Assembly (NCBI GenBank): GCA_013306675.1
Contig: JABLUY010000151.1
Coordinates: 29,425 to 93,424 of the forward strand
Source of the DNA: Thraustochytrium sp. TN22
Taxonomy: Eukaryota > Sar > Bigyra > Thraustochytrida > Thraustochytriidae
Direction: 5' to 3'
Length of the DNA: 64,000 bases
The notes beneath the pieces were generated by a model. It worked only from the letters and a program-made list of their open reading frames with translations, had not been told where the DNA came from and ran no database searches. The translations under genes and the position numbers were made by a program. How positions within the stretch are numbered: position 1 is the stretch's first letter; every line of letters starts with the position of its first letter. Of this stretch, positions 1-64,000 are shown in pieces.

Positions 1-1003
1 GCGTGCTGGCGTCGTGCGGCGAGCGCGCCAAGCCGGGCGGCTCGGAGTTCGCCGGCATGGAGAAGGAGGTCGCGTTGTCTGGGAGCTCGAGCTCGTCGAG
101 GAGCATGCTGGTCTTGGCGACCGAGAAGGAGGTCGCGTTGAGGCGCGGCGACTCCTGCAGCGGTGGTGGCGGCGTGGAGCGCGAGGCCGGCAGGATCGGG
201 TTGCCGCTGCCGCTGCCAACGGAGGAGGAGAGCGCCACGAGCGAGTTTGTGGACCCGAGTCCGAAAGACGACACCTCGCGTGCCGCGACGGATGGGTCAA
301 TATCCTCCTCCTCCTCCTCCTTTCCTGACCCTTCCTGGTAATAATCGTCGTCGCTCGACATGGAGCCCAGCGCCGGGTTGCGCGGGCGCGAGTCGAGGTC
401 CTCTACGGTGGCCAGCTCCGCAGGCAGCATGAAGAGCGACGATGTTCTATACATGTTTGACTCGGAGTCGCTGAGGTGGCCGTCCCACTCATGGTCCGGC
501 GCCGACACCGTGCCTTCGCTAGCCGCGTCCGGCAGCTCAATATGGAAGCGCCGCAGCAGGCCGAGGTCTAGCAGGCCAAAGGCGCCCGCAGCGCCGCCGT
601 CCTCGGACGAGGACTCCTCGTCGCGCAGACGGTCCAGAGCCGCAGCCGTGGCGTCGTCCAGGACGGGCGCCGACACGGTCCGCGCGTGGTGCACGCCCTC
701 GAGCAGGGCGTCGGCGCTGTTGTTCCTGCTCACGCCGTCGGCCAGGCTGTTGCTCTGCGTCTTGCGGAGCCGCGCGAAGCGGTGCAGCCCGTGCAGGCTC
801 GAGTACACTTGCGGCGCGTAGTGGAACTGGCCCGTGTACGGGTTCTGCCGCCACAGTTTGCGCGCCGCGTGCTCCTCCTCGCTCACCACGTCCTGCTGGA
901 ACGCCCTGCTGCTCGCGCTGGGCGCGTGCTGAAAGCTGCCCACGAGCGGGTTGTTGCGCGGCATGAACCCATGTATTCTAAACCCTGGCTCCGGCGCCGT
1001 CAT
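1..1003 (-). CDS. Hypothetical Ser/Glu-rich protein, C-terminus beyond left edge
   Basis: I do not recognise this protein. The minus-strand frame opens at an ATG (1003-1001) and stays open for about 334 codons to the left edge, so the 3' end is missing. The first 80 residues look the most ordered, with an aromatic/basic stretch (RKLWRQNPYTGQFHYAP). The rest is rich in Ser, Glu, Asp and Pro and is probably disordered, with a run of five Glu around residue 228. Two short near-repeats, LNATSFSV and DNATSFSM, lie near residues 290 and 310. No signal peptide, membrane segment or catalytic motif is visible. The in-frame SMSSDDDYY stretch coincides with a simple cct/ctc repeat on the plus strand. 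The coding call rests on frame length and on sensible composition compared with the other frames, which read as Arg/Ala-rich shadows. Confidence 0.55.
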   Translation of the reverse strand, partial: MTAPEPGFRIHGFMPRNNPLVGSFQHAPSASSRAFQQDVVSEEEHAARKLWRQNPYTGQFHYAPQVYSSLHGLHRFARLRKTQSNSLADGVSRNNSADALLEGVHHARTVSAPVLDDATAAALDRLRDEESSSEDGGAAGAFGLLDLGLLRRFHIELPDAASEGTVSAPDHEWDGHLSDSESNMYRTSSLFMLPAELATVEDLDSRPRNPALGSMSSDDDYYQEGSGKEEEEEDIDPSVAAREVSSFGLGSTNSLVALSSSVGSGSGNPILPASRSTPPPPLQESPRLNATSFSVAKTSMLLDELELPDNATSFSMPANSEPPGLARSPHDAST

Positions 1004-1623
1004 GCTCGCCGAGCCCGCGCCGCGCCGCGCCGCGCCGCGCCGCGCTGAGGCCGCCGCGCTGCGCCTCCGCCTCCTCCGCCTCCTCCTCCACCCCTGCTGC
1101 TTGCGGTCAGGAGCCGCGCTCCTCTCTCGCCAAGCGAGCAGGCGGCGCGCGCCCGGCGCCCGGGCCGCAGCGCGAGCGCGAGTCGCGAGCGCCCGCGGCG
1201 GCGGCGGCGGCGGCCGCGGTGAGGTAGTGCTAGTAGTTTGCCGCCGCGGCGCCGCCGCGCTTCGTTCGATCGATCGGAGCGGGCGCCGTGGGGCCCGGCC
1301 CGGCCCTCCCTCCCCGCCGCGCAGTGCGGGAACTCGGCCGCGGCCGCGCGCGTGCTGCCCCCTCGTTCGCGCCCGTTCCGCGCGCCAGCGCTGCCGCAGC
1401 CCGCGCGCGCCGCCGCCTCCGGGGGGCACCGCGCGCGCGCCGCCGCGTGAAATGCCGCGGGGCTGCTTCCGCGACGCCGCCGTGACGTCGCGCCCGTGCC
1501 GGCGCGCCCGCCTCGCCCCGCCTCGCCTCGCCTGGCCTCGCCTCGCCTGGCCGCGTCCGCGCGCGCCGCGCCTGCGCTGCGCGAGCCTGCGCGATCGCGC
1601 TCGCCGGAGCGCGCGGCGGCAAG

Positions 1624-1672
1624 GTGGATTTGGATTTGGATTTGATTTGGATTTGAATTTGAATTTGAATTC
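1624..1672. repeat. Short tandem repeat, ggattt-like
   Basis: About eight units of six bases drift from ggattt to gaattt. The tract is strikingly AT-rich compared with its GC-rich surroundings. It lies about 620 bp upstream of the left-edge gene's start. Confidence 0.8.
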
Positions 1673-2084
1673 GCGCCGAGGTCGGCGGCCAACTTGAACA
1701 TCAATTCGCTTTCTTTCGTGGCTGACGCACGGTGACGTGATGAAGGCAGGCTGATTGCTCGGCTCGCTCGCGACGCGAGCTTCGCTCAGGCTCGAGCTCG
1801 CCTGCTTGCTCGGCGCTCAGCCTGCGAGCTCGCGAGCTTCGCCGGTGACGGACGGCTGGCGGGCTGGCTGGCTCTGGCCGCCCGCCGACTCGCTTGCCTG
1901 CGAGGCGGAGACGAATGACGCTCGGCGCGCGGGGCGAGGAGAGCGTCGCGCACAGCGTCGGGGCGACGCCCGCGCGCGTGGCCACGGCTGGTACCACCTC
2001 ACCGCCGGTGGTGACCCCCGAGGCAAGCTGGCTGCCTGCAGGCTACGGCTGCTCAGCCGCTGCTGCCAGTGGCAACGAACGCAG

Positions 2085-2150
2085 TGCAGCGCGCGCAGTG
2101 CAGCGCAGTGCAGCGCAGTGCAGCGCGGTGCAGCGCGGTGCAGCTCGGGT
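2085..2150. repeat. Degenerate gcagtgcagc tandem repeat
   Basis: Units of about ten bases alternate gcagt and gcagc, later gcggt and gcagc. The related CAGTG motif recurs in other spacers of the window (for example 9290-9345 and 10924-10971). Confidence 0.75.
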
Positions 2151-2470
2151 TGCCGCGGGGCGCGCGTGGCTGGACGCGCGCCGCGCGGAGGCGTGGGCGG
2201 TGTCAGCTCGTCAGTCGAGGAAGGTCGAGGCAAGTCGAGGCAGCGGAGGCTCGCGAGTCGCGACGGGCTCACCACGAGAAGCGTTGAACAGGCTCGCGCG
2301 GCGACGCCGACTCGGACGGCCCACGGCCTGGCCGCTGGCGTCCGTCGGCCGGACTCGGACGGCCGGACGGGCGGGCAGCCAAGCTGAGCCAGCCAGGCTG
2401 AAGTGAGCCGCACCGCAGTCGCCGCCGTGCAGCCTAGGCTGTGCAGGCTTGCGGCCACGGCGGCGCCGCG

Positions 2471-3391
2471 TCATAACGGCCGGGCGCGCGCGACGACGCG
2501 CAGGCCGAAGGGGTGGCCGCGGTCCAAGTACTCGCAGGTGGTGAGCAGCCAGGGCTGCACGGTGCCGGAGCCGGAGGCCGCGACGCGGGCCTGCATGCGC
2601 GTGAGCTGGCCGTGGAGGTGGGAGGAAGCGAGCTCGGAAATGTCTTCCGCGACGAGGATCTCGAAGCCCGCCGCCTCGAGGTCCCGGACGTATTGATCCG
2701 CGTGGACCATGTCCGAGCCGGACTCGGCGCAGTACGCCTCAAGAGTCGAAGCGTCCCAGCCACGGCCGGGGATCCAATGGTGGTGAAAGGCAAAGATACC
2801 GCCCGGCCGCAGCGTGCGCAGCGTCTCGCGAAAGCAGGCCGGCCGCTGGGGCAGCGACAGCGCGTCCGGGTCTTGCCCGTACACGATGTGAAATGAGTCG
2901 TCCGCAAAGGGCAGCTTGAAGGCAGACCCGACCACGAAAGTGGCCGTCTCCTGCACGCCGGCCTTGTCCGCCGCGCGCCGCGCCGCCTCGATGGCCGTCG
3001 CCGAGATGTCGATGCCCACGTTCGCCCACCCGCGCTTCTTCGCGTAGTACACGGGCGTCGAGCCCTCGCCGCAGCACAGGTCCAGCATGCGCGCCTCCTC
3101 CTTGCCCACCTTCATGTCCGCGAGCCAGGTGTCCATGTCCTGCAGCAGTTTCTCCGTCATGGCCCACCCGCCCGAGTGCAGCTGGTCGCCGTCCTCCGGC
3201 CAGTCCTGCCGCAGCCTGTCGTGGAAGCCCGGGTCCTTGTACTGGGCGAGGCTCGCGTGCTCCTCCTCCTCCTCCTCGCCCTCCTGCTGCAGCTGCTGCT
3301 GCTTTGGCTGCTGCGCATCCATCTTGCTTGCGCTCATCCCGCTGCCCCTACGCCCCAGCACGCCCGCCACCACGCTCTCCAGCTGGCCCAT
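2471..3391 (-). CDS. Class I SAM-dependent methyltransferase
   Basis: Predicted soluble small-molecule methyltransferase of 306 residues. Motif I for SAM binding is clear at about residues 102-111 (MLDLCCGEGS), and the acidic end of strand beta-2 follows in NVGIDIS (about 125-131). The post-motif strand GGIFAFHHHW fits the usual motif III region. These features belong to the Methyltransf_11/25 group that includes UbiE-like and phosphoethanolamine-type enzymes; the substrate cannot be inferred. The N-terminal 55 residues are Gln/Glu-rich and probably disordered. The frame continues upstream to a TTG at 3424, but the first ATG is at 3391. It is divergent from the poly-Asp hypothetical gene 262 bp away, so the two may share a promoter region. 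No truncation is seen; the C-terminus ends in a typical beta-strand (GLRVVARARPL). Confidence 0.85.
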   Translation of the reverse strand: MGQLESVVAGVLGRRGSGMSASKMDAQQPKQQQLQQEGEEEEEEHASLAQYKDPGFHDRLRQDWPEDGDQLHSGGWAMTEKLLQDMDTWLADMKVGKEEARMLDLCCGEGSTPVYYAKKRGWANVGIDISATAIEAARRAADKAGVQETATFVVGSAFKLPFADDSFHIVYGQDPDALSLPQRPACFRETLRTLRPGGIFAFHHHWIPGRGWDASTLEAYCAESGSDMVHADQYVRDLEAAGFEILVAEDISELASSHLHGQLTRMQARVAASGSGTVQPWLLTTCEYLDRGHPFGLRVVARARPL

Positions 3392-3652
3392 GCCGCCAGA
3401 CCCGGTCACCGCGCCGCCCGCCAACTTCGAGTTGTACCCGTACTGGCCGGCGCCACGAAAGAAGGCGGCGGCGGCGGCGGCAGCAGCTTGGCGGGCGAGC
3501 GAGGGAACGGCGCGCGCGCGGGGTTGCCGCCGGCGGCGTTCGAGCTTTTGGCATTAACCTCCCTGAGCTCCGGTGCCGGGCCCCGTCCGTATCCATCCAC
3601 TCCATCCGTGGCCTGGCCGCTCAGTCAGGCTGCTTGCGAAGCAGATTCCGCC
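3392..3652. promoter_or_regulatory. Shared 5' region of two divergent genes
   Basis: A 261-bp gap separates two divergently oriented ATGs (3391 minus and 3653 plus). It holds a GCG-type triplet run near 3465-3485. I see no certain TATA or initiator element, so the promoter role is inferred from geometry only. Confidence 0.35.
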
Positions 3653-4058
3653 ATGGTCTGGGTCCTCGCGCGCCGCGGCGACCTCGAGGCCGCCGCCGGC
3701 GACGACGATGATGCGCCGGCGGACGGCGGCCTCCTCGTCGCCGCCGCCGAGCCGCAGGACGTGCGCTGCCTTGTTCTCGCCGAGAAGGACGACCAGGGCC
3801 GCCGCCGTCAGCACGTCGTGCTTGGTGGTAAGCTCAAGGCAGCACGTGCGGGGGCGTCTTTCGCACTCGTGGTCCCGCTGCCCGTGCCGGCCGCGCCGCA
3901 CGCCGCTGCCGTGCCTGGCGTGGACGCAGCAGACGACCGCGCGCAGCACACGCTCCTCGAAAATCTCAAGCTCTGCTATCCGCAGGTCGTGCGCGAGACG
4001 CTCCTCGCCAGCATGCTCATGGACGAGGACGAGGACGAGGACGAGAGCAACGAGAGCA

Positions 4059-4098
<40 letters not shown>

Positions 4099-4723
4099 TG
4101 ATGACCGCGGCAAGGCGCGCATGGAGGCGCTCGCCGCCAAGTACCTGAGCGATCACGCCGCCAAAGACGTCCGCATGGTCGACGTGCACTCGCGCGCCAT
4201 CCTTTCGCTGGCCCAAGCCAAGGAGCGCCTCGGCCCCGACGCCGCCGGTGCGCTCGAAGCCAACGAGTACGGCGACCAAGACGCCGCCCTCCTTGTCGTG
4301 GAGGCCTCCGCCGCCTCCCCCGGCGACGTCTACTTCGCTCTGCGCTACTGGTTCACGCCCGCGCGCCCAGATCAGCTCATCGTGCCGCTGTCCACGCGCC
4401 CCTTTTTGCCCGCGCTCGCCGCCGAGTCCGTGCTGGAGCCCGTCACGCGCCGCATGGATCACTCCATCTTCACCATCGGTGCCGCCAGGCGCGCTGGCGA
4501 GGCCAACGGCGCCGGCAAGACGCCCTCCGAGAACCTTCACGACATGAAGCTCCGCCACGCCTCCGGCTCGTGCACCGTCTTGGTGCGCCCCAAACTCACG
4601 CTGCCCGAAGCCCTCGAGGGCTCTGCCCTCGAGCCTTTTGCCGCTAACGGCGACCTCCGCATGCGCCGCATCGTTGGTCCATGGAACACCATTCAAGACC
4701 TCAGGATGGGCGTAGCAGAATGA
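3653..4723 (+). CDS. Hypothetical protein with poly-Asp tract
   Basis: Unrecognised protein of 356 residues. The start is the ATG at 3653 with a strong context (CCGCCATGG); the frame is open upstream, but there it is antisense to the methyltransferase start. Residues 1-120 carry several predicted beta-strands, for example DVRCLVLAE and ASFALVVPLP. Around residues 124-150 is an acidic segment DEDEDEDESNESN followed by about 15 Asp encoded by a GAC triplet run. The C-terminal 200 residues look globular (GDVYFALRYWFTP, LHDMKLRHASGSCTVLVRP). No membrane segment or catalytic motif is evident. High GC at third codon positions supports coding. The function is unknown; its divergent neighbour is a methyltransferase. 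Confidence 0.7.
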
Positions 4724-4943
4724 ATGTGTACACTACAACGTTTTGCGACGCATGCCAATGAGCAACGCAATGCGAAAAGCGCGATGCAAGCGGCCAACCT
4801 TGTGGGTCAAGCTTTGAGTCGAGAGTGAGACCTTCTTCGGCGCACAGGGCGCGTATGGCCGGCAGGAGTTCGCGGGGACGAAGCTCTTGATCGGCACAGG
4901 CGCCGGCGGAGAGCCAGCCAGGCGCGCAGGCCACTCACTGCCT

Positions 4944-4981
4944 CCGACCGACCGACCGACCGACCGACCGACCGACCGACC
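4944..4981. repeat. (ccga)n microsatellite
   Basis: About nine perfect tetranucleotide units about 220 bp downstream of the poly-Asp hypothetical gene. Confidence 0.9.
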
Positions 4982-5940
4982 ACCAGCTCGAGGTAATCAG
5001 AGTCTTGAAAGGCGGAGGTCGGAGTCATGTGCAGACCTTGGTCTTGCACGCGGGTCAGCTGCACCTCTACGGAGGAGCAGTCCCAAGAGACTTCGCAGAG
5101 ATGCCGGTCATGGCAAGGATGGCATTCGTGTCGTTGGTGTACACCAACACCAGCGCACCGGGCCGAAAATGCGCCATGCGTGTCGTCCACCAGGCTCGAG
5201 GTTAAAGATCCAGATAACCTGTTGAGAATTGCCTGTGCCGCTGAGGGGCAACAGGGCTTGGCAAGCCCAAGACACCGACAACCGACCAGACTTGGCGTCA
5301 AAGATGCCGCCCAGTCCACCTCGGAAAACCACCGTCCAACCGACGAAATCTGGCGTCAAAACTGCCGCCAAGTTGCCGAGCCGTCAAGTTCGACTCGGTC
5401 CACCTCTACTACAGACTACTACAACAAAAAATCAACAGGAAGGTGGTACTGTGATGTCGAAGCAAAGTCAGTGCTCTTGTTCATGTCCAACGCGCCAACG
5501 CATCATCCCACTTCTCTCTTGTTCTCTCCAACACACACACTCTCTCTCTCTCCTTTTGTCCCATGGAAAAGATGGCAAAAATGGCGAACGACCAATGCGA
5601 ATGTCCGTGGGGCGAACCATTGACGCGGCGACGGGCACGAGGCCCCGCCGGACAACGAAAATTTCCCATCCTCGGGCTGACGCCCCGTGTGTCGGCCGCA
5701 ATCGGTGTCGGCAGGGCGTGGACAGCGCCGGCTGCCAACTAACGTGCAAAACTCGCGGCCTTGGGACCCTCGCATCGCATGCCACCTTGCCACCATCCTC
5801 CCTTTCGCACTCCAACGCACACACGCCCACCCAGACCTCTCAGACTAACGAGATTCCAAATGTGCTATCTCTCTCACGGTGTTTCCTCGGTCGCATGTTG
5901 ACAAATCCTCACCGAGGTCGCCGTTCTTCCTCCCTCGCTC

Positions 5941-5965
5941 TCCCTCTCTCTCTCTCTCTCCCTCC
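5941..5965. repeat. CT dinucleotide tract
   Basis: A pyrimidine run dominated by CT. A similar CA/CT run lies at 5530-5552 and another at about 39792-39832. Confidence 0.8.
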
Positions 5966-6577
5966 TTCCCTTCTCTCCGGTCATGAGCGCAAGCGCATGC
6001 GTGAGTGAGCGGGTGGACCTTGAGCTTGAGGCGTCAGACAGCCAAGGGATATTTTCTTCACGATGATATTTTGAAGATCAGAAACTCTAGTCTGTTGGTA
6101 GCATCTCTCGCGCTCGCTCAAGGTCCTCCCCACCCTCGCCGCGCGCCATGCCCTGCGCCACGCCCATCTCCCCGCGCACCACCGCATCGAATTCACGTAC
6201 CAAGCCTGAGGCGCCTGCAACGCCCGCCAAGACGTGCTCGTCGGCTCCGCAGCGCCGATGCAGCCGGGCACCGCGGCCGCGGCGAGCGCCAGGCGCGCCG
6301 CGACTGGCCAGCCAGTCAGCCGGCTGGCACCCGCATGCGACCGAGGGGTCGAGGTTTGCAGTATGCTGTTTGATCTTGCCGCGCAGCGCAGCGCAGCGCA
6401 GCGCGCTCACGGCCACCCGATGCTGCGCCCTCCGGCACAACGGATAGCAACCCGAAGGGCGGTAGTTGGGCGCCAAGGCGCCCCGAAATTTGGCAGGGTG
6501 GAGCGGCGCGATGCGGCAATCAATTCGCTCGGGCGTCGAGGACGGCCGGCGGGCGAGGCGCGAGCCTTTGAGACGCG

Positions 6578-7000
6578 ATGGTGGACCTGGTGGAGCTGGC
6601 CGTGACGTGCGGGCTGCTGGTGGTCTTCACGTACCTGGCGGAGGTGTCGTCGGCCCTGGCGGCGGCGCTGGCCACGGCGCCGGTGACGACGACGCTGGCG
6701 CTGCTCATGTACGAGCGGCAGAGGCAGCGGCAAAAGCAGGGCGAGGCGGCGACGGCGATGGCGGACCCGATGGAGCGAGATACCTTCGTGACGAGCGCGA
6801 CGGCGTCAGCGGGCGCGGCGGCCGGCGAGATGGACCTCGTGCTGGCTGGCTTCACGTGGCAGATTGTCAAGGGCGTCGGCGCGAGCCTGTGCTTTGCCAT
6901 TACCCTGCACATGTGCGTGACGCGCTTGAGGTGGTCGTTATTTCCATCGCTCGGTGCCGGATACGCGTGCTGGACGTGTCTGTGGGTGCTTTTGTTTTGA
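6578..7000 (+). CDS. Small membrane protein, GlpM/DUF3147-like
   Basis: A 140-residue protein with an ATG at 6578. Hydrophobic segments span about residues 5-45 (ELAVTCGLLVVFTYLAEV, then ALATAPVTTTLALLMY) and 88-139, giving perhaps four membrane helices around a charged loop rich in Arg and Gln. The pattern of a helix, then a Ser/Ala-rich turn, then APVTTTLALLMY resembles the small inner-membrane proteins of the GlpM/DUF3147 group, whose function is not established. This assignment is by pattern only. Codon choice (G/C third positions) agrees with nearby genes. The ORF is short and could be spurious, but a random ORF in this GC-rich DNA would be Arg/Ala/Pro-rich rather than hydrophobic. Confidence 0.5.
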   Translation: MVDLVELAVTCGLLVVFTYLAEVSSALAAALATAPVTTTLALLMYERQRQRQKQGEAATAMADPMERDTFVTSATASAGAAAGEMDLVLAGFTWQIVKGVGASLCFAITLHMCVTRLRWSLFPSLGAGYACWTCLWVLLF

Positions 7001-7273
7001 CCTGGGAAGCCTTCTTCCTTGGTGGTACCATGTCAGCGCAAGCCATGCGGCGCAGCTGACTGTGAGAATAGAATCTCCATGATGCCCATGCGCAAACGGT
7101 TGGGGTTTTGCCACTGTTCCGTGGCTCGATGCCAGTGAGTGACGCCTCTGTTCAGATTTGCTGGCTGGGGTGGACTGCGGGCATGGCTTTGTTGCAGAGC
7201 TGAGTAAGAAATTCTGTAAATATCTTCATTGTCGATGACTGTGTGCCTAGAGCGCTATCTTCTTCAGACGGCC

Positions 7274-8566
7274 TTACTTCTTGGCGTTCTTGAACTTGAC
7301 GGCCTCGTCGGAGCCGCCAGTGGCGTTGCCCGGGCTGTAGGAGTGGGCGCCAACGCCGGCGAGCTTGCCGTTCTGGGCAATGAGGTACTCGTCGCGGATG
7401 GGCTTGTTGTCGAAGATGCACTCGAGGGTCTCCACGACACCAGCGGCGTAGCGGTGCTGGGCGGAGAGCGAGGTGCCGGAGATGTGCGGGGTCATGGCGT
7501 GGTTGGGCATGGAGCGCCACGGGTGGTCGCGGGGCGGGGGCTGGGGGAACCAGACATCGCCGGCGTAGCCAGCGAGCTGGCCGGACTCGAGCGCGCGCAC
7601 GATGGCGTCGCGGTCGCAGATCTTGCCGCGAGCAGTGTTGATGAGGTAGGCGCCGCGCTTGAACTTGGAGAGCATCTCGTCGTTCATCATGTTCTCGGTC
7701 TCCGGGTGGAGCGGGCAGTTGATGGTGACGACGTCGCAGACCTTGACCATGTCCTCGACCGAGGCGTGGTAGGTGAGGTTGAGCTCCTTCTCGACCTCCG
7801 GCGACAGGCGGTGGCGGTCGGTGTAGTGGAGCTTGCAGTCGAAGGGCGCCATGCGGCGGAGGACGGCGAGGCCGATGCGGCCGGCGGCGATGGTGCCGAC
7901 GTTCATGCCCTCGACGTCGTAGCTGCGCGAGACGGCGTCGGCGATGTTCCAGCCGCCGTCGCAGATGATCTTGTACGAAGGCACGAAGTTGCGCACGAGC
8001 GTGAGGATGTGCATGCAGACATGCTCAGCGACACTGATGGAGTTGCAAAAGGTCACCTCGGTCACGGTGATGTTGTTCTTGCAGGCGGCCTCCAGGTCGA
8101 CGTGGTCCGAGCCGATGCCGGCGGTGAGGCAGGCCTTGAGGTTCTTGGCCTTGGCGATGCGCTCGGCCGTCATGTAGGCGGGCCAGAACGGCTGCGAGAT
8201 GACAATGTCGGCATCCTCGAGGTGCTTCTCGAACTCCGAGTCGGGGCCGTCCTTGTCCGAGGTCACCACCAGGGTGTGGCCGCGGTCCTCGAGGAACTTG
8301 CGCAGGCCCAGCTCGCCCGAGACGCAGCCCAGGAGCTCACCAGGCTGGAACGGCAGCTCCGACTTGGGCGTCGGCGTGGTCTGGCCGTCCGGGTACACGG
8401 AGATCTCCGGGATGCTGTCACGCGCGTACTTGGGCGGGTAGCCGGTCTCGGGGTCGTCGTACAGGGCCACCAGCACCTTCATGTTCTGGCGGGCAGACGC
8501 ATGCAGGCCACGCGTGGCGCTGCGCACGCGCGTCGCAGCGCCACCGAAGCGCGCCGCCATCATCAT
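7274..8566 (-). CDS. FDH: NAD-dependent formate dehydrogenase, probably mitochondrial
   Basis: Oxidises formate to CO2 with NAD+. The 430-residue protein belongs to the D-2-hydroxyacid dehydrogenase superfamily. After an N-terminal basic, Ser/Ala-rich presequence (about residues 1-27, RVRSATRGLHASARQ) typical of mitochondrial import, the mature protein begins MKVLVALYDDPETGYPP. The Rossmann motif is GTIAAGRIG (224-232), followed by YTDRHR with Asp250, which specifies NAD rather than NADP. The catalytic Arg313 lies in NTARGK, and His361 lies in TPHISGTS. All fit plant, fungal and bacterial FDH, and the length is full. Three consecutive Met codons (8566, 8563, 8560) leave the exact start uncertain by two residues. 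No intron is visible. It stands alone; the nearest genes are the GlpM-like protein downstream and repeat-rich spacer upstream. Confidence 0.95.
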   Translation of the reverse strand: MMMAARFGGAATRVRSATRGLHASARQNMKVLVALYDDPETGYPPKYARDSIPEISVYPDGQTTPTPKSELPFQPGELLGCVSGELGLRKFLEDRGHTLVVTSDKDGPDSEFEKHLEDADIVISQPFWPAYMTAERIAKAKNLKACLTAGIGSDHVDLEAACKNNITVTEVTFCNSISVAEHVCMHILTLVRNFVPSYKIICDGGWNIADAVSRSYDVEGMNVGTIAAGRIGLAVLRRMAPFDCKLHYTDRHRLSPEVEKELNLTYHASVEDMVKVCDVVTINCPLHPETENMMNDEMLSKFKRGAYLINTARGKICDRDAIVRALESGQLAGYAGDVWFPQPPPRDHPWRSMPNHAMTPHISGTSLSAQHRYAAGVVETLECIFDNKPIRDEYLIAQNGKLAGVGAHSYSPGNATGGSDEAVKFKNAKK

Positions 8567-9353
8567 CTTGCTTGTTGCTCGGCTCGCTTGGCCTTGGCTT
8601 GTTGCTTGTCTTGTTGCTTTGGGCTTTGGTGATTGCGGGTCTGCTGGTCGGCCTCGCTCGCCTTGCCTCGCCTCGCCTCGCCTCGCCTCGCCCCGCTCGC
8701 TCCGGCCACCGCGCAGGCACGCCAGGCTGCAGAGAGATCTGATTCAGAATCAGAGAGCGGAGCAGAGCAGAGAGCAGAGCTGAGCTGAGCCAAGGTAGCT
8801 TGCGCAACTTCGTCCGCAATTCGACCCGCCGCCGAGTCCTGCCGCCGACGATCCGCAAGGCTTTCTGTTGTTGTGAGACGCTCTCGAGGAAGCTCTGTTC
8901 GCTCTCGTGCGGCGCCAAGGCCAAGGCCGACGGCTTCAGCGGCGCAGCCGCCTGCGGCCTGGCCGACACCCCGAGCGACCCGCCGACCGTCTTGCGCGTT
9001 GCGTGCGCTCCGCGTCGGACAGGGTCGTCCTCTGGATCTTGCCCTGCGCAAGGCAAGGCTAAGCCAAGGCCACGCCACGCGTCCGTAGGACATGCGTGAG
9101 CGAGACCATCTTGACGGCAACTTGACACACAAGCTCGCTCATCATCACTCGCCATGATCGCTGCTCGCACACCCGCCCGTAGAGGCTGCAGTCGCTCTCG
9201 AGCCTCTCGTACACGAGCAGGAAGACCGCCGCGTGGTGTGGATCCCACGGATCTGATCATTCATCTTCAAGTTGGTTCCTGCAGCGCCTCGCAGTGCCTT
9301 GCGGTGCCTTGCGGTGCTCTGCAGTGCCTTGCACCAGCAGTGCCTTGCGTTTC

Positions 9354-9512
9354 GGGAGAAGGTAGGTCAGCACTAAGTTAGCTGGCAGCTGCCATTGCGC
9401 GAGCGCGGCGCGAACCCTGCTGTGTTTTCAGCAGGGAGAAGGTAGGTCAGCACTAAGTTAGCTGGCAGCTGCCATTGCGCGAGCGCGGCGCGAACCCTGC
9501 TGTGTTTTCAGC
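9354..9512. repeat. 80-bp tandem duplication, two copies
   Basis: Copy one covers 9354-9433 and copy two 9434-9512, with an offset of 80 bp. By eye the copies are identical from gggagaaggtaggtc through ctgtgttttcagc. The copies contain gctggcagctgcc, an imperfect palindrome. Confidence 0.9.
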
Positions 9513-10923
9513 GTCAGCTCCCCCACCGGCCGACACCGAGCTCGCTTGCGTCGACCCCATCCTGCGCCTCGAGAAGAACCACGAGGACTCGCGCTCGCGC
9601 TTGGCGCGGGCTCGCGCTGCACTGCTCGGTCGCAAAGAAAAGGCGCACGGGCTCGCCGACGCGCGCGCCTGGCCTTTGTGCGCGCCGAGGCGGGATTCGC
9701 GCCGCATGGCCGCGCCCTCGCCGTTCTGCCCGCCGCGGTGACGCGAGACCACCGCGGTATCCTGGAACCCGCCGCCGCCGCCGCGCGCGCCGCGCGCCGC
9801 CGCTCCGAGTCACGCTGCGCGCCGCCGCCACGGCGTTTCTGGCCTGCCGCCGCCGCTGCGCGCCCTCGCGCCGCGGCTCCGAGTCCGGGTCCGAGTCCGG
9901 CTGCTCCAGGTTCTTCGAGCCGCTGCCGCAGGCTGTGACGGGCGAGATACAGCCCGGCGAGCGGTACCAGTACTGCCCGGTCACGGCCGTGGCCGGCGCT
10001 GGGCCGCGCCCCGCTGGCCGCGCGGCGCCGACGCCGTCGTCGCGAAGGGAACCGCGACGCGGCCTCGTACCCGGGCGCCGACGACGCCGTCCAGCGCGCG
10101 CAGGGCGCCATCGCCGCGCGCTGGACGGACTCCGGGCGCGCCGCCGCCGGCGGACTCCGATCTTGGCCGGGTCGACTTGCGGAAGCTGACGCAAGGCGTG
10201 TGCGACCATGCGCGGGTGTGCGGCGGTGCGCGGGGACCTGCCATTGCACCTCGGTACGCCTCGTTACTGTCAGGGCCTGTCAGGTTGATGATCAAGACCC
10301 TGGGACTCACCTTGGAGGGCGTGCCGTCGTCCTTGGCGTGGTCCTTGCTGGGCTCCGGGCGGCTCGAGTTCCAGACGCTTTGTGGACGCAGTCACTGGGA
10401 GGGACACTGTCCCCGGCTGCCATGGCCACTGCACTGCCGTGACCGGCGCTGCAGTGTTGCTTTCCCACGGCACATCGACGAGTCCGAGTCATGGTTCAAA
10501 GTGCGGGTCTGAGTCGGAGTCCCAGTCGTGAAGCAAGCTAGTGATCCGTGACGATCGTGACGATCCGGGTCGTTCAAGTTCACAACAAGCTCGTGCTCGA
10601 AACTTGAGGCCGAGCCTCTCTAGCTAGCCAACCGCTGGCGCCAACCTGAACCTGATGAGCCAGCCACGAGCGTCGTGGCCGCCGTGGTGCCGCTGCACTG
10701 AATCGCGACCTGCCAGTGGTGATGGCTGGCGAGAATCGACTTGGCTGCTGTAAAGTGGCTTGGCCTCATCATCAGGCTCGGAGCGAGACGGCAAGTTGTG
10801 CACGGCGCGACAAGGTTTGCCCGGAACTGCCTCTGCCGGTGCTGCGACCGTGATCATCGTGATGACAGGGCTTGCTCGACGCGGCGCCGGTCGACGACCT
10901 GGCTGACGCGGCGCAGGCCAATC

Positions 10924-10971
10924 TGCAGTGCAGTGCAGTGCAGTGCAGTGCAGTGCAGTGCAGTGCAGTGC
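10924..10971. repeat. TGCAG pentanucleotide array
   Basis: About nine perfect TGCAG units followed by degenerate ccagtg units. The array lies about 225 bp upstream of the prolyl hydroxylase ATG, in the probable promoter or 5' UTR region. Confidence 0.9.
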
Positions 10972-11195
10972 CAGTGCCAGTGCAGTGCCGCGCTCGCTCA
11001 AGGTCACCGTCAGCGCGACCGCGACCGCCGCGACGACCTACCCGCCGCCAGCTCGCTCCCTCCAACCGCAAGCGCGAGGCCGCCGCAAACCCGAGCGGCG
11101 GCGGCGCGGCGGGCGGCAGTGCAGAGCGGCTCGGCGCGCGGCGCGGCGGCGGCTCGGGCGGCGGCTCGGTCGGCGGCCCGGCCCCCGCGCGCAGG

Positions 11196-12857
11196 ATGGC
11201 GACCAAGGAGAAGAAGGCCGCGGCGGACGCGGCGGCCAAGGACGCGGCGGCCCAGCCCGCGGCGGCAGGCGAGCAGAAGAAGGGCGGCGGCGGCGGCGGC
11301 GGCGCAGGCCTGGCGGCCGTGACGGCGCTGGTGGTGGCGCTGGTGGCGGCGGGCGCGGCGCTGGCGGCCAGCGACCCCAAGGTCAAGGCGGCCGTGGTGG
11401 ACTTCTTCCCCGAGGAGGCGGTGACGGCCGTGGAGGAGCTGACGGGGCTGTCGCTGCTGACGCGCGGCGGCTTCCGCAGGCCGGCGAGCGAGCTGCACAC
11501 GCAGGACGAGGCGCCGGAGCGGCCAGTGAGCTTCTCGGTGCACTTCAACGGCGACGGCCTGAGCGAGGGCATTGCGGTGTCATCGGCGGACTTCGAGGGC
11601 CTTGACGCGCTCATCCGCGAGACGTGCAGCGAGCTGCCCGAGGTGCTGGAGCTGCTGGCGGACGATGATGAAGACGAGCTGCCGCGGCTGTGCGACCCGG
11701 AACAGGGCGCGCGCCTGTACACGCAGCGCGGGCGCCGTGTGCGGTCCTTCTTCGACGTGGAGGAGGGCCAGCGCACGTACGTGGTGCCGCAGGGCGTGCA
11801 CTTTGTGTGGCCCATGGGCAAGGTGGGCAGCGTGCTGGAGCCGGACAGCGTGGAGAGCCCGGTGCCGGAGAAGCCGATCCGGCTGCGGCAGCTGAGCATG
11901 TCGCCGCGCGTCTTCACGGTGGAGAACTTCATGTCGCCCGAGGAGATGAACGCCATTCTGGAGCACAACCGCGAGCTCCTCAAGCCCAGCGAGGTCGGCT
12001 TCGCCGGCTGGCGCGACAAGACGCGCACCAGCAGCACCGCCTGGGACTTTCACTCCTGGGCCGCGCGCAAGGTGCAGCGCCGCAGCTTCGACCTGCTCGG
12101 CATGGACTTTGACTCCAGCATGGCCGACGCCGTCCAGGTGCTGCGCTATAACCTGACCGAGTGGTACAAGCCGCACACGGACTGGTTCGACAAGAAGGCC
12201 TACGAGGGTCACGATCCCAAGGTCGGCAACGGCACCAACCGTTTCGCCACCGTCTTCCTCTACCTGACCGACGTCGACGAGGGCGGCCACACCGTCTTTC
12301 CGCTTTCCACCACGCACGAGGGCTACAACGGCGAGCAGCTCGTGCACCCGGGCACTGAGAAGACCCCGGGCTACATCGCGCAGCGCGATGCGGAGTGGGT
12401 CTGCAACACCTCCTCCACCGCGCTGCGCTCCGACCCGGTCGCCGGCAACGCCGTCCTCTTCTACAGCCAGGGCCCCGACGGCGAGCTCGACAAGTACAGC
12501 CTGCACGGCGGCTGTCCGGTGATCAAGGGCGTCAAGTACTCGGCCAACGTCTGGATCTGGAACCGCCCAAAGCCCAGCAAGGACCAGGCCAAGGACGGCA
12601 AGCCCTCCAAGGCTGAGTCCAAGGGGATCGAGATGCAGTTCCACAACAAGCGCGCCGAGCCCATCGAGCTCTTCTGGGACAACGGCTCCGATGACGGCGT
12701 CTTTCAGACCGAGATCGCGCCCGGCCACTCCTCTCCCATGACCACCTACCACGGCCACAGCTTCTTTGCGCGGACCAAGGGCTCCACCGAGCGCATTTTC
12801 CGCTTCACCGCCCACGATGACCTCAAGGGCAAGGAGCACGTTGCTGTGATCGAGTAA
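11196..12857 (+). CDS. Membrane-anchored prolyl 4-hydroxylase fused to VHL-beta-like domain
   Basis: A 553-residue protein. After a Lys/Ala-rich N-terminus, residues about 38-59 form one membrane helix (LAAVTALVVALVAAGAALAA), suggesting type II anchoring in the ER or Golgi. The catalytic domain is a 2-oxoglutarate/Fe(II) prolyl 4-hydroxylase: iron ligands His327 and Asp329 (YKPHTDWFD) and His437 (SLHGGCPVIKG), with Lys447 ten residues later to bind 2-oxoglutarate. The segment FATVFLYLTDVDEGGHTVFP is typical of the family. Residues about 476-553 (MQFHNKRAEPIELFWD, then TTYHGHSFFAR) match the pattern of the VHL beta domain (FCNRSPR...W...YRGHLWLFR). The frame is open upstream through the TGCAG array, but the ATG at 11196 is the first plausible start. 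The hydroxylase call is firm; the VHL-like call is by motif. The substrate is unknown. Confidence 0.93.
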   Translation: MATKEKKAAADAAAKDAAAQPAAAGEQKKGGGGGGGAGLAAVTALVVALVAAGAALAASDPKVKAAVVDFFPEEAVTAVEELTGLSLLTRGGFRRPASELHTQDEAPERPVSFSVHFNGDGLSEGIAVSSADFEGLDALIRETCSELPEVLELLADDDEDELPRLCDPEQGARLYTQRGRRVRSFFDVEEGQRTYVVPQGVHFVWPMGKVGSVLEPDSVESPVPEKPIRLRQLSMSPRVFTVENFMSPEEMNAILEHNRELLKPSEVGFAGWRDKTRTSSTAWDFHSWAARKVQRRSFDLLGMDFDSSMADAVQVLRYNLTEWYKPHTDWFDKKAYEGHDPKVGNGTNRFATVFLYLTDVDEGGHTVFPLSTTHEGYNGEQLVHPGTEKTPGYIAQRDAEWVCNTSSTALRSDPVAGNAVLFYSQGPDGELDKYSLHGGCPVIKGVKYSANVWIWNRPKPSKDQAKDGKPSKAESKGIEMQFHNKRAEPIELFWDNGSDDGVFQTEIAPGHSSPMTTYHGHSFFARTKGSTERIFRFTAHDDLKGKEHVAVIE

Positions 12858-13294
12858 GCTGCCCTCGCGAGCGGAGCAAAAACATGAATGCAGTGTGAAG
12901 TTGTCCTTGCGTTCAAGAGGCGCTGTTCGGCGCTGTACGACGCCACGACCCAACCTCCGCGGCCCACGCGCCATCGACGTGGCTGCGCGGCCGCTCCTGC
13001 TTCGCCGCATGATCGAGGGCGAGTGCGCGGCCCGATGGCCACATGCTCAAGCGACCTCCATCTCTCGTCACACGTTGCTGTGATCGAGTAAGCTGCCCTC
13101 GCGAGAGGAGCAAAAACATGAGTGCAGTGTGAAGTTGTCCTTGCGTTCAAGAGGCGCTGTACGACGCCACGACCCAACCTCCGCGGCCCACGCGCCGTCG
13201 ACGTGGCTGCGCGGCCGCTCCTGCTTCGCCGCATGATCGAGGGCGAGTGCGCGGCCCGATGGCCACATGCTCAAGCGACCTCCATCTCTCATCA
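12837..13294. repeat. 234-bp tandem duplication covering the hydroxylase gene's end
   Basis: Copy one is 12837-13070 and copy two 13071-13294. They differ by a few substitutions and a 10-bp deletion in copy two (gcgctgttcg lost near 13159). Copy one begins inside the last codons of the prolyl hydroxylase, so copy two repeats the sequence for HVAVIE plus the stop codon as a non-functional tail. The high identity implies a recent event. Confidence 0.95.
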
Positions 13295-13555
13295 CCCGGA
13301 CACGGCAAGTCTTCGTGGTGGTGGAATCAAATGTCCTTGCAAGCAAGCACCTGTTCTGTGTTCCGATCCTTTTCCTTTGGTGACCTCGCTCGCTGGCGAT
13401 TTGGGTGTGCGTGAGCCCTGTTTTCCATCTTTTTTCTCGTTTTATACATTTTGCCATTGTCTTGCCGTTCATGTTGGCGGCCTTTTGCGGCGCAAGGAGG
13501 AGCCTCAGTCAGATCAGAGACAATGCAGGATAGCCGCGCTTGCTCGCAGTGCTTG

Positions 13556-14551
13556 TCACAGTCCGAAGTCGTCGTCCACTTCCATGACGGCATTCTTGAG
13601 GTCAAACTCGTCAAGACTGGCAGCGCCGGCCTGGAGAAAGCCCTCGTCGTTCGGAGTCTTGGTCGCATGGCTCACATCGGGGTCGTGCAGCAGCGAAGAA
13701 GCTTGGGACGTGGCAGCACCGGCCTCGAGGGTATTGGCTGCATCGTTGGCCGCGAAGCTCTCCATCCCAGCCACTTCCAGGTTCTCGTCCACAAAAGCCA
13801 CACCCGGGGTGATCACTGCGGCGAGCGCAGTCGCAAAGACCTGGTCAGCCGACGTCACGACGGGGAAGATCTGCATGAACTGCTGCTTCAGGCTGCTGGC
13901 GTGGTTCCCAAAGTCGATTTCTTCAGCTGGGACACTCTCGTCGAGTGCGCCGCGCATGAAAAAGTACTGCAATTGGTGGGCAGTGCGGCGGTCGTGGTAG
14001 TCGCAGGCGTACCTCTGCATGTCGCGACGCATCCACAGCTTGTCAGGACCCTCCAGATGCGCCGGGAAGCGCACCTTGCTCTTCCATTGGAGCTCCCTGC
14101 AGAAAATCTGCACGGGCACATCCAGGCCGAAGTAGTTGGCCTCCATCGTGAAGCAAATCTTGTCGCCCCGGAGCACGTTCTTCTCGCTGCGATGCAGCCC
14201 GCCACCGTGCATGAATGCACGGACGCTGCCGCCCACGTACTTCAGGCCGAGCGCGAGGACAGCCACGCCGCCCTTTTTCTGTGGGAAGCTCCTGTACCCG
14301 TCCAACTGGAAGGGGTCCAGCCACAGCGTCTGGGTATCGACGGCAACCCACCCGTTGTCGCCGAGCAAGTGGATGCTGGCTGTGAGACCCTGCACGAACA
14401 TGGCTTGGGGAGGCAGCTGGAACTGCGTGACCACGCTGCCGGTGTTGAGGCCGCCCAGCGTGCTTGATTGGTTGGGCTCCACGCGGAAGATGGTGGGGGA
14501 GAGCGGGATGGCGAGCGCGACCTGCGCGACCTGGGCCGTGGGGACGGCCAT
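13556..14551 (-). CDS. Family A paralog 1, unknown function
   Basis: Unrecognised 331-residue protein and member of the local family A. The first ATG is at 14551; the frame opens upstream at a GTG. Residues about 1-170 look beta-rich. Shared family marks are LGGLNTGSVV (near residue 33), KKGGVAVLALGLKYV, FMHGGGLHRSEK, WKSKVRF and YHDRRTAHQLQYFFMRGALDE. After a helical segment ending in ATALAAVITPG, the C-terminal 80 residues are acidic and probably disordered, closing with MEVDDDFGL. No signal peptide or membrane helix is seen. It is on the same strand as the two next paralogs (16735-17682 and 19709-20761). A folded domain plus acidic tail would suit a nuclear regulator, but this is inference. 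Confidence 0.8.
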   Translation of the reverse strand: MAVPTAQVAQVALAIPLSPTIFRVEPNQSSTLGGLNTGSVVTQFQLPPQAMFVQGLTASIHLLGDNGWVAVDTQTLWLDPFQLDGYRSFPQKKGGVAVLALGLKYVGGSVRAFMHGGGLHRSEKNVLRGDKICFTMEANYFGLDVPVQIFCRELQWKSKVRFPAHLEGPDKLWMRRDMQRYACDYHDRRTAHQLQYFFMRGALDESVPAEEIDFGNHASSLKQQFMQIFPVVTSADQVFATALAAVITPGVAFVDENLEVAGMESFAANDAANTLEAGAATSQASSLLHDPDVSHATKTPNDEGFLQAGAASLDEFDLKNAVMEVDDDFGL

Positions 14552-16734
14552 GGTGGTGACGAGCACGAAGCGCGAGGTTAGCTAGGAGAAGGCAAAGGCA
14601 GGTGACGAGCGCGCGTGAGCGCGGCGGCCAGCGCACGCCGCACGTGCGCAGGCAGCCGGGTCCCGGAACGGGGCAGGCGAGAGCGTCAGCGCGCCGCTGC
14701 AAGCGCGGCGGCTAGCGCGCGGCGTCCCGCGCGCGGCGGCCAGCGCGCGCGGTACAGGCACAGGACAGGCAGCAGGGCGGGGGAGGTCGCGCTTCCGTGG
14801 TGGCTTAGGAATCTTCGTCTCGTTGATTGCTGGTCTGCTCGAGCGCTCCCCTGCCCGAGCGCGGCCTTGTCAAACCTTTCACTTTGGGGGCGAGGTTCCC
14901 CTATTCGTAAGCGCAGCGACGACTGCGAAACAACCGGCCAGCGGCGGGACGGTGATGCCCACGCGACGCTGCTCGGCTTCCTCTGTGCTGTGCTCTGTTG
15001 CCTTGCCGTGCCTTGCCGGGCTTTGCCGCACGGCGCGGCGCGGCGCGGCGCCGCCTCGCTCTCGCGCTTTCCAATGCAAGAACTCTCCGCGTTGCGATCG
15101 CGGGGCCGCGCGCGCCTTTGGGCTGCGTGAGCCTGCGTCTAGCCAGACTCGGGCCAGCATGCCGCCCTCCGCCTCCATCCTCCATGCCGCTGAGTTCGTC
15201 CATGCCCCCTGCGCGGCTCGCGAGCCTCCTCGCGAGCCGCCTCGCCTCGCACCTGCGCCTGCCGTGCACCGGCTGCGCCGGCCTGCGCCGCGCGCTCGAG
15301 CTCTGGCGTCGCGCGGCGCCGCCGTCGCAGGGCTCCCGGACACTGGGCCATGCCGCATGCGGCGCCACGGCGTGCGGCACGCGGGAGAGGAAGGCGCGGC
15401 GTCTCGAGGCTGCGACGCAGCAACCTTGCGCCGTTTGAGCTTCCGCGTGGCAAGCCCGGATCTCGCTAGACTCGAGCTCCAGCAGCCGCCCGGCCGCCGC
15501 GAGCGCCAGCCGGGCTACTCACCGGCAGCAGCGTCGCCGAGCTGTGGCCTGAGTGGGGCGGCGAAGATCCGGCCAGGCAGGCTCTGCAGGGAGAGGACAG
15601 AAGTTATCCGCCACCTCGCTGTCATCATCAATGCGGTGCAGTGGCAGTCGCAGTCCGAGGCTCCGTCCAGCTGGACTCCAGCTAGCTTGGGCTCTTCGAA
15701 GTTCGGGGCGGGTTCGTGGAATCCCAGGCGCAGGAGCGGGTTGCGCAGCGCGACAGACACAGGTAGTAGCGAGCAGCCAAGCTTGTGCTCATGGAAACAG
15801 GTCGGGTGGAAGGGCCGGGCTCGCTCACCCCGTCTGGCGCCCCAATGCATCTTGACAGAGGAGCGAAACGCGCTCACGGCTCTCCCAAACGAGGGCCCCG
15901 AGCAAACGCCACTTGCAGGCAGCTCTGCAAGTGGTACCAGAAAGATACCAAGGATTGGTCCGGCACTGGCAGGCGAGCGCTTCGGATCCGTCACCCGTGT
16001 GCGTCTCGTACGAGCGTCCGTGAGCGGGCTGTGAAAAGCGTGCGTCGGTGATGGAGGGGAAAACAACGGAGCCGGCTCTGGTGCGGCGGTGGATCTCTCG
16101 GCATGCGTGAGAGATGGGGTCGGCGATGCACTGTTCGTGTGAGCTACTGCCCTTTTGCGTGGGGTAGGAAACGAGGGCGGGAACCAGTGGCTGGCACTTG
16201 GTTGAGGCTCGCACTCTTCGAGGGCAGCCTGGTTGAGCATTCACACGCGCATCAGGCAGGACACTGTGCTGCACTCTTGGCCGTGCGCTCGGGGCTGTGG
16301 TTGATGATCCTCAAGTGGATCAGCATCGCTGGTCCACAATTCTCAATCTCATTGGCGCCGCGTGACAAATACGTTGGATGGATGCGTGCGCAACGAGTAG
16401 GCTCAAGTGGCGGCGGCAGCGGCAGCCGTCCAGCCGTCAAGCAAGCCCAGGTTGTTCTCGCATCAGCAAACTACCTTGCACAGAATAAATTCGTTCATTC
16501 GAGCGCAAGGTCGTACTCGAAGTTGAGCCCCGGCTTGAGCTGAGCACCTTGATGAATCTTGCCGCACCGTCGCCGGCCACGATGGTTGCAACTTTCAGGC
16601 CGGCGTCGCAGGCGACATGGACGCCAGGACGAAGTTGCCTCGTGAAGGAGCCAGGATCAACATCATCACCATCCAGACAGCGTTACACCACATGCACCTC
16701 CTCAACCTTAGAGAAAACCATGACAGCCCAGTCA
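14552..16734. other. Non-coding spacer between paralogs 1 and 2
   Basis: GC-rich DNA with palindromic cgcgc patches near 14620-14750. A 403-codon plus-strand frame (14823-16034) has Arg/Ala/Pro-rich shadow composition and no domain. I see no gene here. Confidence 0.5.
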
Positions 16735-17682
16735 TCAGTGGCGCTCCTCGTCACAGTCGTCCTTGCTCGTGAGGTTCTCCTTTGCACAGGCGGCGTCGTC
16801 GGCGCAGGGCTCGAGAGGCGGGCTGACCGGCAGGGGTACCGTCCCGAAGTCGGTATCTGCAGCAGGAACGGCGTTGGTCGTGCCAGCGCCCAGGTCCTCG
16901 TTCGCTGCGAGCACAGAATCGGGAAGAGGCAGAGGCTGTCCGATCGGAGCCACCGGAATCATCACAGCAACCATGGCCTCCTGAAGGCTCGTCGCGCCCT
17001 GGTAGCGCTCCATAAAGTGATTGTGCTCGGTGCATGTCGTGTCCTCGAAGTTGATCCCGGCAGCTGGCACGGCCTCGTCCAGCGCGCCGTACATCATAAA
17101 GTGTCGCAACTGATACTCGGTGCGAAGGTCATGGTAGCGGCGGGCATAATTCAGCATGTTGACCCGAGTCTCACGTGGTATGTGCGTCGAGAAGCGCGCC
17201 TTGGACTTCCAGAGGAATGTTGTGGAGAAGATCGGCAGGGGCTGGCCCGTGCCAAAGTCGGCATCAAGCGAGAAGCGCAGCTTGTCACCGTTGACGATCG
17301 TTCTCTCGCTTCGGTGCATGCCACCTCCGTGCATGACAACGCGGGCCCTGCGGCCTTTATCCACGTACGCCAGCGCGAGCGCGAGGACGCAGGCTCCGCC
17401 CTTTTTGCTGAAGGGCTCATTGCACGTCAAAAATAAGGGCACATCCCACTCCTTCTCGTCGGCGGTGACCCATTTGTCGTCTCTAGTGTGCACGTGTATG
17501 CGTGCCGTCAGTTTCTCGACGCAGAAAACACCGCTCGGCAGCTCGAACTCCGCCACCACGCTGCCGGTGTTGAGGCCACCAAACGGCCCCGCCGACTGGT
17601 GCAGCTCAACGCGGTAGATGACCGAGGAGAGCGCGCGAAAGGTATGTACGAGCGACGAGACACCCGATGCGCCGGTGGACAT
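16735..17682 (-). CDS. Family A paralog 2, unknown function
   Basis: Unrecognised 315-residue protein starting at ATG 17682. It shares with paralog 1 the sequence blocks FGGLNTGSVVAEFELP, KKGGACVLALALAYVD, VMHGGGMHRSER, LRFSLDADF, WKSKARF and YARRYHDLRTEYQLRHFM followed by YGALDE. Predicted beta-strands dominate residues 15-190. A helix pair follows, then an acidic Pro/Asp-rich tail that ends in KDDCDEERH. Conservation covers about 240 residues, and the tail is free to vary. A decayed relic of a similar gene lies at about 18975-19190. No known domain is recognised. Conserved Gly, His and Trp positions indicate a maintained fold rather than random ORFs. Confidence 0.8.
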   Translation of the reverse strand: MSTGASGVSSLVHTFRALSSVIYRVELHQSAGPFGGLNTGSVVAEFELPSGVFCVEKLTARIHVHTRDDKWVTADEKEWDVPLFLTCNEPFSKKGGACVLALALAYVDKGRRARVVMHGGGMHRSERTIVNGDKLRFSLDADFGTGQPLPIFSTTFLWKSKARFSTHIPRETRVNMLNYARRYHDLRTEYQLRHFMMYGALDEAVPAAGINFEDTTCTEHNHFMERYQGATSLQEAMVAVMIPVAPIGQPLPLPDSVLAANEDLGAGTTNAVPAADTDFGTVPLPVSPPLEPCADDAACAKENLTSKDDCDEERH

Positions 17683-18974
17683 GATCTGATAGCACCGGGC
17701 AGCAAAGACCAGCTTGTTGGCTTGATTGCTGGCAGGCAGACAGGCAGGCAGGCCGCGAGCGCGCGATGTCAGAGAGGTTGCTTGGCTGGCATGAGTACAG
17801 GCAGCGCTTGATGGCGTTTTGCTTTGCTACGCCAGCCTGCACGCTCCCCCGAGGCAACGCCGGCTCGCTCGCCAGCTTGTGCAGCAGCGTGTGGCCTCCG
17901 CCCTAATCCGTTCTGCTCGCTCAGCTGCCCATCGCGGACCAGGCCAGCGCTGGGAACCGGCGACATGAAGCTGCGCTGCTGCTCCACTGGCTCGTGGCCG
18001 AGGCGTTCCCGCGGGCCGTCTCGAAGGCGGCGCGCGCTCTGCCCGCGCGTCTTGCCTGACTTGGTGTCATGGCGTGTGACGCATGCCCTTGCCCCGTCCG
18101 GCGTGCTCATGGCTTTACGAGCCACACGAGCCACGCTGCGACTGATTCGTGGCGGGGCGGGGTTGACGGCGCGCAGCTGACGCCCGCGCGCCCGCGCCGC
18201 CAGCCCGCCAGCCAGCGCCCTCGCGCCCGCGGGCCGTTCTGGACTGCGATGATGATCGTGGGCAAGATTTCGTTCTCCAAGCCACACCGCTGGCACTGCA
18301 TGCATTGTGTGGGGGCCCTCAGGCTGGCGGAGAATCGCAGGGAGCCTCAGGCTGGCCGTGGCTGCGGCCGAGAGAAGGCAGAACAGGAAGGAGATCGGTG
18401 CTCTGCCTGCCTGCGCGCCAGCGAGGGCGGCTACGTCGCCACAACACGCTCGTCGCGGAACTTGCAACTTCACGAACCATGATGCTGGTCATGGTCATGG
18501 CCAGGCCAACGTGGAGATCGCGGGCTGAGAACCACCGAGAACCCCAGAGAATATCGCGGAGAACGGGTTAGCGCGGTGCGCCCATCATGTCGTCTCAGAG
18601 GCTCGTCGTCGCGCTTCGCAGGGAGACTGAGTCTCTCTTCACGCGGGTTTCGAGCGTGAACTGGCCCAGCAGAGCTGGCTTCGGCTGTGCGCTGCGGCGA
18701 AAGCATCGATCGCATCATGGGCCTCGTGGAGGGCCTGACGAGCTCTGACGACGCCATTCACGCGGTTGTAGTGGTCTGCGGCCGTGTGGGTTCTGCAAGA
18801 GCGCAGTTTGAGTTCGATGCCGCCCGCCAAGCGCTTGCACTGTGGACCGGCCAGCAGCCGCGTCCTCAGGACGAGCAATACCTGTCGTGAAGATCCGGTC
18901 CAGCGTGCCGTGCCTGGGCCTACTTTTTCAAAGACACGTGAACGAGAATGCACGGTGGAGAACTCGTGCCAGCG
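17683..18974. other. Non-coding spacer
   Basis: Contains short aggc-type repeats (17735-17755) just upstream of paralog 2. ORFs here are shadows with no domain. Nothing else is recognised. Confidence 0.45.
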
Positions 18975-19190
18975 ACGCGCAGAGATCGGGAGGTGTTACG
19001 GCGTAGTCGGAGGTCCCAGGGCCCGTCAAGTGGCACAGGAAGCGCAATTAAGACCTCCATGCTGAAGATCAGCACCGACTGACTGGGTAGGGTGGAAGTC
19101 CGCATCCAAGGAGAAGCGAAGGCATTTTGGGCTTGGCTTCATTGCATTATGTGCCGCTCTGCAGTGTACGTCGCACGCACCCAGTCTGCT
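18975..19190 (-). pseudogene. Decayed family A relic
   Basis: On the minus strand, 19122-19096 encodes LRFSLDADF, identical to the block in paralog 2, and the surrounding bases align with 17100-17340 with many substitutions and indels. The adjacent patch gaagatcagcaccgact corresponds to gaagatcggcaggggct in paralog 2. Reading frames are broken on both sides of the motif, and no start or full domain survives. This looks like a dead copy from an older tandem duplication. Confidence 0.6.
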
Positions 19191-19708
19191 CGCGCGCCTA
19201 GCCTGCACAAGAGGCGACCGCGTCAAGGCTCGAATCAGCTTGACATGTCGCGTCACGGTCACTTGCGAAGCAGTCACCGCAGCCACCGCCGCCGCGCTCG
19301 ACGCGGACCCATCATTCACGCTGGGGCCCTGTCAGCTGCGCGAGCTGGTGGGCAAAGAGCGATCGCGCCGGGCAGGTTTGCAAAACTGTGGCCGTCTTGT
19401 CTGCCAAGCACTGATCGGGAGCACAACGGCGGCGCACGTCAGAGGTGCCCTCAGGCTGAGGCCTGCGACGCGGATGGCCGCGCCTTTGATGCAGCCCACC
19501 CGCACCATCCGCTTTGGGACTTCACTCCCTGCATACGACGTGGCTTGAGAGTGAGGCACCTCCAGCTAGTCTCAATCGACCGCGTGAAACTGAAGAAAAC
19601 ATGTTTACAGGAAGGAGTGCTTGTGCGTACTTGCGTGCTGCGGGGCATTGATCATTGCAGAGTATCTCGATCACCAGCATGTCGCGGCGTGCTGGGTTGG
19701 CTCAAAGC
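19191..19708. other. Non-coding spacer
   Basis: About 520 bp between the relic and paralog 3. No domain-bearing frame and no clear repeat are seen. Confidence 0.45.
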
Positions 19709-20761
19709 CTATTGGTCATTCGAAAGCAACTCTGCGATCTCCTTCAGCGCCTCGATGTCGTCGTTGTCGATTTCCATTGGATGAGTTGGATTGAAGACGT
19801 CGGTCGGCTCAAACGGTTCGAGGTTCATGATATTGAAGTCCTCGGGGATGCTCTGGCTGGCGTCGAAGAGGGGCTCGAGCACGTTAAGGCCAATGTCTGG
19901 GCCGTCCGGCGTGTTCGTGTGGGGGGCAACGTCCATTTCATCGTCTGCAACCTCCGCGCAGGGGTTGATAATCGCGGCGAGGACCACGCTTAGAGCGCGC
20001 GTCGGGTTCTGCACGCCAGGAAAGCACGCCAGAAACTCATCGTGCAGAACGCAAGCCGTGTCCTGAATATTGATGTCGTCGCCGGGTGGGACTTTCTCGT
20101 CCAGGAAGCCATGGGCCATGAAGTACTGCAGCTGGTACTCGGTGCGAAGGTCGTGGTAGCGGCGGGCATAGACCCGCATCTTCTTCCGGGTCTCCTTGAG
20201 CTCCCCGCCTCCCAGATGCCTTTTGAAGCGCAGCTTGGACTTCCACGGGAAGTTCTCGGTGAAGATCGGCACGAAGCCCCCGCCGAAGGATGCCTCCAGC
20301 GAGAAGTACAGCCTGTCGCTGCTGTACGAGGTTGACTTCTTGAGATGCATGCCGCCACCGTGCATGGCTACCCGTGCGGTGTTGTCGTCCACGTACTTGA
20401 CGATCATTCCCAAGACCGTTGCCCCAATGCGCTTGGGAAAGTCCTGCGAGCACGCCTGGCCCGGTCCGGGTGCCCACCTTCTCTCATCAGCGATCGTCGG
20501 CGTGGGCACCGTGCCGTCCTGCCAGGGCCTCTCCGCCGTCACGACCGGCGTTTCCTTTGGGAAGCTGTAGATGCGCGCGATCAGCTCCTTGATACGCTGA
20601 GGCCGTCCGTCCGGGCCGCGCGGCAACGCCACCTGGGCCGCGACCGATGTGCTGTTCAAGCCGCCCAAGACGTGCACCTGGTTCGTCTCGTCGCTGTATA
20701 AGTGCCGCGAGAGCGGGACGACGTGCGCATGGAGTACTGGAGCCACTTCGGCAGCGCTCAT
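19709..20761 (-). CDS. Family A paralog 3, unknown function
   Basis: Unrecognised 350-residue protein starting at ATG 20761. Family blocks: LGGLNSTSVAAQVALP, KRIGATVLGMIVKYVDD, AMHGGGMHLKKS, LYFSLEASF, WKSKLRFKRH and YARRYHDLRTEYQLQYFM, then AHGFLDE. It has a longer loop than paralog 2 between the first and second blocks (TPTIADERRWAPGPG). The C-terminal 90 residues are strongly acidic with hydrophobic spacing (FNIMNLEPFEPTDVF, then DDIEALKEIAELLSNDQ), a composition often seen in transcription activation regions. A 57-bp tandem repeat begins 40 bp upstream of the ATG. Family membership is secure by sequence; the biochemical role is not known. Confidence 0.8.
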   Translation of the reverse strand: MSAAEVAPVLHAHVVPLSRHLYSDETNQVHVLGGLNSTSVAAQVALPRGPDGRPQRIKELIARIYSFPKETPVVTAERPWQDGTVPTPTIADERRWAPGPGQACSQDFPKRIGATVLGMIVKYVDDNTARVAMHGGGMHLKKSTSYSSDRLYFSLEASFGGGFVPIFTENFPWKSKLRFKRHLGGGELKETRKKMRVYARRYHDLRTEYQLQYFMAHGFLDEKVPPGDDINIQDTACVLHDEFLACFPGVQNPTRALSVVLAAIINPCAEVADDEMDVAPHTNTPDGPDIGLNVLEPLFDASQSIPEDFNIMNLEPFEPTDVFNPTHPMEIDNDDIEALKEIAELLSNDQ

Positions 20762-20800
20762 GATGGCGTGCGGCAGCGAGACGAGCTACTCGGGCAGCTA

Positions 20801-20914
20801 GGCTTAGCGAGGCTTGTTTTCCGTGCGAGACAAGGCTTGGTCACCGCGCGAGACGAAGGCTTAGCGAGGCTTGTTTCCCGTGTGAGACGAAGGCTTGCTC
20901 GCCGCGCGAGACGA
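20801..20914. repeat. 57-bp tandem repeat upstream of paralog 3
   Basis: Two units (20801-20857 and 20858-20914) begin with ggcttagcgaggcttgttt and end near cgcgcgagacgaa; they differ at a few bases. A degenerate gaggcttgcttc-like part follows. Position and orientation suggest the promoter or 5' UTR of the gene starting at 20761. Confidence 0.85.
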
Positions 20915-22626
20915 GGATTGCTTCACGAGGCTTTGCTTCACGAGGCAGACTCGCGCGCCAGGTGGCTCGCGGTGGGAGTCGCGAGCGTGCCTGTCGCCCC
21001 GCCACGGGCCGGGGTCGCGCGCCTCCAGCTCCGCCTCAGGCCGGGGTCGCGCGCCTCGCTCGACTGGACGTGCGCTTGGTCGCGGCTGCGGAGAGTTCGG
21101 GTTCTGCGGTCTGGCCTTGCCGCGCCCACGGAATGCGCGCGGTGAAGAAGAGCGGCGGTCTTTCATCGCTCGCTCGATCAGGATCGCTCGCCCTCGTCGT
21201 CCCGGCCAGCTGGACGGAGGGATTCCTGCGCAGGCGGGCGTCTCACTGGCGACTTGCTGTTCTCGTCGGTAGCTCGTACTACCTCGAAGCGCTAGCCGCC
21301 ACGCCTCGCGCCAGCGCGGCGGCAGGCACGGGCCAGCAGGCCGGCAGGCGTAGCGCCCGCCCCTGCGCGGGCGTCAGGCTCGGCGCGGCGCGGCGAGGCG
21401 CTCGCCTCCTCCTGTCCTGCGCAGCCTGCCCGCGCTCGCTCCTCATCCGCGGAAATCGCATCCCGCGCGCCGCCGCGCCGCCGCCGCCGCCGCCGCAGAG
21501 GAGACTCTGCGCGCGCGTCCTGTCCTGCGCGCGCGCGCGCCAACACTGCCGCCCGCGGCCGACTCCCGCGCGCGCGCTGGGCCGGGCCGCCGCGGCCGCA
21601 GCCGGCAGCCCGGCCAGGTTTGGTTGGACTCACAACAACTGTTGGCTGCGACTCGACTCGGCTCCAACGGCAGGAAGAGCGCCGCGCCGCGACCAAGAGG
21701 GAAAAATCCGCACGTGCGCGGGCCATGCATCAGGCATGAACTGTGGCCCGGCCCGTGAGGGCCAGAGTCGAGAGCCCCGCGGCTGGGAGCCGAGCCGCCG
21801 AGCCCGCGCGGCGGCGAAGGGCTTGCGCTAGGAGGGACACCGAGGGAGGCGTGGGTTGGAAGACTGGGCCGCGGGTCGCCAGCCTGCGCGACGGCAGGAC
21901 GTCACGCACGGCCGCACCGCCGAGGGCTTGCAAAATCGCGCCTCGTGGAGCTGGCATGAGGTCCGGCGGGCGGCCTGGGGCAAGCTCAGGCTGGCTGGGC
22001 CGAAGCAGGCTGGATCGAGCGGTCGGAGTCACGCGTGATCGACGCGGCGACCTGAGCTGCGCTCGTCAACCCGGCTGCGCGGTCCCATCAGCCTGTTTAG
22101 CTGAGGCTTTGCGATCCATGCCACAGCGCCGTCATGAACGAAGCTCGCATCGCCCGAGCCGCGCGAGCGAGCGCACCGGCGTGGGTCCGGATGGGTCCGG
22201 ATGGGTCCGGATGGGTCCGGCGGCCACGGAGCCGATCAGTCGCGGCTGCGCTGGGCCAGCAAAACCCCAGCTTGACTCATGACAGTGAAGGACTAACGTT
22301 AGGCCTAGGACGGCGCGTTGGCGCTCGAATGGACCAAACTTACAGCGCGTGGAGAGTTGGCCGCTGGCCAGTGGGCCGCCCTGGCGTGTCCTGGCCGGCA
22401 GTAACGAGCGGCACTGGCAGCAGCCAGCTTCAGCGCGCTCCAGCTGTAGCTGGTAGCCGGCTAGAGCTAGCTAGCGATCGACGAAGCAAGACAAGCCCAA
22501 CAAGCCGCAGATGGGCCGGCCCTGGCGGCCTGGCCCAGCAAACACTCTGCCGTGGCCGCACGATCGATCCAAGCGCGCTGGAACTTGCTGGTGGCAGGCA
22601 GCAGGTTGATTGACAGCGAGCGGGCG

Positions 22627-22710
22627 TCGCGCGAGCGAGCGGGCGGGCGGGCGGGCGGGCGGGCGGGCGGGCGGGCGGGCGAGCGGGCGGGCGAGCGGGC
22701 GGGCGAGACG
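22627..22710. repeat. (gggc)n tetranucleotide array
   Basis: Roughly 20 units of gggc, interrupted by gagc variants toward the right end. Strand-asymmetric G runs could form G-quadruplexes on the plus strand. Confidence 0.9.
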
Positions 22711-23261
22711 CAAGCGAGCAGGCGTTGGAACGACGGACCTACCGCAGAATGCTGTGCGCCAGAGTGGTGCCAGGAGTCATGATGTGGCCAGTCGCCACCT
22801 CCGTTGTCTCTCGACATTTCTGCGCGTTTTGTCTTTCACGCCGTCGCGCGCGCCTCGTCCGAAAGCGCGCAGCGTGAGGGCGACAAGACCGGGCCTGACT
22901 CCCCTATCCACCCCGAGAAGTTCGCGAGAACACCATGGCTCTCTCTACCTCGCTCTACCTCAGAAGGTGGTGGGGGTACCGGGTGAGTGCCCGTTGTAGA
23001 ACCGGCGCGGAAAGGCTTCAACGCGCCTCGACAGCGTTGCGTCAAGTTGCCCAATCGGCACTTGGGCCGAAAAAGCAGGGTAACCCGCGACGGACAGGCC
23101 GCTCACCACTTGCAGCTCGCCCGCCTCGAGGCTCGCGATGGCTCGTCACCAATACCACTTCGTGGGCCGGCCGCGAGGCGCTCCCGCCGCGCTCCCGCCG
23201 CCGGATTTCGCCGCTCAGGCGCAAACAATCCGCCAAGCGCTTGGCCGCCAAGCAGCAGGCT

Positions 23262-23340
23262 AGCCCGGCCCGGCCCGGCCCGGCCCGGCCCGACCCGGCG
23301 CGGCGCGACGCGGCGCGGCGCGGCGCGGCGCGCCTCGGAG
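23262..23340. repeat. cccgg/gcgcg pentanucleotide run
   Basis: About seven cccgg units pass into gcggc and gcgac units. The run is of very high GC content. Confidence 0.8.
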
Positions 23341-23584
23341 CAGCCACCACGCGCCCGTCGCCGCGCGCTCTCGGTACCCTGGTACCCCGGCCTTGCCCAC
23401 CTTCTCGCTGCCCGTGGAGGACGGCGCTGCGGCGCTGCCCGTACCGGTGGAGGACAGGACCACTCTGCTGCGGCATCGGGTAGTCCTGCCCCTGCGGTGA
23501 CGGCGACTACTACGACACGCACACGGTGTGTCCGCTTCCACCCGTTCGGTCCTGCCGAGCAGTGTCATCCAAGTCTTCAGCATC

Positions 23585-23899
23585 ATGCCCCGTACGAAAG
23601 ACTCGGACTGGAAGAACTCGGACGCGGACTCTGGTCGCGCCTCGAGCCCGGACACGTGGATTGTCGCCGTCGCATCGGGAAGGGCGGCGGCCATGCCCGC
23701 GGCGCAGCTGGCTCTGAATCAGGGCTCGCTTAGCGAAGCGCTGTCCTTGGCGACAGCGCCCGACACCAACATCACGACGGCCTCGTCCGACGAGCTGGCG
23801 ATCCTTTTGCAGGTGCAGCTCCACGCCGACATCGTCTCCGCCGCCGAGCTACGCTCAATCCTCCTGCGCCACCTTCTGCCCTTTCTTTCCAAGCACTGA
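23585..23899 (+). CDS. Possible small hypothetical protein
   Basis: A 104-codon frame with ATG at 23585. Unlike neighbouring shadow ORFs, it is not Arg-rich and has high G/C at third positions. The C-terminal half looks helical (SSDELAILLQVQLHADIVSA, then LRSILLRHLLPF). No domain is recognised and no homolog is known to me. It could be a real short gene, a family remnant or a chance frame. Confidence 0.3.
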   Translation: MPRTKDSDWKNSDADSGRASSPDTWIVAVASGRAAAMPAAQLALNQGSLSEALSLATAPDTNITTASSDELAILLQVQLHADIVSAAELRSILLRHLLPFLSKH

Positions 23900-26053
23900 C
23901 GAGAACGGGCGTGTCGAGCGTAGTGCTACCTGTCGCCGACGGGACGTCTGAAACACGAAGTTTGCTATGACTCACTGTCGGAGCGTCACGGTCCAGCACT
24001 GCCAGCTGCACTGGGAATGCCGAAGCCGCGTTCCACTGTTCCGTATGTAGGTGTTCCAAAGAGCAGCTACTACCCAGGCTCGGGATACTGAACTTGCGGA
24101 GTTAGCCCGTATTGTATCGTGTAAATTGATGAGTTTCGATGGGCGTGTAGGATGGGTGGCTAGGTGCGCCCGCGACAGCCTGGCGCGCGTGACGGCGGCG
24201 TCGGCGGCAAAGCCAGCGATAGTCGGGAGAGGAGAATCGAAGCTGCGCGCGGGCGAGAGGTAGCGTGCGCGTGCGGGTGCGCGTGCGCGTGCGGGCAGGC
24301 CGGGACGCAGCGGTGCGGCTGCGTGTACGTGCACAGCGGCAGCGACAGCGGCGGCAGCAGCAGTAGCGATAGCGGAAGCGGCAGCGGCAGCGACAGCGGC
24401 CAAGGCCAAGGCAACGCCAACCGCAGAGGCAGCACCCGTGGCGGCATCACCCCTTGCCTGGGTCGAGGCGCGCTGACCGTGAGGCGTTCCGGAGTTTAGC
24501 TTGTGGCTTCGTGGACTTCGTCCCAGCGTCGGCGTCGGCAACCAAGCGCACGACGAAACCATTCACGCCCTTGGAGCTCTGGCGCGCGACCCGAAGCAGA
24601 AATTGCCTGCGCGCGCACGAGCGCGCGGAGGCCCGTGGCTATTTCCCGTTGCCCAAGTCACGGTACGCAGCGGTAGCAACAGCGACAGCAGCATTGGTAT
24701 CCTCGGCGCTTTGGTGCGCGCGCAACTGAGTTGCAAGTGGCGCAAGCGTGTTGCATGCGCGGTTGTTTGCGTCTGCGAGTCCTCCATCCTATGGAATGCG
24801 CAGCGAGCTGTGGTGCAATTACCACTGCCCCAACAACTGCTACTGCTAGAGCCGACGTCAGCACCAACTTGAGCGCCAACTTTTACGCGAATCACAGCAG
24901 TGGGCCACGGCTTGCATCGAGAATGCTGGCTCATGACAGCGACGGCTTTGATCTCGCCGTCGGGGCAGACATGGTGCCCTGTAATCTCGAGCTGACCGTG
25001 AACAATGTCCAAGAGCTGGACTTCTGGTCATCCTACGACGTGCAGAGATGCGAGATTGCAACGACCCCGCACACGGTCGCGCGGGATCCCGCACCAAGTG
25101 GCCAGGTAGAAGTTTTGGACGCCGCAGGGTAGGGCGCGCAAAGTGCGGCAGAGATCGTGGAAACCGCAGGGCGCGCTCGGCTGTGCTCCTGCGGCGCCCA
25201 GGTCGCAGAAACCCTCCCTCAGCGCGCAAGACGACAAGCATACTCGCCGTGCGTGTAGAGCGCCGCAGCCGCGTGGTGCCCCAACAATAGAAATACTTTT
25301 ACCAAGGCGTCTTCACCAGCCGACACCGCTTGCCCAGTGGCTTGCCGCCGCCCACGGACGCGTGGCTGTTGCGACCGTGCGGCTTTCCGCCTCAAGCCGC
25401 TCTCGCGCGCCGGCACGGAGAGCGGCTCGAGCCAGCGCAAGAGGCTGCACTGCTCGTCTCCGACTCGCACCGCGGCCCCGTCGCACGACTCCGACTCGGC
25501 AGCACGCTGGCTGCTTCGCACTGCACTGGCAGTGCCTCCGACACACTTGCCAGCCTGACGAGCAAGCCAGCCGCCTGAGCTGGCTGGCAGTCTTGACAGC
25601 TCGCGGTGGCAGCGGTGCCTCAAAGTGGGCGACGGTCCCAGGGCCGGACGCAACTGCGCAGACACAGTGCAGTGCCAGTGCAACTGGAACTTGAACAAAC
25701 ATGAAAGAGAGTCAAGGTCGACTGAGTCGAGTCATCCTTGATTTCAAGTTGTGCCAGTCTGAGTCTCACTCAGCGAGCCGGAGGCTGACTCCGGTTGCGG
25801 ACCGGGGCTCAAGTGCTCATCAGAGTCAGAGTCAGCCTGGGCCGAGGCTCGCTGCTGCAAGGGGGCCACAGCGCCACTGTAAGCACGCTCTTGTAGTTGG
25901 CCACAGCTGGCCTATCTCGCGGTTCGCTGGTTCCCGCCGCGCCTCTCCAACTTTTTGTCCTGCAAACCGGCCCGGCCGTGGCCGGCCAGGCCGCTGGACA
26001 AGGCGAGGCGTCGTCGTCATCCTCTCCTTGTAGCTACTGTACGCAGACACTAC

Positions 26054-26539
26054 ATGGATCTTTGGCCATTTCGAGCCCCAGCTTCCGGGCCGCCGGGCCA
26101 ACTGCAGCCCGCCTGCCAGCGCGCCACACGCCAGCGCCCCACGCGCCCGCCCGGCGCGCAGACTGCGCAGGCGCACGCAGCTGTCTCGAAGACAGTCCCG
26201 GAGCCTGGGCCTGCCAGTGCTGTGACGAGCTTGGCCGGGCTTGACAGTGACGCCGCGCTCGCGCGAGCTGCTGCCGCCGAGCGCCGCGAGCCTGGTCTGC
26301 CAGATTTCCAGGCCGCGAGGTTCGCCAGGACGTTGAGCAGGAACTTCAAGTCGAACCGGACGCTGGCGGCGCCGGTGGCTTCCTTCTTCAAGTTCCTCGG
26401 CTTCCTGCCCAGCTGGCTCCGGCGGGGCTCGGACGTCCGCCGGATCTCGTTTGACTTCGCTAACTTACAGTTAGTTTTAAAAACTCAGACTCCTCAAGCC
26501 GAAGAGTCGAAGACCGAGCCCAGGCCTAGTAGGCCCTAG
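26054..26539 (+). CDS. Weak candidate ORF, unknown
   Basis: A 161-codon frame from ATG 26054. The first half is Pro/Arg/Gln-rich and shadow-like. The second half (SRNFKSNRTLAAPVASFFKF, then RRISFDFANLQLVLKT) is less biased. No domain, signal peptide or neighbour supports it, so it is listed only because the region is otherwise empty. Confidence 0.15.
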   Translation: MDLWPFRAPASGPPGQLQPACQRATRQRPTRPPGAQTAQAHAAVSKTVPEPGPASAVTSLAGLDSDAALARAAAAERREPGLPDFQAARFARTLSRNFKSNRTLAAPVASFFKFLGFLPSWLRRGSDVRRISFDFANLQLVLKTQTPQAEESKTEPRPSRP

Positions 26540-27283
26540 TTGCAGAGTGGCACGCGCCGCGAGAGGGATCTTTTTCTTTTATAATTCGCTCCGAGTCGCG
26601 CCCGTGGTTGCGGCCGTCCGTGGCCGGAGCGCGCTTGCGGTTCGCGCGGCAGAGAAAGCTCGAGGACTGATTGCGCGCTCGAGCTTCCAGCCTGGCCTTA
26701 CGCAATCGATCTACGGAATGGGCCTCGCGTCGAGGTTGACGCGAGCTGGCTGGGCCAGTTCGTCGCCATCCCGCAGCGCGCCCGCAGCGTCCCCCTGAGC
26801 GCGGACGAGGGCTCCCGCAGCGCAGGGGGCGCGCCAGGCCAGGACCCCAGTGGGGTCTGGGGCCAAGTGGGCTTTGGCGCGCGCAAGTGGCCGCTCCGCG
26901 CTGGCGCCAGTGGCCGCTCGCCAGCGGCAAGTGGGGGAGCGCTCGCGGGAGAGCGGAACCCAATTTTGCTGTGGGCGCGGCGCCCTCGGGAGCCCGACTT
27001 CAGGAGCTTTGCGACGGCAAGGAGCACGTCGGAGTGCAGCAAACCCGAATCGATAGAGACTCAGGCCTCAGACGGTGCTCGAGTCGAGCAAGACATCCAT
27101 CGCAACGAACCAGCGGCAGCAACCGGTCCTGGTCCCGGTCTCGGTCGGTCGGCGTCGTGTGTGCGCCGGGCATCGTGCAGCCGCGTGTTCGGATCTTGAC
27201 TGTGAGTGAGAGAGAAGCCCTACTAGGTCCTAGCCTGAGCTACTACTAGCGTGCGTGCCGGCGTCTCCTACGAATCGAAGATC

Positions 27284-28456
27284 ATGGCGCTCGCGATGCC
27301 GGTCACCGAGGACGAGACCTTCAAGACGCGGCCGCCGATCCGCGCGATGGCGGCGGCGCGGCGCAGTTACGGGGTGCGCTACCAGCGCACGCTGGCGCCG
27401 GCGCAGTACCGCGAAGAGAACCACCAGGCGACGCGTGGCGGCCTGGGCGGGCTCAACGCGAACGGACTGGTGTGCGAGGCGATCGTGCCCGAGGATGCAA
27501 GCGGCATGCCGCTGCGCATCCACAAGCTGACGGCTCGGCTGAGCGCGCGCCAGGACGACGGCGAGGTGCGCTTCCTGCATGAAGTGTCGCTCAACGCGTA
27601 CACCAAGATGCGGGAGTACCCCAAGCACAATCGCCACGCGGTCATCATGGCCTTCGCCTGGAGGTACGTGGACAGCTACCGCCGTCGCGTGCGTATCGTT
27701 CTGCACGAGGGCGGTCTGCACCGCTCGGGCGTGAATGAGTTCACGGGCCACACGCTGGTCATCGAGGTCTTCGCGGATCACAACGATGGCCGCGGGCCCA
27801 TCCCGGTCTGCACGCAGGACATCCGCTGGGAGTCCAAGAAGAACTTCAGCAGGGCGTTCAAGCCGCTGGCCAAGAGCTGGCAGAAGCTCGCGCAGCGCTG
27901 CGCTGACCAGCGTGCTCTGCAACAGTACGCCTACTTCATGAACCACGGCACCATGGACCCGGCCAACAGCGTGCCAGACTTCAGGTACATCCAGGACCAC
28001 TACGAGGACCTCCTCGCCGCCATCCCCCCCGAGGGCCAGGACTCAGCCAATACCTTTGTTAGCGTGCTCGCTGCGGTGGCTGGTGGCGCGGCCCAAGCTG
28101 ACACCGACGAGGTGGCGGCCGTCGACGACACGGACGCACCCACCGACCCTGACATCGTCGTCGGCGGCAAGCGCCCCTTGCCCAAAAACTGTATCGACCT
28201 CGGGCCTCGGCGCACGCCCAAGCCTGCCTCGAACCCGACCGTCTCGCGCTTTGGTACTACCATGCCGCATCGCTGGTTTGACGACCTGTTCGGCGACCTC
28301 GAAATGATGGACGATCCTGCCGACTGGGACTTGTCGCCCGGCGAACTGCCCCAGACGAGTGGCCCCGATAGCTACTTCAACATCGGTGGACTGACTGCCA
28401 TCAGTGACGCTGAGCGCGACAGCTGTGGCACTGACAGCGCGTCCGACATTTTTTAA
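27284..28456 (+). CDS. Family A paralog 4, unknown function
   Basis: Unrecognised 390-residue protein; the first ATG is at 27284 (upstream in-frame GTG at 27251). It is the only family A member here on the plus strand. Family marks: LGGLNANGLVCEAIVPEDAS, HKLTARLSARQ, HAVIMAFAWRYVD, VLHEGGLHRSG (Glu replaces the first Gly of HGGG), IRWESKKNFSRAF and a helix LQQYAYFMNHGTMD. The N-terminus is longer and basic (KTRPPIRAMAAARRSYGVRY). The tail is acidic and carries FDDLFGDLEMMDDPADWDL, an acidic/aromatic pattern reminiscent of activation domains. It is more diverged than paralogs 1-3 but alignable across the whole domain. Confidence 0.8.
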   Translation: MALAMPVTEDETFKTRPPIRAMAAARRSYGVRYQRTLAPAQYREENHQATRGGLGGLNANGLVCEAIVPEDASGMPLRIHKLTARLSARQDDGEVRFLHEVSLNAYTKMREYPKHNRHAVIMAFAWRYVDSYRRRVRIVLHEGGLHRSGVNEFTGHTLVIEVFADHNDGRGPIPVCTQDIRWESKKNFSRAFKPLAKSWQKLAQRCADQRALQQYAYFMNHGTMDPANSVPDFRYIQDHYEDLLAAIPPEGQDSANTFVSVLAAVAGGAAQADTDEVAAVDDTDAPTDPDIVVGGKRPLPKNCIDLGPRRTPKPASNPTVSRFGTTMPHRWFDDLFGDLEMMDDPADWDLSPGELPQTSGPDSYFNIGGLTAISDAERDSCGTDSASDIF

Positions 28457-29043
28457 GCTCGCGGGCGCGGCCTTCTTCTCCGGGCGCCACGTCCCATCCT
28501 GTAAATACACCATGTAAACAACGGGCTTGACCGTAGAAGAATGAATAGCGACCATACAACAAAACCAACAAATCTTTATTTCCTTTATCCCAATCACACC
28601 TCTATGCTTACTCGTATCCGCCTACCACGCGGGGGTCCCTCGGTGACGCCCGGCACAGGGGGCACTAAAGCGTATTAAGAGGGTACTTTACTCCCGATTT
28701 GCTCCAAAAAAGTGGCCTAGAGTCTGGCGAAGTTAGTTCCGCATTCGATCAAAAACGCAGCGATGGGGCCGAGCTTGAAGAGGCCCACTCGAAGCGACCC
28801 AAGGCTCCTGCCCCCTATTCATTTTGGCCGAAGGCGTGGTGGTTAGGATGAGATGAGCTCGGCAGTTCGCCCAGAGCGGCTTTGGGGGGAGCTCGCGCGC
28901 GACTTCGTCGCGGAGCGCGCTGGAGCCGCAGGCGCTGCGGCGCGCGGCTGCAGGCGGCCCTGGCGGGTGCCTTGTGCCTGCTCTCAGCTCGCACGCCCCT
29001 GCCGCAGCGCTTGGACGTGGAGTCGGGCCCGCACTGCGACATC
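28457..29043. other. Spacer, lower GC, possible left flank of a transposon
   Basis: Contains the 3' flank of paralog 4 and, from about 28560, a clearly less GC-rich stretch. TTAA occurs at about 28675, the target used by piggyBac elements, but I could not pair it with a matching terminal repeat on the other side. Confidence 0.4.
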
Positions 29044-30719
29044 ATGGCATCGGCGAGGCCTAACCACCGCGTGGAGGACGACAGCGACAGCGACAGCGAC
29101 AGCGAGTTCGTGCCCCTGGACAAGCGGGACACAGGGGACGAAGACGAAGAAGGAGAGGAGCTTGGCGACGAGGATGCTCGTGCTGAGGCCGCTGCGCAGC
29201 AAGACTTCGAAGACATACTTGCGTTGGTCGACGAACCGACGCGTGGTGCGAGTGCATGTTCGAGGTCGGCCTCATTCAGCACAAGACCGTTCCGGGGCTC
29301 GCAGTCTCGCCGGATGGAGTCGCTCGCGTCCGGCTTCCAGGCGCGGAGTGCGACGCATCGTCAGTACTATGCAGCGTCGAGATCAAGACGCGCGTCGCGC
29401 CTGGAGGCGCGGTAGACGCACGTATCGTGAGCACCCAGATGAACACGTGGGGGACGAGACTTGGTGGAAGGCCATACCTGCCGAGCACCGCGCGCAAGTC
29501 TTGCACCAAGCTGTGGTCCTCCAAATCGATCACGTGCTCTACGTTGCTGCCAGCACGAGTTCGTGTTTGTACGCCTGCCTCGTTGAAGTGCCTCCGGACG
29601 CCCGGCTCGCCATGGAGCGCGCTCTGAAACCGTGGGCGGACAAGCTCACGACATGGGCGCACCAGAGCATCGACAGCGGGTGCGCCGCCCAAGCCACCTG
29701 CCATCTTCGGCGAGGAGGAGGGGGCGGTGCTGAGCTCGCACTTCCGGCTGTGGCGCGCCATGCGCAAGCTTGTCGCTCTGAAGGGGCCCATGCGGCCCGT
29801 GCATGTCATCAAGTGCTTACCGCAGGAGCTATACAACGTCGCAAAGGGCGGCGTCGACGGAAGCACACAGTACGTGGAGCAGATCACCAACACGCAGTGC
29901 ATGAATCTGAGCTGCGACCAGAACATCGCGTTGCGCACGTACAAGCAGCTCGTTGTCAACGCCATCGTGGTCTACCGCTACTTACAGGCTGCGAGGAAGA
30001 GCAACCTCGAAGACAGCGACGGGCTAAAGGCCCTCCGCGACAAGGTGAACCGCTCTGAAGCGCTCAGCACTGTCTCGTTCCGCCTCACTGTCGACATGGT
30101 CCGTCACGTCTACAGGAGCAGGCAGCTCGATACGGCGCAGGTGGAGTTCAACATGCAGCCAAGCATGCCCAAGCCCACTGGGCTCACCAGGGAAGCGGCG
30201 AGGGACCTCGTGACCGCCGGTAAGCGCAAGCGAACCCCCGAGTTGCAGAAGTTCTTCAACCACGGCCATGCCCGCGACATCCGCCTCGATGCCGCGCTGC
30301 ACCATGACTCAGAGGCAGCGGGAAAGGCATCCTTCAACGCCAACAACAAGAGGATTCCCGCCAAGCGGCTCTGCGTCATCTGCGGCAAGCAAACGCACCG
30401 TCGTTGCACCATCTGCGGTGTGCCTCTGCACGTGTTCATGAGAAAGAATGAACGCACAACCTGCTTTTCCAAGTGGCACACGCGCGTGCGCGTCGAGCCT
30501 CACGAAGGCTTCAAGAAGCGCAAGACAAACGTCAACGGAACACCTTCGCCCATTTGCCTCGATCATGTCGATTCGAGCAGCGCCAGTGCCTCGTCCGGTA
30601 CCCCTACAGCGCAGAGCAGGAACGACCACGTAGCCCAAGCCAGCTACACCGACACCCCATCAAGCCATAGTTCAAGATCCTCTCGCAGCAGCCTCAGCAC
30701 GAGTCCATCGTGCCCTTGA
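29044..30719 (+). pseudogene. Broken YqaJ-nuclease/piggyBac-like transposon protein
   Basis: Three frames together resemble one transposon protein. ATG 29044 opens an acidic N-terminus (DDSDSDSDSEFVPLDK). After a break near 29250, another frame reads MFEVGLIQHKTVPGLAVSPD and then LCSVEIKT, the core of YqaJ-type exonucleases. After a break near 29430, a third frame reads WWKAIPAEHRAQVLHQAVVL, still YqaJ-like. From about 29680 the second frame returns and stays open to 30719. It carries a piggyBac-like region, ELYNVAKGGVDGSTQYVEQ with an Asn/Ala-rich helix after it, and a C-terminal Cys cluster LCVICGKQTHRRCTICGVPL followed by CFSKWHT, the typical piggyBac zinc-binding pattern. The first two piggyBac catalytic Asp regions are not seen. 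The breaks could be indels or, less likely, small introns. Confidence 0.65.
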
Positions 30720-31151
30720 TGCAGCCCAAGTTGGCCTCAGCATCCGCACAGGCCAGTCGGAAGTGACCAACACTTTACGCTTCCATACAAACCCAGTAGT
30801 TGAAAGTTCCAAAAATGATTAGAATCATGATAGCAACAGGTCAGTCGAGCGCAAGCAGGAGAGCCGATTTACTAGGGATAATATGGCTATCCTGATTAAA
30901 CTCCGTCTAGGGCGATGGGATTGGGTTATTGCCCATGGCTCAAGGTGTGCGCGGCCGGCGGGCTTGCTTGCAGTCGTGGTGTCGATGGCCCTGCCTGCCT
31001 GGCTGTGCTTGAAAAGAAAGAAAAAAAACAATAGACGCCTCCTCCTGATAGTGGGGGTCTTTGGCTCCTGCCTCGGCGAGTCGGTCGTTCAGGCCGTTTT
31101 GTTCGTCCCGTCCAGGGACGCCGAGTCGCCGAATCACTGTCATGAATCGGG
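30720..31151. other. Spacer with AT-rich patch
   Basis: About 430 bp with relatively low GC, including ggataatatggctatcc, a short inverted repeat at about 30878-30894, and a TTAA right after it. It may mark the right edge of the YqaJ/piggyBac element, but no target-site pair was established. Confidence 0.4.
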
Positions 31152-32354
31152 CTAGGGGCTTCGCAGAAAGAAGTCGAGCAGCTCGCCATCCTTGCTGCTG
31201 AAGTGGACGGCGACGTTGTCGGCCAGCGGCTCCAAGGGGGGGGACGTGGCGGAGTTGCTCGACTCGAGAGTCATATAAGAAAGGCGCATATCGGAGGGGG
31301 GTGGTGCGTCCTCGCAGTTGGCCACCTCAGGGTTGGCGGGCAGAGTCACCGTGCCCTGGTTCGTAATGAGCCCGTTCACGTCGGTGCGACCTGCCGCGGT
31401 GCCCTGGCCAGAAGCGCTCACGAGATGATGTTCGCCATCCATGCCACCCGTGCCATTCTGCGCGAACTCGTTGAGAAAACGGTTGCACAGGTCTTCGAGG
31501 TGATCGTTGGGGTTGGGTACGTTCTCGCAAATGTCCTTCTTCTTGTCCAACCACGCTGCCTTGATGCAATCGTACTTGCGAAGGTCGCTCGTCGACTCCT
31601 TGTACGCGGGGCCTTGGGCAAGAAACTTCTCCATCTCCTTTGAAGCGTGGCTGTCGTGAAGCTTGCGCAGTTGCTCCTGGTAATCTTTGGCGGACTTGCC
31701 TTCGATCTTGCCCGCGAACCTGCGGTCGTTGTGCTTGCCATGCCAGTCTACAACATCCTCTGCGGTGACGCTGGGAAATCCCATGACGGCGACCTGAAGG
31801 CAGACCCTGAGCTTCTTGGCGATTATGTCCACCGGGTGGGACCGGTCCTCGGCGGCAGCCTCGCCGACCTCACTGTCCGGGCACTTCCGCTTGCGCTTCC
31901 CGGGACAGGCCGTCCTGGGCTTGCGCGTGTTGCCCTGCCGGATAATCATCCACAGCTGATTCTGGACCAGACGGCACAGGATCGCCAGCGTCTGCACGTG
32001 AGGTCCGAGCGAACCGCGCGCCGGCTCCGCAAAGGTTTTGAACATGATGTCGCTCTCGAAGCGCAGGTCGTCCAGGCCCAACTCAGCGATATGCAGGTTG
32101 TCCTCGGAGTCGCCGGCCCGCAGCATCACGGTCACCGAGTCAAGCACGCGGCCCGCCGGCACGTCCACGACGGCGAAGTGCGAGTTCACGTTGGTCCCGC
32201 TCGTCTTGCGCGCCTCGCACCGCTGGTTCACCTCTTGCTGGCACTGATACTCGCTCGTCTTGCCCACGAACTTCACCTTGACCGCCTGGTCCGCCGCGCC
32301 GCGCGTCTCACGGTCGACCGGCGTCTCGTCGCGCAGCGCCAGGGTCTCGGCCAT
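31152..32354 (-). CDS. Family A paralog 5 (diverged), unknown function
   Basis: Unrecognised 400-residue protein from ATG 32354 (the frame opens upstream at a GTG in GC-rich DNA). Similarity to paralogs 1-4 is weak but collinear: TNVNSHFAVVDVPAGRVLDS against the GGLNTGSVV block, LCRLVQNQLWMIIRQG against the HGGG strand, KKLRVCLQVAV against LRFSLDADF, and YQEQLRKLHDSHASKEMEKF against the YHD helix. It has an inserted basic segment with KRKRKCPDSE, a possible nuclear localisation signal. The tail again is acidic/hydrophobic (DGELLDFFLRSP). I place it in family A as a diverged member; the alignment was made by eye. Confidence 0.65.
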   Translation of the reverse strand: MAETLALRDETPVDRETRGAADQAVKVKFVGKTSEYQCQQEVNQRCEARKTSGTNVNSHFAVVDVPAGRVLDSVTVMLRAGDSEDNLHIAELGLDDLRFESDIMFKTFAEPARGSLGPHVQTLAILCRLVQNQLWMIIRQGNTRKPRTACPGKRKRKCPDSEVGEAAAEDRSHPVDIIAKKLRVCLQVAVMGFPSVTAEDVVDWHGKHNDRRFAGKIEGKSAKDYQEQLRKLHDSHASKEMEKFLAQGPAYKESTSDLRKYDCIKAAWLDKKKDICENVPNPNDHLEDLCNRFLNEFAQNGTGGMDGEHHLVSASGQGTAAGRTDVNGLITNQGTVTLPANPEVANCEDAPPPSDMRLSYMTLESSNSATSPPLEPLADNVAVHFSSKDGELLDFFLRSP

Positions 32355-32519
32355 GACGCCCGCTGGTGGTGGCGCCGGGCTCCCGGTTCCTGCCGCGTGT
32401 GTCCTCGCCGCGCGGCGCCGCTTCCGCAGCCCTTCTCCGCGCGCTGTGACTTCAACCACCGCGGCGCGCTGGCCGCGCTAGGCCGAGCGGCGCTGCTGCG
32501 CTCCTGCGCGCGGCGCGGC

Positions 32520-32770
32520 GGGGGCTCCTGCGCGCGCGCGCGCGCGCCCGCCCGCTCGCTCGGGCGCGCGAGCAGCGCGACGTTGCCGCGCGAGGCCAGC
32601 GCGGCGCGATGCGCGATGCCACGGGCCGCGCTGGGCCGCGCGGCGCTCCTCCGCTCTGCGCGCGGCGCGGCGCTCCTGCTCGCGCGCGGCGCGCGCGCGG
32701 CGCGCGCGGCGCGCGCGCGGCGCGCGCGCGCGGGCGGGCGCGGCGGCTCGCTCGCTCGCTCGCTCGCCGA
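32520..32770. repeat. Alternating gc/cg and ctcg low-complexity tract
   Basis: Long runs of alternating G and C plus a ctcg tetranucleotide run. It lies 170-420 bp upstream of paralog 5's start. Alternating CG is a Z-DNA-prone sequence. Confidence 0.85.
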
Positions 32771-32835
32771 CGCGACCCTGTCTGCTGGGCGAGGGATGCT
32801 CTCTATCTTTGGGGCTGCTTCGTGTAGTTCGAGGT

Positions 32836-32950
32836 TTGTTTGTTCGAATCTCTGCTTGCGCCGCAAGTTGCGCGCGCGCCGGAGTTTGTTCGATTCTCTA
32901 CTTGCGGCGCCTTGCGCCCGGCGCGCCGCAAGTTGCGCGCGCGCCGGAGA
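32836..32950. repeat. Diverged tandem duplicate, two copies
   Basis: Copies start with tttgttcgaatctctgcttg and tttgttcgattctctacttg and both end with gcaagttgcgcgcgcgccgg. The second copy is about 15 bp longer. Confidence 0.75.
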
Positions 32951-33147
32951 AGCGAAACTTCTGACTGCTGCCAGTGGCGGAGAACAACAATGTCGCTTGG
33001 GCGGCTGGGCACCGGCGGCGACGGCGCGCGGCCTCGCGCGGCGGCAGCGCGCGCGGAGGCGGCCGCGCTCGGGCGCCCCGGGGCAGCGCGCGTTGACCGC
33101 GATTGCGAGGGGATGCACTGGCAGCGTGCGGGTCGGAAAACCTGACG

Positions 33148-33195
33148 TTAGCTAGCTAGCTAGCTAGCTCTAGCGAGCGAGCGAGCGAGCGAGCC
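33148..33195. repeat. gcta and gcga microsatellites
   Basis: About five gcta units are followed closely by about six gcga units. Confidence 0.85.
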
Positions 33196-33890
33196 TGAGT
33201 CAGCGGGCCGGAGCGGCGTCTCTGGAGACCCGCCCGACCTGGTCCGGTGACGAATCGCGCGGCGCCTGCTTGCGCCCCTTTTGCGCGCCCGGCCGCGCGT
33301 GTGCACGAAGCGGGAGGCGCCAAGGGCTCGCGCGAGCGCAGCAGGGCAGGGCAGCACGCCGCGAGTGGTGCGGGAAGGTGCAGAGTCAGCCAGAGGACTT
33401 TGATTTTTTTTTTGTTGTAGGTCAAAATCGAGCCACCGCAGCAAGCCGCGCACCGGGGGCGCGGTGAACCTGCGGTCTTCTAGCAGCGCGCGTCCGCTTC
33501 CTGCGCCGGGTTGCTCAGCGAAGCGAGCAGGCTCGGGCGGTACCTCACAGAGGCTCACAGGAGGCCCCGAGGGCCCCGATGGTGGTAGGGTACCCCTTGG
33601 CGAGCCGAGGGTGCTCGTTGTGGAGACCCGAGGATGCCCGTCGTGGAGAGCCCTTCGGAAGGTGCCCGTCGTGCGCATGTCCGAGTCGCGGCGAGTCCAT
33701 GCCGAGGATGCAGGCTGGGCCGTTCCACAGGCTGCCCATGGCGGGGGATGGCGGGGACTAGCAGCACTGGCAGGTGCTCTGTATCCCCTTATCCGAGTCG
33801 CTCGATGGGTGAGCACAGCTGTGCCGTGCATTGCCGCGCCGCAGAGGCTTCGTGAGCGGCACCAGGGCCGGGCGAAGCTTGGCAGTCAGT

Positions 33891-34769
33891 TCAGAGCACG
33901 GCGTGGCCTGGGCCACCCGGCGAGGATGCGACGGCCTGCGCGTCCGCGGAGCAGTAGCGCCCGGGGTCTGCGTCAAGACTGGCGAGGAAGGCGCTGATGT
34001 TGGCCTGGATCGGGCTAGGGAGCGGCGCGGCGCCGGGCAGCGACAAGACGCCGCCGGCTCGGTTGACGTCGTCGAGCGTGTTGATCAGGTTGTATATGCG
34101 GGTGGCGTAGGCGTTCGGATCGGCGCGCATGCTGGCCGAGTCTCCGTGGCGGCGGACCTCGCGAGTGAGGCCGTCGATGTCGCCCCAAAAGGGCTCGCAG
34201 GTCGCGGCCGTGGCCGCGTGCTGCGCCCACCTGGCTGGATCAAGAAAGAGTTGACGGCGCGTGTCGCGGTGATAGCTGTTGAGGAGGGCGGCGATGCGCA
34301 GCGAGTCCGGGTCGTGGCCGCCTCTGTAGTCGATGCAGCGGACCGTGCTGTCCTCGCCAGCCACACAGGCCGCGGCGGCGTCTGCAGCGAGGCGTGCGGC
34401 GCAGTCCTCTCCCTCGCAGCGCACCTTGACGGAGAGGTGCAGGCGGCGGCTGGACATGGCGGCGGCGTCAGCAGCTCTGGTGTCGCCATTGTTGACAGCG
34501 GCGACAGCAGCGGCGGTGGGTAAGCCCCGGCCCTGCACGTCGGCAAAGGACGCGTCGCCAAGCCCGCGCTCACCCGCGCGAATGACCAGGCGCGCGCCGG
34601 TGTCGGTGCGAAGCGCGCAAATGCAGAGCACGGCGAGGTCCGGCCCGCGCGAGGGCGCTTGCCACAAGTGGCCCGGGCCGCCGCGCAGCAGGTCCTTGAG
34701 CAGCACGCAGATGGCCTGCGCGAGCAGTCGCGGGCCGTCGTCCAGCTGCTGTTGTTGCTGTTGTTGTTG

Positions 34770-34811
<42 letters not shown>

Positions 34812-35045
34812 CTGGACGCCATGGTCGTCCTGATTGTATGGACGCTGCTGGGAGGGCGCCTCTGAGAGCTCGACCCGCAGCGTGGCACACGGCGGCAGCT
34901 CCGCCGCGTCCTGCAGGTCGACGTGGTATTCGGTAAGCCCAAAGGACCGCGCCGTGGCCGGCGTGCCGTGGTATCGCGTAGTGGAGGAGGTGCCGCAAAA
35001 GCCCACGCGCGCAGCGTGCAGCGGACAGCCGCCCCTTGTTGCCAT
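33891..35045 (-). CDS. Possible family A paralog 6 with poly-Gln tract
   Basis: Unrecognised 384-residue protein; the first in-frame ATG is at 35045. After an N-terminal segment (FGLTEYHVDLQDAAELPPCA) comes a run of about 21 Gln encoded by a CAG/CAA mixture (34740-34810). The core has LAVLCICALRTDTGARLVIR, then RRLHLSVKVRCEG, and a helix LLNSYHRDTRRQLF. These can be lined up with the HGGG strand, the LRFSLDADF strand and the YHD-x-RT-xx-Q helix of family A, but similarity is marginal. Three Cys (CEGEDC, AACVAGEDSTVRC) are not shared with the others. Position and strand next to paralog 5 favour family membership; an unrelated gene is possible. The C-terminus lacks the strong acidic tail. Confidence 0.5.
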
Positions 35046-38000
35046 GATGGCCCCGTCCCGCGCGAGCCTGTGCAGCGCCAGCTGGCTAGAGCGTGGCTCC
35101 AGCTCGCCGAGGTCCTTGCTGTGCGACCCGGACGCGACGCCAGCCGAGCTGCTGCCTCGGGTACACGCACGCGGCGTCGGCGTGCGCGGCGCGCGCTCGA
35201 TCGATGGGTGGATGGATGGAGATGGGAGAAACAGATGGAGGGACCTGTGTCCCGCTGACGTCCCGCTGGCCCGCACGCGCCGCCCGCCTTGGGCGCGAGA
35301 TGAGACGCCCCGCGTGATCTCGCCGCGCGTCGCGTGGCAGCGCAGCAGCGCAGCGGCGCGGCGGCGCAGCGGCGCGCTGCAGCGCTGCGTCCGAGTCAGG
35401 GTTTTGCTTCCTCAACGCGGCAGGCGGCGGAGCAAGAACCAGTAGGCCTAGCTAGCTAGCTAGACAGTGAGATGGTGCGACCACGCCGGCCCGCGCCGGC
35501 CCTGGCGAACCCGTTCTCGAAACAAAGGGAGGGGCACGTGTCATCAGCGGCGGCGCCGCCAGCTCGCGATTCTAGGCTTTATCGTGACAGTGCTCAAGTT
35601 GCCAGGACGGATGGTCTCACTGCCGCTGCGCCTGGCCAGTGGTTGCATGCGATCAATGACTTGGCTGCGCGGACGTTCAAGTTCTAGCGAAGAAGACTCG
35701 CTCGCTGGTGGGCGGTCGGTGGCAGCCCACACGCCACGCCACGTGGACGCTGCCACGCGGGGAGGGGAGAGCTAGCCGCCTGGCGCCAAGCACCGCTCGG
35801 CAGGTTAGATCGTCCTTTTCTCCCCCCCCCCGCCGCTGGCCTCTGGGAGGAGCAAGCTCAGGATGGTTCCCCTGACAGTAGTGAAAGCACAGCACAGCCA
35901 GAGCGTCGGCGACCGTCGCGCGTAGGCCTAGATCGCCGAGCTCGCTTCAGCAGCACGAGCTGGCAGTGGGTTTGCTCCCATACGATTGACCATGAACGAA
36001 CGATCTTTGGCGCAGCGCTCGTGCCAGGCCGCGGCGCAGTGGTTGCGAGGCGCCAGCCAGACGCGCTCAGAGTGTCATTGAACGCGGCGCGGCGCAGTTT
36101 CTGGCTGGTGCGCTCGCCCGCCACTCTCGCTCGCGGCCGCCGCCTCGCGCTCAGGCTGTCGACGGCCTGGCGACGCGGCCAACCCCGAGTGGCTGCCGAG
36201 GCGGCCCGTCGGCGCACGCAAGTCCCCGGCCATGGCCAGTGCCTTCAGACAGTGAGTGGCTGCTGTGTCAGGCTGCAGGCTCGAGTCCCAGCCAGCCCTC
36301 ACTCCGCGCGCGGGTGCCCGCCCACGCACGGCCCCGCTCGCTCTCCTCGTCCAAGGCGTCCAAGCGCCCAAGCGTCGCGCGGAGCCTGACTCAGCTCGTG
36401 CTTGGTCGCAGCTCCAGTCGCGCCCGCGAGACCCCGACCGACCCCTGTTTCTGCTGCCGCGCGCGCAGAAAAGCGGCGGCCGGTCCCCGCGGCGGCCAGG
36501 GCGCGGTGCTGGCGCAGCGGCAGCGGCGAGGCCGGCTGACCCAGGCTCGGCCCCACTGCGCGCCGCGCGCCGCGCGCGCGCTGCCGAGGCGCGCCGGCAC
36601 TGCCTGCCACGAGGCCTGGCTGCCGGGTCGGCCGGCCTGCCAGCTTGCGCGCGCGCAGGCTGCGCGCTGGGCTGGGCTGGCCGCTCGCGTGGCGCGCGTG
36701 GCGACTCGGAGCAGGCCCGGGGCAGAGCGCGGCGGCGGGGCGGGGCGCGGCGGGGCGGGGCGGCGACGGGCTCCAGGCTCGAGCAGTGGCGAGCACAGGC
36801 TGCACAGCTGAGCAGGCGCAGTGCCAGGGACCAGGCGCCGCTTCCTCCAGCCGTCACTGCCGTGGGCACCGCCGGCAAGCCACGCGCCTCGCGAGAGGGC
36901 GCCACTGCACGAGCGGCGGCGGAGGCCCCGTCACGTCGGGTGGCTCGGAGCCGCTCCGTCCGCGGCTGACGGGCCGCGCGCGCGCGCAGGCCGCGCTGCT
37001 GCGCTGCGCTGCGCTGCGCGCCTTGCGGGCCTGCGGCGCGCAGGCCGCGCGCCGCAGCAGCTCGTAGTCGACGTCCGTCCGAGTCCACAGCAGCTCGCAC
37101 AGCACTCACTGCCAGTGCGCCGCGGCCGGGGTCGTCACGCACGCCGGCCACGGGCGGCGCGGAGCGCGCGCAGGTTCAAGTTCTTTGCGCGGCATGTGCG
37201 ACCGAAGAAGCGGACACTGGCCACGGGCATGTTCACGCTCCGCAGCTTCTTCGCCAGTGCGCATTCGTACAAATACGGCCAGACTCCAGAGCACGCGCGG
37301 CGCGGCAGTGACTGCACGCTCGCGCGCGCTCGGCCCGCGCCTGCGCGCGGCTCGGCCCGGCTCGGCTCGACTCGCCTCGGGTCGGCTCGGCTCGGGTCGG
37401 CTCGACTCGGCGCGGCGCGGCGCGGCACGGCGCGGCACGGGTCGACGCCGGCCGACTCGAACTCTGGCGCCGGCTGCGGTCCGAGTCGTCGCCGGTCGCC
37501 GGGGCGCTCATGCCGGGCTCGAGCCGAGGGCGCGCTGGGCTGGCGGCCGAGTCCTTCGCCCGAGGCGCGGCGCGAGTTGCGGGCCTGCGCAACTGCGCGC
37601 GAGCGCGGGCGAGCTCGTCGCGAGCTGGCAGCCGAGCCGCAGCTTGCAGGGCGTGGCCTCGCAGGAGCAAGCGAGTCCGAGCCGGTCCCACGATGCGCAA
37701 GAGCAGCGCAAGGCGCGAGAATGATCAAGTCTACCGCGGACGGCCCGTGCGCTCGCTCGAGCTCTCTCGCCCGTCACCGCCGGCGCCTCGCGGCCTCGAT
37801 CATCCTGGAGACCGGGTAACTTACCAAAGCAAGCTCGCAGAAGCAATGCCAGTGGCCAAGGCGCGCCGAGCGGCGCCAAGCGCGCCAAGGCGGGGGACAA
37901 GAGCGGTCGCCGACTCGGCCTCGGCGGCGATAAAACACATCATGCGCACACTCAGCCAGCTGCACCGCGCGGGCAGCAACTACTACTAACTTTCGGACAG

Positions 38001-38864
38001 CCAGTCAGTCACCAGGGCCGCCGCCTTCGAGACACTCCAGTGGCCAGCTTTTGCGATGATCGCCAAAGAGTCTGTTGAAAGAGAGAGCATCTGCATCGCA
38101 GGCCGCGCTGCCGAGCGAGTTTTCATTCCTTTCGAGTTCCTCCCGTCGCCGCCCGAGCCTGAGCGCGCAGCGCGCAGCGCGCAGCAGCAGACCTCCCTCG
38201 TCTCGCGCCCCCTCGCCCTCTCGCGGCCCGCGCGCGCAGGCGGAGGCGGCAGGCCGGCCCAGCGCCGCCGCTCGCTCGACCGCGCGTGGCCGCTCGCGCG
38301 CTCGCTCGGCGCGGGCGTAAGAGCCTCGGCTCGTTGCACGGAGCGCAGGCGGGCGCGGCGCGGGCCTACTAGTACCGCGAGCCTCGCTCCGCTACACTTG
38401 CTCATCAGTCGAGCCTGGGCTAGGCTAGCACAGCAAAGACCCATCGCAGCGAGCCGAGGCCGCGTGCGCGAGAGAGCGCCCGCGCGAGAGAGCGCGAGAG
38501 AGCGCGCGAGGGCGCGCGAGGGCGCGAGCGCGCGAGGGCGCGCGGGAGGCAGGCGGCGGCGGCCGCGGCGGCGGCGGCGGTGACGGACAGCGCGGTTCAC
38601 GCGCCTCGGGCCGGCCCGAGCGGCGCGCGCGCACCCGGCTCGCCGCGAGGCTCGCTCACGCGCGCGGAGCAGCTCGCCGTCGACTCGCGCGCCGAGGCTC
38701 GCCTTGGCGCGCCCGGCGCGCGCCGAGGCGCGCCGAGGCGTGAGGCCCGCGCCCGGCTCGTAGGGCCCCGGCGCGGCGCGCGAGCTCGTGGACACCCGCC
38801 GATCGGGTCACTCGGCGCGGCGCGAGGTCCTCCCTCCCCATCATCCTGACGCGGTGCAGTGAAC
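35046..38864. other. Long non-coding GC-rich region
   Basis: Several 150-350-codon frames on both strands are Arg/Ala/Pro/Ser shadows. It holds gcta repeats near 35448-35462, ggcgc/ggctc pentamer-like runs (37355-37440), and gcgag/cgcgag runs near 38470-38545. No domain is recognised. Confidence 0.5.
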
Positions 38865-39527
38865 ATGTGCGACGCTGGCCCGGGGCCCGGACCTGGCGGG
38901 CAGGACGGTGGCGGCCAGGACGGGGACGACCCGTTTCCGAACGGGCGCGCCAACGCGGCGGTGGCGGCGGTCATCACGGGCTGCCCCGAGGCGGAGGCAC
39001 TTGAGGCTTTCTGCGCCTATCTCCAAGCCGACAGCGCCGCCGACCTGAACGTCGTCCATTCCGAGCCCAGCACGAGGGGGAATGAGCAACGCATGCTTAG
39101 ACTGCGCATGTTCAACACGAATAGAGATGGTGGTGTCGGCGCTCTTAGTTCGGGGAGCTGGGACATGGCTGACAGCGAGGACGTCCCTGCTGACGCCAGC
39201 TTCTTCACCGTCGACGCCTTTGCGGTCGAATCCACGCCGGGGAACGGCTTTGAGATTGGAAACGGCGCTTCGCAGCAAGGTCAAACTCATCCCGGCGTTG
39301 CCAGTGGCGCCGCTGCGCGACGGGGCCACCAAGCCAACTTGGCGTCGCATCATAGCTCCGACTCGTATGCGGACACCACCCCGCGCAGCGGCGCCGCTGC
39401 TGGCAGCGGTGGCCTCCACAACAGCAGCGGCGCTGCCCGCCCCAAGCCTTCGCAAGAAGCCAGCACCAGTGTCGATGAGCTCGTGCCAAACACTGCCAAC
39501 GCCGCGCCCGAGGGCCGCGGCCAGTAG
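38865..39527 (+). CDS. Hypothetical Gly/Ser/Ala-rich protein
   Basis: Unrecognised 220-residue protein with ATG at 38865. The first 25 residues are Gly/Pro/Asp-rich (GPGPGPGGQDGG). Residues 30-85 may fold (ANAAVAAVITGCPEAEALEA, then RMLRLRMFNTNRDG). The rest is Ser/Ala/Gly-rich and low-complexity. The segment VAAVITG faintly recalls the LAAVITPG helix of family A paralog 1, so this might be a shortened or remodelled relative, but the match is too short to claim. Composition is less biased than the shadow ORFs around it, which supports coding. Confidence 0.45.
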   Translation: MCDAGPGPGPGGQDGGGQDGDDPFPNGRANAAVAAVITGCPEAEALEAFCAYLQADSAADLNVVHSEPSTRGNEQRMLRLRMFNTNRDGGVGALSSGSWDMADSEDVPADASFFTVDAFAVESTPGNGFEIGNGASQQGQTHPGVASGAAARRGHQANLASHHSSDSYADTTPRSGAAAGSGGLHNSSGAARPKPSQEASTSVDELVPNTANAAPEGRGQ

Positions 39528-39793
39528 TGTCGCGTTGCTGCCGGTCTCTGCGTCCTCGCTGTGGTGTCCTCGTTGCGGTGTCCCTGCTGCACGCTAGTTG
39601 ATTTATATTGCCTCTTCGGCGGCGGAAGTTGTGCGTGGCTCCGCGCGTAATTACGCGCATGGAGCTTTCTCTCACAGTCAAGGCGTACTTCGTCCACGTG
39701 TGTATTGCGCCATAGCTCCACGCGTGGAACTACCCTTACGCCTCTTCCTACTGTATCTCCTCATCCTCGTCCTGCTGTACTTGGACGATCATG

Positions 39794-39829
<36 letters not shown>

Positions 39830-40511
39830 GCTCGCCCGGTGTGTCGTTCTGTTTCTCCCCCGCTGTCAAGCTGCGCCAGCTGTTCTGCCTACCATCTGTT
39901 TTTGCTTTAGAAAGGGCTAAGTTGGTCCTTCATCTGTCTTTCCTTTGCTTGGTTGATCGTGAAGAGCCTTCGCTGACCCCGAGAAATGGCAGGCAGGCAG
40001 GAAAAGCTGGGCCAGCCAGACCAAGAGGGATTCACTGCCAGACATCGCAAGTTGTTGCCCTTTCCGTCCGTGATCATCCAACCGGACTTGCGTATCCAGG
40101 CTTTTCCGATTCCGTCCGCTTCATGACAGAAGAGGAAGGAAAACTTTTCCGGACCCGGCTCGTGGAAAGACGCGGCAAGATTGTCGAGGCGCCGAGATCG
40201 GCGCCGAGTCTTGGGTTGGACGCATTCGGACGGAAGCTGTGGGCATCGGCTGTGGAAAGCTGTGGAAAAGTCGGAATTCCGGAACTTCCGGTCCAGTGAC
40301 GAAAGTCCGGGGCCGGTGGTTGGGCTGCGGAGAGGGGCCGGTGGTTAAGCTCAGCTCAGGCTGGTGCTTTCGGACCTGCTCACTGTCAGCAGCGCCCACT
40401 GCACATTGAAGCAAACCAACCGTCAAAGGCGTCGCGGCAGCCGCGCCTGCAGCGGCGGTGGCGGTGGCGGCGGCGGCGGCAGCGGCAGCGGGGCCGCAGG
40501 CTGTGGCGCCG
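39528..40511. other. Spacer with CT tract, 5' flank of hAT element
   Basis: A CT dinucleotide tract lies at about 39792-39832. Base composition is less GC-rich between 39600 and 40130. A direct repeat ggcgccgag-atc-ggcgccgag is at about 40189-40210. cagtg occurs near 40294, the usual first bases of hAT ends, but I found no matching right end. Confidence 0.45.
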
Positions 40512-43500
40512 ATGGGTTTATGCGGAGCCCAGTCCGTGGCTGCACTGGTTGGCTCAACCTCGATGAGCCTCATCGACAACGACGGCAGCGACGACAGCGA
40601 CGACCTTGTTGGCGAACAAGGAGACAGTTCTCAGGGTGGAGCAAGCCCCTCGGTGCTGTCCACGTCGGCGCCGGGCTCTGATGCTGCCGCGAAAACGTGC
40701 GGCAGTCCAGCGACTCCGAGCTCAGGCGGGAACTCGGTCTCGGATCTGGAATCAACATCTAGTAGCTCGTCCTCCCAAGCGAGAACGACGGGCCACACCA
40801 ACCCGGGGTCCTGGGCGACATATTTTGGAGGCATGAAGCGGAAGTCGACGAAGAAGGTTCAGGCCGTGGAGCCGAAGCGGCTGAAGTCGTCAAAGGCCCA
40901 GGCGAAGACCGGAGCCACGGCCAACGAGGTGACACCGAAGCAAGGCACGTGCCAGAAGAACGAGCGCATGGACCACAAGCAGTACATCCGCGTTGCAATC
41001 GATTATGACCTTGTCGAGATCAACCCGGTCGAAAAAGGCGACTCCCACGTGTGCAAGGTGTGCAACCAGCCCCAAAGCTGGAGCACGAACCGTGCGAACT
41101 GCTACCGTCACTTCAAGCGCTGTCACAAGGAGCATCACGGGCTCATGCTCAAGGCGATCGAGGAGCTCGAGTCCAGGATCGGGGCCGAGGTCGACGCCGA
41201 CATCGAAGCGAAACCGGCCTGGGCTCAAGAGACGCTCGCCAACTCGAAGCGCCCGGCGGCAACCCTTCGCGAGCGGCGCTTGCTCAACATCGCGTTCACG
41301 CGCATGATCATCGACGCCAGCCTCCCGTTCAGCCATGGTAGGCTGCCTTCGCTGCGTAGGTGGGTGAGTCTGATGTGCCCATTTGACTACGCACCGCCCG
41401 TTGAGAGCACCGTGAAGGAGATCATGCATGCCGAGAAGACCTGTATGGTGCAGTCTTTGTACGCGAGAATCAGGGCGTTGTGCGACCGCGCGGGGCTGCC
41501 GCGGCTCGTCCTGCAACTCGACGCCTGGAGCAGCTACAAAGGTGACTCCTTCCTTGGGATCCAGCTTCGCTGGCTGGACGATTGGAAAGTGCGCGTCATG
41601 ACTCTTGGCATGGACCCCTTCAACGAGAAGCACACCGGCATGAACATCGCGCAGCGCCTGCGCGAGACCGTTTCAGATCTGCTCAACGACGCCTCTGCCG
41701 ACGCGGAAGCGACTAGCGAGGACGCGGAGGAAGACGACGAAAACCAGGAGGTTGGCAGCGTCGTGGAGGATGCAAACTTCAAGAAGCAGGTGGCCGCGGT
41801 CATCTCAGACGGCGCAGGCAACTGCATCGCCGCAAACGAGGCGCTGGGCGTGCCACACGAGCATTGCGCTGCGCATCGACTCAACCTCTGCGTGCAGCAC
41901 GCCTTCGGCTTCCTCATCAGCTCCAAGCTGACCAACGAGCTGCTGCAGACCATCGGCCTGACCGGCCTCAAGGATGTCGACGAGCTCGTCGATGCCATGG
42001 GCCCAGAACTCGAGGCGAGTGCGGTGCCAACCGCGGACTCGCTCTCGCGGATGTTCACCTTCACAACGACATCACAGGGCACAACATCCAGCGTGGATGT
42101 CGACCAGCACAACCTGCACCAGCTCTGGGAGATCTCGGCAGGTATTTTCGGCGCCCCGCCCCAGCAAGCGCCACTTGACGACCTTCGCAGCGATGTCATC
42201 GCCCACAACGTCAAGTACGAGTTCTTTGCAGAGCGCGGCCGTCAGGCCGCACGCGTCTTGCAAGGAGGCGAGACGATGTGGACGAACGAGAAGCGCGTGC
42301 TTACGACGCTAGTAGCCCGAATCAAGCTGCGCAACAGCTTCTTGACGCGCTCGCATGTCGCCGCGAACGCGCTGACGGCTATCTGCAAGGTACTCGGGAT
42401 CAAGAAGACCCGGGCGCCACGCGAATGCGCGACGCGCTGGAGCGGCTTCCTGTCGCTCGTCGAGTTTCATGCTACAGTGTGGCCCGCCTTCGAGCTGCTC
42501 ATCTCAACAAAGAAGGACATCCAGACCTGCAAGTGGATCAACAAGGCTCAGCAGGAGACGGTCATGAAGATCGCTGAGCGCATCACCTGCTCAGGCAGGT
42601 TCGATAAGATGAGCGCGCTGCGCGCCACGGGCGACGAGGAGCTCATACTCCCGGAACTTCAGCAACTCCTGTCGCAGACCTACCGCGTGCAAGCCTTTGC
42701 GCAGCGCTTTCACAAAACGCGCGCACAGATCTTCGTCGCTGTGGAGGGCCTCAAGGGTGCTCTCTACGACTCCTTCAACGTCGTCTCGTCGCAGAGCGTG
42801 AAGGCGGCGATCAAGCTCCGCGGCGACATCTCATCCAGCACCATGGCAGAGGCGAACCTCGAGCCCGAGGCGCGCACAATCAAATTCCTGAAGCTTCACC
42901 CCGTGACCCGCATGGTCGCGCACCGCCTCGTTGCCTTCCTGGACCGGTACTTCGACCCGCTTTGGGAGGCACCCAAGGGTTCCGATGCGACGCCCGGCAC
43001 AGACCCAGCATCAATCATGCTCGCCCTCGAGATCCCTTTTCGCTCGACGCAGCTGCCTCAGATGCTCCTCGCCCGCGCATCCGTTCTCATCTGCGTCGGC
43101 CGTGCTGAGCTGCTGCGCGAAGTCGCATTCAATCGTTCTGTGAGGCTGCATGCCTACGGCTCGGAAGTGACCGGCCTGAGGAGGATGCACGAGAGTGCGT
43201 CGACCAAGCCTATCCTGCTTGGTCTGATGAAGACGGTCGCTAACACCTGCCAGAGCAAGATCAAGGATCGATCTTTCATCGCACGGGACTTCATCGAGAG
43301 CCAGGTCATGGAGCTCATCGTCGAGGAGCTACTGAACGAGGAGCCGCCGACACCTGAGGTCTGCACAACGCCAGACACAATCCCAAACGATCATACCTTG
43401 AGCGGCAGCGACAGGTCGGAGGCCGATGACGACGAGGCCCTGGACGACTTCGAGGGCCTCTTCGAGAGCATCTTCAAGGTGGTACCCATCTCGCCGGCCT

Positions 43501-43988
43501 CTCTGACCCACGCGGACACCGACCTTACCAAAAGCACCCGAGAGAGAGCCAAGGAGGTGGCTTTGCGCGAGCTTTTCTTTATTCGCGAGGAGACCCGCAA
43601 GATGGAACGGATCGAGTCTCGGAAACTTCAAGGTATGACGTTTTCGAAGCTGTGGTCCTACTCAATGGACTGCACAGAAGCCAGCCTTGGCGAGGACGTC
43701 AGCACCAAATGGTTCAAGACCTACGAGAGCCACGTCAAGCACGTTGCAATGGTCTTTGCGCACAACTACGTGGTCGATCCAACGACCTGCTCAACCGAGA
43801 GCATGTCAAGTGCGGTGGCGCTCGCGAAAAGCCAGCGCCGCAAGGGCCGACTTCTCCCCCAAAACCTGTCTACGTACGCCTTCCTGAAAAACAACGAGTC
43901 CAACCTCTGCGACAGCACCGAAGTCCTCAGGCACATCGAGGCGACTGCGAAGAATCGTGTTCGCGCTCCCCAAGAAAGAAGTTGGTAA
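40512..43988 (+). CDS. hAT superfamily DNA transposase
   Basis: An uninterrupted 1158-codon transposase for cut-and-paste transposition. The first ATG is at 40512. The N-terminal 150 residues are Ser/Gly-rich. A BED-type zinc finger is at about 178-210 (VCKVCNQPQSWSTNRANCYR, then HFKRCHKEH). The RNase H-like core follows: LQLDAWSSYKGD near 336 with the first catalytic Asp, ISDGAGNCIAANEAL near 431 with the second, then HCAAHRLNLCVQHAF, and ECATRWSGFLSLVEF around 640. The C-terminal dimerisation region is DPTTCSTESMSSAVALAKSQ, then LLPQNLSTYAFLKNNESNL. It is longer than most hAT transposases because of acidic inserts (near 395-415 and 970-985). No stops or frameshifts are seen, so it may be recently active or domesticated. 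Terminal inverted repeats were not identified. Confidence 0.93.
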   Translation: MGLCGAQSVAALVGSTSMSLIDNDGSDDSDDLVGEQGDSSQGGASPSVLSTSAPGSDAAAKTCGSPATPSSGGNSVSDLESTSSSSSSQARTTGHTNPGSWATYFGGMKRKSTKKVQAVEPKRLKSSKAQAKTGATANEVTPKQGTCQKNERMDHKQYIRVAIDYDLVEINPVEKGDSHVCKVCNQPQSWSTNRANCYRHFKRCHKEHHGLMLKAIEELESRIGAEVDADIEAKPAWAQETLANSKRPAATLRERRLLNIAFTRMIIDASLPFSHGRLPSLRRWVSLMCPFDYAPPVESTVKEIMHAEKTCMVQSLYARIRALCDRAGLPRLVLQLDAWSSYKGDSFLGIQLRWLDDWKVRVMTLGMDPFNEKHTGMNIAQRLRETVSDLLNDASADAEATSEDAEEDDENQEVGSVVEDANFKKQVAAVISDGAGNCIAANEALGVPHEHCAAHRLNLCVQHAFGFLISSKLTNELLQTIGLTGLKDVDELVDAMGPELEASAVPTADSLSRMFTFTTTSQGTTSSVDVDQHNLHQLWEISAGIFGAPPQQAPLDDLRSDVIAHNVKYEFFAERGRQAARVLQGGETMWTNEKRVLTTLVARIKLRNSFLTRSHVAANALTAICKVLGIKKTRAPRECATRWSGFLSLVEFHATVWPAFELLISTKKDIQTCKWINKAQQETVMKIAERITCSGRFDKMSALRATGDEELILPELQQLLSQTYRVQAFAQRFHKTRAQIFVAVEGLKGALYDSFNVVSSQSVKAAIKLRGDISSSTMAEANLEPEARTIKFLKLHPVTRMVAHRLVAFLDRYFDPLWEAPKGSDATPGTDPASIMLALEIPFRSTQLPQMLLARASVLICVGRAELLREVAFNRSVRLHAYGSEVTGLRRMHESASTKPILLGLMKTVANTCQSKIKDRSFIARDFIESQVMELIVEELLNEEPPTPEVCTTPDTIPNDHTLSGSDRSEADDDEALDDFEGLFESIFKVVPISPASLTHADTDLTKSTRERAKEVALRELFFIREETRKMERIESRKLQGMTFSKLWSYSMDCTEASLGEDVSTKWFKTYESHVKHVAMVFAHNYVVDPTTCSTESMSSAVALAKSQRRKGRLLPQNLSTYAFLKNNESNLCDSTEVLRHIEATAKNRVRAPQERSW

Positions 43989-44389
43989 ACATTTTCACCT
44001 TGAGAAGTACCATGCATCCACCCATCCACCCACGAACTCGGGATAAATGCGGAAAGCCCCGGTCCGCTGGTGATTCTGGAGAGACTCGGACGGAGCCGCT
44101 TCGCAATGGGCCTTCACTGGAGAAGCTTGGAAAGACACGGGCGTTCTCCATCGCTCGTCTGGCTGGAGAGACACGAAAAGATACACTCCCCTGTACGCGG
44201 TCACGGACTGAGGAGAATGGCGGAGAGATTGTGGGAATGTGGGCCGCTGAAGGAGACGGACTTGGCTCAGAGGCGAGTTGGCTAGTCTGTTCTCTGCATG
44301 CCTTTCGTGAGGTCACGACATGGTTCTTGATTTACTTGTCTCGAGGCAGAAAGTTTTTCGTTGGTTTGTTGTTTTACTTCTTTCACTTA
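43989..44389. other. Spacer between hAT gene and TIM50
   Basis: About 400 bp of moderate GC. It contains a ccatccacccat repeat near 44012-44030. It probably includes the right part of the hAT element and the 3' end of the TIM50 transcript. Confidence 0.4.
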
Positions 44390-45643
44390 TTACTTGGCGC
44401 CACCGCCGAGCCCAAGCGAGGCCCAAATGGTGCCCGTGGAAGCGCGCGGGGCAGGCTCCTCCTCCTCGGGCTTTGCGCCAGCTGGTGGGAGACTGCCGGC
44501 CTTGTCGATGGGGGTCATGCCAGGCGGGCTCTCCATGACAGGCACCTCCTGCTGGGCAGCCGGCTGCGCGGCGGCCGGCGCCGCGCCGGCGCTGTTGCCA
44601 CCGCCAAAGAGACCGCCCTTGAGAATGGCGCCGCGAAGCGTGCCCTTGTTCTGCTTCTCGGCGCGCGCCTGGCGCTCGCGCAGCTCCTCCTGGAAGACGC
44701 GCCCAATGTCCTTGCCGCGGTACCGCGCGAGCTCCTTGCGCACGTCCTCCGGGTTGCGCGTGGCCAGGTCCTCCAAAAAGGGCACGAGCTCAAAGAGCGT
44801 AGTGTCCTCCTGCGTCGGGTCCAGAAAGGGCTTGACAATGATGCAGTTCTCGGGCTGCTTGGGCACGGACGCCTGCTTGTCGTCGATCATGATGACGCGG
44901 CCCAGGTCGCGGTTCAGGTGCGAGAGGTCCTTGATGTGCTCGCCGTCCTCGTACACAGTGGCCTCGCGAAAGAGCTTCGACTGCATGATGCCGGCCTGGT
45001 CCAGGCTGTACACAAAGGGCTCCAGAAAGAACGAGTTGCCGTTGGTGAACAGCACGATCTCGTAGTACATGCTCAGGCGGTGCAGCAGGTAGTCCGCGCC
45101 CGGCCGCTTAGCCGCACGCCAGCCGTACTTGTGGTCCCACTCCAGGTGGCACAGCGTGTCCTCAAAGTCCAGCACCAGCGTCATGGGCTGCTGCATGCCG
45201 GGCGGCAGCGTGTCCTCGGGGAAGTCAGGCAGCAGCTTGTCGCTGATGGGGTCCGTGAACCCCTTCACCGACGACTTGACCTGCGCCGTCACCCAGTCCA
45301 CGCCGTCGCCCAGCGGCGTGCCCTTGTACACATTCTTCATGAACCACTTGTTGCCGTCCTCAGACAGCGAGAAGAACGCCGCGGCCGCGCCCACGCCGCC
45401 CAGGCCCAGCAGCCACCCGAGCGAGCTCCCGCCGCCCTCCTCGGTGCTGCCCAGCAGCGCCTCCTCCTGCGCGCGCCGCTTCGCCGCCAGCTGCGCCGCG
45501 ATTTCGCGGTTCTTCGCGCCGCCGCCCGCCGTCGGCCCCACGCCGCCCGGCGCGCCCGGCGCGCCGCTGCTCAGCCCGCGCCGCGCCGCCGCGCGCGCGC
45601 CGCTGCGCGCCGCCAGCCGCCCCAGCATCGCCGCCAGCGCCAT
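44390..45643 (-). CDS. TIM50: Mitochondrial import receptor TIM50
   Basis: A 417-residue inner-membrane subunit of the TIM23 presequence translocase, exposing its domain to the intermembrane space. The start is the ATG at 45643, giving an Arg/Ala-rich presequence (MLGRLAARSGARAAARR); the open frame upstream is shadow. A membrane helix lies at about residues 74-92 (LGWLLGLGGVGAAAAFF). The FCP1/HAD-like domain reads MTLVLDFEDTLCHLEWDHKY, where the phosphatase DxDxT signature is DFEDT, with Glu for the second Asp, consistent with TIM50's non-catalytic domain. Then come RPGADYLLHRLSMYYEIVLF and RVIMIDDKQAS. The C-terminus adds Gln/Ala/Pro-rich sequence. Length and order of parts match the family. 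Confidence 0.93.
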   Translation of the reverse strand: MALAAMLGRLAARSGARAAARRGLSSGAPGAPGGVGPTAGGGAKNREIAAQLAAKRRAQEEALLGSTEEGGGSSLGWLLGLGGVGAAAAFFSLSEDGNKWFMKNVYKGTPLGDGVDWVTAQVKSSVKGFTDPISDKLLPDFPEDTLPPGMQQPMTLVLDFEDTLCHLEWDHKYGWRAAKRPGADYLLHRLSMYYEIVLFTNGNSFFLEPFVYSLDQAGIMQSKLFREATVYEDGEHIKDLSHLNRDLGRVIMIDDKQASVPKQPENCIIVKPFLDPTQEDTTLFELVPFLEDLATRNPEDVRKELARYRGKDIGRVFQEELRERQARAEKQNKGTLRGAILKGGLFGGGNSAGAAPAAAQPAAQQEVPVMESPPGMTPIDKAGSLPPAGAKPEEEEPAPRASTGTIWASLGLGGGAK

Positions 45644-46659
45644 CGCAGATGCCGTGCGCCTGCTTGCGTGCCTGCCTGCCTGCGTGCGTGCCTGCTGCCT
45701 GCCTGCCTGCGCGCCTTCCCGCCCGCCTGCCGCCGCCGCCGTCGCCCGCCCGCGCGCGCGACAGGAGTTTGCCGCGCGCGACGTCGGGATCGATCGACCG
45801 AGGCGGAGCGCTGGAGCGAGCGAGCGAGCGCTCCAACCCAACCAATGCGGAGCGGCCCGCCCCGCTCTCCTGCGGACGGCCTGGGCAAAAAAAACAACTC
45901 CAGACCAACTCCAAGGACACTCCAAGCGCGGGACGTCAAGCGCGGGACGTCAAGCGCGGGACGTCAAGCGCGGGCCGAGCGCGGGACTTTCTCAAGAGCG
46001 CGTCTGACTCTAGAGCGAGGCCTGAAGCGAGGTGGAAAGAGCGAGAAGCGCCTCAGCGACAGCTGCGCGAGCCGCTTGCTGACGTTGGCCGGCGCCAGCG
46101 ACGGGACACAAAGAGGCACTCGCAACGGCGATGGCATGCACAAGGCGAGAAGCGGTGCAGGATGGGAGGTTGGGAACCCATGCAAACTTGAACGAAGGCC
46201 TACAGCTGTGCTGGGGACGATGACGCTGCAACTTTGGCTCCAGACCTGGGCCAGCGCATTTTCATGACTCACAGCCATTGGCAGCGCGAATGCAAGGCGT
46301 ACTAACCCAGACTTGCCTCAGACACAGTAGCACGTGACGCACTGGTGGCCGCAGCGGTGACCTCCCGCATACCAGTGACATGATAACCTTGACTGGGATC
46401 ATGGTGAAAGACCTGGTACACACATGTGTCCCCTGTCCCAACGGCCAGTTTTGTTGTTCTCCATGATGGCGCAGTGGCGGCCAGCCACGTGCACGCGTGC
46501 GAGGTCAAGCATACGGCGGGTATAAACGTGTGCAGAAAGTACACGCTGATCGCACATGGCCCGAAGCTGATCGCAGGTAGCGGGTCGCTGGACGCCGATC
46601 GCACAAGAACTCGAGGCAGATCGCACGCGACACGGATAGGGGCAGTGGTCACAATCAAG
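45644..46659. other. Spacer upstream of TIM50 and CEP104-like genes
   Basis: A divergent 5' region of about 1 kb. It holds the 14-bp array (45923-45978), tgcctgcc-like repeats (45665-45710) and a gagc run near 45815-45830. An upstream extension of the CEP104-like frame (46426-46659) has no ATG. Confidence 0.5.
45923..45978. repeat. 14-bp tandem array upstream of TIM50
   Basis: Three perfect caagcgcgggacgt units (45923-45964) and a fourth diverged at its last bases. The array starts 280 bp upstream of the TIM50 ATG. Its acgtcaa core includes an ACGTCA word, similar to a CRE/bZIP half-site. Confidence 0.9.
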
Positions 46660-48555
46660 ATGATGCCGCTGCACTTCGCAGCGGCGAGTATCGACGGCAA
46701 GGGCGGGCGCAGGGTGCAACTTGTGACGCAGACGCGCCGCGAAGGCGGCAGTACGCTGGCGTGGGAGTCGCCGCCGAGGGCGCGCTTCCCGCAAGAGCTG
46801 CTGCTCACGTTCGCTCCGGCGGAGGTGGCGGAGTTGCGCGTGCTGTGCCACGCCGCCAAAACGCCGGCCAGCGCTGTGGTGTACGTGGGCGCGCCGGGCG
46901 ACGAGCCGGAGCGCCTGGGCCGCGTCGACTTTGCCAACGGCGCCAAGCACGGCTACGCGAGCTGCGAAGTCAAGTGCGTGACTGTGCATCGCACGTGCAC
47001 GTACGTGCATCTCGTGGTGGAGGGCTGCCACGAGGGGCCGCGCAACCCGGATAGCCAGGCGCACATCGCCGGCCTCGTGCTCCTGGGCCACTCGCTTGTG
47101 CCCGAACCGCAAGATGCCGAGCCTGCAACGCCCGCGAGCTCCGCGCGAGAGCGGCCTGCGGGGCTCCAGGCCGCCCTGGACCGCCTGCAGCGCCTTGTGG
47201 CGGCGCGCGACGCGGACCGTCAGCGCCAGGAGCAGGCGCGTCACATGCTCCAGCGCCTGCACGAGCTCGAGGCAGCCAAGGACCGCGCTGTTGCGGCCGA
47301 GGACTTTGCGCGCGCCGCCGAGCTCAAGGTGTCCCTGCGCACGCTCGCGGGGCGCGCGCTGGCGCAGCTGGACGTGGCCGCCGCCAATGCCGCAACAGCA
47401 GCTGCAGCAGCAGCAGGGGCCGCAGCTCAACACGACGGCAAGACCGCGCGCAGCGAGGTGTCCAGCGGCCGCAGCTCCGGGAGCGCAGCCAGCTTCCGCG
47501 CCGCGCAACGCGCTGCCAAGGCCATCATTTTCCGCGACGCCGCGGGAGACCCCTTCGCCGCAGAGGACCGCGAGGAGGAGCACGAGGCGCCCGCCGCCGT
47601 GGCCGCCAAAAGGCCGCGACCCCAAGCCCGCATCCCAGCCGCGCTCGTCCAGGGCGGCCTGCGCATGGCGGGACGCGTGCGCGCCGGCGAGAGCAAGTGC
47701 GAGGAGAAAGTCAACGTGGACGAAGCGGAGCAGAAGAAGGCGTATGCCGCGGAGGACAGGCCGGAGATCGACATCGACCTGGACGTGGACGCCGACGCCG
47801 ACGCCAACGCCGACGCCGGCGCTGCTGACAGGAATGCGAACGAGGCGGCGGACCCAGGCACGCTCGAGTCCGTGCGGGCGGCGCCCGGCGCCGGCGCGTC
47901 CGTGCTCGCGCTGCCCATCGAACACTGGGACCGCGCGCTTGAGGAGGCGCGGCGACCCGAGGGCGGTGAAGACGCTGCATGGTCGCGGCGGTCCATGTCG
48001 GACCGCTCCGAGCTATCTGCGGTGTCCACGGAGGAGCTGCGCAGCGTCGAGGCAGCCGCGCCCATCGACCTGGTTCCGGTGGCGCCCGGCCCATCGCCTT
48101 CGCCGCGTGATCAGCTCGAGGCGCAGATGAGCCGCGCCATCGAAGACTCCATCGGCGTCGACGACTGGGACGCCGCGGCCGACAACTACGCGGAGCTCGC
48201 GCGCCGCGGGCTCGTCTCGCGGCGCCCGCGCACCGTCACTCTCGGGCTCGACTTGCTCGAGGTGGTCGCACTCCGCTTCGCGGAGCTCGCCGCGGACCGC
48301 GTGCGAGCCAGCGCCTCGGCGCTCGTTGCGCTCGTCATGTCCTGCACCGACCTGCTCCGCGACGAGGACGCCGACGCACTGCTGCACGCGCGCATCGCCA
48401 AGTCCATGCAGACGCTTGTCGGAACGACCTCCGCCTCCGCCACGCTCCTGCTTGACCTGCTCACCGCGCCGCCCACGCAGCTAGCCTCCGGCCGCAGCAG
48501 CAGCAGCCGCGACGGCGAAAACGGTCACGGTGACGGTGATCTGCATGAGCGACAT

Positions 48556-48587
<32 letters not shown>

Positions 48588-48924
48588 GCAGCGCCAACAC
48601 AAACACCACGACCTTGTGGCGTTTTGGGCGCACCGCCTCGAGGTCGTGCGTGTGCTGGTGGATGCGGTCGCGCCGGCGAACGGCTTCGTCGTGGACGCCG
48701 CACTCACGAGTCTCGACGCGCTGCCGGACGAGGACGACTCGCTGCGCAAGGTCGCGGGCCGCGCGCGCACGCACTTTCAGTCGCTCTCGGCCGCGGCTGG
48801 TGGCTCGTCATCATCGCCGCAGCCGTCCTCCTCCTCCACCACCTCGGCGGCTTCTTCTGCTTCTGCGTCTGCGTCTGCGTCTGCTTCTGCTTCTGCTTCT
48901 TCGTCTCCACCGGCATCGTCATGA
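46660..48924 (+). CDS. CEP104: CEP104-like centrosome/ciliary-tip protein
   Basis: A 754-residue protein. In animals CEP104 binds microtubule plus ends, caps centrioles and acts at ciliary tips. The ATG at 46660 gives an N-terminus (MPLHFAAASIDGKGGRRVQL) that lines up with the CEP104 jelly-roll domain, including PRARFPQELLLTF and YVHLVVEGCHEGPRNP. A coiled coil follows with a UVR-type motif KDRAVAAEDFARAAELK near residues 207-223. An acidic, Ala-rich linker leads to a helical TOG-like region (about 480-610; QLEAQMSRAIEDSIGVDDWD, then LDLLEVVALRF). The C-terminal part has poly-Gln (about 633-646) and Ser/Ala-dipeptide runs. The C-terminal zinc-finger array of animal CEP104 is absent. The first two parts support the assignment well; TOG is by pattern. 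Confidence 0.75.
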
Positions 48925-49023
48925 GTTTGTTTACTGTATTGATTGGTTTGGGCATTGAACATAAGATCGGCACACGCGCGCGGTGGCAGCGAACAGAAGG
49001 TCGTCGCGCGCGCGCTAGCTAGA

Positions 49024-49359
49024 CTACTCGCGCCACTGGTGCTTGCAGTTGGTGCACTTGAGAAAGATGGTCATGGGCTCATCTGCGGACCGCGTCTGGA
49101 TCTGCATGTAATACGCGCTGTGGTGGCCGCAGGACTCACAGGTGGCCTCGGTCTGCGGCGCGTTGGCCCAAGCCTCCTCGCCGCCCAGCACGTCGCTCTG
49201 CTCCTTGACGTGCATCACCTCGCGCACGCGGACCTTGGTGCGCGGCTCGATGTCGTCCACGTACGGGCACGCCACGCACCGGAACCTGTGGTTTGTCGAC
49301 TCGCCGCGCGAGTCCACGATCAGCAGCAGCCCGTCCCACGGGCAGTACCGCAGGCTCAT
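49024..49359 (-). CDS. RPC10: RNA polymerase III subunit RPC10 (POLR3K/Rpc11)
   Basis: A 111-residue homolog of the Pol III subunit needed for RNA cleavage, termination and re-initiation. The ATG at 49359 fits the family length (about 108). The C-terminal TFIIS-like ribbon is intact: Cys74 and Cys77 (CESCGHH), Cys102 and Cys105 (CTNC), and the loop QTRSADEPMT with Asp93 and Glu94 that acts in the Pol III active centre. The linker SDVLGGEEAWANA is canonical. In the N-terminal ribbon, Cys6, Cys28 and Cys31 remain, but the second Cys of the usual CPxCG is replaced (CPWDG, Asp9). The gene is convergent with CEP104-like (100 bp between stops) and divergent from TatD. Confidence 0.93.
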   Translation of the reverse strand: MSLRYCPWDGLLLIVDSRGESTNHRFRCVACPYVDDIEPRTKVRVREVMHVKEQSDVLGGEEAWANAPQTEATCESCGHHSAYYMQIQTRSADEPMTIFLKCTNCKHQWRE

Positions 49360-49564
49360 CCTGCCCGCGCGCGCGCGAGCGCAGCCCACGGCGCGCAGCA
49401 CCGGCTGCCAGAGTTGAGGGACTACCGCTGCCACCCACCACCACTGCGAGCCGGCATCATGTCATCCACCATTCTCCACGCCTGCGCGCCTTGGCTTGCG
49501 TTGGCTTGGCGCGGGGCCGCGCGCGGTGAGCAGCGGCGCCTCCCTCCCGTTGCCCCCGCTTACC
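49360..49564. promoter_or_regulatory. Divergent promoter region RPC10/TatD
   Basis: A 205-bp gap separates the two divergent ATGs. No certain core element is visible; the role is inferred from gene geometry. Confidence 0.4.
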
Positions 49565-50659
49565 ATGGCCGCGGCGGCGCCGGCCTGCGAGGGCGCCTCG
49601 CGCGCGGCATGGCGCGCCTTGCGCCTTGCTCGAGACGTGCGACGCGGCCTTGCACGCGCTCCAGGAGGACCTGAAGCTGCACGCCGGCGAGAGCGGGAGC
49701 AAGAGCAAGAGCAGCAGCAAGAGCAGCAGCAGCAGCAGCAACAACAACAACAACAACAACGACTTCAACATGAACAAGACGAGGAGCAGCAGCTGTTCTT
49801 TGACGTGGACTGCAACCTGACGCACGAAGCGCTGCGCGAGGTGGGCGTGGACAAGGTGCTGCGGCTTGCGCGCCAGGCCGGGGTGGCCGACGTGCTCGTG
49901 CCGGGCGTTTCCGTGGCCACGAGCCGCGAGGCGCTCGCGCTCAAGACGCTCGACAGCCCCGTTAACATTGAGGTCGCCGTAGGCATCCACCCGTATGAGG
50001 TGGAGCGTGAGGCCGCGGCGCATGTGGACGGCGGCGTTGCGGACGCCATGGCCCACCTGCGTCGGCTGGCGCCCGAGGCAGCGGCGCTCGGCGAGTGCGG
50101 CCTCGATTACTCGGAGGGCTTCCCGGACCGCGCCGTGCAGCTCGAGTGGTTCGAGCCGCAGGTGGCGCTGGCCTGCGAGCTCGGCAAGCCGCTCTTTCTG
50201 CACGAGCGAGCGGCGCACGCCGACTTTCTTGCGGTGCTGGCCAAGCACAAGGAGCACCTGCCGCGCGCGCTCGTGCACTGCTTCACGGGCACGGCCGAGG
50301 AGTTGCGCGCCTACGTGGACCTCGGCTTCTACATTAGCGTGTCGGGGCTCATCTGCCGCGATAAGGCGGGCGAGCCTTTGCGCACGGCGCTGGCCGCGGC
50401 GCGCCCGCCGCTTGACCGCCTCATGATCGAGACGGACGCGCCGTACCTGGGCTTTCCGGGCTGCCAGGCCTCGCTGCTCGAGCAGACGGCCTCGGCCAAG
50501 CAGCGCAAGTCCGTGCTGCGCGCCGTCTCGCCCAACCTGCCGAGTGCCCTGCCGCAAGTCCTCGAGACGCTCGCCTCCACGCTCGGCGCTGACGCCGCGG
50601 TGCTTGCAACCGCCACGCGAGCCAACGCGGTGCGCTTCTTCGCGAACCCTTCAAGTTGA
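49565..50659 (+). CDS. TATDN: TatD-family metal-dependent DNase
   Basis: A 364-residue amidohydrolase-fold nuclease; relatives act in DNA repair and apoptotic DNA breakdown. The ATG is at 49565. Residues about 30-75 are a Glu/Gln-rich insert with a long poly-Gln encoded by CAG/CAA. The catalytic domain starts at FFDVDCNLTHE, where the first metal site reads DVDCNLT, as in E. coli TatD (DIGVNLT) rather than the HxH type. Later ligands: GIHPYE, GECGLDYSEG (Glu near 177), KPLFLHER, LVHCFTGT and IETDAPYLGF. These match TatD from start to end. It is divergent from RPC10 with 205 bp between starts. Confidence 0.93.
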   Translation: MAAAAPACEGASRAAWRALRLARDVRRGLARAPGGPEAARRREREQEQEQQQEQQQQQQQQQQQQRLQHEQDEEQQLFFDVDCNLTHEALREVGVDKVLRLARQAGVADVLVPGVSVATSREALALKTLDSPVNIEVAVGIHPYEVEREAAAHVDGGVADAMAHLRRLAPEAAALGECGLDYSEGFPDRAVQLEWFEPQVALACELGKPLFLHERAAHADFLAVLAKHKEHLPRALVHCFTGTAEELRAYVDLGFYISVSGLICRDKAGEPLRTALAAARPPLDRLMIETDAPYLGFPGCQASLLEQTASAKQRKSVLRAVSPNLPSALPQVLETLASTLGADAAVLATATRANAVRFFANPSS

Positions 50660-50669
50660 CGAGGTAACG

Positions 50670-50717
50670 GTGACATTGGCGTAGCGCGACATTGGCGTAG
50701 CGTGACATTGGCGTAGC
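50670..50717. repeat. 16-bp tandem repeat just after TatD
   Basis: Three units of gtgacattggcgtagc (the middle one starts gcgac) begin 11 bp after the TatD stop, so they lie in the 3' UTR. Confidence 0.92.
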
Positions 50718-53032
50718 TGCCTTGACGAACATCATGAACATGAAAGGTTGATATCGGTGCGCTGCCACGACGACGGCATCAGGCTGGTTGACTGCAGGAA
50801 CAGCTCGCCGTCGCAAGCTGCGGCACACGCAGACAACAATCGCTGCGCCGCGCTTTGGCGTGGCGCGAGCGCTGGCCAGCCAACTTGGATGGACGATGCA
50901 AACTCGGCAGCCGCTGAGGTGGTTGCCGTCGCCGAGGCCGTCGCCGAGGCGGAAGCCGAGGCTGACACTGGCAGCGTTGCTCTTTGCCGGCTGGCTGCCA
51001 TCATGCGTCACTTTTGGCGCCGTGTACTCGTGCAACCGATGAGTGGAGCCTCCTTTGTTTTGCGCTTGCCATTCGCAGTGGTGGACTTTGGTGGAGGAGT
51101 TGATCCGACCGCACCGCACCGCACCGCACCGCACCGCACCGCACAGCTGGCCTTGCGGTGGCTTGCTTCGTGCCAGTTTAGGGGTGACATGGCGCCAGCC
51201 TGCCGCGACCGGAAGACCCGGACCGGCGCCGAGGCCGGGGGCGCCCCGGAGGCTGGGCTGCCTGGCTGCCCACCAAGGTCACATGGTGGCCAGCGTGGCC
51301 GCCTGGGCCGCCAGCCGCCCAGCGTGGCCGTCTGGGCCGCCAGCCGGCCGGCGCGCCGCGGGCTTGCTTTGCTTTGCACGCGTGGCGCGGCTCCAAGGCT
51401 CCAAGCCAGGGTCATTCTCGGGAGCTGGTACGGAGGTGTTGCACTGGCGCGACCTGGCCGGTGCAGCGCCACGGCTCATGCGCGCGCGCGCAAACACATG
51501 ATCTCTCTCGCCAGCGTGAAAAGCGGTCCTCTTGGCACACAGCGCGGGAAGACCGCCGCACGCCCGCGGCGCGCGGCGCTTACCAGGACGAGCTCCTGCC
51601 TCCCGCAGACGCCACGCAGCCAGCCGCGCACGCAGCGCAGCGGAGTCAGGCGAGGCGCGGGCGGTCATGGCTGCCAGCTGCGTCTCCAAGTTGTGATTGC
51701 GAGCTTGCGATCGAGACTCTCGCGCAGGCAGTAAACTAGGCTTCAACTTGACGGTGATCTTGAAGAGGACGCGCCCCCGGTGCGCGCCCACCAGCCATGA
51801 CCAGCACGGCATGTGCGGTGTACTGCGGGGGGCCCGTGCCCCGGCCGCGCGAGATTGACAGTGATGATGACCGCGATGAAAGGCGCCCGGCCGTTCATTG
51901 CGCCGCCGCAGCCGAAGCGCGCGCAGCCACGCGCCTCGGGCTTCGCGCTTCGCTCTTCGCGCTTGGCGCTTGGCGCTTCGCGCTTGGCCTCGCGCGTCCT
52001 AGCATGGCCGGCGACCCGGCGGCGCGAGCGTGGCGCCACGTGCCCGGGCATGGTACTTCCCTCGGTCCTCGCCGCTTGGGAAGACACGAGCTTTGGCTGC
52101 CAGCGCGGGAGCGGAGGAGGCGAGGCAAGCGCTGGCGAGCTGGCACGGACCCGTCCGTGCCAGGGGCGCCTCGAAGTCGGCGCCCTCGGCTTGCGTGCCT
52201 GGCCTGTGTGCCTGGCAGCTGCCACCGCTCGCCCGCGTCCGTCGCATGCGATGCGTGCCAGCCAGCCAGCGGCCACGCAACGGTGCCGGGCGTCGACTGG
52301 CCTCGGCTTCCGATTGAATGCTTGGCTTCTGCCATAGCCCGCTCGCCGTGGGCGGCCTCCGGTGGGAAAGGTCGCGCGGCTAGCTAGCAAAGTTAGCTAG
52401 CTTCCTCGAGGAGAGCCAGGGTTGCGCGGCCCGCCAGCCAGCCAGGCCTGGGAGCGTGCGTCCGTGAGCGTCCGTGGCTAGCTGGCCACGCGCGCATTCG
52501 CGCCGTTGCCCGGCTGTGCCAGCGGGCGCACGCCCGTCGCCCATGGCGACAGCGAGGCGTGCGCAAACGGGGCTTGCGCCCGGTTCGCTCGCCACCTGCG
52601 GCACTGCAGCCGCCAGCCAGCCAGAGGCGCAGGCGGGCGGGAACTGTCCCGCGAAGCGAGGCCGGCCGACGCCACGCCGACGCCGACGCCGACGCCAGTG
52701 CCAGGGGAGAGGCGAAGCGAGGCGAGAAGCGAGAAGCGAGAAGCGAGGCGAGAAGCGAAGCGAGGCGAGCGCATCCACTGTTTTGGGCAGACCTGGCACT
52801 CGGCGCCGCACGGCTGGCATCTTTGCCACCGACACCTAAGTCGCAGCGGCACGCCTGCTCAGCTGGGCAACCCTCGCTCGGGCCGCGAGCCGCGAGCGAC
52901 AAACCCAAAACTGCGGAGCGAGGCCGAGCGAGCGAACACTGCAAGGCTTGCCAGAGCCAGCCGTGCTCCGCTCCGCTTCGCCCTTGCAGCGCTACGCTCT
53001 CGGCAGGACCGGGCCCTTCCCTTGGAAGGCCG
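50718..53032. other. Non-coding spacer, repeat patches
   Basis: Contains an accgc pentamer run (51108-51144), cttcgcgcttggc-like runs (51940-51995), gccgac repeats (52670-52698) and gaggcgagaagc-like runs (52710-52770). Frames on both strands are shadow-like, so I see no gene. Confidence 0.5.
51108..51144. repeat. accgc pentanucleotide array
   Basis: About seven perfect units. Confidence 0.85.
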
Positions 53033-53956
53033 ATGATGCTGGCAACCTCGAGCCGCCTCCTCAGCGAGTGGACCTTTGCAAACAAGCAGGTGATGGCCGA
53101 CCGCAAGCGAAGCTTTGATCACGGCGACGGCCTCGACAGCAACAAGCGGCCCTGCATTCGAGAGGAGGCAGCCACGCAACATATCGCCCCCGATGCAGAC
53201 CAGCTCGACCGCATGCGGGTTATGGTGCAGGTGCTCCTCACCGAGTCACGCAAGCGCCAACTCGAGCACGAGCTCAGTGAGAGGCGCCACGAGCTGCGCG
53301 AGCAGGTCTTCGCTAAGCTCCTTCTCCTTCAGCAGCTGCAGCAGCCACAGCTACCGTCGCACCAGACGCAGCACTTCGGCCTCCCCTATGGGCTGCCTAG
53401 CTCTCTCGTAGGCTTGCCGCCCGCGCCTATCGCCCAGAGTACCAGCAGCACAAGCAACAGCATCGCATCCTCGTCCTCTCCACTGGCCTTGTCATCATCC
53501 CTGATGGCTCCCTATGTGGCCACGTTTTCTGCTGCGAGCAATTCTGGTACCGCGAGCAACTACGATGTCACGAGTCACCAGGTCGCAGCGAGCCACCAGG
53601 TCGCAGCGAGTCACCACGGAGCCGCACCCTATTCCTCGTCCTCGTCCTCGTCCTCGTCCTCATCCTCATCCTCATCGAGCGTCGGTGTGACTCCGAGCAG
53701 GGAGAAACCGGCACCGCGCCGCTCCACGTACCGCGGCGTAATTTACGACCGCAATGCCGACGCCTGGCGCGCCAAGCTCAGCGTCAAGGGCAAGCTCGTC
53801 CACGTCGGGCTCTTTGAGGACGAACGCGAGGCGGCGCTCGCCTGGGACCAAAAGGCGCTCGAGGTGCGCGGTCTCAATACACGCCTCAACTTTCCAGAGC
53901 TCATTCACATGCCCATGGAGCTCAAGTCGCGCCGCGTGCGCAAGACTCAGCCATGA
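53033..53956 (+). CDS. AP2-domain DNA-binding protein
   Basis: A 307-residue probable transcription factor. The first ATGs are at 53033 and 53036; the frame opens further upstream but without ATG. Residues about 55-110 are charged and probably coiled (ESRKRQLEHELSERRHELRE), followed by Gln/Ser-rich sequence with SHQVAASHQVAASHH repeats and a run of about 16 Ser (53635-53680). A single AP2 domain lies at about 230-290: STYRGVIYDRNADAWRAKLS, then LVHVGLFEDEREAALAWDQK and RGLNTRLNFPE. It keeps the YRG element, the WRAKL strand and the EAALAWD helix that define the fold. The domain is at the C-terminus. It is convergent with the glycosyltransferase gene, 280 bp between stops. Target genes are unknown. 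Confidence 0.9.
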   Translation: MMLATSSRLLSEWTFANKQVMADRKRSFDHGDGLDSNKRPCIREEAATQHIAPDADQLDRMRVMVQVLLTESRKRQLEHELSERRHELREQVFAKLLLLQQLQQPQLPSHQTQHFGLPYGLPSSLVGLPPAPIAQSTSSTSNSIASSSSPLALSSSLMAPYVATFSAASNSGTASNYDVTSHQVAASHQVAASHHGAAPYSSSSSSSSSSSSSSSSVGVTPSREKPAPRRSTYRGVIYDRNADAWRAKLSVKGKLVHVGLFEDEREAALAWDQKALEVRGLNTRLNFPELIHMPMELKSRRVRKTQP

Positions 53957-54236
53957 GGCTGCGCAACTTGCGCAAGAATAAGCTCTGATGCTGCGCTTCG
54001 TGCACGTGAGATTTTGACCCGATGATGCGCCCCGCACGTACATCTGATGTAAATGAGAAGACAAGCACGAAGCTGAACCGAGCTTCGTGGCGGACGCGGC
54101 GCGCTCTGCCCCTCCGACGGGTCACCAATTTTGATCTCCTTTTTTCCTCCCCCATCGATGCGAGACTCGTCGCGCGGTCCTCAAGGGACAACATCCACTT
54201 TTTCCATAATTACAACCTCTTTCACTTCTCTCTTCA

Positions 54237-55898
54237 TCATGGAAACAATAAGCTGCGCAGAATGAGCTGCGCGCTCCGCTCGAGCGCCCCACGCTCGCTG
54301 TCGAGCGCCTGGGCCAGACGAGCGACGGCCTCGTGCACCCGGTCCGAATCAAGGTCGACGAGCGCGGCTCCTATCTTGGTTGCAAACAACTTGGCACCGC
54401 CTGGCCGCTCCAAGTCGAGGCGCGAGACGTGGCGCGCCACGCCGCGGGCCTCGAGGTGACTCGCCCACAGCGGCTGGTCGGTCCATAGCATGACGGGCAC
54501 CACGAGCGAGGCGCACCCGCTCTGCAAGACGCGCGCACTCGTACCGGCACCACCATGGTGCACCACGAAGCGCGCGCGCGGAAAGAGGAGCTCGTGCGGG
54601 ATCTCGCGCAGCCAGAGGCGGCCGTCCACCAACTCCATCTCCGCGGGCGCCTCCGAGTCGATCACCACCACCTTGGCGTCCGTCGGGAGCGCGGCCAGCA
54701 CCGCATCAAAGACACCGAGCCCGCGCGCGGCCCGCGTCATGGAGCCAAAGGTGACGCAAACAACGCTGCGGCCCGCCTCGGGCGGCGCGAACGCCTCCAA
54801 GGCGCGCTCCGCCGCGGCCGGCACGGCCCGTGCCGGACCGTCCGCAAACCAAAAGCCCGTCACCGCGACGTTCGTCGGCCAGTCCCGCGGCCGGGCCACG
54901 AGTGAGGGCGAGAACGCGCAGAGCTTGGGCATGTGCATCAGCTGGCGCAACCGCTTGCCTCCGCCAAGTGGCGCCAGCCCCAGCGTCTCGGTCCGGAAGC
55001 GCTGCTCCGGGTTGCCGCGCTTGAGCCCACCGCCGCGCAGCATGCCGCGCAGCACCGCCAGCCCAAAGCGCGCCCAGTACAAGTACCACCGCGCGAGATT
55101 GACCACGCCGAAGCGCGAGGTCGCAGACCCAGGCGGCGCAAAGGCACGGGTCGACATGTCCGGTGCGAACGCCACGGTCCAGCACGGCACGCCCAGGAAT
55201 TCGGCCAGCGTGAGCCCGAAGCCGGCCGTCACGTTGACCGTCACCAGCAGGTCGGCGCCGCGGCAGGCCGCCAGGAAGCCGGCCGCCACCGCGTCGTACT
55301 GGTCAAGGATGCGACCCTGCGCCGCCGACGCGACCGCCCCCAGGTCGCGCGCATGCCACCAGAGCGGCTCCTCCAGCGCCAGGTCGCGCATGCCGCAGTC
55401 TGCGAACTCCAGCCCGTGGCTCTCCACGAGTTCGCGAAAGCCCGACATGGTGGCCACCACCGCGCGCACGCGGACATGGGCTTGCAGCGCGTGGCCCAAG
55501 GCAATCATGGGCTGCACGTCGCCGCGGCTACCCATGGTGAGCAGCACCACGCGCGCCGGCCCGCCGCCCGCCACGGCGCGCCTCGCCGGCGGCAGGTCCG
55601 CGCAGGCGCTCTCCTCGAAGTCGCCCGTCCCGCCCTCAGGCCCGGACCCTAGCATCGCGAACAGCACGAGCACGAGCGCCTCAAGGGCCACCAAGGGCGT
55701 CCACCCGGCGCGCCACGCCACGGCAGCTGCGCCCACGCGCCACGCGGCCGCGCCCCAGCCCCCGCGCAGCCGCGCCACCTGCACCATGGCGGCCATGCCC
55801 GCCGCCGCCGCCGCCCATGAGCCCTCCAGCGCCAGCTGGGCCGTGGCGCCGGCCACCAGGGCGCCCTCGGCCGCCGCAGCGGCCGCCGCCACGCGCAT
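54237..55898 (-). CDS. UDP-sugar glycosyltransferase, sterol glucosyltransferase type
   Basis: A 553-residue GT28/GT1-type enzyme. The ATG is at 55898. The N-terminal 95 residues are Ala-rich with hydrophobic stretches (LVALEALVLVLFAMLG), possibly membrane-associated. The GT28 N-terminal motif VVLLTMGSRGDVQPMIALGH is at about 121-140, as in sterol 3-beta-glucosyltransferases (UGT80/ATG26). The acceptor-side domain includes LLVTVNVTAGFGLTLAEFLG. The nucleotide-sugar site is near the C-terminus: LFPRARFVVHHGGAGTSARV, then VPVMLWTDQPLWASHL. These motifs are complete. The acceptor cannot be read from the sequence; a sterol or similar lipid is inferred from the family. Long plus-strand frames over this gene are shadows. 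Confidence 0.88.
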   Translation of the reverse strand: MRVAAAAAAAEGALVAGATAQLALEGSWAAAAAGMAAMVQVARLRGGWGAAAWRVGAAAVAWRAGWTPLVALEALVLVLFAMLGSGPEGGTGDFEESACADLPPARRAVAGGGPARVVLLTMGSRGDVQPMIALGHALQAHVRVRAVVATMSGFRELVESHGLEFADCGMRDLALEEPLWWHARDLGAVASAAQGRILDQYDAVAAGFLAACRGADLLVTVNVTAGFGLTLAEFLGVPCWTVAFAPDMSTRAFAPPGSATSRFGVVNLARWYLYWARFGLAVLRGMLRGGGLKRGNPEQRFRTETLGLAPLGGGKRLRQLMHMPKLCAFSPSLVARPRDWPTNVAVTGFWFADGPARAVPAAAERALEAFAPPEAGRSVVCVTFGSMTRAARGLGVFDAVLAALPTDAKVVVIDSEAPAEMELVDGRLWLREIPHELLFPRARFVVHHGGAGTSARVLQSGCASLVVPVMLWTDQPLWASHLEARGVARHVSRLDLERPGGAKLFATKIGAALVDLDSDRVHEAVARLAQALDSERGALERSAQLILRSLLFP

Positions 55899-56434
55899 CC
55901 TCGCGGGCGCCCTGGCGCGCCGTCACGGTGCGCCGCCGCGCGGTTCTGGCCAGGCCACGGGCATCGCTACATGGACGAGGACGAGCACAAGGACGCGAGC
56001 AAGGACAAGAACGAGGACAAGAACGAGGGCGAGAGGGCGAGGGCGAGGCTTGCAAGATCTTCACCACTTCACAGTCCATGCCGAGTCGAGCGCCGAGTTC
56101 ATGTCAACGCGCGACGATGGGTTCGATCTTGTGGCTTGAGTCAAGGGCACTGGCCACAAGCAGGCCCGGGATCCGAGTCATCGCCGGGACGTCTGCTGGC
56201 TGCGCCTGGCTGCCAAGTGAGGAACGTGCCGAGGGCCGAGACACGCGAGACACTGACAATGCTCTGCTCTGACTCGTCCCGCCTCATCCCGGGCCACCGT
56301 ATCACTCGCGAATCCTGAATCTCGGAGCTTTTCGCACGACCGACAGCTCCAGCAGCGCAGCGAGCAGAACTCGAAGGCGCTTCTCGCTTCGCCTCGCCCG
56401 GTCGCTTCGCCGCACTGCGAGCTAGCTGGAAGCC
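55899..56434. other. 5' spacer between glycosyltransferase and tandem paralogs
   Basis: About 535 bp between divergent starts. It contains an acgagga/gacaaga purine-rich repeat (about 55974-56045). No gene is recognised. Confidence 0.45.
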
Positions 56435-57199
56435 ATGGACGCCAAGGTGCCGGAAGCGGTCCCGGCGGCGGTGTCCGCAGCGGCGGCGCCGGCGGCGGTG
56501 CCGGCGGTGCCGGTGGCCGTACCGGCGCCGGTGCCGGAGCCCGGGCTGCTGCGCGACGCGGAGTTCGAGGACGAGGCGCCCTCCGACCCGCTGGACTCCT
56601 TGCTGCCCAATGTGCGGCGCGAGACGACGTACAGCTTCGAAGGGACCGGCGCAGTGGCGCTTGCAGATGAGGACGGCCATCGGGTCATGACTGTGGATGA
56701 GGACGAGGTTCGCGATGCGGAGAATAAGGTCGTGCTCCGCGTCCTGGTCCAAGGTAGCACCCACACACCGAGCGACTGCTGCGCTGGCACGCTCGAGAGC
56801 GAGTATCTCTTCAAGACCTTAGACGGCACGACGGTGTTGCGTGTGCACATTGACGAGGAGTATGGTGGCACGGGAAAGAAGAGCTGCTGTGCCTGCTGCT
56901 GCGATCGGGGTCGCGTGATCGTGGCCGCTGACCTGGACAGCGGCGCCAAGCTGCGCATCGCCACGACTGGTGTCTACACGTTAGGCTCTGTCTTCTCGGT
57001 GCGTGTAATGGACGAAGCAGTGGGGGGCGAGGTGGGCTGGGCCTCCTTCAAGACCCATTCCGTGCACCCTGCGCGCCAGCCACGCCTCTCGACCGGCATA
57101 TACCCGCGTTGTGCAAGCCCTGCCGCCGCTCTGCTACAGGTCGTTGCCCTTCAGCTTTTCTACCGTAAGAAGCTGCCCATCCAGTTCCCATCCTCCTGA
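56435..57199 (+). CDS. Family B paralog 1, possible LURP-one/scramblase-like protein
   Basis: A 254-residue protein of unproven function with ATG at 56435. The first 40 residues are Ala/Val/Pro-rich (PAVPVAVPAPVPEP). Residues 60-210 appear to be consecutive beta-strands (ETTYSFEGTGAVALADED, then VLRVLVQGS and VLRVHIDEEYGG). It has a Cys-rich patch KKSCCACCCDRG and a TPSDCCAG motif. The same layout, with DCC in the middle, recurs in family B paralog 2. The arrangement (Pro-rich start, 12-strand-like barrel, hydrophobic end) suggests the Tubby/LURP-one/phospholipid scramblase fold, but I could not confirm this. The C-terminal 45 residues differ from paralogs 2 and 3, which end in a conserved NPKP-TMLCATA segment, so this tail may have arisen by frameshift. 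Confidence 0.6.
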   Translation: MDAKVPEAVPAAVSAAAAPAAVPAVPVAVPAPVPEPGLLRDAEFEDEAPSDPLDSLLPNVRRETTYSFEGTGAVALADEDGHRVMTVDEDEVRDAENKVVLRVLVQGSTHTPSDCCAGTLESEYLFKTLDGTTVLRVHIDEEYGGTGKKSCCACCCDRGRVIVAADLDSGAKLRIATTGVYTLGSVFSVRVMDEAVGGEVGWASFKTHSVHPARQPRLSTGIYPRCASPAAALLQVVALQLFYRKKLPIQFPSS

Positions 57200-57934
57200 T
57201 AGTTAACGTTTCGTGAATGACAACACATGGCTCTAGCCTAATAAGAATCTGCCCTTTCTGCTTGGTTGATGGCCGCCACAGTTGCCCGTCCGCAAGAGAC
57301 GGAGCTTCGCGCGCCGAGCATCCAAGGGGACAGCCGCAGCGCTCCAACAACAGCAGAGGTGACGGCCAACCACTGCAAGAAGTGGTACCCCAAGAAAAGA
57401 ATCACGCGCTGGCCACCTTGCCAAGCTCTGTCAAGCTAGCCTAGCGCTCCTGCCAAGTGGTCCTGCCAAGCGCCCCCGACAAGCTTCGGCGAGCAGAGCT
57501 TGTGCTCGTGACAGCCTGCCAGCGAAGTGTCGCTCGCGCGCCAGGCGCTTCAAGTTCTGCATGCGCCCGGCGTGTAGCCCCGCATTCCGGCGCACGTGTC
57601 CTCGAGCGCGGGATGGCCGCCCGCCCCCTCCGCTGGCCGCAGCGACGGGCAGGCAGACCGCGAACGTGGAGCGGGGGGGCGGCGCGCGCGGCGGCTCGGG
57701 CGGGGCGAGCACGCAGCGCTCGCGCCTCGGCGGAGCCGCGCGGCCCAGCACACGCGCAGGCTCGCGGCGAGACCGGCCGGAGGCGACCGCTGCGGAGGCC
57801 GCGCGGCGCGTGCCGCCTCAAGGAGGAGACGCCGAAGCGCCAGGGCGACGTGAAGGAGTACTCGGAGAGGCAGGCGAGGCCGCGGAGAGCGAGGGGCAGG
57901 CCGAGGCAGAGCTCCGAGCCGCGCGCAGGGCGAG
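57200..57934. other. Spacer between family B paralogs 1 and 2
   Basis: About 735 bp. The upstream frame of paralog 2 is open but shadow-like (Arg/Ala/Gly). No repeat is recognised. Confidence 0.45.
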
Positions 57935-58633
57935 ATGAGCGAGACGCCCGTCGCCGTGGCGGTGGTGGTGACGCAGGACATGCAGCGCGACAGCTACGTG
58001 CCCGTGGCCGTGGCGCAGGCCGGCTCGTCGCTGGCGGCGGATGCGACGCCCGACCTGGACAACCTGCTGACGGGCGTGCACAGGGGCCGCATGTATACGC
58101 AGTCCGGCGCGGGGCCGATCGTGTTCACCGACGACGACCAGAACTCGGTGCTCGTGTACAACCCGGAGACGAAGCAGGTCCTGAACGAAGAGATGGAGGC
58201 GGTGCTCACGGTTTCGATCAGCCGCAAAAGCAGTGGGACGGATGATTGTTGCGCCTCAGCAACGATGGATTACATCTACGATTTCGAGAATGCGGAGGGC
58301 TCCAAGGTCTTGACTGTGACCATCACGAGAGAGGAAGGCGGTTGCGACAGCAACGGTCTAGTCAGGACCCTGGGGACCACGAGTGATGGCGTGGAGGTCA
58401 TGCGCGCGGACCAGTGGAACTTTTCGCTTTCTACTGACTCGAACAACGTCTTTCAGCTCTCGCACTGGGGTGTGGAGGCCGCCACGATCACCTTCCGTGG
58501 CAGCACCCCGCGCACGCTTTCCTTCATGAAGGCCGAGATTTCTTCCGAGAATCCCAAGCCCTCCATCACCATGCTCTGCGCGACGGCCTACCTTCTGTAC
58601 TTGCGGCGTGCCTACCAGGGTCACTTTCTGTGA
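57935..58633 (+). CDS. Family B paralog 2, possible LURP-one/scramblase-like protein
   Basis: A 232-residue protein starting at ATG 57935. It aligns over its whole length with paralog 3: LDNLLTGVHRGRMYTQSG against LDNLLMGVHSGSTYTQSG, QVLNEEMEAVLTVSISR against QILNETMTAVLKVAISR, SKVLTVTITREEGGCDS against SVVLTVTIREKHGACDS, and NPKPSITMLCATAYLLYL at the C-terminus. The last segment is hydrophobic and could be a short membrane anchor like that of scramblases. Two adjacent Cys (DDCC) sit in the middle. The family is unrecognised beyond a possible Tubby/LURP-one fold. The 3' flank resembles that of paralog 3 (tgaagaaggtt against tgaagaaagtt), which shows that the duplicated block extended past the stop codon. 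Confidence 0.7.
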   Translation: MSETPVAVAVVVTQDMQRDSYVPVAVAQAGSSLAADATPDLDNLLTGVHRGRMYTQSGAGPIVFTDDDQNSVLVYNPETKQVLNEEMEAVLTVSISRKSSGTDDCCASATMDYIYDFENAEGSKVLTVTITREEGGCDSNGLVRTLGTTSDGVEVMRADQWNFSLSTDSNNVFQLSHWGVEAATITFRGSTPRTLSFMKAEISSENPKPSITMLCATAYLLYLRRAYQGHFL

Positions 58634-58846
58634 AGAAGGTTCAACGCGAGCCCTCGTTGTGTGGGCGCCATGTGCTGCCAGGGGAGGGGGGCCGAGGAAG
58701 GAAGGAAGGTCAGTGTACATCCCGGCGCCGCATACTCTTGCTTTGAAAGATTCATTGCCAGGCGCCGCGAAGAAGGAATAAAGAGAATTGCACATCTAGG
58801 CGACCAGACCTGCTGTCAGGCGCCATTCTTTCTTGCTTGGAGAGAT
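58634..58846. other. Duplicated 3' flank of family B paralog 2
   Basis: By eye this aligns with 60387-60578, the space between paralog 3 and the ABC transporter stop. Both carry a tgaagaa-gtt start, a gcgccat/acgccat box and a ttgcacat word. Confidence 0.6.
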
Positions 58847-58995
58847 TCAGGCGCCACGCCTGTGATGAGCAGCCATCTCGTCAACACGCGTTACTTCGAC
58901 CTCCTCGCCCTCGAGATTCGTTGTGTCGTCCCTCTGGTGCATGTGCTTCAACATCGTCCGCAGCTTGACGAGCAGAACCGAGTTCTCCGTCACTT
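58847..58995 (-). pseudogene. Relic of ABC transporter C-terminus
   Basis: On the minus strand an open stretch ending at a stop codon (58849-58847) reads NLEGEEVEVTRVDEMAAHHR then RGA. This matches the end of the intact ABC transporter at 60579 (GIEDEEVEVKRVGNEEATDS then RRGA). Upstream the relic reads VTENSVLLVKLRTMLKHM, with only VxENS shared with the intact tail (VHENSAPKD). No ATPase sequence remains; the homology fades into the 20-bp tandem array at 58991-59050. So a block of family B gene plus transporter tail was duplicated, and the transporter part was lost. Confidence 0.7.
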
Positions 58996-59050
58996 CGCGC
59001 CATTTTGCGTCACTTCGCGCCATTTTGCGTCAATTCGCGCCATTTTACAA
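58991..59050. repeat. 20-bp tandem array with E2F-like core
   Basis: Three units of cacttcgcgccattttgcgt; the third has one substitution near its start and diverges at its end. Each unit has TTCGCGCC, which fits the E2F/DP consensus TTSSCGC. The array lies between the ABC relic and paralog 3. Confidence 0.9.
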
Positions 59051-59684
59051 TGTCTTGCGCCAGACGCCTCGCCTCCTTCGCACTGCATTGCCTCCAAGTT
59101 TCTCACGATCGCATGCCTCAAGGTCATCCTGGGCCTTGGGCATGGCGGTCAAGAAGCTGGCGCGCTGCAGCGACGAGCGAGTCGTCAACTGACCGTGGCG
59201 GCCTGCCAGTGCTGTGGCCCGGTCACTGCAGTACGCCCTCAACTTCTCGTCCGACCGCCCGCGTTGAGATAACTTGAAGTTAGCGTCCGAGTCGGCACGT
59301 TTGGTCGCACAGCGCAGCTGTTTACGTGCATTAACGCGCCGCGACCTGACGCAGGCCGTGAGCCCCGGGCAGTCCGCTTCTTGCGCGCCGTGCGCGACAA
59401 GGCGGGGCTTGGCGTGGCTCTGGCGTGAACGCTCGCGCGGCGCGGCGTCGCGCGGCCGCCCACGCGTCCGCGCGGAGTCCGGCGCTCGGCTGGCGGCGAG
59501 CGCTACGCAATCGGCGCGTGCAAGCGCTGCTGCACATAGGTGGTAGTACCGGGTACCAGGTACCAGGGTACCGCGGCCAAGGACGCCACGTAGAGCGAGC
59601 TTGCGCTTAGCAGCCTGGGCGTGGGCTAGGCCTGAGCTCAGGCAAAGACGACCCGGACTCGGACCCGGCGCTTGCGCTGCCAAA
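59051..59684. other. Upstream spacer of family B paralog 3
   Basis: About 630 bp. It includes a ggtaccaggtaccagggtacc patch (near 59548-59572) made of overlapping GGTACC palindromes. No gene is recognised. Confidence 0.45.
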
Positions 59685-60386
59685 ATGAGCGAGCCGACCC
59701 TCCCGGTGGCGGTGGCGGCGCCGCAGAAAATGAGGCGCGGCAGCGACGTGCCGATGCCCGTGGCGCAGGCGCTGCCGGCGGATGCGACGCCCGAACTGGA
59801 CAACCTGCTCATGGGCGTGCACAGCGGCAGTACGTACACGCAATCCGGCCCCGTGATCGTGTTTGTCGACAGCGCGCAGAACCCGGTGCTCATGTACCAA
59901 CCGCTCACGAAGCAAATCCTCAACGAGACGATGACTGCGGTGCTCAAGGTTGCCATCAGTCGAGAGCGAGAAAACGGCGATTCCTGCTCACCAACTTGGA
60001 TCAGCGACTTGTGCTCACCATCATGGGTGAGCCATTACTGCGATTTCACAACGAACGACGGCTCCGTGGTCTTGACCGTGACCATTAGGGAAAAGCACGG
60101 CGCTTGCGACAGCACCCGTGAAGTAAAGTTGCTGGCCACCTCGAGCGATGGGCTTACGGTCATGAAAGGGCATCGGCGGCACCTAGCGCCTTTTGCCAAG
60201 GCAGGCAGCGCTCTCAAGCTCGTACATTGGAACGAGCATGTCGCCAAGATCACCTTTGGCGGCACGCTATTTTCTTCCATGGAGGTCGCGATTGATTCTG
60301 GGAATCCCAAGCCCATGACCACCATGCTTTGTGCAACTGCCTTCCATTTGTACCTGCAGTACTTGCATCTAGGTAGAGATCTGTGA
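59685..60386 (+). CDS. Family B paralog 3, possible LURP-one/scramblase-like protein
   Basis: A 233-residue protein with ATG at 59685. It is closest to paralog 2. Conserved parts: MSE start, ADATPELDNLLMGVH, TYTQSGPVIVFVD, TMTAVLKVAISR, VVLTVTIREKHGACDS, SSDGLTVMKG and NPKPMTTMLCATAFHLYL. In the middle it has a short duplication-like insert (SPTWISDLCSPSWVSHYC) where paralog 2 has DDCCASATMDYIYDF. No signal peptide is seen; the C-terminal hydrophobic segment may anchor it. The gene converges on the ABC transporter, with 192 bp between stops. Function unknown; family evidence is strong, the fold assignment is weak. Confidence 0.7.
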   Translation: MSEPTLPVAVAAPQKMRRGSDVPMPVAQALPADATPELDNLLMGVHSGSTYTQSGPVIVFVDSAQNPVLMYQPLTKQILNETMTAVLKVAISRERENGDSCSPTWISDLCSPSWVSHYCDFTTNDGSVVLTVTIREKHGACDSTREVKLLATSSDGLTVMKGHRRHLAPFAKAGSALKLVHWNEHVAKITFGGTLFSSMEVAIDSGNPKPMTTMLCATAFHLYLQYLHLGRDL

Positions 60387-60578
60387 AGAAAGTTCTGCTG
60401 GAAGGCCCAAGAAAGTCCATGCAAGCTCGGTGTGTGGACGCCATTTGCCGCCAGAGGAGGAAAGGCGTCTCGTGTCATCTCGTTGGAACATTGCTTTCAG
60501 GTGCCGCGCTTTCTTGGTTTCTTGCATTCTTGTGCATCCTTGTTGCAATCCTGCGTGGAGAGATAGATTATTGCACAT

Positions 60579-63500
60579 TCAGGCACCGCGCCTGCTATCA
60601 GTAGCCTCCTCGTTGCCAACGCGCTTCACTTCGACCTCTTCGTCCTCGATGCCAGCGCGCTCGGGCTTGTCGCGGACGGCTTCGTCCTTTGGGGCGGAGT
60701 TCTCGTGGACCGTCGTGCCGGCCCCCAGGTTTTCGTCCGCTTTAATATCGACCTGAGCACTGTGAGCATCAGCATCAGCATCAGCATCAGCATCAGCATC
60801 AGCATCAGCATCAGCCGCAACGAGCCGTCCGCCATCCTGGACCGCGCGATCCTGGCCGCCCTCCACGGCAACGCAATTTCCCTCAATAGCATCCTCCTCA
60901 CGGTCGGACGCCTGAGCCTCGTCGTCGTTGTTAATGTCGGCAGCATCAGCGGTGTCTTGCGGGGCGCGGCGGTTGAGAAGCTGGCGCGCTGCAGCGGCGA
61001 GCGAGGCCTGCGCAGGGGTCTGGGGCCCAGCCGTGGCGTCCTCGTCAAAGTTGATGGTGGCGCGGTTGACGTAGTTGGCGAAGATGCCGTCCTTTCGGCG
61101 CATGAGGTCGGAGGCCTTGCCGGCCTCGACGATGCGGCCCTTGTCAAGCACGACGAGGCGGTCGACGTGACGGAAGTTGGAGATGCGATGCGCGACGGAA
61201 AGAATGGTGAGGCGGCGACCGGACTGCTCATAGAGCGCCTGGATGGCCTCTTGCACCTGGAACTGGCTCTCCTCGTCGAGCGCCGAGGTGGCCTCGTCGA
61301 GGATGAGGATGCGCGGCTTGGCGAGGATGGCGCGCGCGATGCAGAGGCGCTGGCGCTCACCGCCGCTGAGGTCGGCGCCGTCGCGGCCGATGTCGGTGTG
61401 CCACTGCTGCGGGAAGCGCTTGGTGTCGAAGAAGAGGTCCTCGCAGCGCGCCATGCGCAGCGCGGCGCGCATCTCCTCGTCACGGCGGCGCTTGTCGGCG
61501 TTGGCGGGCGCGTCGAAGAGGCCGTAGGCGAGGTTCTCCTTGACGGTGCGAAAGGGCAGGTAGATGTTCTGCGAGACGATGGCGATGCGGCGGCGGAGCC
61601 AGAGCGGGTTCCACTCGCGCATGGGTCGGCCGCCGACGAGAACGCTGCCGGCGTCCGGGTCGTACATGCGGAGCACGAGCGAGATGAGCGTGGACTTGCC
61701 GCAGCCGGACTCGCCCAGGATGCCAACCTGCTCGCCCTCGCTGATGTCAAAGGACACGTCGGAGAGCGCTTTCACCTGCGGGCGCTTCGGGTAGGCGAAG
61801 GTGACGTGGTCGAAGCTGACGGACCACTGCACGGTGTCGTCGTCCTCCGGCATGTCCTCGATGGGCGGCGAGTCGATGCCGATGCCCGGCTGATGGTGCA
61901 AAAGGTCGTACATCTTCTCGGCGGAGTCGACGATGCCGTTGTTGGAGAAGAGGCCGCGCACCTGGTAAAAGATGGCGCGGCCGCGCTCAAAGGCGTACGA
62001 GGCGGTGGCGGTGAAGGACGCAAGGTCCGAGACGTCGAGCTCGCCGCGCGAGGCGAGCGCGCCGCCGTACCAGAGCGCGGCGATCTCCACGGAGTTGTCC
62101 ACGAGCGAGCGCATGATCTCGAAGATGTTGTAGAGCAGCGTGATGCGGTCGTTGGAGCGGTCCTTGACCTTGAGCCCCTGCGAGAACATGGCGGTCTCGA
62201 GCGGCTCGCGCCCGAAGCTGCGCAGCGTGCGCAGGCCGCTGGGGTTCACGAGGATGGTCCAGACGTCGCTGAAGTTGGTCACCTGCGCCGTGAGCATGGT
62301 AGACTCAACGCGGTACTGCACCTTGTACAGGAGCTCCGACACGAGCACGCGGAGCGGCAGCATGACTGCCATGAAGGCGCTGAGGCGCCAATTCTTGTGC
62401 CAGAGCATGAGCGCGCTGGCGCTCATGCTGGACAGATTTTGCACCGTGTCAATGGGCAGATCGAAGAGCGAGACACACGTGTGGTCCGTGTTGCCGATCA
62501 CCTGGCGCGCCTCGTAGAGGTCGTGCGTCTCAAAGTACTTCATGTCTTGCGTGATGAGGCTGCGGAAGAGGTCCGTCTTGAGCTTTAGCACGAAGCGCCG
62601 CCGGCCCATGGTCTTGGTCTTGGTGCCTACAAACTCGCTCAGCAGGCCCAGGATCTCTAGCATGAAGAGCGTCTGGATCGTCTCGCGAATCCCATAGCCG
62701 CCGCTCGTCGGCGGGTTGACGTTCTTGACCGTGCGGTCGTACGCGAGCGTCATGACCTGGCCCATGTAGTGCGTGCGCAGCGCGTGGATCGACCCGTGCA
62801 CGACCGAGAGCGCGCCCGAGACCACCATGTACGGGAACTGCGTCTTGGCGCGCTCCAGCAGCGCCAGCGTCTTGACCAGCTGGTTCTTGCGCCGTAGCCG
62901 GATCACGTGCTTGGCCTGGTTCACGGCCTCGCGCATCGCCTCGCGGTACGGCGCCTTGTCCAGCCGGAAGGTGTCGGCGTGGTCCATGATCTCGTCCTCG
63001 AACTCCAGCTGCTCGATCAGCTTGCTCACCGAGGCCGACGTCAGCCGCTCCGCCGACATGGCCGTGTCGGTGGCCGGGTCCAGGTCGCCCAGGTGCAGGA
63101 TGTTGTGGCACACGGCACGCGCCGCGCACATGAGCCCCTTGTGCACCATGGGGTCCTGCCGGTCGAACTGCGCCACGTCCTCGGTCGCGTCGATGATGAC
63201 TGCCACGTCCACCACGTCTTCGTCCTCGTGGGACTCCCCTTCGTCTTCCGCCTCGGCCTCGTCGGCCTCGTCGGCCTCCTCGTCCTCCACCGGCGCATCA
63301 TCATCTTCCGCATCCTCTTTGGGCTCGCTCTTGACCTCGTCCTCCTGCGGCGAGCTGCCCGCGGGCGACGCACTTCCATTGCGCGACGCGCGGACCACCG
63401 CAGCGGCTAATGAGGTCGGCGAGACGCCCCCGGCGGCGGGGCCGGGCTGGCTCGTCGAGTTGGCCCGCGAGCGCCGCTCGCGCTTGGTCGTCACCTCCCG

Positions 63501-63942
63501 CAGCTTCTTGTCCGCGAAGTCCAGCACGCCCTCGAGGCGGTCGCGCTGCTTGGCCAGCTCGCCTCGGATCCACGCCTCCTCGTCCTCGTCCATCTTGGCG
63601 TTCAGCCGCGACTGGTACACGAGCAGCAGCGAAATGACCGCCAGCACCGAGGTGAACTTGCCGCCGTGCCGCACGAGCAGCGGGCCTCCCCGGCCGCGCT
63701 CGCCCAGCACGGCGCTCAGCGCCTCCAGCACCCGGGCCCGCATCGAGCCTCCGGCGACCCTGTGCCGCCGCGCGGCCAGGGCGGCCGCCGCCACTGCCGC
63801 CGCGGCCGCGGCCCACGCGAGCTCGCGCCGCCGCGCGCGCGCCAGCTTCGCCTGCCTGCCCAGCGCGCCGCTCTCCTGCCGCGTCTGCAGCTGCTTCTGC
63901 TTCTGCTTCTGCTGCCGCAGCTCGTCGCCGGCGGGCTGCGCC

Positions 63943-63944
<2 letters not shown>
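60579..63944 (-). CDS. ABCB-type half ABC transporter with acidic extensions
   Basis: A 1121-residue exporter with one membrane and one ATPase domain. The ATG at 63944 lies just inside the right edge. The N-terminal 340 residues hold one or two hydrophobic segments (ELAWAAAAAAVAAAALAA; FTSVLAVISLLLVY) and a long Glu/Asp tract. The transmembrane domain follows (about 370-690; YMVVSGALSVVHGSIHAL, TLFMLEILGLLSEFV, LSAFMAVMLPLRVLV). The ATPase domain has Walker A GESGCGKST near 743, Q-loop VSQNIYLPF, signature LSGGERQ near 858, Walker B ILILDEATSALDEES near 880 and the H-loop VAHR. All catalytic residues are present, so dimer formation is expected. The layout resembles TAP/ABCB8-like transporters, but the substrate is unknown. 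The C-terminal tail is acidic and includes an Asp-Ala dipeptide run (60765-60815). Confidence 0.93.
60765..60815. repeat. Coding hexanucleotide agcatc array
   Basis: About eight perfect agcatc units inside the ABC transporter tail, encoding Asp-Ala dipeptides on the minus strand. It is length-variable in principle without breaking the frame. Confidence 0.92.

Positions 63945-63950
<6 letters not shown>

Positions 63951-64000
<50 letters not shown>
63951..64000. repeat. GCC trinucleotide run at right edge
   Basis: A perfect ccg/gcc triplet run from about 63951 to the window end, immediately 5' of the ABC transporter ATG, so in its 5' UTR or promoter. Confidence 0.9.

What the first reader, a model, noticed from the sequence alone, without database searches (positions are those of the whole stretch)
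13556..35045. Expanded cluster of an unrecognised protein family (family A)
Six genes (13556-14551, 16735-17682, 19709-20761, 27284-28456, 31152-32354, 33891-35045) and one relic share collinear blocks: a GGLN-type block, a VMHGGG-HRSE strand, LRFSLDADF, W-x-SK and a YHDLRT-xx-QLQ helix. I know no family with this combination. Local expansion with different strands, spacing and degrees of divergence suggests repeated duplication and fast evolution, as for lineage-specific regulators or conflict-related proteins.
Basis: partly seen in the sequence, partly recalled or inferred. Interest (0 to 1): 0.78.

Follow-up and report, generated by a model that had tools for sequence, protein, structure and literature searches.

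The report
Clustered orphan protein family in protist
A protist genome carries one tight cluster of at least five related, intact genes for a protein family with no detectable relatives in the databases searched; each looks like a compact beta-sandwich with a helix and an acidic tail, perhaps a lineage-specific gene regulator.

Summary
Four of the six named genes (13556-14551 -, 16735-17682 -, 19709-20761 -, 27284-28456 +) are clearly one family. The fifth (31152-32354 -) is a very divergent, collinear member. The sixth (33891-35045 -) looks coding but is not a member: its score is within its own shuffles. The 'relic' is a short frameshifted fragment at 19018-19121 (-). Single-protein searches of the whole 37.9-Mb genome found no other convincing copy. 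Pfam, PHROGs, NCBIfam, PADLOC, PDB sequences, viral and prokaryotic contigs, phages and plasmids gave nothing convincing (not every query against every collection). The genome looks like a heterotrophic, thraustochytrid-like protist (inferred). Two AlphaFold models give an 8- or 9-strand immunoglobulin-like beta-sandwich, then a long helix; the acidic tail is modelled with very low confidence. No solved fold matches firmly: p53 entries filled 33 of the 50 rows shown for one model, none for the other. My velvet idea failed by sequence. Most likely reading, unproven: nuclear, DNA-contacting regulators working like Rel/velvet/p53-type factors, multiplied by local duplication. 'Conflict-related' has no support here. 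Eukaryotic genomes could not be searched, so 'new' means absent from these collections.

The parts
13556..14551 (-). family A member 1 (P1, 331 aa); beta-sandwich and helices about 13787-14518, acidic tail downstream
16735..17682 (-). family A member 2 (P2, 315 aa)
19709..20761 (-). family A member 3 (P3, 350 aa); bipartite-NLS-like pattern from residue 180
27284..28456 (+). family A member 4 (P4, 390 aa), 27-29% identical to P1-P3 in the domain
31152..32354 (-). family A member 5 (P5, 400 aa), very divergent; HGGG-HRS block lost, KRKRK run at residues 153-157
19018..19121 (-). relic: exact LRFSLDADF, then a frame change and W-R-S-stop-L-R-F matching the last-strand region

Best explanation
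Family A is a cluster of at least five paralogous, apparently single-exon genes. Each makes a protein with an immunoglobulin-like beta-sandwich that runs into a long helix (together about 230 residues in P1-P4), then a weakly conserved acidic tail. SHOWN: homology of P1-P4, weaker collinear homology of P5, coding signature, no copy elsewhere found by single-protein search, no recognised domain. PREDICTED at low to medium confidence: the fold. INFERRED: the proteins act in the nucleus as DNA- or chromatin-contacting regulators. Conserved loops at one end of the sandwich (E-x-x-Q..GGLN; H-x-GG-x-H; W-x-SK-x-x-F before the helix) would touch the target, as loops do in Rel/velvet/p53-type factors; the helix (D-x-R...Q...F) would pack or dimerise; the acidic tail would recruit partners. 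Copies arose by local duplication and then diverged.
For: Family. Architecture: two models with different first sequences (but largely the same small alignment, so not independent), both a sandwich followed by a helix of about 30 residues. Of 31 invariant positions among P1-P4, 13 lie in loops between strands or just after the last one; 12 of these 13 fall on one end if strands alternate in direction (52 of 74 loop residues are on that end; P = 0.07, only suggestive), and the loop before the helix is basic (14 K/R against 2 D/E, summed over four members). Tails are acidic (net -9 to -21), domains near neutral (net 0 to +6). No membrane-like stretch (maximum 19-residue hydropathy 1.54 in P1-P5); nuclear-signal-like patterns in P3 and P5. 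Entries naming p53 or p73 fill 33 of the 50 PDB rows shown for the P2 model. In velvet VosA the strand 1-2 loop binds DNA and another loop precedes the C-terminal helix (passages of PMC3876986), the positions of two of family A's conserved loops.
Against: Models are low to medium (mean pLDDT 53.9 and 64.9; pTM 0.56 and 0.65; the first strand is under 50 in both). Foldseek matches are weak (best E 3.7e-4 and 2.3e-4, most near 1e-3; query TM 0.30 or less). p53 has very many PDB entries, so 33 rows are one family counted often. The domain-only model lists no p53 entry among its 50 rows; CTLA-4 and Asf1 entries are prominent instead. The strand 1-2 loop has few basic residues (3 K/R, 6 D/E over four members), unlike VosA, where the loop before the helix has a minor role if any. 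Velvet profile comparison is at chance (P 0.33-0.42). At least one acidic-hydrophobic cluster occurs in 204-348 of 500 shuffles of P1-P5, and in P2 and P5 the real clusters lie outside the tail. P1 and P2 match no simple nuclear-signal pattern and P4 only a short basic run. No word of 8-10 bases is shared by the 500-base upstream regions of P1-P4. The alternating-strand argument is not checked on coordinates, which were not available.
Confidence: 0.36

Rival explanations
1. Protein-binding sandwich with an acidic tail, for instance a histone-chaperone-like (Asf1-type) or cytosolic adaptor protein, not DNA-binding.
For: Asf1 is named in 10 of the 50 row titles shown for the domain model (titles name the entry, not always the chain). 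Acidic tails and a near-neutral domain. Strand 1-2 loop not basic.
Against: Ig-like folds match one another easily: CTLA-4 is named in 12 row titles of the same list. No convincing sequence match to a solved chain. Several diverging paralogues are unusual for a histone chaperone (recalled).
Confidence: 0.25
2. Conflict-related or self-recognition proteins that diversify after local duplication.
For: Clustered copies, a relic, 19-45% domain identity; mobile-element-like genes in the same region.
Against: No PADLOC hit at E 1 (that library is of prokaryotic defence). No hypervariable region or positive selection was shown. A mobile element lying beside the genes is little surprise in a genome with more than 100 copies of it.
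Confidence: 0.14
3. Genes of viral or mobile-element origin.
For: Apparently single-exon genes beside a young high-copy element.
Against: No relative in viral contigs, phages (P2) or plasmids (P3). One locus only, by single-protein search. Codon signature like that of the window's genes. BFVD fold matches weak and mixed.
Confidence: 0.08
4. Beta-sandwich with another role (enzyme, ligand- or metal-binding), given the conserved H-x-GG-x-H and the helix Asp/Arg.
For: H104, G106, G107, H109, D176 and R178 (numbering of the P1 domain) are invariant in P1-P4.
Against: No convincing enzyme or metal-binding family hit; P5 has lost both histidines in the alignment.
Confidence: 0.17

Closest known systems
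Velvet-domain regulators (PF11754; VosA, VelB, VeA)
   Same: By eye: Q...GG loop near strands 1 and 2; G-D-x-L-x-FSL strand; F-x-x-x-SK-x-x-F before a helix; beta-sandwich plus helices.
   Different: Profile comparison with VosA/VelB/VeA at chance (P 0.33-0.42); no Pfam velvet hit; strand 1-2 loop not basic.
p53/p73 DNA-binding domain and p53-like superfamily
   Same: Ig-like sandwich then helix; 33 of the 50 PDB rows shown for the P2 model.
   Different: Query TM 0.24 or less for those rows; none among the 50 rows for the domain model; no sequence match.
Asf1 histone chaperone
   Same: Ig-like core; acidic tail (recalled for yeast Asf1).
   Different: Family A has a long conserved helix after the sandwich; no sequence match.

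Membership tests
Velvet (PF11754) | significant match to the velvet profile | tested here: not met
   Pfam scans: none; hhalign against three velvet chains P 0.33-0.42. The own-genome PF11754 search also found none, but its control rang nowhere.
Velvet (PF11754) | basic strand 1-2 loop that binds DNA (K37/K39/R41/K42 in VosA) | tested here: not met
   3 K/R against 6 D/E in that loop over four members; VosA residues from PMC3876986 passages
Velvet (PF11754) | seven-stranded sandwich with two helices, most similar to NF-kB p50 | tested here: inconclusive
   Predicted sandwich plus helices; no velvet or Rel entry among the 50 rows shown of 1824 and 1776 matches; 'pdb_via' not available
p53-like DNA-binding fold | reproducible structural match | tested here: inconclusive
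   33 of 50 rows shown, 0 of 50
p53-like DNA-binding fold | sequence match to PDB chains or a Pfam p53-like family | tested here: not met
   NDT80/PhoG in the own genome none, control silent
Sequence-specific transcription factor (what it works like) | binds DNA | not testable with these tools
   needs EMSA or SELEX
Asf1 | Asf1 sequence family | tested here: not met
   no Asf1 family among the Pfam hits
Family A | membership of P5 | tested here: met
   hhalign E 8.8e-5, 0 of 300 shuffles, first of the 62 window frames that are not P1-P4; weaker with the domain-only profile (E 0.0068)
Family A | membership of P6 | tested here: not met
   146 of 300 and 60 of 300 shuffles reach its score

The most novel reading that the evidence does not exclude
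Family A is a previously undescribed class of Ig-fold (Rel/velvet/p53-type) DNA-binding transcription factors in a stramenopile protist, too diverged for the profiles tried to find, and multiplied at one locus into a set of regulators.
Probability: 0.25. Interest if true: 0.62.

Novelty: new variant of a known kind. Interest (0 to 1): 0.4.

Why it matters
If these are sandwich-type DNA-binding proteins, they would add a class of eukaryotic transcription factors outside animals, fungi and amoebae (range recalled, not checked), and the cluster would offer a small, testable case of regulator duplication. If not, it is still a coherent orphan family with five intact copies and one relic, worth a family entry once relatives are found. 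As it stands it is one more lineage-limited family of unknown function.

Tried and rejected
P6 as a member: rejected by shuffles. Velvet: raised by eye from the GDxLRFSL...F-x-x-x-SK pattern, rejected as membership. NDT80/PhoG in the own genome: none, but the control rang nowhere, so it says little. Shared word upstream of P1-P4: 4 seven-base words against a control mean of 4.0 (90 of 200 controls reach it), none of 8 to 10 bases. Acidic activation-type clusters: at least one is present in 204-348 of 500 shuffles of P1-P5. Tree of the five: no supported fork, long branches. FMN-binding-protein hits of the profile (12 chains, E 1.6-1.9) and ribosomal eS7 hits of P5 (13 chains, E 0.36 or worse): taken as chance. 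PHROGs: phrog_37241 for P5 at E 0.047 and phrog_32672 for P4 at E 0.61, both unknown function, left aside. PH_8 (P3), DUF3022 (P4) and Nup188_N (P5): far under their cut-offs, one protein each. P6 gave TFIIA (E 0.0072), Spt20_SEP, DUF7456 and Med3, all under cut-off, and five PDB chains (best E 0.018); most of these lie on or beside its glutamine run, DUF7456 does not. DNA repeats (20 of 21 families shown): those shared by P1-P3 lie inside the genes; no shared spacer was seen. Paper searches showed 15 of 26, 12 of 426, 12 of 2466, 5 of 5 and 8 of 2050 listings, none naming such a family; only passages of PMC3876986 were read. Metagenome contigs: cap 0, not searched. One more genome-contig scan was allowed and not used. 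P1 was never used alone as a query against a collection or the own genome; P2 alone was not used on viral contigs.

Full report
What was checked. The six frames translate as stated. Each shows the codon signature learned from six other genes of the window. P1-P4 align over the whole domain, with blastp E 4e-18 to 3e-52 in all six pairs (search space of six proteins) and 27-45% domain identity. Shared blocks are E-x-x-Q...GGLN, Y-V, R-x-x-x-H-x-GG-x-H, an invariant A, W-x-SK-x-x-F and A....D-x-R...Q...F...G..D. P5 keeps the order of blocks but only some residues (G-x-N, W-x-x-K, D, F, G). The profile finds it at E 0.021 among 1223 window frames, hhalign at E 8.8e-5, and no listed shuffle reaches it. 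Part of that signal comes from the tail: with the domain-only profile hhalign falls to prob 5.6, E 0.0068, still 0 of 300 shuffles. P6 behaves like its own shuffles and is dropped. The relic lies between P2 and P3.

Copy number and spread. Own-genome searches with P2 (limit E 0.001), P4 and the P3 domain (limit E 10) return the four clear members and nothing else at E 0.001 or better; two matches outside the window, E 0.105 and 0.206, were left aside. P5 finds only itself at E 1. P6 finds itself and 21 other matches (best E 2.8e-5), all overlapping residues 74-99 of its glutamine-run stretch. The genome was searched by single proteins only, since alignment queries are not accepted for it, and the tool scores only its best candidates, so distant copies like P5 elsewhere cannot be excluded. 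No relative appears in viral contigs (82 pattern matches for the profile, then 3, 2 and 1 for P3, P4 and P5, none confirmed), genome contigs (142, none confirmed), phages (P2 only) or plasmids (P3 only). No eukaryotic collection is at hand, so absence outside this genome is not shown.

Organism. The assembly has 37.9 Mb in 453 contigs. It gave no chlorophyll-binding protein (the control rang in one cyanobacterium). It has two strong PfaD-type domains (E 6e-200 and 7e-198) in frames of 2083 and 1719 aa, and two weak ones under the cut-off; I recall the strong pair as the PUFA-synthase B and C subunits of thraustochytrids. A heterotrophic thraustochytrid-like stramenopile is therefore likely; this is inference.

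Fold. The full P2 model with four sequences has mean pLDDT 53.9 and pTM 0.56, with 8 strands; blocks holding most strands score 75-84, the first strand under 50, the last 75 residues 31 or less. The P1 domain model with five sequences has mean pLDDT 64.9 and pTM 0.65, with 9 strands. Both give a beta-sandwich followed by a helix of about 30 residues and shorter helices; they differ by a short extra strand and small N-terminal helices, and they share most of their small alignment. PDB matches are weak for both: one search has p53/p73 named in 33 of the 50 rows shown; one search has none, with CTLA-4 named in 12 row titles and Asf1 in 10. The safe statement is an immunoglobulin-like sandwich of uncertain superfamily. 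The viral library gave mixed weak matches (best E 4.1e-4).

Mechanism. Among 31 invariant positions of P1-P4, 10 lie in strands, 13 in loops between strands or after the last one, 5 in the long helix and 3 beyond it. If consecutive strands alternate in direction, 12 of the 13 loop positions lie at one end (P = 0.07), and the basic W-x-SK-x-x-F loop is there. This resembles the DNA-facing end of Rel, velvet and p53 domains; in VosA the strand 1-2 loop was shown by mutation to bind DNA, while the loop before the C-terminal helix has a minor part if any (PMC3876986 passages). Against it, the family's strand 1-2 loop is not basic, and the p53 match is not reproduced by the second model. Tails are acidic, but activation-like clusters are no more than composition often gives. 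I put the DNA-contacting regulator at 0.36.

History. Members on the same strand (P1, P2, relic, P3) lie within 7.2 kb, with P1-P2 and P2-P3 about 3.1 kb apart start to start; P1-P2 and P2-P3 are the most alike (45 and 44%, P1-P3 37%); P4 (other strand) and P5 are further away and more diverged. The DNA repeats shared by P1-P3 lie inside the genes. This fits old local duplications with long divergence under selection for open frames. A rate claim is not possible: the tree has no supported fork and very long branches.

Verdict. A real, locally confined family of five plus a relic, without a convincing match in the libraries searched, with a predicted but not firmly assigned fold and unknown function. 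Moderate interest.

Noticed in passing
29727-30719 (+), between P4 and P5: Protein of 330 aa with a Cys-rich C-terminus (by eye) has 122 matches in the own genome; 115, the window's included, are full length at 97-100% identity, several in steps of about 2.3 kb or in inverted pairs about 380 bases apart: looks like a young, high-copy mobile element. The frame just upstream (about 29256-29627) looks YqaJ-nuclease-like by eye; no Pfam hit at 0.01 for either.
   Followed up: partly
40458-43988 (+): 1176-aa frame, hAT-transposase-like by eye (no Pfam hit at 0.01), with five other near full-length copies at 92-94% identity.
   Followed up: partly
33891-35045 (-): The rejected sixth gene: coding by codon use, with a glutamine run encoded by about 21 copies of a trinucleotide (34745-34808), an orphan with no domain hit above cut-off.
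   Followed up: partly
12837-13295: Tandem duplication of a 224-base unit (94% matches) that starts at the 3' end of a 2OG-Fe(II) oxygenase gene (prolyl-hydroxylase-like by eye).
   Followed up: no
52559-53956 (+): Protein with a possible AP2 domain, 22.1 bits, under Pfam's 33.3 cut-off.
   Followed up: no
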